NCBI GenBank assembly: GCA_950295325.1
Contig: OX485803.1
Location: 53,211,554 to 53,275,553, forward strand
Origin: Polytrichum commune
Taxonomy: Eukaryota > Streptophyta > Polytrichopsida > Polytrichales > Polytrichaceae
Length of the DNA: 64,000 nt
Direction: 5' to 3'
Shown: piece after piece, positions 1 through 64,000 of the stretch
Layout of the letters: the number at the start of each line of letters is the position of its first letter
How positions within the stretch are numbered: position 1 is the stretch's first letter
Made by a program: the position numbers and the translations under genes
Notes under the pieces: generated by a model
What the model was told of the DNA's origin: nothing
The model's input: only the letters and a program-made list of their open reading frames with translations
The model's database searches: none

Positions 1-2
1 TT

Positions 3-215
3 GGATATGCTCGTTCCCCAATGCAAGTGTATCGACATGTAAAGTTTATGAAGGGATTGAGCAAATCCGAGTTACAGATACAGTTAGTCCAGGAGGAAAT
101 TATATATGAATCTCATATGAATATAGGTACTAGAGATTCCAAAGGTCAATTATATGACCCTCAGTGTGCAGTCAGTGTGTACAATGAACTTACTGGAGGA
201 TGTCATAGTTTGTAA
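3..215 (+). CDS. C-terminal end of an unrecognised protein, partial
   Basis: The frame is open from the first bases of the window and ends with a stop at 213-215, so it looks like the last exon or 3' end of a gene that begins to the left. The readable part is about 70 residues, starting GYARSPMQVYRHV and ending ELTGGCHSL. No domain is recognised and there is no membrane segment. An internal ATG at 21 could be a start, but the frame is open upstream of it. Without homology data it may equally be a transposon fragment or a chance open frame. Confidence 0.3.
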   Translation, partial: GYARSPMQVYRHVKFMKGLSKSELQIQLVQEEIIYESHMNIGTRDSKGQLYDPQCAVSVYNELTGGCHSL

Positions 216-1875
216 GCTTCAAAACATGAAGTCTCTGAACAGAAATAGTTTGGAACGTTGATTATCTGTTTTGTTCTCTGTCATACATGTGCACATCTTC
301 ATCTAGTACTCTACCAGCAATTACTAGAGCACCTTAACACGTGAAGTACTATTTTAGAGGGTGATGAGGTTTGAAAACAAAGTTACAAGATACCTTTAAA
401 TGTTAGTAAGTTAGATCAGTGAGGAGGCAATCGTTTCATTGTTGGCACCTCAACTGAGATAAGTTGACTACTTGTCTCTGTTGGGTGACACCAACTGTGT
501 TGCCAAAGTTTCAGAAATAAAGATCACAACATTCAACCATGACTGAGGTTATGTAGGTGTTGTCTGGTTCATTTTTCTTGTTTTCCAACTTCTACCAATT
601 AGATTTACACAATAGAACTCGTGTTTCATTAGCATTATCTAAGATGAAACATCAACAAAACCAGATTGAAAAGCATACCTCTCCTGATTTTCGTATGGTT
701 ATTGGAAGTGCATGTTTGTTAGTTTCTAAACTGAATATATAGGTCCTCCTAATTGTGTTCACTATTGAGTGTAGAGTAGTTTTTAATAATTGAATACGCA
801 GTCCAATCTCTTCTAAACATGTGTCGTTATGATGTTTGCTCTCTTATCTTCACTGAACCACATACCAATCAAATAAAGGAGTCCGATTAAGAAGGTGAGC
901 CACTTAAGACCCATCTACCTTGACACCTTGATGAAAGCATCACTTTTAAACATACTACAGAGCACACACATTCAGGGGCCAACTGTAGACATAACATTCA
1001 GGTTAGTGGTCATTGAAGGTCGATACACCTTAACTATGATTACACTTTGAAGGCATGGCACATTCAACTTGGAGAATTCTGCTTGTTGTGGTTGGATGTT
1101 GATTGGGGATATTGTGGGTTGTTACAGGTCAGTGCTTGTGATATTGAATTCTCCAACAACTTAATCTCTTTGAGGATTGTTGATGGCAACTTTGCTCTTT
1201 GAAATGTTTTGTAAACGGCATTGAATATTGGATAATTGAATATCAATAATATTATCATATGATAGTCTTACTTGTAATTTGTATCTTTATTTTGAATATT
1301 GTGGTCAAATTGAAGGTCCCTTCTTTGTGGTGTCCGGCCCTCTCTTCCAAATATTCCCATATCTTGTTTCTTTGGAAAGCATCGACCGTAACTTCTCTCT
1401 TTATAATGATAGCTTAGAAAGAAAGAGGTTGTTGTTGTTGAGAAAAATTCAAAGAAGTCCATGAGCACTTTAAGAGCCTCTAGTATGTAGATACTAAAGA
1501 TGTCCTAGAACCCAAATGGACAAAATGGAAAATATTCCAAGTATTTGTTTTATGATTTGTTCATTTGAAAATAATCGTAATTAGTAACACTATATTTATG
1601 GGAAACTCATATTCTAAGGGCCTTGATTAATAAGACAATTCAAGATTTATCAAATTGAGGAAAATAATAAAAATTGAAGATGATATAAGTTGAGTGCAAA
1701 TTGAGTGCAAAACCAAGGCTGGCAAACTACCCTCAAAGAAAAAAATGATCTATAAGTTCCAAAACATGTTGTATTGAGGTAACTTCATTTGTGCGTGCAA
1801 TACTTGAAATAAAATAATAAATTCAAGAAGTTTTGTGACACAGAAGAAAATTCAATTCAAAAAATTCAATGATAA
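216..1875. other. AT-rich spacer, no gene seen
   Basis: About 1.66 kb without a convincing coding frame; only short frames of 60-66 codons with no family resemblance occur on either strand. I see no tandem repeat or clear transposon ends. Confidence 0.5.
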
Positions 1876-2151
1876 TGATTCAGTAATAATGAAGAAAGGA
1901 ATTAAAAAAAATCAGTAAAAATGGGGATACAAACAAGTACTCATAAACCTTAATCCTAATAAACCTAGTAATGTAAAAATTAGAACACTTAAAACAGTAG
2001 AAGCAAACTCGGATGAAACAAAAGTAAGAAACTAAATTGTCACGCGGCGTGTGCAGGGGCCCAGATACTGGTGATGTTCTTGCAGGAGGAGTCTTGAATG
2101 TTAAGCAACAATGGCCCTCGATCCTTTCCCAACACTTGAGTCTCACGTTTC

Positions 2152-2376
2152 CCTCGGTTTCCAGGCAGATTTTTGGGCATAATTGGTCAACATCCCAGTG
2201 TTTCGAAATCCAGCTGGGAACATGTTGACATCTTCTGGTTTTTCTTTGTTTGTTTGAGATGTATTCCACAGATTCTTCTGACATGATCGATAATTCTCCG
2301 AAGTCTTGAACTTCAACCAGTGTTTTCTCAAACTCAACCGGTTCATCTGTTACTACCGATTGGTCCTCCCTGTTCA
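2152..2376 (-). mobile_element. Degenerate copy of a ~225-bp nonautonomous element
   Basis: The sequence is related along its whole length to the better-bounded element at 27266-27490, in the opposite orientation. Shared pieces include the CAGATTTTTGG end, the GTTGACATC core and the CTCAAACTCAACCGGTTC block. It lies at the same place as the copy at 23412-23628, so this insertion predates the segmental duplication. It contains a misleading minus-strand open frame of 165 codons that continues outside the element; I do not consider it a gene. Confidence 0.5.
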
Positions 2377-5300
2377 TTGGTTTCCTGGGCCAGCTTAGAA
2401 TGTCCTTGGGGCTAACTTACCTGATAATAATCTGGCTTCTTGTCTACCAGCTACAGGAGTTAGCGAAGAGTGATTTCTTGTAACTTTACCACTGAGTCAT
2501 TGCCAGGTGATGCATGCAATTTAGAAATATGATGCAGGTAATCCTTGTATGTAAGTTGGCATGGTAGGAGTTTCTTTGAGATGCGTAATTTGGTGATCAC
2601 ATATTGAGGCGCGGCTCATGAACTAGACTACCAGATTACTCCATGAGCGCTGCCATTTAATTTAGTCTGGATCTTCTATGTAATTGGGTCCTGCATTTAG
2701 TGATGCTAGGGTTCCATGGACCATCCACTACAGTTGGTCGTCTCTGTCACACTTCACTTGAAGCTACAAATCTCATCTACTTCGATTCAATCCACCATAT
2801 GGGCAACATGTCTTTGTGTCGGTGCCCACAATGCTACATTTAGAAATCTTTTTGATGATGAACTACAATATCCTCCGGTGCAAGATGACGTGTTGTCCAA
2901 GTTATAAAATGCTTGTAGTCAAAGTCAACATAATTGGGAGGAAGACCTATAATAATGATTGTTTATTATAGAATAAATTCTTGAATGTTCACTTTGGCAA
3001 TGAAATAAGATATTCATATGGCTTCAAAGATCATGAGGTGAATGGCCACAAACACGATTTGGAAATGTTGGCGTAGTTAACCATGCTTACTAGGTCTCAG
3101 TTCAATGTCTTTGTAACATGTCTTTTTTCCATGTGTGCACTCCAAAGAGCTTCCCAAGGCCAGCTCTCTCTTTCGGATCCCCCTGGCCTCGATTACTTTT
3201 TTGACTTTGTTGTTTCACTCCATCCTTTCATTATAATAGTAAATATATTATAAGTGTCACATTCTATTAAGAATTACACAATGCTATACCCATTTATAAT
3301 AATAATATCTTTGTGAACAAAAATCAGGATTTAGGTATATTTGGATTTATGCATGAATTTTGGACAATTCCAATTATCAATATGACGTACAATACATCAC
3401 AAAACTACACAAATATGGTGGTTGGTGAACACGGAATACATCTTTACTTGGTGAAAAAAACACATTAACAATAAAAAGATATAAAATTGTGTAACTCCAA
3501 ATAGTAAGTGACAATAAATATCATATTTAGTGTAGTATTGTGAAACTTGAAGGCTTGTTATGCCAAGCCATGAGGTGGGACACAACACCCATTGCAATTC
3601 TCAGATCGAAATCAAATTAGCAGGGTCAATATAATGAATATGTTTAATCTGTCGGGTATGATATTATTTTGTGGTCGAATGGTCCCTCAGGAGACTTCCT
3701 GTAGCTCAGTTGCCACCGTGCTGTGCACTCAAAGACGACCATGACAAAGACTAAAACATGTTTTGCAATTTGATGGTAACTGGCTTAGGTGGACCCCAGA
3801 ACATGATGACATGGATATGAGTCAGCGCCACAACATGAAGAGTACTAGGCAACTACACTGATTATCCCATTTACTGTGCGTGGTACTAACCCCACAACAA
3901 GCACTATATTGCCAAATCTCAAAATTAGTGAGGGCTTAATTTCTTACTGAGTGATACTAAATTTTGGAATACAAGCTCATTTTTCGAACATTGCAAGGAA
4001 ATTAATGAATATTCTAAGTTATTTTGTAGAGTGCATTCAAAGAAGCTCCTTCATGTTTTCAGACGGCACACCACACTCCTAAGACATATCCTAACACTAA
4101 GAAACTGAAAGGAGCTTGTTGCAAGAGTTTCCCACACTTTGACACTTTGAATTCCCGAAAAAACACTACATCTTATGGTGGCACTAGTTTCACTGGGTGA
4201 AGAAATTTAGTATCACCTTCACTAATTTCCCACACGCACTATTAGCCCACCCTCACTAAGTGGGATAACCAGTGAAGTGTAAGTGTAGTGCAAGAATGAA
4301 AGTCTGTAGTTGCTGTACAGACCAATTACAGACTTTGTTGTGTCTGCGCTGCCGACATCGGAAATGGCTTCCCGACCTTACCCATGCGGAGTCGGTATCA
4401 TCCTGGATCGCAGCAGAATAACACTGCCAATCATTTGTCAGTTTCTTCTTCAGATTCGTTAGAGGATGGGCTTTCAGTCAGTGGCAAATTGAGGTAAACC
4501 TTATATCTCCAGCAATCATCTTGACGGTTTGTAGGTCTGAATCAGCTTTCCTTACATTCTGCTTTTCGGAAGCTCTTCCTTGCTGGCTGCCAGAAATTAT
4601 ACTGTGTTGCCCAGTGTTCCTTCTTTTATTCTCGTCTCTACATTGTTGTTTTGTCCTAAATGTGAGTTTCCGGTCTTGCGCAAGTGCCTGCCTAATTTCC
4701 TGTGCCAACGGTATTTAGTACGTCTTCGATCCTAAAAACAGAGAATTACAGTTTCCGCTGTATGTACGAGCTATGCAGATAATCGAGGTTTCTTTAAAGG
4801 AGAAAATACGGTTGAGCGAATCCATAAACTACAACTTCTGGGCACACCTTCTCTTCTGTTATGGTTAACAACAACATTGTGGTGTTAAGAAGAGCTGGGA
4901 GATGCAGCCAGCCAAGAACGCAAATCTTTCGTCGATTTTGTGTGCCACAGATAATATTATGCATCATGAGGTCGATGAAAAATATCTTTCGGCTCAATTT
5001 GCGAATGTCTTTCTGTACGCCTGCCTACTGCGTTAAGAGAGTCAGGGTGTACGCTCAATTATCAAGATGAACGAATTTTTCATCACTCCGCAGCGCATAA
5101 GTGGCTTGTTGTTCTCGATGTAACTTGGTGCTGTTTCTTGGTTGTCACGCCTTCGTCTCGGGCAGAGGCTAGAGTGCTGAACAGGATACCTACCATGTAA
5201 ATCATAACCTGCATAGCCAGTCGTCGTGGACTTCTGTCTTCAGGTTTAGGGTTCTTGCAGGGAATCTACCGTTTTTGACGGTTTCTTTTTGGGTTTCTTT

Positions 5301-6412
5301 TATAATAAAAAACTTGATAGTTGCAGTAACCGTGTACGTTACCTGTTGAAGGTTCTTAATACTAAAAAGGTGAGTCGGTAGAAGCCTGTCGGAGGAGCAG
5401 GTAGGTATTGAAATCAAGTAGAAGGCTGCAAGAGCCGGCAGGGAACCCAAGCGCCAAACGGCAGGCTGTACCACATTTGTGGCATCGCCTGTCGATTGCC
5501 TGATTTTTCTGATTTTCTTCTTCAACCAAGGCTTTAATGTCATATATTTCCTTTTGGTAAGTGTTATCCCTTTTTTTTCATTCTAACGCCCACTCTGAAA
5601 AGGAGGCACAACCATGTCATACAGCACAATGGTCCCAATCCCTACTTGTCCACAGTTTACTGATGAGTTTGTGTTGCAAATTGTTTTTTGAAGAGTCTGG
5701 AACATCGATTGATGCATGCAGAGCTGCAGATACGGAGCGAATGCGCAGATTTGCTGGGATGTCAAGTGCGTTGCAGCTCTCGATCCAGGTTTCAACTTGA
5801 TCTGAAAACTGAATCCAACCTAAGTTGCAAAACCGAATATGCTTCTGGTCTTGCAGGTATGACAGGAATTCTGTCGCATGAACTCACACCAGTTCACTAA
5901 ACATCTGGTTTAGTATGACCCACCTATTCATCAATGACCCACTAATTGTCTTGCAATCACTGGTTGGCAACTAGGGAGGGCGGGTTCCAAATGACACTTG
6001 GTGCTACATGAAAGTCACGTAGAGCACTCTAATGAACATGGCGCACCAATTCTAATGCCATACTAAATCAGATGTTTAGTGTAGCTGACAGGATTTCAAA
6101 GGCGTCCTGTCAAGACACTAATCAAGATACATCCAGCTGATGACCCTGAAATGGCAGGCATGTCAATTCCCTCTATGGAAGGTGGTTGCCAGCCATGGTT
6201 AGGACACTAGGTACGGACATTCCTAGTCGTCAAATTGCAAATTCATGAGCGCGAAGGATAGGATTTTCCGGTAATTTTCCCCTGACGACCTAACCCTCGG
6301 AATCGGAATTGGTAGGCAGTTTGATGTGTGAATACGCTCTGAGGCCTTAAAGCATCGAGGAAGAATACATATGGCGAAATAGATACTCTCAGAATAAGAA
6401 TCGACTTGCATC

Positions 6413-7726
6413 TTGAAGTTTAATCTTACCATGTTCATGTCAGAGTCGATTATGGAGATAAAAGGGCCACCATCATCAAACGAAACCATCAAGAGTGGGG
6501 AGGAGATGAACGATTTGGCAATGAATGCCGTTGATGTAAGAATTTTACCCACATGCGATGAACATGATAGTGAATCACTCAAAAGCCAGGGGCTCAAGTG
6601 GGACGCACTTCCGAATGACGTTCAAGGATCTATTCTGAGGAAGCTGAAATATGAGGACTTATTCCAATTCAAAAGGGTATCCAAAAGTGCGAGGGATTTT
6701 ATAGAAGATTCAACCCCATTTCTTTCGTCTCAAGAAGAGTCTGTTTCCCAAGAAGGTTCACTGACCTCCTTGTATTTTTACATTAAACATGGAGAAGTAC
6801 AGTGGTCAGGGTTTGATTTGCTGTTGAAGAAATGGAGGCCACTGCCAACATTGTGGTGCCTCCCACCTCCAGATATGTTCAAAGAGTACCTAGTGTGCGC
6901 AGGGAATGGGCTTTTGTGCGCAAATGTCTCCAAGTCTCTTAAAAATGAAAAACTGGTAGTCTGCAACCCTATGACACAAATCAGTAGGGTTTTGCCACCT
7001 CGCAACTTCCCACGGAACCCTGTGCTCATGCACATGGTGACAAATGCAACCTCATACAAGGTGATTGTTGTCGGGAGCTCAGGAATGTTGGGAGGAGAGA
7101 TTCTGTCAAGGAAAACTGAAGTTTATGACTCACGCACATCACAATGGGAAGTGACTGGTGACATGCCTGGGGTGGATTTTAGCTTGAACGAGTATCAGAC
7201 GGGAATTTTCATAAACAGAATATTATACTGCATTACGTTTCTACAAGATGGGTCTGGCAAAGGTGTGGTGGCATATGACATGGACGCAGGTAAGTGGTTG
7301 TTGGACTGGAAATGCCCTCTACCTGCTCTGGGAAATGCCATCTCATGCTCAGCTCAGCTGGTGGAGTGCGACGGTGAAGTCTACCTGTTCCAAGAACGAG
7401 AGACTGGTTGGACTGCAGAGCATTGTATTGACAAACTTGAGAATGTAACACTTGGAGGAGGGTCCGGGAAATGGAAGAATATTGTCAGAGAGCGGCAGAC
7501 AGGTGGCCGGGGACTATTGTTTCACCCTGAACTTGTGTGCGTCAGTTTCGGTGAAGGAAAGTTATGTATATTTAATTCAATCAGGCTTACAGGCAAGGTG
7601 TATGACATCCGCAATGGTGGCTATTTGGGGCCTCTTCCTTTGAACCGAAAGGGACACAAGGCGTTTCATATTAGCCTCAATCCACTATCTTCCACATTTG
7701 AGCCCAATTTTAAGAGCACAATTTGA
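6413..7726 (+). CDS. F-box/kelch-type protein, copy 1
   Basis: 437 aa from the first ATG; M8 or M14 are possible alternative starts. Residues about 61-103 form an F-box (LKWDALPNDVQGSILRKL then KRVSKSARDF), the part that in this family binds SKP1 in an SCF ubiquitin ligase. The remainder resembles the kelch/F-box-associated region of plant F-box/kelch proteins, with blade-like signatures such as VCNPMTQ (183-189), TEVYDSRTSQWEV (235-247), VVAYDMDAGKWLL and ECDGEVYLFQE. The role is therefore presumably substrate recognition for ubiquitination; the target is unknown. The coding region has no intron. Compared with copy 2 at 29001-30659, the N-terminal region is much shorter: about 585 bp between the ATGGAGATAAAAGG sequence and the PTCDE motif is missing, so the upstream leader is joined directly to the F-box part. 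The frame is fully open, so the gene may be functional. Confidence 0.85.
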   Translation: MKFNLTMFMSESIMEIKGPPSSNETIKSGEEMNDLAMNAVDVRILPTCDEHDSESLKSQGLKWDALPNDVQGSILRKLKYEDLFQFKRVSKSARDFIEDSTPFLSSQEESVSQEGSLTSLYFYIKHGEVQWSGFDLLLKKWRPLPTLWCLPPPDMFKEYLVCAGNGLLCANVSKSLKNEKLVVCNPMTQISRVLPPRNFPRNPVLMHMVTNATSYKVIVVGSSGMLGGEILSRKTEVYDSRTSQWEVTGDMPGVDFSLNEYQTGIFINRILYCITFLQDGSGKGVVAYDMDAGKWLLDWKCPLPALGNAISCSAQLVECDGEVYLFQERETGWTAEHCIDKLENVTLGGGSGKWKNIVRERQTGGRGLLFHPELVCVSFGEGKLCIFNSIRLTGKVYDIRNGGYLGPLPLNRKGHKAFHISLNPLSSTFEPNFKSTI

Positions 7727-7730
7727 ATGT

Positions 7731-8060
7731 GGACAGCCTTGAGACTTTGCAGGAGAACTATATTTTTGTGTATAGAGCTTGGCATGCGTACGTTACTCCT
7801 GTGCACCATAGGCGAGTAAATATCAGTTCAGTAGGAAGGTCGCAAAGTGCTTGTAGAGTAATCAATGCAAAAATGTATACTATTTAGAACTATGCGGGCC
7901 ACTGTCCATATGTTGAGTACAATTTATCAAGTAGAAAAATAACAGACATTCAATTCTGGCAGGTTCTTATAGTGCACACCTGGTTTCTAGAAGTTAGCTA
8001 GCAGAATGTGGTGAATCACTTGAATCATTAGTTGTTGCAATCTATGTAGAAATGTGCACG
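7731..8060. other. 3' flank of F-box copy 1, nothing further seen
   Basis: Noncoding sequence after the stop codon; it is not shared with the 3' flank of copy 2. Nothing recognisable. Confidence 0.4.
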
Positions 8061-8250
8061 CGTTTCTTGGATGTAAGTTTGGTGGGACTTTAGACATAAT
8101 TTCATAATTTAGTGATCACATGAGGCTCACGAACTGCACCATGAGTTTGCTCCAGCTTATGTCGATGTCTCGAGCTCCATGTCTAGATATACTACATGAT
8201 AGCTCCTGGATGCATTAATCCCAGGGTTCCATGGATCTCCTGAACTTGAT
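8060..8250 (+). repeat. Third partial copy of F-box upstream sequence
   Basis: Diverged match to 2550-2720 and 23800-23970. Shared words include ATGTAAGTT, TTTAGTGATCACAT, GAGGC...CTCA(C/T)GAACT and AGGGTTCCATGGA in the same order. It suggests that an older tandem copy of the F-box upstream region once lay here, without its coding part. Confidence 0.5.
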
Positions 8251-8436
8251 CATCGAGTCTGCTCCAAATTGCATCTGCGCCTGAGTAGATTTCATTCGCG
8301 ATCACCACCAGAACAATCAATCCTTCAGGGGTGACAATATCTTAAGTGCAGGAAGATAATCTGAATGACTTGGTGCTCTATAGTCGTCAATGCTGAGGTG
8401 GCCTAATTTGTGTCTGTAATTAAGAACATATTGTAA

Positions 8437-9945
8437 CTCAGTGGCCTCTTGCAAGATGCAGAAGTGACCAAAATTTGAAGGATTGTTCAGTGCAGACCAT
8501 GTTGCGGTGTTTCCAAGATGACGAGGTTTGAGGGCAGGAGGTCGGTAGGCCATTGCACTCTGACTTTGACGACAGAAGACACTGGACTCCGACCTTCTTC
8601 GATGCAAAGGGACATGACCTGCAAGTCACTAAACACCCCCCAACGAGCTCTGGCCGTGGGTGTCAGACTGTATAGTCAGCCCCCCGCAGCTTAAGCAGGG
8701 CTGCAGCTGCCTGATCTTCCCTCCTCTCTCGCTCCTCTACTTTTCCTCCTTTCATGCTTGAGATTGAGATTCACATTGAAATCCTACTTTATACCCTCGG
8801 AAGTGAAACTGGATATCGGATGTAAAGACATTTCTAAGTTTTCAATCTCTAATATTTCACAGCACGTTCAATTGCTGACTTGAAACAGCCTGATCTTCCC
8901 TCCTCTCTTGCTCCTCTCACTCTTCATCCTCCCATGCTTGTACTTGAGATTCAGATGGAATCCCTACTTTATACCTTCATAGCGAAACTGGAGATCAGAT
9001 TTACAATTGTTTCTAAAATTTCAGTCTAAAATATTTCACAGCAAGTAAAATTGCTGGGTTGGGACATATAATTTATCATACACAAGGAAAACATTGGGCT
9101 TTAGCTGAGTTTTGGCATTGAATCTCTCCACCCCCCTGCACTGCAGTAGCTTGTAAACTTAGACGTTGCGACTTTCAGTGCAGCTCAAACAATTTGATCT
9201 GATCAATGTCCATTGAAGAAGCTCGTTCGGCGCTTTTCTTCTCTCGGAAGCGGTCATTTGGAATTTATAGTCGTGATTTAATTTTTTACGTGACTCCTTT
9301 GCGTGGAGAATGGATCAGACTCAACACACAGCGGAAGTTACCATCAAGACGGGAGAGACCATGCAGGTGTACTTCAGTATAAGCATTTAGGGTTAGAAGA
9401 GCTGATGGACGTTACGGCGATGGCAACACAAATTTGATTTCACAGTAAGATTCTTCTCAATACCATATTCGAAATCGTCCTTCCTTCGTCGATGCCTAAA
9501 AACCCTTACCAAACAGGTCCAAACATATCTAGAACTTGGAAATTCAAGTTCTGGTCCAAGTGACTTGTTTAGGGACATGGATCAATGCCTCGACAATCTA
9601 TTGTTTACCAATTTGTTGAGCACACCTACACCATATCAGTTGTTCAGGATGAGTGAGAGGACGAGGAGTGGAGAGAAAGGAGGGAAGATCGGGTAGCTGC
9701 AGCCATGGCCAAGCTGCGGGGGCTCTCACCATAAAATATACAGTCTGTTGCAGGTCTTGTTCCTTTGGATCGAAGAAGGTTGGGGTCCAGCATCTCCTTG
9801 AGTCAGAGTCAAAGTGCAATGGCCGACCGACCTCTTGTGCTCAAAGCTTGTCATCTTGGAAACACTGCAATTAGCGACATGGAGTGCACTGATCAATGCT
9901 TCAACTTCTGCTTTCACTTCTGCAACTTGCAAGGACCCAGCAGTT
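8437..9945. mobile_element. Inverted-repeat (foldback-like) element with ~320-bp arms
   Basis: The stretch 8437-8760 is repeated, diverged and inverted, at about 9645-9945. The left arm has TTGCAAGATGCAGAAGTGA, the CAAGATGACGAGG word, GGTCGGTAGGCCATTGCACT and GATCTTCCCTCCTCTCT. The right arm has their reverse complements in reverse order. The interior has no gene and carries a direct repeat (8708-9060). Foldback elements and decayed DNA transposons with long terminal inverted repeats look like this. No target duplication was identified. Confidence 0.5.
8708..9060 (+). repeat. Two-unit direct tandem repeat, ~175 bp each
   Basis: Unit 1 (8708-8882) and unit 2 (8884-9060) share CTGATCTTCCCTCCTCTC, CATGCTTG, the CTACTTTATACC word and AATATTTCACAGCA in the same order. 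The unit includes the outer part of the left arm of the inverted-repeat element. Confidence 0.6.
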
Positions 9946-9963
9946 AAACCCTAAACCCTAAAA
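9946..9963 (+). repeat. Short interstitial telomere-type repeat
   Basis: Two to three units of CCCTAAA at the edge of the inverted-repeat element. It matches the plant-type telomere repeat TTTAGGG read from the other strand. Confidence 0.5.
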
Positions 9964-10573
9964 CCTGGAGTGCCCATGATTGTTAGTTTCCCAAACGAAC
10001 TGCCAGCTGAAACAAGTGAAAGTCAGCCATATGGGGAGGCATAACATTAAGTAAGCAATGCTGGCAGGGTACCCTTTGAGTACCCACAATATTATCTCAA
10101 CAAGAAAGGGAAAGGTTGCAAAGCAAGGGTGAATGAATGGATAATTAATCAAATATAGTAGCTTCATGAATATACTTATCAAAGAGGTTTCCAATGCGGT
10201 TGCCGGGAGACTTTTTCAATAAGTGCAACTACCTTTTTAACCTCATCAACTATCCCATTGCTTTATGGCTATTTAGATTTGTTTAGATCGTGATTTAGCC
10301 TTGATTAGTACATTTATCACCACTTGGCATTAGTTTTGTCCTAGAAACTTACTTAATTAATTCTAAGCATGGAAAGTAACTACGCAAATAGATTAAAAGT
10401 AGCCTGAGTAAAACTCAAAGGTAGCGCAACCTTTGCTCTTGAAAGAGCATCAAACCAGCACGCACAAGTTTGATGTTCTTTTGAGAAAGTCATTCGGGGC
10501 TTGCTACTTAATGTTGTGGGAGCAGGGGAGGAGCAGTGGCCTTGCGATTCTTGCGTCATGTCGACGCAAGCCC
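9964..10573. other. Spacer, no gene seen
   Basis: No convincing coding frame or repeat; the short frames present have no family resemblance. Confidence 0.4.
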
Positions 10574-11115
10574 ACTACACCGTTTTTGGTACTTCGTGTC
10601 ACATGTGTAGTAGTGTCACCCTATTTTGAGGCGAATGCTACGTTACATTAATGATCAAAAACTTCACCATAAGTGTCACCTCATGACACTCAATGTTCAA
10701 GTGTGCTCATTAATATCTTGGCATGAGCATGTTCAAGAGTGTAATGAAGTGCATGCCTATGTTACACAATGGTCCATAAGTTGACTAAAGTATACACAAA
10801 TGCCACATGCCATTAGTATGCTCAAGAATACCTTCCTCTTGCATACTAAAATATAAACACATGACACTTGTCATAAGTCCGCTCAAAAATATCTTCTCCT
10901 TGCATATCAAAACGCAAGATTATCATCCAACATATCCCAATGTGCTACTCTAAATGTCATAATGTAGATTTTTTTTCACTTAAAGAAATTACTTATGTTG
11001 TCAAATGGAATTACATTGGCAAGTAGGGAGCGTGACACTTTGAAACCTCTAGGCATCTAGTTTTAGGCCCTTCGCAAAGAGTGTACGTGACACTAAATAC
11101 CATAAACGGTGTAGT
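10574..11115. mobile_element. Small TIR element (MITE-like), ~540 bp
   Basis: The left end reads ACTACACCGTTTTTGGTACT. The right end, read on the other strand, is ACTACACCGTTTATGGTATT, and similarity extends to GTGTCAC, giving terminal inverted repeats of about 30 bp. The interior is noncoding. Part of it (10660-10800) is also found, inverted and diverged, at about 62740-62880. A flanking target duplication is not obvious, so the superfamily is unassigned. Confidence 0.55.
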
Positions 11116-12691
11116 CAGACTGTGTTCCTGAGCCATATCCGAGATTGCCTACAAGCATATATCCTCACCTCTTGATATGGAGGCTTAGAAACAGTATAGC
11201 AAACGAGTCAAAAGATAGCTGTAAAATATTGATCAATGCAAGAACGCTTCGTGGTTTGAGGTAGATAATGTATGATACCACACATAAATTAGTTGCAACT
11301 CATACATAAATAGTAATATATCTTTACATGTGCAAGAAGGACGTCTATTTATTATCCTTTGGGATTCTTGATCATAACATGACCAACGGGCTCATATTCA
11401 CGTTGGTGACAACACTAATGTTAGTTTTCTCTTTTTCTTTTTCTTTGGCACCTTATATAATTGTTGCAAGTCATCAAACTTCTTATCTGACCTCCATAAT
11501 GCATAAATGTGGACAACTGCATCGATGTTTTGTGAAAACAGAATACTTTTAAAGACAAACAAAATCAACATGTATAAGTTGATCGATTGGAAAGATGACC
11601 ACTTCCGAAGGTACATTAAAAAATCCTATTTGTGTGAGTGAAATATTAGAATAAAAATATCTAGCATATGCCATACTAATTTGCTAGTCAAGGTGGAATT
11701 AGCGTGGGTCCAAGACCCTGGGTCTACCCCTCAGTCTTCATGAAGACTTTTGACCAACATGTTATAAGTTACAAGACAAAAGTAGTAAAGTATAGAGTAG
11801 TCATCTACATTAACTTTCTAGTAGGAAAAATTAAAATGCCCATGCTAATTAATGTGGCCCACAATAATAGAACCATTTGGTGTGATACAACCTTACTATG
11901 ACGCTTGATAAAACATGCTTAGAGTACCCAAAAAAAATGTCATTTATTCATGTCAGTGCAAAAAACATCAACACCCCATCAAATTGCCCATATGAAAGGC
12001 TCTCTTGTATACAGATTGACCGTGAGTTTTTCTTGATATGATCACTTGAATGAAATGAAATTGATTTCAAATACAAATAAATGATCTCTACAATTACATA
12101 GAAAATACTAACAAAAAATATTAGAGTTGACCATGAGCAAGCATATTCAAAAAATTATACTATTGTTGCGATGCCAAAAATAACCTCAATTATAAATGGT
12201 GGGCACAAAGATCGAGGTGTTCAAATCTTGTGTGAATTAGTCCAGATGACTCATGAATATCCTCACAAAATCACTACAAATATATGAATCCTATGCAATC
12301 ATCTTGCATTAATGTGATGAAACAAACATTTGATCAAAAGGTTAGAGAAATATTGAAGCAAACTTCACACCTCAAATAGCAACTAACCACAACGAAGAAG
12401 ATGGACGAGAAGGCCAGCACCCATGAGCAAGAGAAGAATACACAGAGAACATGAAGAGGCCGAAGTGGAAAGCGGCCACAAAAATAAGTATTCGGCCATG
12501 GAAATAGGTATCCAACCATGGAAATACAAAAAAGATGTGTATTTATAGGGGGTCAAATCCACGGGAATAGATATTCAATCACAATAATACAATAAAGACA
12601 CGCGGTTCTATGAGGGATAACCCATGGAGATGGGTTAGGCAGTGGCTTTGATGAAAAATATCATAAATACATAAGGAGGATTATTAATATT
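11116..12691. other. AT-rich spacer, no gene seen
   Basis: 1.6 kb without a supported gene. A duplicated phrase CATTGGGTAGAGCGCTAGAC / CATTGGGTAGAGCACTTGAA lies at 12814-12885, immediately outside and inside the left end of element A; its meaning is unknown. Confidence 0.4.
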
Positions 12692-13634
12692 AACACTACA
12701 TTCGTTAAATTGAGACTTTTTTTTTGTCTCAAATTGATATATGGACCACAACAACATGAAGTTGCCCAAAACTATATTGTCAACAATCCCAAGATAAATC
12801 ATTGGCCAACATAAGCACATTGGGTAGAGCGCTAGACACCAACTTCATCTACAAAAACACATTGGGTAGAGCACTTGAAACCAACTTCATAAAAGAAATC
12901 ATATAGAATGTTTTCTAATATTAGTATGACCAATAAAATATATACACTACGACCTCCATAGCATCATGTAATAAATGCATATTTATTCAACCCTACAATT
13001 TAGTCCCCCACATAATAATAAGATAAAGTTCATATTTGTTGTGAAATATTCTATATGGATATTCATCCAACCCCAAACTATATAACATTCATAAGTTCAA
13101 CCCAAACTCTACCCTTATTTTAAAGAACACATATATGACTAATATGTGTCTACTATATGAACATTTGAAATTATAATCATGATAACACAATCCTACCAAC
13201 TTCTCATTCAATGTGGCTTGCTCCTTGTGTGATCCAAGCAAGGTTGTCTTTTGCAAAACTTATGTACTTTTGAAGGATGGACATTGATCCACTATGTTTT
13301 TTCCGTGGTCTTCATGTTATGAATATGAAATTTGTATCTATCCAACATGGACCGTGCTCAGAATCCATCTTCCACCAAAAGTTATGGTTTGTATCCCAGC
13401 CTGTGTAATGCTGAATCACATCTTCATTCCGTGCCGTCGGTTGGTAGTATTTCACTTGCATCTGTTAAAAATGAAGGCTAGAAGTTGCAAAATTTGGTTT
13501 GGATAAAGCTCTTACCACCCACAAGGGCTTTACATATCTTTCATCTCGAGGACGCAAAATGAGCATATAACCTTCATGACAATCCATTGCAATACGGAAA
13601 GATGGGGGGAGACGGTTAGTAGGCCGGATGTAAT

Positions 13635-14572
13635 TGTCGCGCACCTCTCCATGAGGAGTGCCCGCAACACCATGGGCACAAGGGGGACCCCGGAGTGACA
13701 CCCGGGACTTGTGGCGCCATTGGTGAGAGGGCCCAAGTACTCTTAGTGTGGGTGAGGGCCCCGGGCATTGAGAACGCCTCTCACCCACGGAGACTAAGAG
13801 TCATGAGGGTAAGGCCATGAGTTATGAATAGCTTATGGCGGCGGAATTCTAGAATGCTAAGGAACACCTCAATTGGAGGTGCAAGCTAGGAGATATGGCT
13901 ATTTGAGTGGGGCGCTGTCCCGGGACAGCACCCTGGGACAGAAGTGACCTGGGAGTGGTGCCCGGGACTGCCAAGGTTTGAAGAGCCATAACTTCCTCAA
14001 TACTTGCCCGAATAGGGCAAGTGAGGGGTCCATCGACATCTACACAAAGAACAGATGATGATAGAGTGGTTGTTTGATAGCATCAGACATCATATGTAGA
14101 AGTTATGGTGGTCTGAAGCTGCTGGGGGGGTTCTAGCCCCAGCGGCTAAAGGAAAATGTCCACTTGGCCCCAACCCTTGTAGAGAGACAAAAGGATACTT
14201 GATGGTGGGGTAAGGGCCCCACCCAAAGTCCTAGAGGCCTATATGGGTGAGGCGGCTTAGCCGACCGACCCCCCCGGAGCATACTTGGCAATGTGCTCCG
14301 GGTAGTTGTAGTGTTGTTTTGGCAAAACGATGATCAACTCAAGAGTGGACTTCCATGGATGGAAGTCCACCTTAGCCATTGGCTACCTACTAAGGGGAGA
14401 GTCCCGAATGTATGAGTAGGAGGGTTTGGTGACCAAGCCATGAGCTTGGAGGTCCGCGATTTTGGAAGCTAACCATGCATGTGCGTGGGATATGCAGGTT
14501 AGTGCTCGTGGCACTTGTTAGGTTGGAAAGGCGGTCAAGCTAAGTTAAGGAAAACTAGCAAGGATTGCGACA
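13635..14572 (+). mobile_element. Solo LTR (same family as the two full elements), 938 bp
   Basis: It begins TGTCGCGCACCTCTCC and ends GGATTGCGACA, matching the 5'-to-3' LTR of the retrotransposon at 42959. The flanks are GTAAT (13630-13634) and ATAAT (14573-14577), a 5-bp target duplication with one substitution. There is no internal region, so it arose by LTR-LTR recombination. It splits the DUF7869 pseudogene between residues matching EVRKEF and YIRPTNR. Many differences from the full-element LTRs indicate an older insertion. Confidence 0.85.
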
Positions 14573-15126
14573 ATAATGGTCATTCATTCAAACTCTTTAC
14601 GAACCTCTCCATTTTCCAAAAGGCTAGCCTCCGAAACTTGTACATCGACACGAGTTTTTGGCCAAAATCCATACCTCAAAGTAACGGGGGTATCATGGTG
14701 AAGGTTTGCCAAGGCAGCATGAACACGTGTCCAAAACTGTATCCAACTCCCGTAACGATGCCAATATGATCCACCAACACCCGCTATCTTCAAAGTCTCC
14801 CAATATTGTATGAAATATGATATGCATTTTATAATATTCTCCAAATTCTTCATGGGTATTGGTTTGCAAGGCCTAGGTTTCCCGTCCGGTAATATCGTCT
14901 TTCCATCCACATCAACATGCCATACAATGAGACCCTCCGGTGGGCTCCAATCTTATATCGTGCACATCAACTTGTATTACATGGCAAGGATATCATCGTC
15001 ACACACGTACAACCAGAATTGTTGTGTCTTTGTATGCCCGATCAACTGGTAAGCTCCACTTCGAATATACGGTTCTATAAATGCCTTGAAGTCGGGCACG
15101 TCCTCGATCATATGGGGGATGACGGA

Positions 15127-16099
15127 TGTCGCAACCCTTGCTAGTCCCCTTAAAAATCTTACCAATTTCCCTTTCTAGCAAAGGTTACGAGTGCTAACCC
15201 TTCTCATACCGCCATGCTAATGGTTAGCTCCTCCTACCCCAGACCTTATAGTTCATAGGAGGGGAACCAACCCTCCTACTTTGCTTTCAGGACTCACCCC
15301 TTAATCGGTAATCCATTCCTAAGATGTGGACTTCCATCCATGGAAGTCCAATCCCATGTTGATCATCGCGTTGCCGGAGCAACACTACAACAACCCGAAC
15401 CATACTAGGCAACTATTACCTCACATTGGGCCAATGCCCATGGACGCCGTGCGTTCGGCCTCGGGTGGGTGAGGCCACACCACCCCACCCATGTAAGCCT
15501 CTAGGACTCTACGCGGGGCCCCTACCCCACCGTCAACCAACCTCTTGTCTCTCCACCAAGAGTTGGGGCCAAGTAGACATTTTCCCTTAGCCGCTGGGCC
15601 TAGAAGCCCCCAACAGCTTCAGACCATCATAATTTCCTTGTATGATGTCTGATGCTAGCAAGCAACCACTCCATCTTCATCTACGCTTCACGTAGATGCC
15701 GCTGGACTCCTCACTTGCCCCATTCAGGCAAGTATTGACGAAGTTATTCCCTTTTGAACCTTGGCAGTCCCGGGAATCACTCCCAGGCACTGCTGTACCA
15801 GGGCGTTGTCCCAGGACAGCGCCCCACTCAAATGGCCATAACTCCTAGCTCACACCTCCGATTGAGGTGTTCTTGAGCGTTCTAGAATCACCACGCCATG
15901 AGCTACGCGTAGCTTTTGGCCTTATCCTCATGCCTCCTAGTCTCCGTGGGTGGGAGGCGTTCCCAACGCCCGGGGCCCTCACCCACACTAGGATCACTTG
16001 GGCCCTCTCACCAACGGCGCCACAAGTCCCGGGGGTCACTCCAGGGTCCCCCTTATGCCCATGGTGTTTCAGGCACTCCTCATGCAGAGGTACGCGACA
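15127..16099 (-). mobile_element. Solo LTR, inverted, 973 bp
   Basis: It begins TGTCGCAACCCTTGCTAG and ends TACGCGACA, the reverse complement of the family LTR. The flanks ACGGA (15122-15126) and ACGGG (16100-16104) are a near-perfect 5-bp target duplication. It interrupts the DUF7869 pseudogene just after the IPHMIEDVP segment. It belongs to the same family as the retrotransposons in element B but sits in an older host copy. Confidence 0.85.
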
Positions 16100-16248
16100 A
16101 CGGGAATGTTCACCAAATTCATGTATGACTTCATCAACAATGGGATTGTTGGAAAATCCTCCTCTCACAACTTTATGCTCCACTGTCCAAAAGATGCATC
16201 AATATCATCGTGCATGTGGCCTATCAAAGGAAAAGATACAAACACCTC

Positions 16249-16684
16249 ATTGTCATGGTCTGCGGCGTTGGCAGCCGCACCTTATTAGTAGGATTTCATC
16301 CATTTGGATTTGGATGAATAAATTTTAGAAGTTGGAGAGATGTTTTTAAGTGAGGAGCCTCCTCCTTGGTGTGGCATTTTTGCCAAGTCAAGCATTATAA
16401 GTGAATGAGTGGAGAGAGCTTGTGTGAGGTGAAGATTGCATGTTTTTGTAATAAATTTTGAGTTATTCTTCCCCTACTTACACTTTTGGATTTTTCGTGG
16501 TAGAGTGAGAGATAACTTGACTCATTGTGTGCATTTGAAGAGAGAATTAAAGATCTTACAAGGGTTTGACTCTCTTCCTTTTCTGTGAAGGTGTGTTGTT
16601 TATGTGTGTTTTTGCCATGTTTTAGTTGTATTTATTAATGTTGATTGGTACTCGAGATGCAATGACACACGATCGCTATTTACA
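16249..16684. mobile_element. ~430-bp insertion in the DUF7869 pseudogene, unclassified
   Basis: Comparison with 33585-33615 of the intact gene shows that the coding sequence stops near 16249 and resumes near 16684, with about 430 bp of unrelated sequence between. The insert starts near TGTCATGG (16251) and has ATGACA near its far end (16662-16667), a short inverted match. A decayed minus-strand intron is the alternative, but the intact copy has no intron here. Confidence 0.4.
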
Positions 16685-18768
16685 TGAAATCCTTAAAAAT
16701 GCCTTTCGCAACCAACAATGACCAATATGCAAAATTATATATATTTTTATTGTCTTTTGCACAATTGTCCAATTGGACACGCATAATTGGGGGTAATTTC
16801 ATGGCAAACACGGGTTCATTAGGTGGCTCCGGCAACGAATGCAAGCATACATCTTTTTCATCCAACACCGCTTCATATAGAGGTATTGGCCTTATATTTT
16901 CAAATAACAATCTTAACAAATAGGACGGCGGTTTCTCCAAATCACGTAAAATCCTTGCAAATGACCCTATCATGTGGTTTGAATCTGCCGGATACAAATC
17001 TAGAACATATTAATGAGCAAACTTGACATCTCCGTGTCCATGTGCAATCATTCCAGCAATGCCAACCCATGGTATTAATATTCATCTATAAATATTCCAT
17101 TTTATGAACATCTATGTCTCCAAGTACAACATGGAAAAAACAAAGTTATGTTTAGGGTAGGCGACGAAATTGTTTCCAAATTTACTTGCGATCGATACAA
17201 GTAACTTAATTCATGAGTGGTTTTTATTCGATTTGCAAAACATGATGAGGTTGTTTTGTCATGGATGATTGTAAGGACCTCCAAGGGCCTTGAGATGGAC
17301 AAAGCTCTATTTGTGTAGTAATCATTACGGTGTGCCTCTTGTATGTTCACATGCTTGAAATAGTTCAATTGATGTATTGCATAGGACTCGGTACCCATCG
17401 TGTGTGCATACCAAAGGCGCTACAACTTCTCGCAATTGGAATACCGGACAATTTTTTTGCCCCATCTTTTGGTAATGTATTGGTTAAAATTTGCTTTCTT
17501 GATTGCACTCGATTTTGACAACGAAATTGGCTCCAAACCGGCCTTCTCGCCAACTACATTTGCATCCAACAATATGTCTTTCCATTTTGTGTCTGTGGGA
17601 AGAACCTTCTCCACAACCTTTTCACCGGTTGCGAGTGTGTGTGTTTTGTGCGGCATTGCATCGGCAAGGGGAACAATAATGGTCGCTAGAGTGGCAGTTG
17701 TTTGCCTTGTGGCTTCCCTAGGTTTCTTTTAACCCATGTTCTCATGGTGACGAGACTAACGGCCTTCCTTGGCATATGCGGCTTGTCTATAAAATTCCAT
17801 ATTCAACACACTGTGAATGATGTACCATGTTGTATAACACACGTCTGTTTTCAAGGGTGATTACCTTGCAATCCGTCCTGTTCAAATGTATTGTCCTATG
17901 GACATCAAGTGTTTTAGTGGATCTTAGACGGAATCCCCTAAGCCATATTTCTTTGTGGATGGCCTTCATTTTATCCCTTGGGAATAATTGGCAACAACGA
18001 TGCACACAACAATCCTTTGTGGCAACTTCTCTAATAACTCTTCATAGAACAACCTTTGACGTTTACATTCATTTGCAGACGCAGTAGGACGTGCCAATGT
18101 CTCGTACTTTCGTTGACCTTTGCGTGGCCGCATGTTTGTTTGAAGCTCCTTTTGGATTTGCATGTGTCATCGCTCCTGTTCACCCAAGCTAACTCCAATC
18201 GTGACAATCCTCAATGGCCACCTGCGGAGGGAGAACCTATGAAGGATCCACCTCGGAATGAACGAGTGACTCCAATATGACAACCTCAACATCCTTGATG
18301 CCAAACGGGTTTTCATCAATGCAATCTTATGACTGGGTATTATAACAAATACCCTCCGCCACAACAACTCCACTATCATTAACAATCATCCCGCACATTC
18401 AACAATGAGACACAATGGTACGGAAGTTGAAGGTAAATCCAAATGATCTTCCTTTGTAATGTCCTTCATTGTAGCCTCCCCAACATTGTCTAGCTTATCC
18501 TTAGATTCAGATAGCCAAGTGGCCATGTCCTCAGAGGAGAAATCTCCTCTTTCACTAAATCCATGCATGGTGCTTATATACATGCACATTGAACCTTGTC
18601 AAAGATTGGACACAATTTTATGGTTCAAATGTAAAATATTGAAAATGTATCATGTAATGACCAATCAGAACCCTAAACCCTGACACATGTCTATATGACT
18701 ACTATGTCATTGCAGATCGTAAGGATTGGGTCATGTGATGGACACACTGTCATTACAGTGCGGCAACA

Positions 18769-19153
18769 ATGTGGACAATGGGTTTGGGTCGACCGATCCA
18801 AACCCTGTGGCAGGACAGGTTCAAGGTCATCCTTAGTATGTCCCCATTGCGGGAAGGGGTTCGGGTCGACTGACCCAAACCTTGTGGAAGGATGGGTTCA
18901 AGGTCATCTTCAGTGCATCCCCATTGCGGGAAGGGCTTCGGGTTGACTGACCCAAATCTTGTGGCAGGATGGGTTCAGGGTCATCTTCAGTTTATTCTTA
19001 GTGTGGGAAGGGGTTTGGGTTGACTGACCCAAACCTTGTGGCAGAATGGGTTCAGGATCATCTTCAGTACATTCTTAGTGTGGGAAGGGGTTTGGGTTGA
19101 CCGACCCAAACCTTGTGGCATGATGGGTTCAGGGTCATTTTCAATACGTCCCC
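18769..19153 (+). repeat. 77-bp tandem repeat, 5 units, each with an internal palindrome
   Basis: Five successive units share the core GGTTTGGGTTGACTGACCC followed by AAACCTTGTGGCA and GGGTTCA(A/G)GGTCATC. Counting one whole unit gives 77 bases. The core is an interrupted palindrome (GGTTTGGGT with ACCCAAACC), so each unit can form a hairpin. The units differ by a few substitutions. No coding role is apparent. Confidence 0.75.
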
Positions 19154-20002
19154 CCACCTAAGCAAATCTTTCGTCCCTCACTGTCCACGTTCCCACTCAA
19201 AAGGGTCACTTGTGCATGCAATTATGGCCGAGACTCCCCTTCTTGGTCTTGCGGAGACATGGCACCTCACCATCGGCTTAGATGGATGTTTAACTGACAC
19301 TAGATGCGACCATCCATGTTACCCCATGCGACCCATTGCTCATCCATGTCGATTATGCCCCAACTGTCCTACGTTCCAACATACGCTAGCCTCCACCAAG
19401 TTGCATTTCCCTTCCTATGTTTATCCATCCCTTTCTCTCCCTTGTTTTGTCCATTTGTAGGTTGCATCCAATTTGATATGAACTCATTATGAGCCCAAAA
19501 TGGTTGCTCATATTTGTTTTATGCTTAGGATATACTTAGAATTGCATTTGGAGTGTTATTGAAACAATTAAAAGTATAAAAAGAGTGAGGCTTGGTGTGG
19601 ATTTATGTTTAGGCCTTAAGCCATTTTGTGTGGTTAAGTAGAGGATTAGTGGCATTAGGGAGTGTTTTGATTAGAGGAGTAGTGTTTGATGAGGCAAGGG
19701 GAAAGGCCTTGGGTTTAAATGTTTGAATTAAAACATGTTCTTGTTGGTTTAGGGGGTGAGGTGTTAGTGGATAGGATAAGGTCCTACTAAGTAGGAAAAT
19801 GTTAAGGGGGTTGTGGTTGTGGGATGCCCTCTCTCCTTCCTTCCCCCTCTCTCTCATTTCTCTCTCTCTTTTCTCTTGTGGGTGTGTGTGGGTGTGTGTT
19901 GTGTAGTGTGGTAGAGAATGTAGTTGATTAGAGGGAGCTTAGAAAATTAGTTTATTAAGGGGACTAAGGCAGCAGCTCACTAAGGTTAGTTGTGACAGCA
20001 AC
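19154..20002. other. Element A interior, no gene seen
   Basis: Noncoding. A polypyrimidine/TG-rich stretch lies at 19830-19900 (CTCTCTCC... followed by GTGTGTGTGGG). The beginning of a minisatellite interrupted by the CACTA element lies at the right edge. Confidence 0.4.
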
Positions 20003-20324
20003 CACTAGTAGAAAATTTTGCGTCCGGATCAACAAAAAAGTGTTGGTCGCGGTTGTTACTTAGGACGCGTTGACCTGGACACTCTGTAACACGGTTTTGT
20101 TGATCTGTTCTGTTGATCTGGTCATCAAAAGTTTACCAACAAAATAAAAATAAAAATAAAAATAAAAATCAATTTTTTTACTTTCCGGATTTTCCGGAAA
20201 ATTTTATATTTTACGGCCTGGATGTTCGGGCAAAAAAAATTAATTTCAGACTACTACCACAGCACAAACTACGTCCCCATCAACTCCAACATACTCGCCT
20301 AGGCTTGCTAGGCTAGGTTAGAGG

Positions 20325-20405
20325 TCATAGTTGCGGGCCAAGGGATTGGAACCCCCAACCTTGGGCTTCCCAACTTGGTGGTTCTAACCACCAAGTCAAC
20401 ACACT
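20325..20405 (-). repeat. tRNA-related (SINE-like) module
   Basis: On the minus strand the sequence has an A-box-like ACTTGGTGGTTAGAA and, 30-40 bases on, a B-box-like GGGGGTTCCAATCCC, spaced as in tRNA-derived SINE heads. It does not fold as a complete tRNA and has no clear acceptor stem. It lies inside the CACTA element. It may be a SINE remnant or chance resemblance. Confidence 0.35.
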
Positions 20406-20929
20406 TTCTTGATATAAAGGGAGTGCTTTAAACCCTTTTATAGTGCACCCTCCATAAATGTTACACCTATAAGTGTTAACCCTCTCTAAATGTTAACTTT
20501 CTTCTACTCCCCACATATTGCACACTATAAATGTTAAACGTGTTAATTGTTAACAAAATGGTACTCCCTTCTTTGTAAATTTAACTTTATAAATGTTAAC
20601 AAATGAAATACAACCATGAGGTGGATGATAAAGACTACACATTCAATTACCAAAGAACCATTGATTCATACTTTACCCATGATATGTAAACTTGATATTG
20701 AAATAAAGTTTTAATTGGGTTTGCAATTTTATGAATGGTATTCTCTCACAAGCACTCTTCACAATTGCTTATATTTATAAATGTTAAGATTTGTATATTG
20801 CTCAAAAAAATAATTTTATGATTGTTAGATGTTAACACCTTTATAAATGTTAACTTTGATCCACTCCCGGAGGTTAACATTTATAGAGGGTAGACTGTAT
20901 GTGAGGAACACTTCAAACCTATTTACAAT

Positions 20930-21440
20930 ATATTTTGATATATACTATTTAAATAAATTTTTAGTATATACGTATATCCTAAAATAGATTATTTATGTAT
21001 ATTATGAAATATACTATTTATGTGTTTTTGACACATACTATTTACGTATATTTTGACATGTTCTATATACATATATTCTGAAATGTAGTATTTACTTATA
21101 TTCTAAAATATAATATTAACATATCTTCAAAAATATACTAAAAATAATATATTGCAAGTTATACTATAAATAATGTATTTCAGAATACACTATTTATAGT
21201 ATAATATATCATATCATATTTTTAATATATTGCAGATTGTACTATTTATAGTATATTTTAAACTATACTATTTTAAGTATATTACAGATTATACTATTTA
21301 TACTATGTTATGTAATATACTATTTATACTTTATTATGTAATATACTATTTATAATATAATCTGCATACACTATTTATAGTATACCCTGCACTATATTAT
21401 TTATAGTATAATCTGCAATATATTATTTACAGTATTTAGT
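20930..21440. repeat. AT-rich palindromic array
   Basis: About 500 bp made of variants of TATACTATTTATAGTATA and ATATACTATTTA(C/T)GTATAT spaced 25-35 bp apart inside the CACTA element. The motif is self-complementary. Confidence 0.6.
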
Positions 21441-21712
21441 AGTATTCAAGATTCCAAAAGATTCCAAAGGTTTAAAAAGATTTCAAAATACTCGAATTTT
21501 TTTCCAAAAGGATAATGGAATATTCTAAAGATTCTAATTTTACGTGAGTTTTGTTGATTTGGCCATTGTACTACTCGAATCAACAAAAAGTAGGCACCAA
21601 ACTGTTGGTTTTGGCAAGAAGTTACAAATTCAGTGAAATAGGTCATTGCAGTGCCCAAATCAACACAAATCTGTTGATTTTCTGTTGATTTGGTCATGAT
21701 TTTCTAGTAGTG

Positions 21713-22066
21713 AACTGGGACGAAGGGTAGCCGAGACAGCAACTGGGACGAAGGATGGTTGAACCAGCAGCTTGCTAAGGGTCATGCGACAGTAGCTTAG
21801 ACGAAGGATGGCTGAACCAACAGCTTGCTAAGGGTGCTGCGACAGTAGCTTAGACGAGGGATAGCTGAACCAGCAGCTTGCTAAGGGTGCTGCGACAATA
21901 ACTGGGACTAAGGGTGTTGCGGCAGTAACTGGGACTAAGGGTGTTGTGACAATAACCGGGACTAAGGGTGCTGCGACAGTAACTGGGACTAAGGGTAGTC
22001 GAGACAGTAGCTGGGACTAAGGGAAGCTGAGACAACAGCTATACTACGGAGCAGCTGGACTAAGGG
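21713..22066 (+). repeat. Minisatellite, ~27-bp and ~53-bp higher-order units
   Basis: Repeats of the type GCGACAATAACTGGGACTAA + GGGTGTT (27 bp) occupy 21890-22020. Longer variants containing GCTTAGACGAAGGATGGCTGAACC lie at 21770-21890. The CACTA element is inserted near its left edge, since 19990-20002 also reads as the start of this array. Confidence 0.7.
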
Positions 22067-22330
22067 GTAGTTAGAATGATGGGTTAGCTAGGTAGTTAGC
22101 TATCCGTGTAATCGGGGGTGTAATCGTGTGGGAAGTTGATAGAGGGTGTGAAGATAGTACCAATAAAGAAAAGCGTTTATCAACGCTTGTACTCATAATA
22201 TGGAATAAATTGGTGTGACCCAAGTTATGTGTGATGTCATGGGGATGAATGACGGAGGAAAAGTAAACTAGGATGAATATGAATGTGATCGCCATACCCT
22301 CACCCGGACTAGGACGCTTAAGGGTGGGCG
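22067..22330. other. Spacer within element A, no gene seen
   Basis: No supported feature between the minisatellite and the terminal-module remnant. Confidence 0.4.
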
Positions 22331-22441
22331 GTTTGGCCTCACACTCATTCCAAAAGGCTCCTTATTCATCGAATTGGAGCATTTCAATGCACTATGTAGA
22401 AGTGTGAGGCGATTTTCTTCCCAAATGACATCTTATAAAAT

Positions 22442-22666
22442 TTGTCCTCCTATAATGCGGGTTTTTGTTGGCCTCCTAAATGTATCATGGTGGGCCCTCG
22501 TCCCAATCTTGGCTACAGCCGTGAAGCAAAGATTTTCCAGAACATGGAGGGGACGCGAGCAAAAGAAGTGGAGGCGAAAGAAAAAGAAACGACGGTGAGA
22601 GAAATAAAAGCGGCGGCCAAAGGCAAGAAGGCCACCATCAACATAGAAATGATTGCACATAAGTAG
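22442..22666 (+). pseudogene. Remnant of the terminal module of the element-B large gene
   Basis: In one plus-strand frame the sequence reads SYNAG...C...GYSREAKIFQNMEG followed by a Lys/Glu-rich tail. This matches the C-terminus encoded at 61915-62083 (SYNSGARPETC...GYSRGPEIFRAMEA then a Lys-rich tail), with the same spacing. Upstream frames are broken. It lies about 320 bp from the right inverted end of element A, as its counterpart lies about 390 bp from the right end of element B. This shared position is key evidence that A and B are one family. Confidence 0.6.
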
Positions 22667-23411
22667 GCTTAGATCAGGTCTCACTATCCAACAATGATTA
22701 TGTAGTGCTCGTTTGCTACTTAATTTCTTTGACCAAACCTTTTTTTTTCTATTTGTATGAATATATTTTTTCTCCTTCAATATTGTCTCCGGTTTCGGTT
22801 GTCCACACAAACCATCTTAATTGGGTTATTATTTTTATTGTGCCCTTCATTCGCCAATCTTAAATGTGCGCATGTTTGAGTTTCACACACTAGTCTCCAA
22901 TGTTTTTTGATTCATCTTATGTTCTTATACATATAAATGTCTCAAAATGCTCAAAAAGTCTCAAATTACCGAATATAGTGTTTGTTAAAATTACGTCATG
23001 ACAAATGGGTGTCAAGCATATACGGGTGGACAAGCGAATATCTAAGTCGGTTAGAACTTTGCAAAATACTTGTAGAAAATTCAATTCAACAAAATGTGTA
23101 GAAAAGTATGCCCACATGTAACATGCGGAGTGGAAGTTAGTATCCATCATCAACTTGAAAAAATGAATAAAAAAAGATTCAGTAATAATGGAGATACAAA
23201 AAAATAGTCATAAACCTTAATCTTAATAAACCCAGAAATGTAGAAATTAAAACAATTAAAACAGTAGAAGAAAACTTTGATGAAACAATAAGAAAATAAA
23301 TCGTCACGAGGTGTGCACAGGGGCCCGGATACTCGTGATGCTCTTGCAGGAGTCTTGATTGTTAAGCAACAATGGCCCAGGATCTTTCCCAACACTTGAG
23401 TCTCACGTTTC

Positions 23412-23628
23412 CCTCGGTGTCCGGGCAGATTTTTGGGGATAATCGGTCAACATCCCAGTGTTTCCAAGTCCACCTGGGTACATGTTGACATCTTCTGGTT
23501 TTTCTTTGAGATTTATTCCACAGATTCTTCTGAAATGATCGATAATTCTCCTGAAGTCTTGAACTTCAACCGCTGTTTTCTCAAACTCAACCGGTTCATC
23601 TGTTACTACCGATTGGTTCTCCCCGTTC
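23412..23628 (-). mobile_element. Degenerate ~220-bp element, copy at the duplicated site
   Basis: Same position within the duplication as 2152-2376 and related to 27266-27490. Shared words include GCAGATTTTTGGGGATAA, CATGTTGACATCTTCTGG and AACCGGTTCATCTGTTAC. Confidence 0.5.
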
Positions 23629-24044
23629 ATTGGTTTCCCGGGCCAGCTTAGAGCGTCCTTGGGGCTAACTTACCTGATAATAATCTGGCTTCTTGTCTAC
23701 CAGTTACAGGAGTTAGCGAAGAGTGATTTCTTGTAACTTTACCACTGAGTCATTGCCAGGTGATGCATGCAATTTAGAAATATGATGCAGGTAATCCTTG
23801 TATGTAAGTTGGTATGGTAGGAGTTTCTTTGAGATGCGTAATTTGGTGATCACATATTGAGGCGCGGTTCATGAACTAGACTACCAGATTACTCCATGAG
23901 CGCCACAATTTAATTTATTCTGGATCTCCTATGTAATTGGGTCCTGCATTTAGTGATGCCAGGGTTCTGTGGACCATCCACTACAGTTGGTCATCTCCGT
24001 CACAATTCACTTGAAGCTACAAATCTCATCTGCTTAGATTCAAT

Positions 24045-24735
24045 CCTCCTGACCTATAATCCTCCAGGGAAGATATGATTTCTTAATGAGTGCAGATTTG
24101 GTTGCTTTGATTAATCAAGGACTTGGTTGCAGCTTGCTCTATTCCTCGTGAGTTGTGACTGCTGAAGTCCAGGGGCTAAAGGGGGGCTAAAGTGGCCATG
24201 TAAGTAGAGTCTTAACTTGCTGTTGGCTTCTTGAAGTTGAGTGAAACCCGAATTGGAAGGAAACGTGATCAGTGCAGATCACCGCGTTGTCTGGGTTTCG
24301 CGCGGGGTTTACTTTTTTAGGATGTCATCCTTCGATCAAACCCTAGTTGTGACGCTACAAATCGTGGTGTCAATCTCTCGAGTCGGAAGCCCTAAGTAAC
24401 GGTATCCACGAGCTGATCGCTGGCTATCGATGGGAGATTGGGCGGGATGACAGTCTGGGACGAGATCACTGAAGAAAACAGTTCTCATGTTTTGAGCCTG
24501 GACAACCAAGGTTGCTGTCTGACTAAGACTGAAGCCTGCCCTCCGGCTGGGGTATCGAGGGCCCCTCCCCGGCCCCTAACCGGATTTTCTAAACCCTGCT
24601 GGGCTCAGAGGGGGATCCAATTTGGATAATTGAAAAAAAATTAAAGTCGTCCGGCTGGGCCTGTTTTTTTTGTTGTCAGCAGTCAGCCCGACCTGACTGG
24701 CCAGAGGCAGTAGGTAGGCTGCAAGGGGGTTGTGA
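24045..24735. other. Copy-2-specific noncoding stretch
   Basis: Not shared with copy 1, whose corresponding interval 2795-3540 holds unrelated sequence. No coding frame of interest. There is a GC-rich patch around 24530-24620. Confidence 0.4.
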
Positions 24736-25126
24736 ATCTTGAAGGCTTGTTATGCCAAGCCATGAGGTGGGACACAACACCCATTGCAATTCTCGGATCG
24801 AAATCAAATTAGCAGAGTCAATATAATTTTGTTTAAACTGTCGGGTATGATATAATTTTGTGGTCGAATGGTCCCTCAGGAGACTTCCCATGACTCAGTC
24901 GCCACCGTGCCGTGCACTCAGAGACCACCATGACGAAGACTAAAACGTGTTTTGCAATTTGATGGTAACTGGCTTAGGTGGACCCAAGAACATGACTCAC
25001 ATGGATGTGAGTCATTGCCACGACATGACGTGTACTAGCTAGGCAACTAGTACTCTAATTATCCGATTTACTGCGTGTTGTACTAATTCCCACAACACTC
25101 ACTATATTGGCAAATCTCAAAATTAC

Positions 25127-26069
25127 CGTAGTTTACTAGCAGGTTAGGCAACTTGGTGCCTAATATTTAATTAAAGTTCAAAAAGTAGGTTCGGCACCTA
25201 AAAATAGTATATTCATATTTTCGGCAATTTTCTCTTTTAATTTTTAAAAATTCGGCTTACATTCATTTTTAATTTTCTATTTCAACTTATATCTTGTACA
25301 TCTCTCTTGCATTGAATGACAAGTAAGATGTGAGTGAATAGTTGAGAATGCTCTGTGCTTTATGCAAGTAGAGTGGAGTTGTGTTCAACAATGCATATGG
25401 GATATGTAAACTTTGAGGTGAAGCACCTAGTTAGACGTCATTTTTATAACACGCATAACTTTTGCATAGAGTCTTCAAATGACATAAAATTTGTTGGAGG
25501 TGAAATATTACTTGATTTCTAAACTTTTCTTAGACCAACAAAATTCCAAAAAAGTTGATCTTCTATGCACAAATGAGCTCCAAAAAACTGTTATGAACGC
25601 ATTTTAATTTTTTGATCTTTACACGGCTGCAATGTTTTGTCCATATCTTTTGCATAAAGACTTATTTTGACACAAAACTTGTTGGAGGTGGAAGAAGGAT
25701 TGATTTCTCAACTTTTGTTAGTTGGACAAAATTCTATAAAAACTTCATCTTCTATGCTCAATTGGACTCCAAAAATTTGTGTACAACACATTTGAAAAGC
25801 CTCCCCTAGAGTCTTGCTACTTCTTAACCCATATTCTTTGTGGACTAATGTACGTGAGCTTGATTACAAAAGGAGCACCTTCTCTCCTTTAAAATTCACA
25901 TATGCTTCCACTGTAAGTAAAACCCTAGTGAGAAGTACAAATTTCTTACTTTTAGGCAATTTTGAAAAATAATTAATTTTATATTCGGCAAAAAATGCCC
26001 ATAATATTCCAAAATTTTAGGCATCTATTTGTAGAATTATTTTGTGCCGAACCTGCTATTAAACTACGG
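25127..26069. mobile_element. TA-flanked TIR element (Tc1/mariner- or Stowaway-like), 943 bp
   Basis: The left end is CCGTAGTTTACTAGCAGGTT followed by AGGCA. The right end on the other strand is CCGTAGTTTAATAGCAGGTT followed by CGGCA. Both are flanked by TA. Copy 1 of the duplication (around 3925) shows the empty site AAAATTAGTGAGGGC with a single TA, so TA is the target duplication. The interior is noncoding and AT-rich and includes two diverged repeats of a CACAAA(A/C)TTGTTGGAGGTG phrase (25485, 25673). TA duplication points to the Tc1/mariner group, but there is no transposase frame. Confidence 0.8.
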
Positions 26070-27265
26070 TATCGAGGGCTACATTATTCTACTGAGTGAT
26101 ACTAAATTCATGAATGCATGTTCATTTATTGAACATTTCAAAAAAATGAATACGTGTTTTAAGTTATTTTGTAGAATGCATTTAAAAAGGCTCCTTGTTT
26201 TCAAATAGCGACGCACACAGTTTCCCACACTTTGGCATTTTGAATTCCCAAAACCCTACATCTTATGGTGGCACTAGTTTCACTGGGTGAAGAAATTTAG
26301 TATCACCTTCACTAATTTCACACACGTACTATTAGCCCACCTTCACTTAAGTCGGATAACCAGTGAAGTGTAAGTGTAGTGTACGAATGAAAGTCTGTAG
26401 ACTTTGTCGTGTCTGCGCTGCCTACGTCGGCAATGGCTTCAATGGCTTACCGATCTTACCCATGCGTTGTCGGTATCATCTTGGATCGCAGCAGAATAAC
26501 ATTGCCAATCATTGTGTCAGTTTCTTCTTCAGATTCGTCAGAGGATGGGCTTTCAGTCAGTGGCAAATTGAGGTAAACATTTTATCTACAGCAATCATCT
26601 TGACGGTTTGTAGGTCTGAATCAGCTTTCCTAACATTCTGCTTTTCGGAAGCTCTTCCTTGCTGGCTCCCAACAATTATGCTCTGTTGCCCAGTGTTCCC
26701 TCTTTCATTCTCGTCTCTACATTGTTGTTTCGTCCTAAATGTGAGTTTCCGGTCTTGCGCAAGTGCCTGCCTAATGTCCTGTGCCAACGGCATTTAGTAC
26801 GTCTTCGATCCTAAAAACAGAGAATTACAGTTTCCGCTGTATGTACGAGCTATGCAGATAATCGAGGTTCCTTTAAGGGAGAAGACACGGTTGTGCGAAC
26901 CCATAAATTACAACTTCTGGGCAAACCTTCTGTTATGGTTAACAACAACATTTGTGGTGTTAAGAAGAGCTGGGAGATGCAGCCAGCTGAGAATGCAAAT
27001 CTTTCGTCGATTTAGGGTGCAGTTGCAAGAATAGTTTTGTGCCACAGATAATATTATGCATCATGAGCTCGATGAAAAATATCTTTCGGCTCAATTTGCG
27101 AATGTCTTTCTGTACGCCTGCCAACTGCGTTAAGAGAGTCAGAGAGTACGCTTAAGTATCAAGATGAACGAATTTTTCATCACTCCGCAGCGCATAAGTG
27201 GCTTGTTGTTCTCGATGTAACTTGGTGCTGTTTCTTGGTTGTCACGCCTTCGTCTCGGCAGAGGC

Positions 27266-27490
27266 AATGATCGGGGAGAACCGGCAGTTACTTACAGATG
27301 AACCGGTTGAGTTTGAGAAATAACCGGTTGAAGCTCAAGATTGCCGGAAAATTACCGATCATTTTAGAGGAATTTATAGAATATACCCCAATTTAAAAAA
27401 GGAGAACCGGAGGATGTCAACATGTAACTGGTTGGACTTGCAAATACTAGGATGTCAACCAGTTATGTCCAAAAATCTCCCCGATCTGTG
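27266..27490 (+). mobile_element. 225-bp MITE with 9-bp target duplication (Mutator-like?)
   Basis: Inserted only in copy 2. The flanks GGCAGAGGC (27257-27265 and 27491-27499) are an exact 9-bp duplication, present once in copy 1 near 5160. The ends carry the inverted repeat GATCGGGGAGA / TCTCCCCGATC just inside 3-4 extra bases. A 9-bp target duplication is typical of Mutator-like elements. There is no coding capacity. Related decayed copies lie at 2152 and 23412. Confidence 0.75.
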
Positions 27491-29000
27491 GGCAGAGGCT
27501 AGAGTGCTGAACAGGATACCTACCATGCAAACCATAACCTGCATAGCCAGTCGTCGTCGACTTCTGTCTTGAGGATTAGGGTTCTTGCAGGGACCTACCG
27601 TTTTTGATAGTTTCATTTTGTGTTTCTTTTATAATAAAAAACTTTATAGTTGCAGTAACCGTGTACGTTACCTGTTGAAGGTTTTTAATACTAAAAAGTG
27701 AGTCGATAGAAGCCTGTCGGAGGATCAGGTAGGTATTGAAATCAAGTAGAAGGCTGCAAGAGCCGGCAGGGAACCCAATCGCCAAACGACAGGCTGTACC
27801 CCATTTGTGGCATCGCCTGTCGATTGCCTGATATTTCTGATTTTCTTCTTCAACCAAGGCTTTAATGTCATATATTTCCTTTTGGTAAGTGTTATCCCTT
27901 TTTTTTCATTCTAACGCCCACTCTGAAAAGGAGGCACAACCATGTCATACAGCACAATGGTCCCAATCCCTACTTTTCCACAGATTACTGATGAGTTTGT
28001 GTGGCAAATTGTTTTTTGAAGAGTCTGGAACATCGATTGATGCATGTGGAGCTGCAGATACGGAGCGAATGCGCAGATTTGCTGGGATGTCAAGTGCGTT
28101 GCAGCTCTCGATCCAGGTTTCAACTTGATCTGAAAACTGAATCCAACCTAAGTTGCAAAACCGAATATGCTTCTGGTCTTGCAGGTATGACAGGAATTCT
28201 GTCGCAGGAACTCACACCAGTTCACTAAACATCTGGTTTAGTATGACCCACCTATTCATCAATGACCCACTAATTGTCTTGCAATCACTGGTTGGCAACT
28301 AGGGAGGGCGGGTTCCAAATGACACTTGGTGCTACATGAAAGTCACGTAGAGCACTCTAATGAACATGGCGCACCAATTCTAATGCCATACTAAATCAGA
28401 TGTTTAGTGTAGCTGACAGGATTTCAAAGGCGTCCTGTCAAGACACTAATCAAGATACATCCAGCTGATGACCCTGAAATGGCAGGCATGTCAATTCCCT
28501 CTATGGAAGGTGGTTGCCAGCCATTGTTAGGACACTAGGTACGGACATTCCTAGTCGTCAAATTGCAAATTCATGAGCGCGAAGGATAGGATTTTCCGGT
28601 AATTTTCCCCTGACGACCTAACCCTCGGAATCGGAATTGGTAGGCAGTTTGATGTGTGAATACGCTCTGAGGCCTTAAAGCATCGAGGAAGAATACATAT
28701 GGCGAAATAGATACTCTCAGAATAAGAATTGAAATTTTCACCTTGAAGTTTAATTTTTCCATGTTGATGCCAAAGTCGATTATGGAGATAAAAGGGCTCC
28801 CATTGCCAGGTCATGTTTGAGCGTCGTGCCGATTGGAAAGCGAGAAGGTGATAAGCACAATTTGATGATGTACAAATTTTGATGTGCGTTGGGCATCAGG
28901 AAGCGAATGTTTTGGTTTTAATTTGGACAATGTAGTACAGTGATCTGAACTGGTTGGTGTAAATGATTTATCTTCAGATCACCAATTTTATCGCAGCATT

Positions 29001-30659
29001 TTGATTTCGAACATATTCAAAAGAATCGGGCAGGAAATTCAATTATGTCTTTTTTTCCAGGGGTTCAAGGACTGTAGTGACTGTGATCAGCAGCTGCACA
29101 TCTGCTGTTCCAAACTCGGACATTCTTTCAAACGAATGAAAATGGCTGGAACTCAGATGTCATTTTGTGTGCACAAAGAAAACCTTCAAATTGAGTCTGC
29201 CACTTGCAGCTCTGAAGCATCATGTGTTCAACCTGGCTTAGATGAACCTATCCTACCATGTCTTTCGAACCAGGACGCATGCCCACAATCTCACCAGAGT
29301 AGTGTGGTTGATATTCACATGACAAAATTCCAGGTCCAGGGAACTGTAAATAAACAACCAGGCGTTGCTTCAGTGGAGCCATCACTGGAAAGTAGATCTG
29401 GAGAGGACATGGAAAGCTGGGCAATGGGTGCCCTTGATGTAAAGATCTTACCCACATGTGATGAATATGATGGTTTATCACCCAAAAGCCAGGAGCATGT
29501 TCCCAAGGTTGAGGAGCTTAATTGGGAGGCACTTCCAGATGACATCAAAGGATGTGTTCTCAGGAAGGTGGATTATGAAAATTTATCCAAAGTCAAGATG
29601 GTATCAAAAAGCATGAAGACTTTCATACAATGTTCAGCGTTTCTTTCGTCTCGAGGGGCATCTGTTTCCAAAGAAGGTTCACTGACCTCCTTGTGTTATT
29701 ACATTAAACATGGAGGTTTACAGTGGTCAGGGTTTGATTTGCTGTTGAAGAAATGGAGGCCACTGCCAACATTGTGGTGCCTCCCACCTCCAGATCAGGA
29801 TCTGTTCAAAGAGTACCTAGTGTGCGCAGGGAATGGGCTTTTGTGCGCAAATGTCTCCAAGTCTCTTAAAAATGAAAAACTGGTAGTCTGCAACCCTATG
29901 ACACAAATCAGTAGGGTTTTGCCACCTCTCAACTTCCCACGGAACCCTGTGCTCATGCACATGGTGACAAATGCAACCTCATACAAGGTGATTGTTGTCG
30001 GGAGCTCAGGAATGTTGGGAGGAAATATTCTGTCGAGGAAAACAGAAGTTTATGACTCACGCACCTCAAAATGGGAAGTGAAAGGTGACATGCCTGGGTT
30101 GGAGTTTAGCTTGAACGAGTATCAGACGGGAATTTGCATACATGGAATCTTATACTGCATTGCATTTTTGGAAGATGGGTCTGGCAAAGGTGTGCTGGCA
30201 TATGATGTGGACGAAGGTAAATGGTTGTTGGACTGGAAATGCCCTCTACCTGGTCCGGAAAATACCAGCTCATCCTCCGTTGCTCAGCTGGTGGAGTGTG
30301 ACAGTGAAGTCTACCTGTTCCAAGAAAGAGAGACTGGTCGGACCGTGGAGCACCGGATTGACAAACTTGAGAATGACACACTTCGAGGAGGGTCTGGGAG
30401 ATGGAAGAATATTGTCAGAGAACAGAAGATGGGTGGCCGGGGCCTGTTAGTTTACCCTGAATATGTGTGTGTCAATTTTGGTGATGGGAAGGTATGTGTT
30501 TTCAATTCAATTAAGCACACAGGCAAGGTGTATGACATCCACACTGGTGGCCATTTGGGGCCTCTTCCTTTGAAATTAAACCACACGGGAAGCGAGGCAT
30601 TTCATAGCCTCAATCCACTGTCTTTCACATTTGAGCCCAATTTTAAGAGCACAGTTTGA
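29001..30659 (+). CDS. F-box/kelch-type protein, copy 2
   Basis: 552 aa if it starts at 29001. TCTTTTTTTCCAG at about 29049-29061 looks like a splice acceptor, so the real N-terminus may come from an upstream exon joined before GFKDCSDCD. From there the frame is open to the stop. A Cys-rich patch (CSDCDQQLHICC, residues 24-36) precedes the F-box at about 173-215 (LNWEALPDDIKGCVLRKV, KMVSKSMKTF). The rest is the kelch/F-box-associated region nearly identical to copy 1 (VCNPMTQ, TEVYDSRTSKWEV, LAYDVDEGKWLL). By family it is a substrate-recognition subunit of an SCF ubiquitin ligase; the substrate is unknown. It retains a 5' coding region that copy 1 has lost, so it is probably closer to the ancestral form. 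Confidence 0.85.
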   Translation: MISNIFKRIGQEIQLCLFFQGFKDCSDCDQQLHICCSKLGHSFKRMKMAGTQMSFCVHKENLQIESATCSSEASCVQPGLDEPILPCLSNQDACPQSHQSSVVDIHMTKFQVQGTVNKQPGVASVEPSLESRSGEDMESWAMGALDVKILPTCDEYDGLSPKSQEHVPKVEELNWEALPDDIKGCVLRKVDYENLSKVKMVSKSMKTFIQCSAFLSSRGASVSKEGSLTSLCYYIKHGGLQWSGFDLLLKKWRPLPTLWCLPPPDQDLFKEYLVCAGNGLLCANVSKSLKNEKLVVCNPMTQISRVLPPLNFPRNPVLMHMVTNATSYKVIVVGSSGMLGGNILSRKTEVYDSRTSKWEVKGDMPGLEFSLNEYQTGICIHGILYCIAFLEDGSGKGVLAYDVDEGKWLLDWKCPLPGPENTSSSSVAQLVECDSEVYLFQERETGRTVEHRIDKLENDTLRGGSGRWKNIVREQKMGGRGLLVYPEYVCVNFGDGKVCVFNSIKHTGKVYDIHTGGHLGPLPLKLNHTGSEAFHSLNPLSFTFEPNFKSTV

Positions 30660-30662
30660 ATG

Positions 30663-31308
30663 TGGGTGGAGGCCAAAAGCCCCATGTTACAATGTGCACA
30701 TAGGGATGCAGTGAGAAGAGGGTTTCTTAACTATGTCGATCCCTACATTTTTTGATTTTGGAAATAGTTCTGAAAACCACCCTTTTCAGGTCATGGCTGT
30801 TTCTGTTCCATAGTTGTGAAACAGTTCATTCACTGGATGCTTTTCATTTGAGCTGCTTGCTTGAGATGAGCATATGAGGTATTCAGGTTCTTCAGGTTTT
30901 AAAATTTGTGTTCAGGTTCTATATTTTACTTCAGAATAGAAATGAAGGGCAAAAGCTGAAGCTGACAACCGTTGTGTCCAAACTGTGACTGGCAATTCAT
31001 GGTTGGAAACTACAGCCACAGCTTGAAAATCACAACAGTTGCTGAAGGTGTCATAGAATAGGTGATCTTAGTATGCATTCATTGATTGTTTTTGGGTCTG
31101 ATCCCACCTTATGTCGAATAATGCAGAGGATGATACTGACATTTTCTGAAAACTTTGTAGATTCTAATTTCATTTTGCAAGCTAATCAACTTAGTATACA
31201 TGATGACAATTTTCATATGGAGTCACCAGACTGTAAATAGACTTGCACAATGACCATATTGCACAATGAAGGTGCATTAAAATAATCCCTAAAGGGTGTG
31301 GACAACTC
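30663..31308. other. 3' flank of F-box copy 2, no gene seen
   Basis: Noncoding and unrelated to the 3' flank of copy 1; no repeat recognised. Confidence 0.4.
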
Positions 31309-31466
31309 CCATGACATTACTCGGCACATGTTTGTTTAGTGGGCCCGTGGAATATAACCGTCAAAAGCTTGAAAAGTTGAGTAGGATACTCAGTTTTTCA
31401 AGCATTCCACTGTTATAATATGTCGAAGGCCCACTATACAAACAGTGGGTGCTGAGTAATGTTATG
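31309..31466. mobile_element. Hairpin MITE, ~160 bp near-complete inverted repeat
   Basis: The left arm ATGACATTACTCGGCACATG then TTTAGTGGGCC and GCTTGAAAAGTTGAGTA is matched on the other strand by ATAACATTACTCAGCACCCA then TATAGTGGGCC and GCTTGAAAAACTGAGTA, with almost no loop. Such a long imperfect foldback is typical of small MITEs, and when transcribed it can form miRNA-precursor-like hairpins. Confidence 0.65.
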
Positions 31467-32032
31467 CCCAAAATCTTGGTTATAGGGGCGTGGTCATGGT
31501 CATGGTCATGTCAAGTTAGCATCTCTCATTATGTGATGAATGGCATTGGCTTGCCAATCCGATTGGATTTTCTGTATCCTAGCGTCCAATGTCCTCATCT
31601 AAGGTTTAAGATCCACTTGCTTAGAGCTAGAAGTAATAATGTATGGCACAAGCACTGTGTTTAGCCAATCCTTAAAACCATCATCTTGCATGTATAAAGG
31701 ACAATGATTCTATAATAGAGGCGAGGTTACATGTAATGTGAGGTTACAAATAACATGAATATGACATTGATAATTCAAAGAGAGGAAAGGGCATATGTAA
31801 TGATAATGGGGTTGAGTAAGGTTGTGCGGGACAATGCCTTGTTCTCATTGGTTGCAAATATTGTTATGTCCACAAAGCCTAGGGTGGCCTCACCTAGGAT
31901 TGTAATGTAGAGTTATTAAATTGTATATCACTTTATAATGGTATCATTATGATTATTAACTTAGCATTCTTTGTATGTTGATAAAAATAAAGTCAAGATG
32001 AATTCATTGGTATCAAAAAAATTTGTAAATAA
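31467..32032. other. Spacer left of element B, no gene seen
   Basis: AT-rich, no supported coding frame. Confidence 0.4.
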
Positions 32033-32437
32033 AACATTATATTCGTTAATCGGAGACTTTTGAAAGTCTCAAAATAAAATATGCCCATAGTTTGGGATGC
32101 CAATATTGTGGGCATATGGAATGTTGGGAACATCAAGAACATGACAATTTAAAAATTCGCACGTAAAGAATATTCCTAATACTAAAAATAGAAAATTGCA
32201 ATTATAATGAAAACGTGAACTCCATGTGGAAAATAACAAGCGAATATAAAAAACAAATGGTTTATGTCATTATAGAGTTTGGGGTGCGCATCCCATAAGT
32301 AAGGTTCTTATGGTTTTGGATGGCACATCCCAAACGTATACCACAATGGAGTGTGACAAGTCTACTAAGTCTATTAAAAACCAAGACTACTAAGTACTAA
32401 TGTTTTTTCCCGCCGTTAACTTTCACCTATGTTATGT

Positions 32438-35400
32438 TTACTCATCTCCATCTTCCGCTTCATATCCATTCTCGGCGTCATTTTCCGCAGCTGCAATACG
32501 TGCCAAGTTGTCTTTGGCAAAATGTATATGTTTTTGGGGGATGGTCATTGCTTCTGTGTTGGAACCTTTGCGCGGCTTCCAAGCACAAAGTATAGTATCC
32601 GTGTTTATCCAAACCGGTGTGTACGCTGAGTCCACTGTCCACTTAAAATTCTTTTTGGTGTCCCAACCTAAATAAGTGCGGAGCACGTTGTGGTCTTTAG
32701 TGCTTGGACGACAATATTCCACCTCAATTTGACGAAAGTTGGGGCTAGTTCGAACAAAATTGGGTGAAGACAATGCTTTTACCAACCAAATTGGCTTGGG
32801 ATGCTCCTCATCCCCAGCTCGTACGAGGACCAAATACCCTTCATGGCAATCAACACCTACACGAAACGACGGTGCCGGTCGATTGCGGGCAGGGCCAACG
32901 TAATGCTCGTCCATTGCGAACTCTTCACGAACGTCTCCATTGCTGAAAAACATAGTATCGGACTCCACAACCGTCAAACGACTTTGTGGCCAAAATCCTT
33001 GTGTCAAAGTCGTACGGGTGTCGCCACCAAGTGTCATCAAGGCTGAGCGAATGCGATCCCAATACGCGATCAACGGTTCATGGGTATCTCTAACACGTCT
33101 TGTGATGTCCTCCTCGCACAACTCTTTCCAATATTCAATGAATCCGGATATGCCTTTGATGATTTCCGGCCCATTCCTCATGGGTTCGGGTTTGCAAGGC
33201 TTTGGTTCCCCATCCGGGACCAAACATTTCCCATCATTGTCTTGACGCCATACGAGTATACCATCATCCGGGCCCCAATTAGGAGATGTGCACAAAAGCT
33301 TGAATTGCATGGCCGGGAGACCATCGTCCCTCATATAAAATCGGAATTGTTGTGCTTTGGTATGCCCCACCAAACGGTCCCCTCCCTTCAACATGTATGG
33401 CTTGATGAAGGCCTTGAAATTTGGTACTTCCTCAATCAAGTGCGGAATTACTGGCATATGGTCCAAATCCATATACGATTTCATAAGAAGAGGTATGGTT
33501 GGAAAATCTTCTTCATGCAACTTCATGCTCCACCGTCCGAATGATGCATCAATGTCGTCGTGTGTATGTCCCACCATCAAGAAAGACACAAACACCTCCT
33601 TGAAGATTCCTTTCGCCACGAGCAATGACCAAAAACAAAATACGTATCGACATTTGTTGTCCTTCGCACAATTATCAAGTTGAACGTGGAGAGTTGGAGG
33701 CAATGGTTTTGCACAAATGGGCTCTCCGGGTGGTTCTGGCAATGACGACATACAAACCTCCTTCCCCAAAAGCACTGCCTCATAAAGGGATGTGGTTCCA
33801 CAACCATCAAAAAGTGCACGGGAAGAATGTACCGGTGGCTTCTCAAGATCGCGCAACAGTTTTGCAAATGAACCCACCGTGTGGTTAGCATCGCCAGGGT
33901 AAAAATCCAAACCATAATGGGCATACTTTACGTCCCCATGGCCGTGGGCAATCATACCTGGAAAAAACAAACGATGCGTGACCAAAATAATCAAATAACC
34001 ACTAAACGGATGTATGGAGTTGGACATTTGCCAAACACACCCAAGAAAATTGGATAGACTTTAAACACGTAGTTGTGATTTCATACAAACCTGTGACAGC
34101 TACGGGCAACTTGAAGAGACCATCCGTGGCCTTTATTTTGCGTGCATAACAAGGGCATGCGGTTTTGGCGTGGTCCATTTTATCATGGATGACTGTTAGA
34201 ACCTCTGTGGGCCTCATTATGGATAGAGCACGATTCTTATAGTAATCTTGACGGTGTGCCTCTTGATTGTTGACATGTTCAATATATTTTTTCTGGTGTC
34301 TGGAATGAGATTCAGTGCCTATGGGGTGGGCGTCTCGAAGACCTTTGTATTTTTCACACGTCATACATCTAGCGAACTTGTCCCCGGGTCTTTTCAGAAT
34401 GTATTCCGCAAACTGCTGGTTTTTAATCACACTCAACTTGGACAAAGAAATGGGCCCACATCCCGCTATGCGACCCACTTCATTGATGTCCGTTAAGATG
34501 TTCTTCCATTTTGTGCCTGTGGGCAACACCATTTGAACAACCTTCTCCCCTGACGACAATGTCCTCGTCTTGTGGGGCATTGCATCGGCCAATGGCACTA
34601 TGATGGTGGATAGTGTCGCGGACGCTTGCAGTGTAGCCTCCCTAGGTTTCTTTGTGCCCGAGTTGCCATGAAATCGAGAGCGGCGACCCAACGATGAATA
34701 TTTTCGAAACCTATAAAAGTCAGCCTTGGAGACGGCGTGGATGGTATACCACGCTGTACAACACACATCAACATTCTCAAGTGTCACCACCTTATGCCCA
34801 TGGGTATCAAGGTGCAAATTTCTGTGGACCTCGAGTTTCTTAGCCGACCTCATACGAAAATCCGCAAGCCACATCTCTTGACGCAGAGATCTAATTTTCT
34901 CCCGCGGGAAAAATTGGCAACATTTCCTCGCGCAACAATCCTTGCCGGACACTAGACGGATAGATTCATCCCCCAAAAGCCGATCCCGTCGACGCTCCTT
35001 ATCTCCGCGAGGCACACGGTTTGAATCATATCTACGGAGGCCTTTGCGAGGACGTGTTGTGGCCAACAAAGCTAATTGTGTTTGCTTATGCCGCCGCTCA
35101 TGATCCCACAAACTCACTTCCTCATGTAGAACTCGACGAAGCGGCCATCGACGCAAGGAAAATCTCCATGTCACCGGGAACTCTACCGGAAGCAAAGAGT
35201 TCAAGATGCACACGCCAACATCATCGAGACCTAGGGCGTTGGCATCGACACAATCACGGGGATTGGAGTTTCTACATATACCATCTGCCACCGGGACACC
35301 AACCTCGTTGAGTAGAACGACATCAAGGCCAACCCATTGCTCCCTCCCGAAACCGGCACACAACGGAATGTCATCGTGGTCATCTCCGGAATGCAGAGAT

Positions 35401-35744
35401 TGTTCGTGGACTTCCAAAGATTCATGGGAGGATGTATCCACAAACACCCCCCTCACGTTTGGCACACCATTACTATCTGCCGACGGGGAAGACAGTTCAC
35501 ATTCAGCATCGGATGACGATGCATACGTCGACAACTCCAATGAACTATAACCCACATGCAACGCCATACAGCCTAGACCAACCACCAGAACATGATCAAC
35601 CCAACCACCACCGCAATGCATACAAGAGAGGATAGAATATATGTGGAGATAAATGGCCCAAAATTGACAAACAAATTTTGGTGCACCATTGGAGAACCTC
35701 ACGCACAAAGACGAACGCGCGTCCCAAAAAAACGTTTTAAGCAT
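32438..35744 (-). CDS. DUF7869-like putative transposase, two exons
   Basis: Exon 1 is 35744-34091 and exon 2 is 33957-32438. The intron 34090-33958 (133 bp) has GTTTGT at its donor and a TTTTTTCCAG acceptor, and splicing keeps the frame across a Gly codon. The product is about 1057 aa; the start is the farthest upstream ATG, and later ATGs are possible. The first 200 residues are hydrophobic then acidic and may not all be coding. Near residue 275 is a Cys/basic stretch (DCCARKCCQFFPREK). Residues about 640-690 hold the family core: QLDNCAKDNK, then a hydrophobic helix and VGHTHDDIDASFGRWS. The Asp, Asn-Lys and His/Asp-rich residues resemble an RNase-H-like catalytic core, but that is inference. 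The gene sits at the left of a unit with inverted ends, and a broken relative lies in the same place in element A, which favours a transposase role. There are no stops, so it may be active. Confidence 0.75.
33958..34090 (-). other. Intron of the DUF7869-like gene
   Basis: GT donor directly after GCTGTCACAG and a polypyrimidine-CAG acceptor before GTATGATTGCCC. Splicing links ...AVT-G-MIAHGHG in phase 1. Confidence 0.75.
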
Positions 35745-36250
35745 ACGTCTAGGTTGTTCACTAATGTAAACAATACATGGACAAAGAGGAGAACACTCGT
35801 TAGTCGTCCAGGAGGGCCCTGCTGTTCGGACCAGCGCCTGTCCACATACAACCGACGACGAAATCAGAAATCCGAGAACGCCACATGCATTTACGAACGC
35901 GCGTTCGTGACCTCAGTAACTTCTCCATGTACATCCGGCGGCCTTCGAGATCCCTCAAATGAGAGCACCCTGAGGAATATCGGTTTTGTAGGTCAAAGTA
36001 CCATGTTGACTTAGGAACCTGCGCGATATACTATCACAAGAGAACACTTGTCCATACGCACAAAATTAGCAAATCTGCAGATGATGCCTGAATCAACTCC
36101 AACAATATTTTGAACACTGAGCACCTCCATATTGTGAATTTGATTATGTTGACTTTTGCGTACCTACCCATTTACGAACGGACGTTCGTAAATGGGTGCG
36201 ACCCCGTGTTCACATCCTTCACGGACGAGCGATGAGCATATTTTTCTTGC
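35745..36250 (+). repeat. Duplicate of the exon-intron region at 59510-60120
   Basis: The sequence GAGGGCCCTGCTGTTCGGAC then CAGCGCC corresponds to GAGGGACCTGCTGCTCGGTC then CAGCGCC at 59533. Next come a palindrome at both sites, ACATCC(G/A)G(C/T)GGCCTT(C/G), GTTTTGTAGG, GACTATCAC-type sequence, and the CATT(T/C)(A/G)CGAACG palindrome followed by TGCGACCC. Order and spacing are similar. It appears to be a fragment of a second copy of the large gene's 3' half. Confidence 0.6.
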
Positions 36251-36966
36251 TATTCTGTGTTCGTAAATTACTGCCATACTGATGTGCATGAATGAAGATG
36301 TGTTGCTGGATGCGTAGACAATAATGACATGTATTTACGAACGAACGTTCGTAAATTCCCGACCATCAGGTAACAATAGATACGGGTCAAATAAGTATGT
36401 ATGATCCTCGAAGGCATATTTACGAACGCACGTTCGTAAATGACTGTCATGGATTAAGTGCATGTGACTAACCATATGAGTACCTCAATCCAGAACATGC
36501 TCTCATGTGGGATTTACGAACGCACGTTCGTAAATTACCGACCAACAGGTACCAATAGACAAGGGTCAAATATGTATGTATGAAACTCGAAGGCATATTT
36601 ACGAACGCACGTTCGTAAATAAATGCCATGGATGATGTGCATGTGACTATCCATGAGTAGCTCAATCCAAAACATGATCTCCTGTGGGATTTACGAACGC
36701 ACGTTCGTAAATTACCGACCATCAGGTACCAATAGATAAGGGTCAAATATGTCTGCATGGTCCTCGAAGGCATATTTACGAACGCACGTTCGTAAATAAC
36801 TGAGATGGATTACGTGCATGTGACTATCCATATGAGTAGCCCAATCCAGAACATGCTCTCATGTGGAATTTACGAACGCGCGTTCGTAAATCCTTGCCAT
36901 GTCCAGGTCCGAATCGTTTGTCTAAACCTGAAGCTCTTCATCTTTACGAACGTGCGTTCATAAAGT
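35886..36966. repeat. Cluster 1 of the 22-bp palindrome, with a 178-bp tandem array
   Basis: Ten copies of TTTACGAACG-NN-CGTTCGTAAA, with the central two bases varying, start near 35887, 36172, 36332, 36418, 36512, 36598, 36690, 36775, 36868 and 36943. From about 36320 to 36860 they sit in a tandem repeat of about 178 bp carrying two palindromes per unit; the interval between equivalent copies at 36512 and 36690 is 178. The spacers share phrases such as GGTACCAATAGA, GGGTCAAATATGT and GCATGTGACTA(T/A)CCAT. The palindrome is better conserved than its spacers. Confidence 0.85.
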
Positions 36967-37495
36967 TCCGGTATTTACGGCGGTATATGCGGTAGGTACA
37001 GCCTGTACTGTACCTGGGTGGTGTAGGGTTGGCGCACACGAAATGGCTTGAGCGCGTTCGGTGAGGTCTGTAGAGCGCACACTTGCATGTGCCGCTGAAA
37101 AGAGCTTTGTTGTGGGGGGAAGAGCTTTAAGTACTTCACCCCGCTGGTTCAAAATCCCTTGGATGCTCTTTAAAAAGCAGATTCCCGCCGCCTTCTTTGA
37201 CCTAACAATCTCCCATTCCATCCATGCGGAATTATATAAATAGCATTGTCATGTATGGAACATGCCTTGCATGCACGCCAACATATTGAAAATATATAAA
37301 TCGGTTGCACACCTTAGTTGTGACCAAGGTCTCATCGAAATATATGTATATACGTATATATATATATATATATACACATAATGTCTAAATATGGAGATGG
37401 TTAACATTGAATATTTAATGATTTGCGACTAAGGTATGAAGTCCAAGTTAATTGACAATTGATGCCTAATAAAGTTATGAATGTCGAAGTCATAG

Positions 37496-37534
<39 letters not shown>

Positions 37535-39135
37535 CAATGAGGTCAGAGTGGCTAAGAAACATGTTGCGGACGCCCCTAAAATTATAGGTATCATATGTTT
37601 CACATCAAAAAATGACCGTAATATGGTCACCAAGTGCATGAATACAACTAAAAAATCGGGTTAATCCATAATGGCTTGCACTAGGGTAGATTGAGGACAC
37701 TATGAACTAATTATACCTAATAATATATGTAAGTTAGGTCTTCTTTCAAATGGTATCTAGGTGTGAAAATAAGGAATTAAAATGGCATGAGTAGGAAGGA
37801 TTAATCAATTTGTAATGCTGCATAGTATGATAGCATAATGATCATTGAGACTTGAAACCATACTAGCTACCGTAACGTTGAATCATAGTTATAATTATTA
37901 TGTGTTTGACGTCCTATTGGAAATTGAATTTTCGTCCACTTGTTGTAAGGGTACGGATACACATTGGTTAAATGTTTATTAGATCATTGGTGATATTTAT
38001 AGTGGAATGCATTGTTCGATTGTTAGTTTAAGTTGACACATGATTAAATGAGTTGAGGTCCTATTGGAAATAGACTTTTAGGGTTTGGGGAAATGCACTA
38101 TTAATTTGGAATGGTGCATACAATAGTATGTACTTACAATTAATATATGTTTTGCATCCTATGAGAAGGACGTGCATCATCATAGCTTAAAGTGTTGATA
38201 TAAATTGAAGTCTTAAGACATGCATGTTATTATAATAAGATCGTGGATTGTGTGATGAAATTTCACTCAGAACTATTAAGGTGAAAGTGGGAATATTTGA
38301 AATTTCACTTATCACTTAAACCAAAGTTTTATCTCAAATCTATTAATTTGGAATGTGAAATTGACAATTGCCATCATTATCAATTATTATAGTTGTTATG
38401 AACGGAATTAAGCATTCTCCATCCAACCAACATTGGTAGACCAATTTGACCTGCCCTCAGAAAACAACATGGCCACATATAAGAAAGGTTGGTAAGATAA
38501 AAAGATGCAGGGATGTAGGGTTTAGGGTTTGCGGTTAGGGTTTAGGGTAAGGGTTTGGGGGTAGGGTTTAGGGGTTTAGGGTTTGTGAAAGTTGTGTATG
38601 TGGTATTTGGGTTTAGGTTTTAGATTGTTACTAGGATACATTACACACACAAACAATATTGACTCCTCAAAAACCCTTGTAATTGCATTAACTTCATTCA
38701 TCGCAAGCTCGTAGTTGATGCTAGCAAAATAGTTGACCACTCCAGAAATGCATTAGTTCAAGCTAACACCTAATATTAGAACTTGAATTGACATCCTATC
38801 GTATAGCAACTCTGTGCAATCTCATATTATTATGAATTCTTTTTTGCATGTAATATTTATTTGAGGAACCATCGAATTAATTGAAAGATATCTAGCTCTT
38901 ACATAAACTATATTTTAAAACACCATATATATATCTTTGGGGGTGGATTCTACATTGACAACCTAGGGAGTGACATGCATTGTTTATTACGAATTAACTG
39001 AGCATATTTTCCTAAAATATGTTTACAAGGAATCCAAATGTAGAGGTACTAAGGAAATAAAACGAGTAAAATTCATGTATTTGAACTAAGCTTGTCAAGT
39101 TAATGCCTTAAACGCGTCCATTACATATAAATATG
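36967..39135. other. AT-rich spacer of element B with microsatellites, no gene seen
   Basis: No supported coding frame in 2.2 kb. It contains (TA)n tracts at about 37345-37375 and 37494-37515, the latter running into (CA)n to 37535, plus the interstitial telomere repeat listed separately. Confidence 0.5.
38515..38592 (+). repeat. Interstitial telomere-type repeat (TTTAGGG, degenerate)
   Basis: About ten imperfect units of GGGTTTA/GGGTTTG in one block. It matches the plant telomere repeat and may be a double-strand-break repair scar or an old insertion. Confidence 0.75.
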
Positions 39136-39175
39136 TCAAAGCATGAGAATAACATGAAGGGTTCCAATATACAAC

Positions 39176-39250
39176 CATCTCCCATCTCCCATCGCATCCC
39201 ATCCCATCCCATCCCTTCCCATCACCTCCCATACCATCCCATCCCATCTC
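39176..39250 (+). repeat. (CCCAT)n microsatellite
   Basis: Runs of CATCCCATCC / CATCTCCCATC just upstream of the inferred 5' end of the large gene; it may form part of its promoter. Confidence 0.7.
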
Positions 39251-39359
39251 TCTCCCAACCCTAGCCAGTGGAGTTGTGCCACGTGGCAGGTGCTGGGAAA
39301 CCCTAGCGGCGCACCTACCTCCCCGCGCCCCTTCCTCTTCTCCTCATTTGTCATTTCGA

Positions 39360-40163
39360 GGAGAGGAGGAGCGGAGCGTTTAGAGAGCGAAGCTCTTGCT
39401 TTTTTTAGTCTTGAAGTTTTAAATTAGTTTTGTTGCAAGTTTTGAGAGATTTCAGATTGAGAGCTTGTGTGAAAGCTTTTGAGTTTGTGAAAGCTTGTGA
39501 GTTTGTGAAAGCTTTCAGTGTGAGAGTTTGTGAGTTTCAAAAGCTTGAGTGCTTGAGTAGGAAAGCTTCAGAGTTTCGGATTGAGAGCTTGAGGGTGATC
39601 TTTAGAAGCTTGAGAGTTTAAGGAAGCTTCAGAGTTGAAGCTTGAGAGTTTAATGAAGCTTCAGAAGTGAAGCTTGAGAGTTTAGGGAAGCTTCAGAAGT
39701 GAAGCTTGAGAGTTTAGGGAAGCTTGAGAGTTTAGGGTTTGCTTAAGAGTTCAGAAGCTTGAGAGCTACAAGGTTGTGAGTTTTGTGTACATAGGAGTAT
39801 ACTAGGGTTTGTATATAAGCTGTGAAGGCTTGAGGTCTGCATTAGAGAGTTATCTGAGTGTGCATTTGAAAGGCAATTGAATGTGCAGTTGTGAGGATTT
39901 CTGGGATTTTCAGAAAGAGAAGAAGCAGGGATTGCAGTGTGCAGCATTTCAATGTAATTTGTTATCCTTTCCAACTCCTCTCACATTCTGAAAATGTTGC
40001 TTCTTGAATTCAATTTCTTTTGTTACATGCAATGTGAACTATCACTCTTTTCTTCATGTTTCATTCTGCATCTCATTCTGCATCTCAATTGCTTTATGAT
40101 TGAAGAATTGCATCATTCTGACCAAAATTTTGCAGGCACGGCTGCAAGCAGAGTAGCTAATAA
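39360..40163 (+). other. Inferred 5' untranslated exons of the large gene
   Basis: This stretch has no long coding frame but has exon-like signals. An imperfect array of AGCTTGAGAGTTTAGGGA-type repeats runs at 39440-39770. TTTTGCAG at 40127-40134 is a possible acceptor, followed by a small exon (40135-40163) and a strong GTGAGT donor at 40164. Transcript data would be needed to confirm it. Confidence 0.35.
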
Positions 40164-40925
40164 GTGAGTTATATACATATACGTATATATACATATACGT
40201 ATATATACGTATTCGTATATACACGAATACATATATGTACGGACAGGGGATCCCAAAACCATCACATATACGAACGCTCGTTCGTAAATGGACATACACT
40301 GCATACCACCTCCATTTACGAACGCTCGTTCGTAAATGGACATACACTGCATACCGAACCTCCATTTACGAACGTGCGTTCGTAAATACGCACTCCACGT
40401 TCTTTGAAATGATCTATATTTACGAACGCACGTTCGTAAATATACTCAAAATATCACTCAGAAGGAACCTTAACTTAAATATGAACCTCTATGAATATCT
40501 AAAGAACAAATACAATTTTGCGAACACCAATAAGACAAATCACATGTACTTACGAAAGATAAATCAACCAAATATCCGAAAAGATAGACCAAATGGACAT
40601 ACTTATGAACGCACGTTCGTAAATGAATCCAAACCTATAAAACCTATATCTTTTACGAACGATCGTTCGTAAAAATAACCAAATATATTACAAACACATT
40701 CATGACGAGTAGTCTCTTTGATCTTCATATCTTTTACGAACGCTCGTTCGTAAACTCAATACTAAAAATTTATATGATCTTGCAACCCCTCATTTACGAG
40801 CGAACGTTCGTAAATATAATTACATCAATTGCAAAGACGCATTAACACTGCGTAGTCTGTGGGATATGCATGTCACTTACGAACGTTCGTTCGTAAAGTC
40901 ACTAATTGTTTATATTCTGTTGCAG
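40164..40925 (+). repeat. Inferred leader intron carrying palindrome cluster 2
   Basis: GTGAGT at 40164 and a CTGTTGCAG acceptor at 40917-40925 bound 762 bp. It holds nine copies of the 22-bp palindrome, near 40268, 40315, 40365, 40420, 40601, 40651, 40732, 40791 and 40876, plus a (TA/CG)-rich tract at 40170-40235. The acceptor lies directly before the ATG of the large gene. Confidence 0.5.
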
Positions 40926-43900
40926 ATGGCAAGATCAAGCAGAAGCGCCATTGAGATGTTCGCGGTGAAGGTCGATGGCCTCCCAGAGTTGGTGTTAGAC
41001 GATAACGGCAACGACAACTATGTCCCCAAGGAAGACTTCATGGGGGAGTGGACGGCACTGCCAGAGAAGATCGGGGACGGCCTCTTCTGCATGCGCTTCA
41101 CCTACGAGCTGGAGACAAGACCGGACCAGCCCGAACAGTGGGTTCAAATGAAGACGTGGGAGATAGAGTCCATAGAGGCCCAGGGGGAGTATGTAATTCT
41201 GGACATGAAGAACAAGAAGGATCATATCAACCTCTTGTTGCATTTTCAAAAAAATACCTTCTCCTACCAATACGCCACCAATAACGTAGCGGAAGATGCC
41301 AAGCACTTCGACCTGGACGGCCTCTTCTCCAAATATGCGTTGAGCCCATACTGGACTGCAAGGAAATTGACCGCCCTTGCATTGAACATCTCCAAATACA
41401 ACAGTGTGGTCACTGAGGCAAACAAGAAGAAGAAGAGCCCCAGGAAACCATCCACATCAGGGGCAGGAGGATCTAGAAGTGCACCCAGGCCTGTGCCTTC
41501 CGCTAGCAGGGCGACGGAGGGCCCCAGTAGACACTCCACGCCATCGAAGAGGACAAGGGAGGAGATGGAGAAATCGGGAGTAACGGAGACCGCAGAGGTG
41601 ACCTCGCCTGTCGTAATGCCCACCCCCTTGAAAAAGGGTGAGAACCCTGACGCTGTGAAGGCCATGAGGATCCTTCGAGACTTCAACAACTACTCGAAGG
41701 ATTGCTGGCCCATGGGACGCCACTTCACATTCAACGTGGACTGCTTCAAGTGCGAGATGTCCCCCAACAAATGGGTGGTTCGCTCTCGCGAAAGCGGTGG
41801 TGTGAAGTGGCAGATAAATAATCTAATGAACAACGTCAAGTGGGACAGGCAGACCGTCTGCGTCATGCCGAAGGGGCTGACATCCCGTCCGACGGAGAAG
41901 GACTGGCCACGGATCCAGAATGGAGAGTTCTGGATCATAGACGGCCAACACAGCTTGGAGGCGTCCCAAATAATTCTCAAGGACGACAACTTCCAGCATG
42001 AGCTGAAGGAGGACTTGCGCTACTGGAAGGCGTTCTTGGTGTGGTCGGACGATTGGGACAAGCTGCGGAAGATATCCACCTTCCTCAACTCCGGCAACAA
42101 AATCAAGGCCTTCGAGGCGTCGTGGGCAGCCAACATAGTGGCTGCAAGGGACGTCTGGGTCGCCCACGGGTGCCCCCCTAAAGAAAGGGAGAACGCGAAG
42201 ACGCCGTCTCCACAATGGAAGGTGAGTTTACGAACGAACGTTCGTAAATATCTTTGACATTCAAATTTTCAAGTTCTTTGACATTCAAACTTACGAACGT
42301 GCGTTCGTATTTTGTGCGTTACTGATGTTTTTCTTGCTGCAGGCATTCTGCGACGCGATGGTGGACAAGTTCTCCTCCATCGACATGAAGTCTACAACAA
42401 CCAAGTCTGTCTTGGAGCTCAAGGGTGAGCTCCGCCTCATCTGTTGCAACAGGGACACTTGGGAGTTGTGGACACAATTTTTTGATGCGCACAGCTCGGG
42501 CGATCTGGTCAACCCCGACACCGAGGAGAAGTACAGCGCGGAGAAGACCGGGGAGGCCCCTCCACTACTGAGGGAGTTCTTCAGGTCCCTTCAAGGGTTA
42601 ACAGAGTCCGAGTTGCAGAGGTGCGCGGTGCATCTTCTTGGGAACACTGTGGGAAGAACCATCCCATACCCGAAGATATTTTTGAAGAGGCCAAGACACA
42701 AGCCCGGCACGTATTCCATCAAGGAATGGTGCGAACACCGCAAGCTGAAGACTGCTGCAATGAGGGAGTTGAGCGCCCTAATACCAGAGTACGCACTCAT
42801 CCTAGCCGACGGGGACATTAATTGGGCCAGCTGGAAGATGTTCAAGGTCGACTACAACATCTCCGGACCCTCAATGCGTTGTCTTGTCAAGGAGCACGCC
42901 TCCATTTTGAAGCAGAAGGGGAACAAGAGGACAAAGAAAACCGAGACGGATCCCCAGGTGTCGCGCACCTCTCCATGAGGAGTGCCCGAAACACCATGGG
43001 CACAAGGGGGACCCCGGAGTGACACCCGGGACTTGTGGCGCCATTGGTGAGAGGGCCCAAGTGATCCTAGTGTGGGTGAGGGCCCCGAGCGTTGGGAACG
43101 CCTCCCATCCACTGAGACTAGGAAGCATGAGGGTAAGGCCATGAGCTATGCGTAGCTCATAGCATGGTGATTCTAGAATGCTCAAGATCACCTCAATCGG
43201 AGGTGTGAGCTAGGAGTTATGGCCATTTGAGTGGGGCGCTGTCCCGGGACAGCGCCCTGGTGCAGCAGTGCCTGGGAGTGACTCCCGGGACTGCCAAGGT
43301 TCAAAGAGGCATAACGTCCTCATAACTTGCCCAAACGGGGCAAGTGAGGAGTCCATCGGCATCTACGTGAAGCGTAGATGAAGATGGAGTGGTTGGTTGT
43401 TATGATCAGACATCATACAAGGAAGTTATGATGGTCTGAAGCTGCTGGGGGGGTTCTAGGCCCAGCAGCTAAAGGAAAATGTCCACTTGGCCCCAACTCT
43501 TGGTAGAGAGACAAGAGGTTGGTTGACGGTGGGGTAGGGGCCCCGCGTGAAGTCCTAGAGGCTTATATGGGTGAGGTGGTGTGGCCTCACCCACCCGAGG
43601 CCGAACGGCACGGCCTCCATGGGCATTGGCCCATTGTGAGGCCATAGTTGCCTAGTATGGTTCGGGTTGTTGTAGTGTTGCTCCGGCAACGCGATGATCA
43701 ACATAGGATTGGACTTCCATGGATGGAAGTCCACATTGGGGAAATGGGTTACCGATTAAGGGGTGAGTCCCGAAAGCAAAGTAGGAGGGTTGGTTCCCTC
43801 CTATGAACTATTGGTCCGGGGTAAGAGGAGCTATCCATTAGCATGGCGGAATGCGAATGGTTAGCGCTCGTAACCTTTGCTAGAAACGAAAATGGGCAAG

Positions 43901-46900
43901 ATGGTCAAGGAGGGCTAGCAAGGGTTGCGACACGTGGTATCAGAGCAGGGTTCCAATATTTGAGCTAGCACTTTGAGGGAAGCATGGCTATCATATAAGC
44001 GGGTTATGATGGTGACCCGGGGTTTCCAAAAGGTTGTGAGGCTCAAATTGGAACAAAGATCATGTGTAAATGGAATTTGACCATACCATTGGTTCTAATG
44101 ATAATGGTGGGCATGAGGGTGGATTCAGTAAGGAAAATGGTGGAGTCCTTTGAAAGGGCTCCCGCAAACCTCAAAAAAACATTTGGGGCCTAGAATACCG
44201 AAAGCACCCAAAAGCTTGGAGGGCATTAATGTTGGATTGAAATTCCAATTCGAAATGCTTGGAAGGTATTGATTTTGGAATGAATTTGGTGCTAATGAGG
44301 CACCCGGGGCCTCTTAAGGCCTATGTGCGCTATTCAAACGCACAAATGAAGGATACACCTAAAACGGACGAACTTTCTAAGAAATGCATCCTTTTAGGTG
44401 GGGTTTTAATAGCGGGTGGTGGATGCCTTGTTTAAGTCCCCAAGGCTTCTTGAGAACATGGTGGGGACCATCAAGTTTGCAAGAGCATTGAAGCCGATGG
44501 TCCCAAAGAGAAGTTTGGCGGCGCATCACCACAAGTGGCTTTAGCAAAAGTAGGTCCCAAAGAAATGAGTGCAAATTGTTTGGTCCATTTTACTTAGGCA
44601 AAACATGTTGGTGCCGCGGACGGAATGTTGAAAGGTGGCTTTATGCTTCCAAAGCAAATCATACTTGTGCCGCGGATGGAATGTTGGGAGGTGGGTTTGT
44701 CCTACCAAGGCAATTCATGTTTGTGCCGCGGACGGAGTGTGGGAAGGTGGCTTTGTGCTACCAAGGCAAAACATGTTTGTTTTGCGGACAAACTATTAGA
44801 AATTGGTTTTGTGGCACCAAACCAATTTGTCCCGCGGACGAAATGTTTGAAGTTGGCTTTGCGGACCAAGCCAAGCCAAGTTACGGAGGACCAAATGTAA
44901 GACGATGGCATTGTGGCCAAGGCTAGTAGCCTTAAGCCGAGGCCAAGTCTTTTGTACCTTGAGGCTCAAATGAATGGGAGATATGTCTCATGAGTTGACA
45001 AAGAGGCAACGGACTCTTTCATGAGCCCAAAGCTCACAAGGGAGTTGGGGCTTGCCAATTGATAGAGCGGGCAAGCCCACCAAGGCGCGGTTTGAAAAGG
45101 GCGATCCGCATGAGACAAAGGAGCCCGCGATGCATGTAACCTTTCAATGTGGGACATTGGTTTTTTGTCAAAATTTCACACCATGTGAAATAGATGAAAT
45201 GCATGTCATTGTGAAGGCCGCCTCTTTGAAACTCACATGATAGATGTGAGGTGCAAGCCGGTGTGCTTGCGGTGCATTATGATGTGTCATAATGGCAAAG
45301 AATTGAAGTTCAAATTGACAAGGACTCCTATGGTAGGAGGATCTAAGTTGAATTTGGTTTTAATGGACCAAATGAAAAATAGAAAGCATAATGGTCGTGG
45401 TTCAATTGGAGCAACTCCAAGGAACGTATGGGGAGGCTAGGAAAGATGGGCCTCCCCCAAACAACATTGGTGTGATGTTGGTGAGATACAAGGATGTATT
45501 CACCAATGTGTTGCCCAAAAAAATTACCGCCAAGGAGTGAAAAAAAAACTTTGCTCAATGAGAGATTGAGCTCTTGAGGTATGTGGTGACAAAGGAAGTT
45601 GGTGGACGAACATGAAGAATGTCAAGGCAATCCAAAAGGAGAATTGGCCCTTGATTCAAAAAGGGCTTAGGTCATTTGTTGGCCTAGCCAATTAGTACCA
45701 CCACTTCATTCGAGAGTTTTCTAAGGTTGCTAGGACCTTATTCAACTTATTGAGGAAAATGGCTATCCCAAGAGTGGGATGAGCCTTGTCACCAAGCCTT
45801 TGGGGGGCTCAAAAACAAGTTCTCTTCGCCGCCCGTGCTTAAGTTCGCGGACTTTGACAAACCTTTTGAGGTGCATACGGGGGCGAGTGACTTTAGCATT
45901 GGCGGATGTTGAGGCAAAATGGATGACCATTGCACATAAGAGCATGAAGCTCAATGGTTGTCCGACCTTGTCCAACTTATGCAAGAAATGACTATCCCAA
46001 AAGTGGGTTGAGCCTTGCCACCAAGTCTTTAAGGAGCTTAAGACCAAGTTTTCTTCGCCGCCCGTGCTCAAAGTTTGCGAAATTTGACAAACCTTTTGAG
46101 GTGCATACGGGGGCGAGTAAGTTTACCATTGGCGGATGTGTGATCCAAGATGGATGCCCATTACATATGGGAGCATTAAGCTTAAAGGTTGTCAAACCTT
46201 GTGCGACTTGTGAAAGAAATGGCTATCTCAAGAGTGGGATGAGCCTTGCCCCGAAGTCTTTGGGGAGCTTAATACAAAGTTGTCTTTGCCACCCGTGTTC
46301 AAGTTCGCGGAGCTTGACAAACATTTTGAGGTGCATACCGGGGGGCGAGTGACTTTGCCATTGGCGGATGGTTAATGTAAGATGGATGGCCATTGCATAT
46401 GAGAGTGTTAAGCTTGATGGTTATCCGACCTTATCCGACTTGTGGAAGAAATGGCTATCCCAAGAGTGGGATGAGCCTTACCACCAAGTCTTTGGGGAGC
46501 TTGAGAGCAAGTGTTCTTAGACGCCCGTGCTCAAGTTCGCGGAGCTTGACAAACCTTTTGAGGTGCATACGGGGGCGAGTAACTTTGCCAATGGTGGATT
46601 ATGTGTAATTGGATGGCCATTGCATATGCGAGCATGAAGCTCGATGGTTGTCAAAGAAGACAACCAACTCATGACAAAGAACTTCTTTGCCGTAGTGCAT
46701 TGCTTGAAGATGTGGCGACACTATTTGGGGTCGCACAAAGCAAAGGTCTATATGGACAATGTGTCCTAAAAGAATTTTGACATTCAAGCGCAAGTGAGTG
46801 CCAAGTCATTACGGTGGCATGATAGTTTGGCGCTTATGAAGGTGGATTTGATCCACAAACCGGACCATCGAAATGTGGTGCCGGATGCGCGAAGTAGACC

Positions 46901-49900
46901 GGAAGAGTTCCAAGCAATGAGAACCATCCAAACCTTGTGGCTAATGTGTGCCGGCAAAGGAAACTTGTGATGCAAGATACGGGAGGGGTAAATTAACTAC
47001 CCCGAGGCACAAAAGCTTTTAGGTGAGCTTCGCAAGAGCAAGGTGCTCAAAGAGGTTAAGTTGGTGGATGGATTGTTCAAGTGTAAGCAAAGTCGGGTGT
47101 ATGTGCCTCAAGGCAAGTTGAGGCTATCGGTTTTGAAGGAAGAATGTGATAGTCCTATTGCCGGCCATAGAGGAGAAAGAAAAAACCGCCATAGAATGGT
47201 GTCATGGAGGTACCATTGGCGGTGCATAACGGAGGATATAACCCACTTTGTGAAGGCGTGAATAAAATACCAAGTGAACCGAGCCTCTTACCAAAAGCAA
47301 GGCGGTTTCTTGCAACCGTTGCCTATCCCGTCGGCGCCATGGCATAGTATGTGCATGGACTTGATCACAAGTTTGTTGGAGTCACATGGGTATGATGCCA
47401 TCTTGTTGATGGTTGAGCGGTTTGCCAAGTTGGCACACATGGTGCCGATTGTGGGAACCGCCACCGCGTTGGAGACCGCATAGCCTTTTCTCAAAGCATG
47501 GTTGAGGCACCACGGGTTGCCAAGAGTGATTGTGTGGGATCAAGATCCAAAGTTCACAAGTGCATTTTCAATGCATTTCTCTAAGGAGGTCGGAATGAAA
47601 CTAAGGTTTAGCACGGCCTTGCATTCCCAAGTGGATGGGAAAGCGGAGGATGTGAATGGAGTCTTGAAGCAATACTTGAGGAACTTGGTGGGGGCGGACC
47701 AAGGAGATTTGGCGGACTATGTGGGTCGAGCGGAGTGTAATTGCAATGTAGCCACGCACTTGGCTACCAAGGGGTGGTCTTTCGTGGTGGCTTATGGAGT
47801 GGATGCGCTCCAACCTATTAACCTAGCTCTCGAGGGGGCACATTCAACACTAGAGTTCAACCAAGATGGTGAGGACTTGGCCAAGAAGCGTGAACAAGTC
47901 TTGGAGATGACCAAGTTGTTGGTGGAGAAAGCCCGAAGGTGCTACGGAGTGCAAATCAATGCCGGAAGACGCGAAGTGGAGAATGAGGTGGGCCAAAAGG
48001 TGTTGTTGAATGTGAACAACTTCACTTAGCCGGAAGGCCTCACTCCAAAGTTCATGTCCAAAATTGGAGCTCCGTTTCCCATTGTGGAACAAGTGGTCAA
48101 GGACATATATAAGTTGGAATTACCGCCGGAGATCAAAGTGCATCCGACATTTCATGTCTCATTACGAAAGTCATTTTAGGACGACACCTTGTGGCCCGAT
48201 CACAAGCAAGTGATTAGGCCACCTCCCGACCTTGTGGACGTCATTTGGAACATGAGGTAAGAGGGCATCCTCAAGTGTAGGAAGCCCAAGTGAAAAGGAA
48301 AGAAAAAGTACAAAGGAATACTTGGTGAAATGGTGAGGATACCATGAGAAAGAAACCGCTTGGGTGGCGGCAAGAGACATGGTCAACACCAATGAATTGG
48401 TGAAGCACTTTGAAGAAACTAAGGCTAGACATTCCAATAAAATGAAGCGTAGGCATTGATGAGGACATCAATCTCCTTTAGTGGGGGAGAGACTCTAGTA
48501 GCAAACATAGCTTCGAGGTTAATTGCTCCACAACATGCACTTGTTCTTTGGCTTGAGGGAATAAAGTCCAAACTTTAGTGGTGCAAAGAGAAAAGTATGA
48601 GATGAGGTCCTAGTCTTGTACTTGTGCTTGGTTAATGGAAGAGGGGGAATAGACATGCCAAACTAGGTTGGGTAAGCCGAGTAATTGGGGTCATGGCTTG
48701 GAGGGGCCTTGGATAAAACCAAGAAACTTCTTAGTTGTGGGCTTGTCCGGGCGGGGACAAGGTGATGGCGCGTGCTCATAAAAGTGCTACCCGCGAGCTA
48801 ACGAGAGTTGGCGCATGGGAGTCATGAACCCATGTCTCGAAAGAGCAAAGTGGGAACCAAGTCGGGCGGGACTTGGCATCACCCCCGTGCGATGGAGGCG
48901 TGGCTTAACAATGGAAAGCCATCTCGGAGTTGCAACCGAGACAACTTAGTGGAAGCGTTGAGGTCTCGCCTAGATGTGTCACGTTAGGCTAGTGGAGCCT
49001 AACGGGGGAGGCCCCAAAGGAGGGGCAACCCAAATGAGCCCCAAAGTAGGTGGGTCTAGTATAGGTTAAGTCCTTGGATGAGAGATCCAAGGTCGCTAAC
49101 GGACCACCTAGGAACGACACCTTTGGGACTATGCCAAATTTGAAGATGCATTGTGGGGGTCGCGCCCTAAGGTAAACACAATGCCGCACCATAGAGGATG
49201 GCAACTTGAGAATTGGTGTGCCGACTAAGAGTATAGTCGATGAGGGCATCGACTCCGTTTGGTGGGGGTGAGTGTCGCGCACCTCTCCATGAGGAGTGCC
49301 CGAAACACCATGGGCACAAGGGGGACCCCGGAGTGACACCCGGGACTTGTGGCGCCATTGGTGAGAGGGCCCAAGTGATCCTAGTGTGGGTGAGGGCCCC
49401 GAGCGTTGGGAACGCCTCCCATCCACTGAGACTAGGAAGCATGAGGGTAAGGCCATGAGCTATGCGTAGCTCATAGCATGGTGATTCTAGAATGCTCAAG
49501 ATCACCTCAATCGGAGGTGTGAGCTAGGAGTTATGGCCATTTGAGTGGGGCGCTGTCCCGGGACAGCGCCCTGGTGCAGCAGTGCCTGGGAGTGACTCCC
49601 GGGACTGCCAAGGTTCAAAGAGGCATAACGTCCTCATAACTTGCCCAAACGGGGCAAGTGAGGAGTCCATCGGCATCTACGTGAAGCGTAGATGAAGATG
49701 GAGTGGTTGGTTGTTATGATCAGACATCATACAAGGAAGTTATGATGGTCTGAAGCTGCTGGGGGGGTTCTAGGCCCAGCAGCTAAAGGAAAATGTCCAC
49801 TTGGCCCCAACTCTTGGTAGAGAGACAAGAGGTTGGTTGACGGTGGGGTAGGGGCCCCGCGTGAAGTCCTAGAGGCTTATATGGGTGAGGTGGTGTGGCC

Positions 49901-52900
49901 TCACCCACCCGAGGCCGAACGGCACGGCCTCCATGGGCATTGGCCCATTGTGAGGCCATAGTTGCCTAGTATGGTTCGGGTTGTTGTAGTGTTGCTCCGG
50001 CAACGCGATGATCAACATAGGATTGGACTTCCATGGATGGAAGTCCACATTGGGGAAATGGGTTACCGATTAAGGGGTGAGTCCCGAAAGCAAAGTAGGA
50101 GGGTTGGTTCCCTCCTATGAACTATTGGTCCGGGGTAAGAGGAGCTATCCATTAGCATGGCGGAATGCGAATGGTTAGCGCTCGTAACCTTTGCTAGAAA
50201 CGAAAATGGGCAAGATGGTCAAGGAGGGCTAGCAAGGGTTGCGACACCAGGAGGTGGAGCAATACAGAAGCTTTTTGACGCGGAAGAGGTTGGCCACATT
50301 CGAAGGAGTGGCCAGATTTTGTCTGTTGACAAAAGGAGTGGAGAGGGTGACATTTTCCAAGTGGGACCGGACCATGAGCAGGGCCGAGGTCAGGGAGGAT
50401 CGACGGGGGTGCCCATTTGCCCTGATCGATTTCAGGGGGATCCCCGGTGCGTCGAGGCAGGGGGGGAAGGACATACCTTTCTACGACCCCTTCATGGCCA
50501 AGTTCAAGGAGCACAAGTCTCCGGACATGAGGGAGCCTCACGTTTGGCTGTGGATAGTCGAGCAGGAGAAGCTCTCTGCTGTAGTCGACCTGTACGAGAA
50601 GTCGATCAAATTTGAGTACAGCATCTTCCACAGCACTTACGTGCCCGCCAAGACGGAAGGGATCGTGGCCATCAACGAGGCCAGGGGGAACAAACAGGTG
50701 GGGGCGGTCAGCCTCGTCTTCTTGACGTACAACGCGCTGCGGAATGGGCGAGCCCCTGTCAAGGCGAACACTACGTTCAAGAAGATCTACAGCATCCCCC
50801 ATCCCCCTCCCAAGGATCTGCTACAGGAGACCTTGTACACTGTCTTCCCGGCGATGGAACTCAGGTTGGAGTTCTACGTCTCCGTTTTGCAGAGCGTGGC
50901 AATAAGCGGAGAGACCGTGTACAACGTTTGTGGCGGCAGCAAGTTCATGTACGCTGCGATGGTAAGCTCTCCAACTAATATTTACAAACGCTCGTTCGTA
51001 AAGTTCACCTCAACTTGTCTTGGGTTTGATGACATTGTTTCTCGTCGTTGATGTTTACGAACGCACGTTCGTATTTTCTAACGTATTTGCTTGAATCTCA
51101 GATGCTAGGGCTGGTCGTCAACAGCTTCATTGAAGCCATCGACGAGGAGGACTTCCACGTGCACAGGGCGAAGGCCTCCACGATGGACCTGGAGGACATG
51201 TCCCTCCCGAGGACGGACATCAACATGCCCGTCGACGAAGGCATGCCCGCCATGGAGACGGACGACGACAAGCCCGCGCCCTCCTACAACGTCGAGGCGA
51301 TCCTCCGATCCTTGGACGTCACTCCTCTCCGCATTTTGGCGCCGTCGGGAAATCCATCCGACGTGCAAGGGACTCCGGGTGGATACACGGGGTCGTCGGC
51401 GGGGACAACCCAAGATGTCCTCCCCGCGAGAACGTCTGGAGCGGAGGCATTCGGCACTCCCGGGGGATGCTCGACATCCGTGTCGCCCAGGCCGATCGTG
51501 GTTCCCAAGATGGAGAACCTCGACCTTATGGACCAACGGTCCCGACCGACGTTGGACCAGTACCGCAACACGAGGCGGAGGATGAAGAAGACCCCCTACG
51601 TGGAGCTGCCTCCGGGGGCAATCATCGAGGTCTCCGATGAGGACGAGGGCGACATGGAGATCATGGTCGAGCTGGGGGTAGACTTTGACAAAAACAAGAG
51701 GGTCAATGTCGCAACCCTTGCTAGCCCCCCTTGACAATCTTTCCAATTTTCAATTCTAGCAAAGGTTACGAGTGCTAACCATTCGCATTCCGCCATGCTA
51801 ATGATTAGCTCCTCCTACCCCGGACCTTATAGTTCATAGGAGGGAACCAACCCTCCTACTTTGCTTTCGGGACTCACCCCTTAATCGGTAACCCATTCCT
51901 AGATGTGGACTTCCATCCATAGAAGTCCAATCCCATGTTGATCATCGCATTGCCGGAGCAACACTACAACAACCCGAACCATACTAGGCAACTATGGCCT
52001 CACAATGGGCCAATGCCCATGGAGGCCTTGCCGTTCGGCCTCGGGTGGGTGAGGCCACACCACCTCACCCATATAAGCCTCTAGGACTCTACGCGGGGCC
52101 CCTACCCCACCGTCAACCAACCTCTTGTCTCTCTACCAAGAGTTGGGGCCAAGTGGACATTTTCCCTTAGCCGCTGGGCCTAAAACCCCCCACCAGCTTC
52201 AGACCATCATAACTTCCTTGTATGATGTCTGATTCCAATAACCAACCACTTCATCTTCATCTACGCTTCACGTAGATGCCGATGGACTCCTCACTTGCCC
52301 CATTCGGGCAAGTGGTGAGGAAGTTATGCCTGTTTGAACCTTGGCAGTCCCGGGAATCACTCCCAGGCACTGCTGCACCAGGGCGCTGTCCCGGGACAGC
52401 GCCCCACTCAAATGGCCATAACTCCTAGCTCACACCTCCGATTGAGGTGTTCTTGAGCATTCTAGAATCACCACGCCATGAGCTACGCAAAGCTCATGGC
52501 CTTACCCTTGTGCCTCCTAGTCTTCGTGGATGGGAGGCGTTCCCAACGCCCGGGGACCTCACCCACACTAGGATCACTTGGGCCCTCTCACCAACGGCGC
52601 CACAAGTCCCGGGTGTCACTCCGGGGTCCCCCTTGTGCCCATGGTGTTTCGGCCACTCCTCATGGAGAGGTGCGCGACACTCACCCCCACCAAACGGAGT
52701 CGATGCCCTCATCGACTATACTCGTAGTCGGCACACCAATTCTCAAGTTGCCATCCTCTATGGTGCGGCATTGTGTTTACCTTAGGGCGCGACCCCCACA
52801 ATGCATCTTCAAATTTGGCATAGTCCCAAAGGTGTCGTTCCTAGGTGGTCCGTTAGCGACCTTGGATCTCTCTTCCAAGGACCTAACCTATACTAGACCC

Positions 52901-55900
52901 ACCTACTTTGGGACTCACTTGGGTTGCCCCTCCTTTGGGGCCTCCCCCGTTAGGCTCCACTAGCCTAACGTGACACATCTAGGCGAGACCTCAACGCTTC
53001 CACTAAGTTGTCTCGGTTGCAACTCCGAGATGGCTTTCCATTGTTAAGCCACACCTCGATCGCACGGGGGTGATGCCAAGTCCCGCCCGACTCGGTTCCC
53101 AGTTTGCTCTTTCGAGACATGGGTTCATGACTCCCATGCGCCAACATTCGTTAGCTCGCGGGTAGCACTTTTATGAGCACGCGCCATCACCTTGTCCCCG
53201 CCCGGACAAGCCCACGGCTAAGAAGTTTTTTGGTTTTATCCAAGGCCCCTCCTAGCCATGGCCCCAATTACTCGGCTTACCCAACCTAGTTTGGCATATC
53301 TATTCCCCCTCTTCCACTAACCAAGCACAAGTACAAGACTAGGACCTCATCTCGTACTTTTCTCTTTGCACCACTAAAGTTTGGACTTTATTCCCTCAAG
53401 CCAAAGAACAAGTTCATGTTGTGGAGCAATTAGCCTCAAAGCTAAGTGTGCTACTAGCGTCTCTCCCCCACTAAAGGAGATTGATGTCCTCATCAATGCC
53501 TACGCTTCATTTTATTGGAATGTCTAGCCTTAGTTTCTTCAAAGTGCTTTACCAATTCCTTGCCGTTCATCATGTCTCTTGCCGCCACCCAAGCGGTTTC
53601 TTTCTCATGGTATCCTCACCATTTCACCAAGTACTCCTTTGTACATTTTCTTTCATTTTCACTTGGGCTTCCTACACTTGAGGATGCCCTCCTACCTCAT
53701 GTTCCAAATGACCTCCACAAGGTCGGGAGGTGGCCTAATCACTTGCTTGTGATCGGGCCACAAGGTGTCGTCCTAAAATGACTTTCGTAATGAGACATGA
53801 AATGTCGGATGCACTTTGATCTCGGGCGGTAATTCCAACTTATACATGTCCTTGAACACTTGTTCCACAATGGAAAACGAAGCTCCAATTTTGGACATGA
53901 ACTTTTGAAGTAAGGCCTTTGGGCAAGGTGAAGTTGTCCACATTCAACAACACCTTATTGGCCCACCTCATACTCCACTTCGCGTCTTCCGGCATTGATT
54001 TGCACTCCGTAGCACCTTCGGGCTTTCTCCACCAACAACTTGGTCATCTCCAAGACTTGTTTACCATCCTTGGCCAAGTCCTCACCATCTTGGTTGAACT
54101 CTAGTGTTGAATGTGCCCCCTCAAGAGCTAGGTTAATAGGTTGGAGCGCATCCACTCCATAAGCCACCACGAAAGACCACCCCTTGGTAGCCAAGTGCGT
54201 GGCTACATTGCAATTACACTCCGCTTGACCCACATAGTCCGCCCAATCTCTTTGGTCCGCCCCCACCAAGTTCCTCAAGTATTGCTTCAAGACTCCATTC
54301 ACATGCTCCGCTTTCCCATTCATTTGGGAATGCAAGGCCGTGCTAAACCTTAGTTTCATTCCGACCTCCTTAGAGAAATGCATTGAAAATGCACTTGTGA
54401 ACTTTGGATCTTGATCCCACACAATCACTCTTGGCAACCCGTGGTGCCTCAACCATCCTTTGAGAAAAGGCTATGCGGTCTCCAACGCGGTGGCGGTTCC
54501 CACAATCGGCACCATGTGTGCCAACTTGGCAAACCGCTATACCATATACAAGATGGCATCATACCCATGTGACTCCGGCAAACTTGTGATCAAGTCCATG
54601 CACATACTATGCCATGGCGCCGACGGAATAGGCACGGTTGCAAGAAACCGCCTTGCTTTTAGTAAGAGGCTCGGTTCACTTGGCACTTTATTCACGCCTT
54701 CACAAAGTGGGCTATATCCTCCGTTATGCACCGCCAATGGTATCTCTTTGACACCATTCTATGGTGGTTTTATTTTTCTCCTCTATGGCCGGCAATAGGA
54801 CTATCACATTCCTCCTTCAAAACCGATAGCCTCAACTTGCCTTGTGGCACATACACCCAACTTTGCTTGCACTTGAACAATCCGTCCACCAACTTAACCT
54901 CTTTAAGCTCACCTAAAAGCTTTTGTGCTTTGGGGTAGTTAATTTACCCCTCCCGTATCTTGCATCACAAGTTTCCTTCGCCGGCACACATTAGCCACAA
55001 TGTTTGGATGGTTCTCATTGCTTGGAACTCTTCCCGTCTACTTAGCGCATCCGGCACCACATTTCCACGGTCCGGTTTGTGGACCAAATCCACCTTCATA
55101 AGCGCCAAGCTATCATGCCAACGCAATGATTTGGCGCTCACTTCCGCTTGTATGTCAAAATACTTTTAGGACACATTGTCCTTGTAGACCTTTACTTTGT
55201 GCGACCCCAACTAGTGTCGCCACATCTTCAAGCAATACACTACGCAAAGAAGTTCTTTGTCATTAGTTGGTTGTCTTCTTTGACAACCATCGAGCTACAT
55301 GCTCGCATATGCAATGGCCATCCATCTTACACATAATCCACCATTGGCAAAATCATTCACCCCCGTATGCACCTCAAAAGGTTTGTCAAGCTCCGCGAAC
55401 TTGAGCACGGGCGTCTAAGAGAACTTGCTCTCAAGCTCCCCAAAGACTTGGTGGCAAGGCTCCTCCCACTCTTGGGATAGCCAATTCTTCCACAAGTCGG
55501 ATAAGGTCGGATAACCATCAAGCTTAACGCTCTCATATGCAATGGCCATCCATCTTACGTTAACCATCCGCCAATGGCAAAGTCACTCGCCCCTATATGC
55601 ACCTCAAAAGGTTTGTTAAAGTCCGCGAACTTAAGCACAGGCGGCGAAGAGAACTTGGTCTTAAGCTCCTTAAAGACTTGGTGGCAAGGCTCATCCCACT
55701 TTTGGGATAGCCATTTCTTGCATAAGTTGGACAAGGTCGGACAACCATCGAGCTTCATGCTCTTATATGCAATGGCCATCCATTTTGCCTCAACATCCGC
55801 CAATGCTAAAGTCACTCGCCCCCGTATGCACCTCAAAAGGTTTGTCAAAGTCCGCGAACTTAAGCACGGGCGGCGAAGAGAACTTGCTTTTGAGCCCCCC

Positions 55901-58900
55901 AAAGGCTTGGTGACAATGCCCATCCCACTCTTGGGATAGCCATTTTCCTCAATAAGTTGAATAAAGTCCTAGCAACCTTAGAAAACTCTCGAATGAAGTT
56001 GTGGTACTAATTGGCTAGGCCAACAAATGACCTAAGCCCTTTTGAATCAAGGGCCAATTCTCCTTTTGGATTGCCTTGACATTCTTCATGTTCGTCCACC
56101 AACTTCATTTATCACCACATACCTCAAGAGCTCAATCTCTCGTTGAGCAAAGTTATTTTTCACTTCTTGGCGGTAATTTTTTTTTTTGGGCAACACATTG
56201 GTGAATACATCCTTGTATTTCACCAACATCACACCAATGTTGTTTGGGGGAGGCCCATCTTTCCTAGCCTCCCCATACGTTCCTTGGAGTTGCTCCAATT
56301 GAACCACGACCATTATGTTTTCTTTTCTTTTTTTATTCAGTCCATTAAGACCAAATTCAACTTAGGTCCTCCTACCATAGGAGTCATTGTTAATTTGAAC
56401 TTCAATTCTTTGCCATTATGACACATCATAATGCACCGCAAGCACACCGGCTTGCACCTCACATCTATCATGTGAGTTTCAAAGAAGGCGGCCTTCACAA
56501 TGACATGCATTTCATCTATTTCACTTGGTGTGAAATTTTGACAAAAATCCAATGTCCCACATTGAAAGGTTACATGCATCGCGGCCTCCTTTGTCTCATG
56601 CGGATCGCCCTTTCCAAACCGTACCTTGGTGGGCTTGCCCACTCTATCAATTGGCAAGCCCCAACTCCCTTGTGAGCTTTGGGCTCATGAAAGAGTCCAT
56701 TGCCTCTTTGTCAACTCATGAGACATATCTCCCATTCATTTGAGCCTCAAGGTACAAAAGACTTGGCCTCGGCTTAAGGGTACTAGCCTTGGCCACAATG
56801 CCATCGTCTTACATTTGGTCCTCCGCAACTTGGCTTGGCTTGGTCCGCAAAGCCAACTTCAAACATTTCGTGCGCGGGACAAATTGGTTTGGTGCCACAA
56901 AACCAATTTCTAATAGTTTGTCCGCAAAACAAACATGTTTTGACTTGGTAGCACAAAGCCACCTTCCCACACTCCGTCCGCGGCACGAACATGAATTGCC
57001 TTGGTAGGACAAACCCACCTCCCAACATTCCGTCCGCGGCACAAGTATGATTTGCTTTGGAAGCATAAAGCCACCTTTCAACATTCCGTCCGCGGCACCA
57101 ACATGTTTTGCCTAAGTAAAATGGACCAAACAATTTGCACTCATTTCTTTGGGACCTACTTTGGCTAAAGTCACTTGTGGTGATGCGCCGCCAAACTTCT
57201 CTTTGGGACCATCGGCTTCAATGCTCTTGCGAACTTGATGGTCCCCACCATGTCCTAAAAAAACCTTGGGGACTTAAACAAAGCATCCACCACCCGCTTT
57301 TAAAACCCCACCTAAAACGATGCATTTCTTAGAAAGCTCGTCCGTTTTAGGTGTATCCTTCATTTGTGCGTTTGAATAGCGCACATAGGCCTTAAGAGGC
57401 CATGGGTGCCTCATTAGCACCAAGTTCATTTCAACATCCGAACCTTCGAAGCATCTCGAATTGAATTTCAATCCAACATTAATACCCTCCAAGGTTTTGG
57501 GTGCATTCGGTATTCTAGGCCCCAAATGTTTTTTTTGAGGTTTGCGGGAGCCCTTTTCAAAGCACTCCTCCATTTTCCTTACCAAATCCACCCTCATGCC
57601 CACCATTGTCATTAGAACCAATGGTATGGTCAAATTCCACTTGCACATGATCCTTGTTCCAATTTGAGCCTCACAACCTTTTGGAAACCCCGGGCTCACC
57701 ATCATAACCCGCATTTTTGATAGCCATGTTTCCCTCAAAGTGCGAGCTCAAAACTTGGAACCCTGCTCTGATACCAAGTGTCGCACCCCTTGCTAGCCCC
57801 CCTTGACAATCTTTCCAATTTTCAATTCTAGCAAAGGTTACGAGTGCTAACCATTCGCATTCCGCCATGCTAATGATTAGCTCCTCCTACCCCGGACCTT
57901 ATAGTTCATAGGAGGGAACCAACCCTCCTACTTTGCTTTCGGGACTCACCCCTTAATCGGTAACCCATTCCTAGATGTGGACTTCCATCCATAGAAGTCC
58001 AATCCCATGTTGATCATCGCATTGCCGGAGCAACACTACAACAACCCGAACCATACTAGGCAACTATGGCCTCACAATGGGCCAATGCCCATGGAGGCCT
58101 TGCCGTTCGGCCTCGGGTGGGTGAGGCCACACCACCTCACCCATATAAGCCTCTAGGACTCTACGCGGGGCCCCTACCCCACCGTCAACCAACCTCTTGT
58201 CTCTCTACCAAGAGTTGGGGCCAAGTGGACATTTTCCCTTAGCCGCTGGGCCTAAAACCCCCCACCAGCTTCAGACCATCATAACTTCCTTGTATGATGT
58301 CTGATTCCAATAACCAACCACTTCATCTTCATCTACGCTTCACGTAGATGCCGATGGACTCCTCACTTGCCCCATTCGGGCAAGTGGTGAGGAAGTTATG
58401 CCTGTTTGAACCTTGGCAGTCCCGGGAATCACTCCCAGGCACTGCTGCACCAGGGCGCTGTCCCGGGACAGCGCCCCACTCAAATGGCCATAACTCCTAG
58501 CTCACACCTCCGATTGAGGTGTTCTTGAGCATTCTAGAATCACCACGCCATGAGCTACGCAAAGCTCATGGCCTTACCCTTGTGCCTCCTAGTCTTCGTG
58601 GATGGGAGGCGTTCCCAACGCCCGGGGACCTCACCCACACTAGGATCACTTGGGCCCTCTCACCAACGGCGCCACAAGTCCCGGGTGTCACTCCGGGGTC
58701 CCCCTTGTGCCCATGGTGTTTCGGCCACTCCTCATGGAGAGGTGCGCGACAGTCAAAGAGGAGGCGTTGTCCGTCGCCGAGCTTAACGCCAAGCTCGAGC
58801 AAAAGATGAAGGAGGACATGGCGAAGGCGGCAGAGGAGAATGCCAAGAAAATGTTCGCAATTCAGGAGGAGCTGAGGCAGTCGAACGAGAAGACGGACGC

Positions 58901-60971
58901 CATCCTCGCCATGCTCCAGCGTATGCAGAGCTTCTCGGCGCCCCCCCAGCCGGCCTACCCCTTCACTGGAGGATACCCCTCCCAATCCCCTCCACTGGGC
59001 ATGTTCACCGGAGGGCCTTCCCGCCAGCAGGCGCCCCACCCCACGCCTGTTGGCACTCCTCCGCCACCAGAGGTTCCCTCGACCACCTCCCACGATGCTG
59101 TGGCGGCGGCCATCCAGGAGGACGAGGATTTACGAACGCGCGCTCGTGAATCTTCAGGTCCTCCAGTCCTCACCCCTCCCCCTTCAAGGGTAGGACTGCC
59201 CTCATACACCGATGCATTGTCTTTCACCGTCGTCCCCAGGGTAGTAGACAGACATGGCGATGACTCTGCGCGACACACTGACATGGTCATTGTGGAGGAC
59301 ACGCAGGGGAGCCCCAATGACGCACCAGGGGTGCATGGGATGGACGTGGAAGAAACCCATGCGGCGTGGATGGAGGATGTCAGGATGGACGCGCTCGACC
59401 TGGGCGCCGAGGAAGAAGACGCGCTGCGCATCCAGGCGACACAGGCCTCTCAACCGGAGCGTGAGGCAGAGGCCATGGAGACAGAGGCGGCTGCAGCTGT
59501 GGAGGTTACGAACGCGCGTTCGTTAATCGTTGAGGAGGGACCTGCTGCTCGGTCCAGCGCCGCTACCCCTCCCCCCGATGACGAGGTAACTCTCCTCTGA
59601 GAATACCATTTTTTAACGAACGCGCGTTCGTAACCTCTCTAACATCGCGATGTTTTTCTCTTCATCGACATCCAGTGGCCTTGCGAGAGCCCTCTTCAGC
59701 GGTCCCCCTTAGGGCCGAACAGTTTTGTAGGACACGGCATCATTTTGCCTTAGGAAAATGTGATAGACTATCACGTGAGAAATGTAAATATTCAACGGAT
59801 TAATATATGAGCCTATGTTATCTGCATCGCGTTGCTTCAAATTCTCTGCCCTCGACCCCTTCTCGTATGTTGTATATGTTGATGAGATTATGTTCATTCT
59901 TGCATACCCACCTCATTCGCGAACGCTCGTTCGTGAAAGGCTGCGACCCACTGTCCACCTCATTCGCGAACGACCGCTCGTAAATGTACGTGTAGCCGCG
60001 CTCACGAACGAGCGCTCGTAAATGATGCGCACCGCCCCCGCAGCCTTCATTCACGAACGCTCGTTCGCAAGTGTGCCCTTGAGCACATTTTCCTTGCACT
60101 CTCCTCACTTCCTCGTCTTTCCCCATAATGCACCGTCTTCATTTTCTACGCAAAATTTCATTATTGGATCATAGAATTAAACTAGTCGAGTTGTTCATCA
60201 CAGGACCCCCCGGAGATTGGTCGCAACCCCTCTACCAGTGGACCTCCCACCCGGAACAAACCTTTCATCGTTTTTGACCTCAACGGGGTGTTGTGTCACA
60301 CCCAACACATCCCAAGGGTCCCCACGCGTCCCTTCCGTCACCCCGACGAAAGGGACTACGACGGCGAGCTCGACACCCTCATTAACCGCAAGGCTGTCCG
60401 CGCCCGTCCCGGCCTGCGGGACTTCCTTCGCGAGGTGGTCGAGTTCGCCCACGTCGTTGTGTGGAGCTCCATGGTCATGGACAACACGGAGCCCATCGTC
60501 CACTTCTTATTCCGTGATCTCCCGAGCCCTTGCCTCGTCCTCGGCCAAGAAGACTGCGACGAGCTGCTCGACGAGAAAGGCCGACCGGTGCCCAAGTTTG
60601 GCGGTCGAGGCGGAGGACAACAGTTCCTCAAGGTCCTCCGTTCAAGACTCTGGCAAGGCGTCCCCCGTCTGCATGGGACGCCCCACGGGTGGTGGCCGAC
60701 TCCTGAGAACACCCTCCTCATCGACGACAGCCCCACCAAGAGCGTGTTGAACCCCCCGGGCAACGTCATCTTCCCGGACACATGGACCGGCGATAGGCAA
60801 GACACATTTTTGGTCGATAGGCTAGCCCCCTACCTTAGAAGGCTCGTGCTCCACGCCGGTAGCATCCCATTTTTTGTTAGGTCCAACCCCTTCGGCAATG
60901 CGGCGCTAAGCCCCCGCGATAATGTATTCAAGAGCATCATGAGGCTCGCCAAACTCAATAAATTGATTTGA
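40926..60971 (+). CDS. Large ParB-like / HAD-phosphatase gene, interrupted by two retrotransposons
   Basis: Exons: 40926-42221; 42343-42958 plus 50252-50961; 51102-51706 plus 58757-59585; 60204-60971. All introns are GT-AG and phase 0. Leaving out each LTR element with one copy of its 5-bp target duplication keeps the frame: exons of 432, 442, 478 and 256 codons, about 1607 aa. Residues 294-390 resemble ParB/DGQHR domains, with IIDGQHSLEA at 337-346 (usual Arg replaced by Ser), then KISTFLNSG. Exon 2 is helical and unrecognised; its end reads GETVYNVCGGSKFMYAAM, faintly like an AdoMet-methyltransferase motif I. Residues about 1076-1135 form a coiled coil, followed by a Pro/acidic linker. Residues 1353-1607 are an FCP1/NIF-type HAD domain. 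As it stands the gene is doubly disrupted, and each host exon piece meets a stop inside the LTR. Its role is unknown; DNA-site binding with a phosphatase activity is a guess. Confidence 0.65.
42222..42342 (+). other. Intron 1 of the large gene, with a palindrome at each end
   Basis: GTGAGT donor and TTGCTGCAG acceptor, 121 bp. One 22-bp palindrome begins 5 bases after the donor and another lies about 35 bases before the acceptor. Splicing joins ...SPQWK to AFCDAM in phase 0. Confidence 0.75.
42959..43932 (+). repeat. 5' LTR of retrotransposon 1
   Basis: Begins TGTCGCGCACC and ends GGTTGCGACA, with short inverted ends TGTCGC/GCGACA. 974 bp. Confidence 0.9.
43935..43946 (+). promoter_or_regulatory. 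Primer-binding site of retrotransposon 1
   Basis: TGGTATCAGAGC, complementary to the 3' end of plant initiator methionine tRNA, two bases after the 5' LTR. Confidence 0.85.
44590..44890 (+). repeat. ~60-bp tandem repeat in retrotransposon 1
   Basis: Four to five units share GTGCCGCGGACGGAATGTTG, then GGTGG(C/G)TTTGT and CTACCAAGGCAAA. The same array occurs inverted in retrotransposon 2 (about 56830-57120). Confidence 0.7.
45640..46790 (+). pseudogene. Reverse transcriptase/RNase H remnant with 4-fold ~229-bp repeat
   Basis: A FVGLAN-stop-YHHFIREFS stretch at about 45670 corresponds to the RT/RNase-H junction of Ty3/gypsy pol. The following segment (TKPLG...PFEVHTGAS) is repeated four times, with equivalent points at about 45864, 46091, 46322 and 46551, a period near 229 bp. 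After the array come MKNFFAVVHCLKMWRHYL-like and GSHKAKVYMDN motifs of RNase H. Many frames are broken. Confidence 0.75.
47043..48460 (+). pseudogene. Integrase and chromodomain remnant, retrotransposon 1
   Basis: Pieces of a Ty3/gypsy integrase: a zinc-binding-like N-terminal part (47043-47261, with CDSPIAGHRGE), the core start (MDLITSLLESHGYDAI, 47340-47480), then RVIVWDQDPKFTS and STALHSQVDGKAE (47530-47650). A stop at 47481-47483 splits the core. Near 48322-48460 a chromodomain-like segment reads YLVKW, stop, GYHEKETAWV and NELVKHFEE. The product would be inactive. Confidence 0.8.
49273..50246 (+). repeat. 3' LTR of retrotransposon 1
   Basis: 974 bp with the same start and end as the 5' LTR; no difference was noticed on reading through both. 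It is preceded by the polypurine tract at 49261-49272. Confidence 0.9.
50962..51101 (+). other. Intron 2 of the large gene, with a palindrome near each end
   Basis: GTAAGC donor, TGAATCTCAG acceptor, 140 bp. Palindromes at about 50980 and 51054 lie 18 bases after the donor and about 27 before the acceptor. Splicing joins KFMYAAM to MLGLVV in phase 0. Confidence 0.75.
51707..52679 (-). repeat. 3' LTR of retrotransposon 2
   Basis: On the plus strand it begins TGTCGCAACCCTTGC and ends GTGCGCGACA. 973 bp. It follows the element's 3' end in minus-strand orientation, next to a CTCACCCCCACC polypyrimidine (polypurine on the minus strand) at 52680. Confidence 0.88.
53490..54740 (-). pseudogene. Integrase and chromodomain remnant, retrotransposon 2
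   Basis: Minus-strand counterpart of 47340-48460. RVIVWDQDPKFTS and STALHSQMNGKAE motifs lie in 54452-53955, and the core start lies at 54737-54537. The same stop codon occurs before the PFLKAWLRHHG-type stretch as in retrotransposon 1, so the defect was inherited by both. Confidence 0.8.
55360..56060 (-). pseudogene. Reverse transcriptase/RNase H remnant with 3-fold ~229-bp repeat
   Basis: Equivalent points of the repeat occur near 55370, 55598 and 55831. The FVGLAN-stop-Y phrase at about 56020 carries the same stop as retrotransposon 1. Confidence 0.75.
56337..57738 (-). pseudogene. Gag/protease-side remnant of retrotransposon 2
   Basis: The minus-strand frame 56657-56337 (HVTFQCGTLDFCQNFT, then EIDEMHVIV and MIDVRCKPVCLRC) corresponds to 45052-45300 of retrotransposon 1 and lies where a protease would be, but no clear active site is seen. 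The frame 57738-57274 is the leader side and is not recognised as a Gag zinc knuckle. Confidence 0.5.
57765..57776 (-). promoter_or_regulatory. Primer-binding site of retrotransposon 2
   Basis: TGGTATCAGAGC on the minus strand, two bases inside the LTR at 57779. Confidence 0.85.
57779..58751 (-). repeat. 5' LTR of retrotransposon 2
   Basis: 973 bp, essentially identical to 51707-52679. Plus-strand open frames running through it (for example from 58650) continue into the host exon by chance. Confidence 0.88.
59586..60203 (+). other. Intron 3 of the large gene, with five palindromes
   Basis: GTAACT donor and TTCATCACAG acceptor, 618 bp, phase 0, linking PPPDDE to DPPEIG. Palindromes lie near 59611, 59916, 59962, 60000 and 60050; the last four form a cluster with more variable ends (TTCGCGAACG, CTCACGAACG). 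The intron is related to 35880-36250. Confidence 0.65.
60204..60971 (+). CDS. HAD (FCP1/NIF-like) phosphatase domain exon
   Basis: Last or penultimate exon of the large gene, 255 residues. Motif I is VFDLNGVLCHT at residues 21-31 of the exon; the nucleophile Asp is kept, and the second Asp of the usual DxDG is Asn, as in several plant members. Motif II is VVVWSSM. Motif III/IV is LLIDDSPTKS followed by NPPGNVIFP, the characteristic FCP1/NIF-family phrase. The C-terminus FVRSNPFGNAAL also fits that family. Proteins of this group dephosphorylate Ser/Thr, for example in the RNA polymerase II tail. The substrate here is unknown, and the Asn substitution leaves activity uncertain. The exon starts at a phase-0 acceptor and has no ATG of its own upstream of motif I, which supports its being part of a longer protein. 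Confidence 0.75.
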   Translation, partial: DPPEIGRNPSTSGPPTRNKPFIVFDLNGVLCHTQHIPRVPTRPFRHPDERDYDGELDTLINRKAVRARPGLRDFLREVVEFAHVVVWSSMVMDNTEPIVHFLFRDLPSPCLVLGQEDCDELLDEKGRPVPKFGGRGGGQQFLKVLRSRLWQGVPRLHGTPHGWWPTPENTLLIDDSPTKSVLNPPGNVIFPDTWTGDRQDTFLVDRLAPYLRRLVLHAGSIPFFVRSNPFGNAALSPRDNVFKSIMRLAKLNKLI

Positions 60972-61082
60972 AATGCCTCCATGTCTTTGCTTGTATCATG
61001 TGGTTCACATTTACTAATGCTTGCTTCGTTTTTGGATGTCTTTTGTTGTTGTGATTGTTGTTGTTGTTGTTCTTGCCCATAG
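60972..61082 (+). other. Spacer or intron between the HAD exon and the terminal module
   Basis: It contains (TTG)n/(TGT)n and ends in TTGCCCATAG, a plausible acceptor. Whether the HAD exon ends at its TGA or is spliced onward cannot be told from sequence alone. Confidence 0.4.
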
Positions 61083-62083
61083 TCTGCCCCCATATGCGAC
61101 GCCCCTGTGGTCGACGGCCCTTCCCGTCCCCTCTCGCCCCCTGCCTCCCCTTCCCGCGACGTCACGGGCTTCCAAATGCCATCCCTCTACCAGTTCTCGG
61201 CGGTCGACGCGGCCTCGGCCGTGGATTACTCCCGCGACGTCGGCATCGACGACGGCGTCGTCAACAGCCCGCCCCCACCACTTGTCGCCCGCGCCTACGC
61301 CCCGTCGCCCTCCCCCCTCTCCAAGGAGAAACGGACGCTCGTTCGTTTGGGACACCTCTCGCCCTCGAGGGACGACGCCGTCGCTCGTCGCGGGCCGAGC
61401 CGGCGTCTCCGCATGGAAGGCCCCCGTTGCCACACCTCCCCCGCCGACTCCGTTCCTCCCCCCGCAACGTCCTCCGCGATCGTGGGCCCTCCACGCCTCG
61501 ACTCCCCCCCGCCATCCAACATAATTGCAATAGTTCCATCGGCTCCGGATGCTCCCGTCGACGCCCCCCTCGTTCCCACCGTTCCCCGCATGGACGTCCC
61601 CAAAGCCAAGGTGCCCTCCTCAACCCTGAACCCCTTTCTCGCTTTTGCTTTCCTTGTCTTCCGTTTGCGTGCCATTCTCTTTACGAGCGCCCATCCCAAA
61701 CCGCCCTCATTATTTTCCCCACTCCATTCCTATTCTTATCTTCCTATGACGTTGTTTCGCAGGTGGTTACCCGCTCGCTTGGTGCCCGGCCCTCCTCCAC
61801 GTCCTCCTTGGATAGGCACGCCCTCAAGGCCACATCTTCCGAGTCCGATCGTTGTCTGGCCCTCCGGAGAAGCGCAAGATGTTCCCTTTCGCAAACACCC
61901 TCGCATTCTACTTATAATACCACCTCTTACAATTCGGGAGCGCGTCCTGAAACATGCAAGAACGACACATATTCCTGTCCAGGCAACACACAAGGATACA
62001 GTCGTGGGCCTGAGATTTTTAGAGCCATGGAGGCCGCCAAAAAAAAGGGCTTAGCCGCAAAAAAAAATAATGGGTCGGACTAG
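61083..62083 (+). CDS. Proline-rich terminal module, two exons
   Basis: Exon a (61083-61610, 176 codons) and exon b (61763-62083, ending in TAG) are joined in phase 0 across an intron 61611-61762 with GTGCCC donor and TTTCGCAG acceptor. The first part is Pro/Ser/Arg-rich and low in complexity. The last part reads SYNSGARPETC...GYSRGPEIFRAMEA with a Lys-rich tail, and this is the piece conserved in element A at 22442-22666. It may be a separate gene or the end of the large gene. A palindrome remnant (GACGCTCGTTCGT) lies at 61334. No known domain. Confidence 0.5.
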
Positions 62084-62475
62084 TGTGACGTCTAGAAGCG
62101 TACTAGTGGGACGGACTCCCTAAATGGGCTTAGGTGTAGAACATATTTAAGTGCTTACTTTCTATGCTATTCCAAGTTACTCAAGACATTGATGGTATTT
62201 CCATTATAATTGTATTTCAATCCCAATTAATTCATTCAACTTCCATTCATTCTTCGCACCTTCCCTTCCATTCATAACGAGTTGTGATTTCATACGCAAC
62301 TATTTTCATGTATGCCTCACATTTTTGTTCACTTCCATGCCTTTATGTATAATAATAGTAGCATACCATTATACATATGGAATTTTTAGTCGTCATTACT
62401 GGTCCAATTTTGAAAGGTGCATCCTTATATAGTCTCATAATCAACAAAAAGTCTCCAAATACCGAATATAGTGTT

Positions 62476-62913
62476 AATTTGTAGGTTGGGATTGGGTCTC
62501 GGATGGTTACAGACTGTCATTTGAGGTGGAGGGTTTAGGGGTGGCTTAGATTTCATGTTCGGTATCGGCATGGCCACTTTGGACAAGGCCTAGGGGTTTT
62601 ATGTTTGATTTGAGGTCAAGTATATGGCTTCAGGTTGAATGTGGGCATGCCATGTTTGGGTTTCATGCTTAGCTACATTCAACCTGACTCCATAAATTTG
62701 ACCTCAAATCATTGGTTTCGGGTTTAGTGTCGTTGGTGTACACTTTAGTCAACTTGTAGACCATTGTGTAATATAGGTGTGCACCTCATATCATTGTTGA
62801 ACATACTCATGCAGAGATATTAGTAAAGACACATGAATGCCAAGTTTCATGAGGTGACACTAATGGTTTAGGGTCATTTATTCAACCCAGCATTCGCCTA
62901 AGATCGCAAGCAA
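62476..62913. other. Right flank of element B, dispersed-repeat fragment, no gene seen
   Basis: 62740-62880 is a diverged inverted match to 10660-10800 (shared CACTTTAGTCAACTT, GACCATTGTGTAA, AACATACTCATG), so it is probably another copy of the small TIR element family or its host repeat. Confidence 0.5.
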
Positions 62914-63213
62914 TCATTGAAAAAGTGTATGAAAACGATAATAGAAGCCAGAACCATTATCATCAAGATTGCCTTCTTCATCTGCATCACTATCACCAAG
63001 GATAGTAATTACGCCTGCCAGGTTCTCAACCTGTATGCCTTCCTCTACCCCCAAGGCTTCCTCCACACTGACAACATTATCAATGTCTTCCTCCTCCACG
63101 TCATCAACCTCAACCTCATCCCTGGAAACCCTTAAATTTAAAAGAGAAGGGTATGAACTAATTGGCCGATTATGGAATTCAGTGATGAACAATCGAATTA
63201 ATCGTAAACTCAA
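62914..63213 (-). CDS. Acidic C-terminal fragment, minus strand, unrecognised
   Basis: 99-codon frame. The stretch after a possible acceptor (63128) is very acidic (DEVEVDDVEEEDIDNVV, GDSDADEEGN). It may be a downstream exon of the minus-strand gene whose other pieces lie at 63435-64000. No domain recognised. Confidence 0.3.
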   Translation of the reverse strand: MSLRLIRLFITEFHNRPISSYPSLLNLRVSRDEVEVDDVEEEDIDNVVSVEEALGVEEGIQVENLAGVITILGDSDADEEGNLDDNGSGFYYRFHTLFQ

Positions 63214-63434
63214 ACATTAACAAGTAACAAAGTGGTGTTCGAAAATATTTTAAACAATATCAGAAAATACAAAGTCAAAAGTGAACTTAAATATGCAATT
63301 TCATATATGCAATCCCATAAACTCCGAAAGTAACACACATACAATGAATTCCATGCGGATGAGTGCACAAAATGAAAAACCAACGGAAGAAAAAACGGTA
63401 TATTTGATAGTACACAGACATTCACATGAAGATA

Positions 63435-63791
63435 TTACATCAGATCCGAATCACTGTGATCACCTGATGATGAAGACATTGTAGGATCACCAATATCGGC
63501 ATCAGAGGAGGCCTGACCATCAGATTCTAAAGCTTCTATATCCAAAAATTCTAAAACTCTTCCCGGACGATATTTAGATGTAAAAGTCTGATAAGAACCT
63601 CCAGCTAGTTGATTAGCAATATCATTTGCATATGTAGGAAGTTGCCAAGACTTTGGAGGGCTGGGATAGAATTTAGGGTCACAAAAAAAAGGCCGGTGAA
63701 TAGGATAGCTCAATTTATCGCATCTGCAAATGCCAATGGTACCATGTTCATAACTCAACTTTAGAAGAAATGACATCAAAAAACATAACAC
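63435..63791 (-). CDS. Minus-strand coding exon, unrecognised, acidic Ser/Asp tail
   Basis: 118 codons if read from the ATG at 63791. TTCTTCTAAAG just inside could instead be an acceptor, with the exon starting at LSYEHG. The core has a Cys pair (GICRCDKLS) and aromatic/proline residues (RPFFCDPKFYPSPPKSWQLP). It ends in SSSGDHSDSDLM and a stop. No family recognised. Together with the fragment running off the window it suggests a real gene or a transposon remnant entering from the right. Confidence 0.4.
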   Translation of the reverse strand: MLCFLMSFLLKLSYEHGTIGICRCDKLSYPIHRPFFCDPKFYPSPPKSWQLPTYANDIANQLAGGSYQTFTSKYRPGRVLEFLDIEALESDGQASSDADIGDPTMSSSSGDHSDSDLM

Positions 63792-63816
63792 TGGTAAGAG
63801 TATTTGTGGACCTTAT

Positions 63817-63999
63817 TCACTTAGTAAAGCGAGATCTCTTCACAATCCTCTCTACGGGGATATCTTCACCCTCAGGATCCTCTAAACTGGTGACACGGTC
63901 TTCAAGAGTGACTTCAGAGGCTGCTCTAGAGACAATCAATGGAGCAAGTAAGGCCTCAAAGATATCAACATCAGCCTCTAATGCCGCAATGTGACGGTG
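63817..63999 (-). CDS. Partial minus-strand coding sequence running off the window
   Basis: An open frame from the right edge reads HRHIAALEADVDIFEALLAP... and ends ...VERIVKRSRFTK with TGA at 63819-63817; 60 residues are visible. There is no ATG because it begins outside the window. It is acidic/helical. CTAAGTGAAT at the end could alternatively be a splice donor. Not recognised. Confidence 0.4.
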   Translation of the reverse strand, partial: HRHIAALEADVDIFEALLAPLIVSRAASEVTLEDRVTSLEDPEGEDIPVERIVKRSRFTK

Positions 64000-64000
64000 C

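What the first reader, a model, noticed from the sequence alone, without database searches (positions are those of the whole stretch)
32033..62475. A ~16-kb (30 kb with nested insertions) eukaryotic DNA transposon-like unit carrying a DUF7869-type gene and a large cargo gene
Seen: matching inverted ends (AACA(C/T)TATATTCG... with GAGACTTTT), a minus-strand DUF7869-like gene next to the left end, and a multi-domain plus-strand gene reaching to within 0.4 kb of the right end. Known: DUF7869-like proteins are common, poorly characterised and often repetitive. Inferred: the DUF7869 protein is the transposase, and the ParB-like/HAD gene is a constant part of the element rather than captured cargo, because its last module is also kept in element A. 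Large plant DNA transposons with this gene pair are not something I recognise.
Basis: partly seen in the sequence, partly recalled or inferred. Interest (0 to 1): 0.9.

Follow-up and report, generated by a model that had tools for sequence, protein, structure and literature searches.

The report
Moss transposon with bacterial-style partition protein
This is one copy of a large family of jumping genes in a moss-like plant genome; it carries its own cutting enzyme plus a protein with the predicted fold of a bacterial chromosome-partitioning protein and dozens of matching mirror-image DNA sites, a combination I found in no earlier description that I could search.

The parts
32033..62475 (.). Element B, whole transposon with two nested LTR retrotransposons
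   Evidence: ends; same-family copies of 16,063-16,136 bp found at places predicted from B minus inserts
32033..32061 (+). Left terminal inverted repeat, AACATTATATTCG... (AACACTATATTCG... in the 6 same-family left ends read)
62447..62475 (-). Right terminal inverted repeat
32438..33957 (-). DUF7869 transposase gene, exon 2 (second and third conserved Asp)
   Evidence: PF25273 138 bits; splice model
34091..35744 (-). DUF7869 transposase gene, exon 1 (start codon not settled; HDKMDH motif)
   Evidence: open frame and phase-matched splice; homologues cover it
35893..36961 (.). Upstream palindrome array, 10 matches to ACGAACGNNCGTTCGT
40270..40894 (.). Palindrome array in front of the ParB-like gene, 9 sites (10 matches, two overlapping)
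40926..42221 (+). ParB-like gene exon 1: PH-like domain (weak) then ParB-CTPase fold (residues ~267-394, IDGQHSLEAS)
42222..42342 (+). Predicted intron 1 with two palindromes (42230, 42293)
42343..42958 (+). ParB-like gene exon 2 up to LTR retrotransposon 1
   Evidence: colinear homologues in L048 and L037
42959..50246 (+). Nested LTR retrotransposon 1, TSD CCAGG, LTRs identical
50252..50961 (+). Coding sequence continuing after retrotransposon 1 (exon 3 piece)
   Evidence: 36% match in L048
50962..51101 (+). Predicted intron with two palindromes (50984, 51057)
51102..51706 (+). Exon 4 up to LTR retrotransposon 2
51707..58751 (-). Nested LTR retrotransposon 2, TSD GTCAA, LTRs 972 of 973 identical
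58757..59585 (+). Exon 5 (two palindromes inside coding sequence)
59586..60203 (+). Predicted intron with five palindromes
60204..60971 (+). NIF/FCP1-like HAD phosphatase exon, ends in stop
   Evidence: PF03031 58.2 bits E 1.1e-15; 44% match in C7 element
61083..62083 (+). Last open frame(s), lysine-rich C-terminal module; exon structure unsettled; one palindrome (61331)
   Evidence: 65% over 17 residues in C7 element
12692..22982 (.). Element A: degenerate relative with the same ends, broken DUF7869 gene, two single LTRs, and a 5-copy array of the other palindrome at 18783-19110

Best explanation
Element B is a DNA transposon of a large DUF7869 group. SHOWN by sequence: ends, 4-bp TSDs of relatives, copy number, constant gene order, family-specific palindromes. 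INFERRED: (1) the DUF7869 protein is a DDE transposase that cuts at AACACTATATTCG ends and inserts with a 4-bp duplication; (2) the divergent gene encodes a ParB-fold protein that binds, as a dimer, the palindromic sites of its own family only (two half-sites, free 2-bp centre), probably as a nucleotide-dependent clamp that spreads from the arrays; (3) the covered introns and spacers are thereby kept transcribed, i.e. a sequence-specific anti-silencing system that works like VANC of VANDAL transposons but with an unrelated protein. The NIF/HAD phosphatase, an FCP1/SCP relative, may act on RNA polymerase II at the same place.
Confidence: 0.6

Rival explanations
1. The palindromes are accessory binding sites of the DUF7869 transposase (as internal or subterminal repeats are for other transposons), and the ParB-like protein does something else.
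For: Transposase and palindrome also change together: 58-65% identity between B and C7 transposases, 44% and 33% (two stretches) to the L010 type. Arrays lie upstream of the transposase gene in B, C7 and L010 types; one site lies in the gap between L010 transposase exons.
Against: Nearest palindromes are 1.1 and 3.9 kb from the ends of B. The ends, which the transposase must read, are nearly identical in B and C7 families although the palindromes differ wholly. ParB-fold proteins are known readers of such split palindromes (recalled; titles and abstract starts listed).
Confidence: 0.2
2. A ParB-parS-like module that physically pairs, condenses or segregates element DNA (for synapsis of ends 16 kb apart, or for a circular intermediate), rather than a chromatin or transcription device.
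For: ParB fold and dense site arrays.
Against: No ParA family among the Pfam matches of the frames scanned in B (other elements not scanned). In B sites are concentrated in introns and spacers next to gene starts, which points to transcription. Shorter pairs of 3.6 and 4.8 kb with the same ends exist, though whether they carry palindromes was not read.
Confidence: 0.2
3. The palindromes are neutral tandem repeats or small hairpin-like insertions that spread inside the element without function.
For: Several arrays have regular spacing (85/94, 77-78, 47, 36 bp) and so probably arose by duplication; in the L010 type centres are nearly uniform (TT 9, AA 7, AT 1).
Against: In B and C7 arms are fixed while the central two bases vary; isolated sites in different introns keep the same arms; database relatives show tails that fit two-sided changes keeping the palindrome (WVDRPK, SGDRPK, WAGRPK, SVDRPK).
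Confidence: 0.08

Closest known systems
VANDAL transposons with VANC anti-silencing proteins (Arabidopsis; PMC5735166, passages seen)
   Same: Element-encoded protein; [quoted passage not shown] motif and protein change together
   Different: VANC is a DUF1985-type protein of a Mutator-like element (partly recalled); here ParB-like fold, DUF7869 transposase, palindromic sites, 4-bp TSD
ParB-parS, Noc-NBS, KorB-OB of bacteria and plasmids (ParB-fold survey PMC12704722, passages seen)
   Same: Predicted ParB-CTPase fold; many split palindromic sites near the gene; different proteins go with different palindromes
   Different: Plant nuclear transposon; N-terminal PH-like domain; altered nucleotide motif; no ParA seen in the frames scanned. 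The survey names sulfiredoxin as the commonest eukaryotic member and its main text holds no 'transpos', 'plant' or 'moss'
DUF7869 (PF25273) proteins
   Same: Transposase gene matches PF25273
   Different: No paper of the searched library holds the word DUF7869; here it is placed in a mobile element with defined ends
mariner (Mos1, SETMAR) and retroviral integrases
   Same: Predicted catalytic fold
   Different: 4-bp TSD, long element, no credible sequence match in PDB
Ginger, Sola, CACTA, Chapaev-type DNA transposons
   Same: Inverted ends; some have 4-bp TSDs (recalled)
   Different: End sequence and transposase family differ (their features are recalled); in the transposase Pfam finds only DUF7869 above its cut-off

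Membership tests
TIR cut-and-paste DNA transposon | paired terminal inverted repeats | tested here: met
   802 ends genome-wide; 35 facing pairs from 91 exact ends on C1
TIR cut-and-paste DNA transposon | target-site duplication | tested here: met
   exact 4 bp in 14 of 16 two-ended relatives; not in B or A
TIR cut-and-paste DNA transposon | DDE transposase | tested here: met
   predicted fold and conserved Asp residues only; catalysis and excision untested
DUF7869 (PF25273) | profile match above the curated cut-off | tested here: met
   138 bits, cut-off 26
ParB/Noc/KorB | ParB-CTPase N-domain fold | tested here: met
   [not shown]
ParB/Noc/KorB | sequence-profile match to ParB families | tested here: not met
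   no Pfam or NCBIfam match to exon 1
ParB/Noc/KorB | helix-turn-helix that reads the palindrome | tested here: inconclusive
   not identified; residues 390-408 low confidence, exon 2 not modelled
ParB/Noc/KorB | CTP binding and hydrolysis | not testable with these tools
   -
VANC/VANDAL | DUF1985 VANC protein and Mutator-like transposase | tested here: not met
   no such Pfam match in the frames scanned
VANC/VANDAL | loss of DNA methylation on binding | not testable with these tools
   -
Tc1/mariner | TA target-site duplication (recalled) | tested here: not met
   4-bp TSDs of varied sequence
CACTA (EnSpm) | ends begin CACTA, 3-bp TSD, Transposase_21 (recalled) | tested here: not met
   ends begin AACACTATA or ATGGGGATATT; TSD 4 bp; no such Pfam match
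Ginger | ends begin TGT, Gypsy-type integrase (recalled) | tested here: not met
   ends begin AACAC; no integrase Pfam match

The most novel reading that the evidence does not exclude
A eukaryotic ParB-parS-like system: a plant transposon group whose ParB-fold protein and palindromic sites diverge as matched lock-and-key pairs, so that each family controls only its own copies. Three pairings are read on DNA; one more (TTTACGGACGNNCGTCCGTAAA) and perhaps several variants are inferred from peptides of database relatives. This would be a nucleotide-switched DNA clamp used by transposons of land plants against host silencing.
Probability: 0.45. Interest if true: 0.95.

Novelty: new variant of a known kind. 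Interest (0 to 1): 0.85.

Why it matters
DUF7869 is a domain of unknown function that is very abundant in this genome (1490 first-look candidates); this gives it a likely role (DDE transposase) with exact ends and TSDs. ParB-type clamps are known from bacteria, archaea and phages, with sulfiredoxin the usual eukaryotic relative; here a ParB fold sits in at least 96 near-identical gene copies of one plant genome (1091 first-look candidates), beside matched palindromes in the elements read. Protein-palindrome pairs of graded divergence make target recognition and its evolution directly testable, and offer a second, independent case to set beside VANC for how transposons may escape silencing.

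Tried and rejected
Rejected: nested 43-59 kb inverted repeats as part of the element (they are two LTR retrotransposons in opposite orientation with own TSDs and a TGGTATCAGAGC primer-site-like stretch). Rejected: an 8-bp TSD AATTTGTA for B, seen by eye; related copies show that the element begins at AACAC and that the TSD is 4 bp. Rejected: palindromes as repeats of the surrounding DNA (0 in the 23.3 kb of window outside the elements, <=3 mismatches). Led nowhere: PDB sequence searches (no credible match); NCBIfam and PADLOC for the ParB-like exon; viral contigs (75 pattern stretches, none confirmed); nine guessed left ends of C7-type copies (0 of 9 had an end, 1 of 9 lay in the element); left end of the L010-type element (not reached in 17.9 kb upstream of L010). 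Papers: 0 for DUF7869, for Polytrichum with chromosome-level genome and transposable elements, for ParB-like with moss and transposon; some searches gave listings (titles, abstract starts) that I did not read further except PMC12704722. The genome-wide palindrome count did not complete.
Full report
What is there. Element B (32033-62475) has 29-bp inverted ends; the pattern occurs four times in the window and never in 100 shuffles. The other two copies bound element A (12692-22982), which has a broken DUF7869 gene 65-80% identical in pieces to that of B, and two single LTRs. Inside B lie two LTR retrotransposons in opposite orientation, 42959-50246 and 51707-58751, with 5-bp TSDs and LTRs identical at 974 of 974 and 972 of 973 positions; both interrupt coding sequence. 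Without them B is 16,100 bp.

The genome. The window lies in a 408-Mb assembly of 64 contigs, not named; contigs C1-C7, 42-78 Mb each, sum to 406 Mb. The closest named relatives of the transposase are Ceratodon purpureus and Physcomitrium patens, so a moss is likely; seven large contigs would suit Polytrichaceae, but that is recall and untested.

It is a transposon. The end AACACTATATTCGTTAAATTGAGAC with at most one mismatch is found 395 times forward and 407 times reverse, control 0 and 0. The listed places are exact matches; on C1, which is listed to its end, 91 of them give 35 facing pairs under 50 kb (70 of 91 ends; null mean 1.28, maximum 6 in 1000), 19 of the 35 being 16.0-18.6 kb long. 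Of ten pairs whose flanks were in hand (20 of the 30 loci), nine have an exact 4-bp TSD (AAGT, ATAA, GTAA, TATA, ATGT, ATCT, AATT, ATTC, TTTT) and one none. A C7 element of 22,187 bp has AGTA on both sides (read by eye from the flanks). For B's own family I predicted the ends of eight copies from exon positions and the geometry of B: 13 of 16 ends were there; five copies had both, 16,063-16,136 bp, four with 4-bp TSDs (AGTG, ATGA, ATGT, ATAA), one without. In a second subfamily (L010 type), 20 of 20 copies examined (of 22 fetched; L009 and L011 were left out as diverged or partial) break at the same base into different flanks, and its end, ATGGGGATATTAACTAAAATGAGAC, resembles that of B; its other end was not reached. 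B itself has ATAA | AATT and A has TATT | TGTT, so neither shows a TSD.

The palindromes. ACGAACGNNCGTTCGT has 32 matches in the window with up to two mismatches (two of them overlap; 0.06 expected), all inside B; all 56 half-sites ACGAACG/CGTTCGT lie inside B. Of the 32, ten are upstream of the transposase gene, ten upstream of the ParB-like gene, nine in three predicted introns, three in coding sequence. The C7 element, of which 14.7 of 22.2 kb were read, carries TTTGGGTCGNNCGACCCAAA 25 times exactly: in intron 1, after exon 3, near the NIF part, in front of the ParB-like gene and upstream of the transposase; the L010 type (21.4 kb read) carries CCACGGGTGNNCACCCGTGG 13 times exactly, one of them between its transposase exons; element A carries the C7-type palindrome in a 77-bp array, 1-3 mismatches each. 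None of the parts read carries another's among P1, P3 and P4. The P2 pattern TTTACGGACGNNCGTCCGTAAA scores in B only through its two-mismatch likeness to P1 (14 hits, 0 exact). Central dinucleotides take ten values in B and eight in C7; in L010 only three.

Relatives elsewhere. ParB-like relatives in the protein database read on into intron 1. Close relatives show FTNxRS, RTxVR or YERxFV, the three frames of the B palindrome; a 43%-identical group shows mostly FTDxRP, as from TTTACGGACGNNCGTCCGTAAA; a group at about 35% shows WVDRPK or FGSIDP, frames of the C7 palindrome; others show variants that still fit a palindrome. Allowing a stop codon at the end, 30 of 37 tails can encode a 9+2+9 palindrome, against 239 of 1480 exon windows and 295 of 1480 shuffled tails (without the stop 21 of 37 against 111 and 134 of 740). 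The stop was added after the first count, because the palindrome itself brings TAA in one frame.

Mechanism. The transposase reads the ends, which hardly differ between B and C7 families. The palindromes differ wholly, so another reader is likely, and a ParB-fold protein encoded in the same element is the natural candidate. Placement in introns and upstream regions, tandem growth, and family specificity match what was shown for VANC proteins and VANDAL motifs (passages of PMC5735166). I therefore favour sequence-specific anti-silencing, with the ParB clamp as the new means. Not shown: binding, nucleotide use, effect on methylation.

Novelty. No paper in the searched library holds DUF7869 or ParB-like together with moss and transposon; eight hold ParB, CTPase, eukaryot- and transposon, and from their titles and abstract starts none is about this. 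The 2025 survey of the ParB fold used PF02195/TIGR00180/KOFAM models and reports sulfiredoxin as the main eukaryotic form (passages); as exon 1 matches no Pfam model, this family would probably have been missed. Repbase and preprints were not searchable here; the superfamily may bear a name there.

Noticed in passing
2300-7726 and 23553-30659: Segmental duplication (85-97% identical stretches) with an F-box/Kelch gene in each copy (6413-7726, 29001-30659), lying on either side of element A.
   Followed up: no
13635-14572 and 15127-16099: Two single LTRs of the same retrotransposon family as in B (about 78% and 92-93% identical) inside element A's broken DUF7869 gene.
   Followed up: partly
L032 (positions 7907-8587 of the joined stretch): Remnant of a clade-2-type ParB-like gene just outside the right end of an L010-type element, in several frames: probably a further, older element.
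   Followed up: partly
L001-L008: A third, distant DUF7869 group in this genome (25-29% to the window's protein), no palindrome of the four types in the fetched 3.4-3.6 kb.
   Followed up: no
G000:C1:11508363-11511968 and C1:42393157-42397936: 3.6-kb and 4.8-kb pairs of the same ends, the first with a 4-bp TSD: probable non-autonomous derivatives.
   Followed up: partly
[not shown]
   Followed up: no
G000:C1:53210447: Another matching end lies 1.1 kb to the left of the window; ParB-like exons also at C1:53184989 and C1:53323098, so the region may hold a cluster of these elements.
   Followed up: no
21128-21435: AT-rich tandem repeat of 26-bp units inside element A.
   Followed up: no
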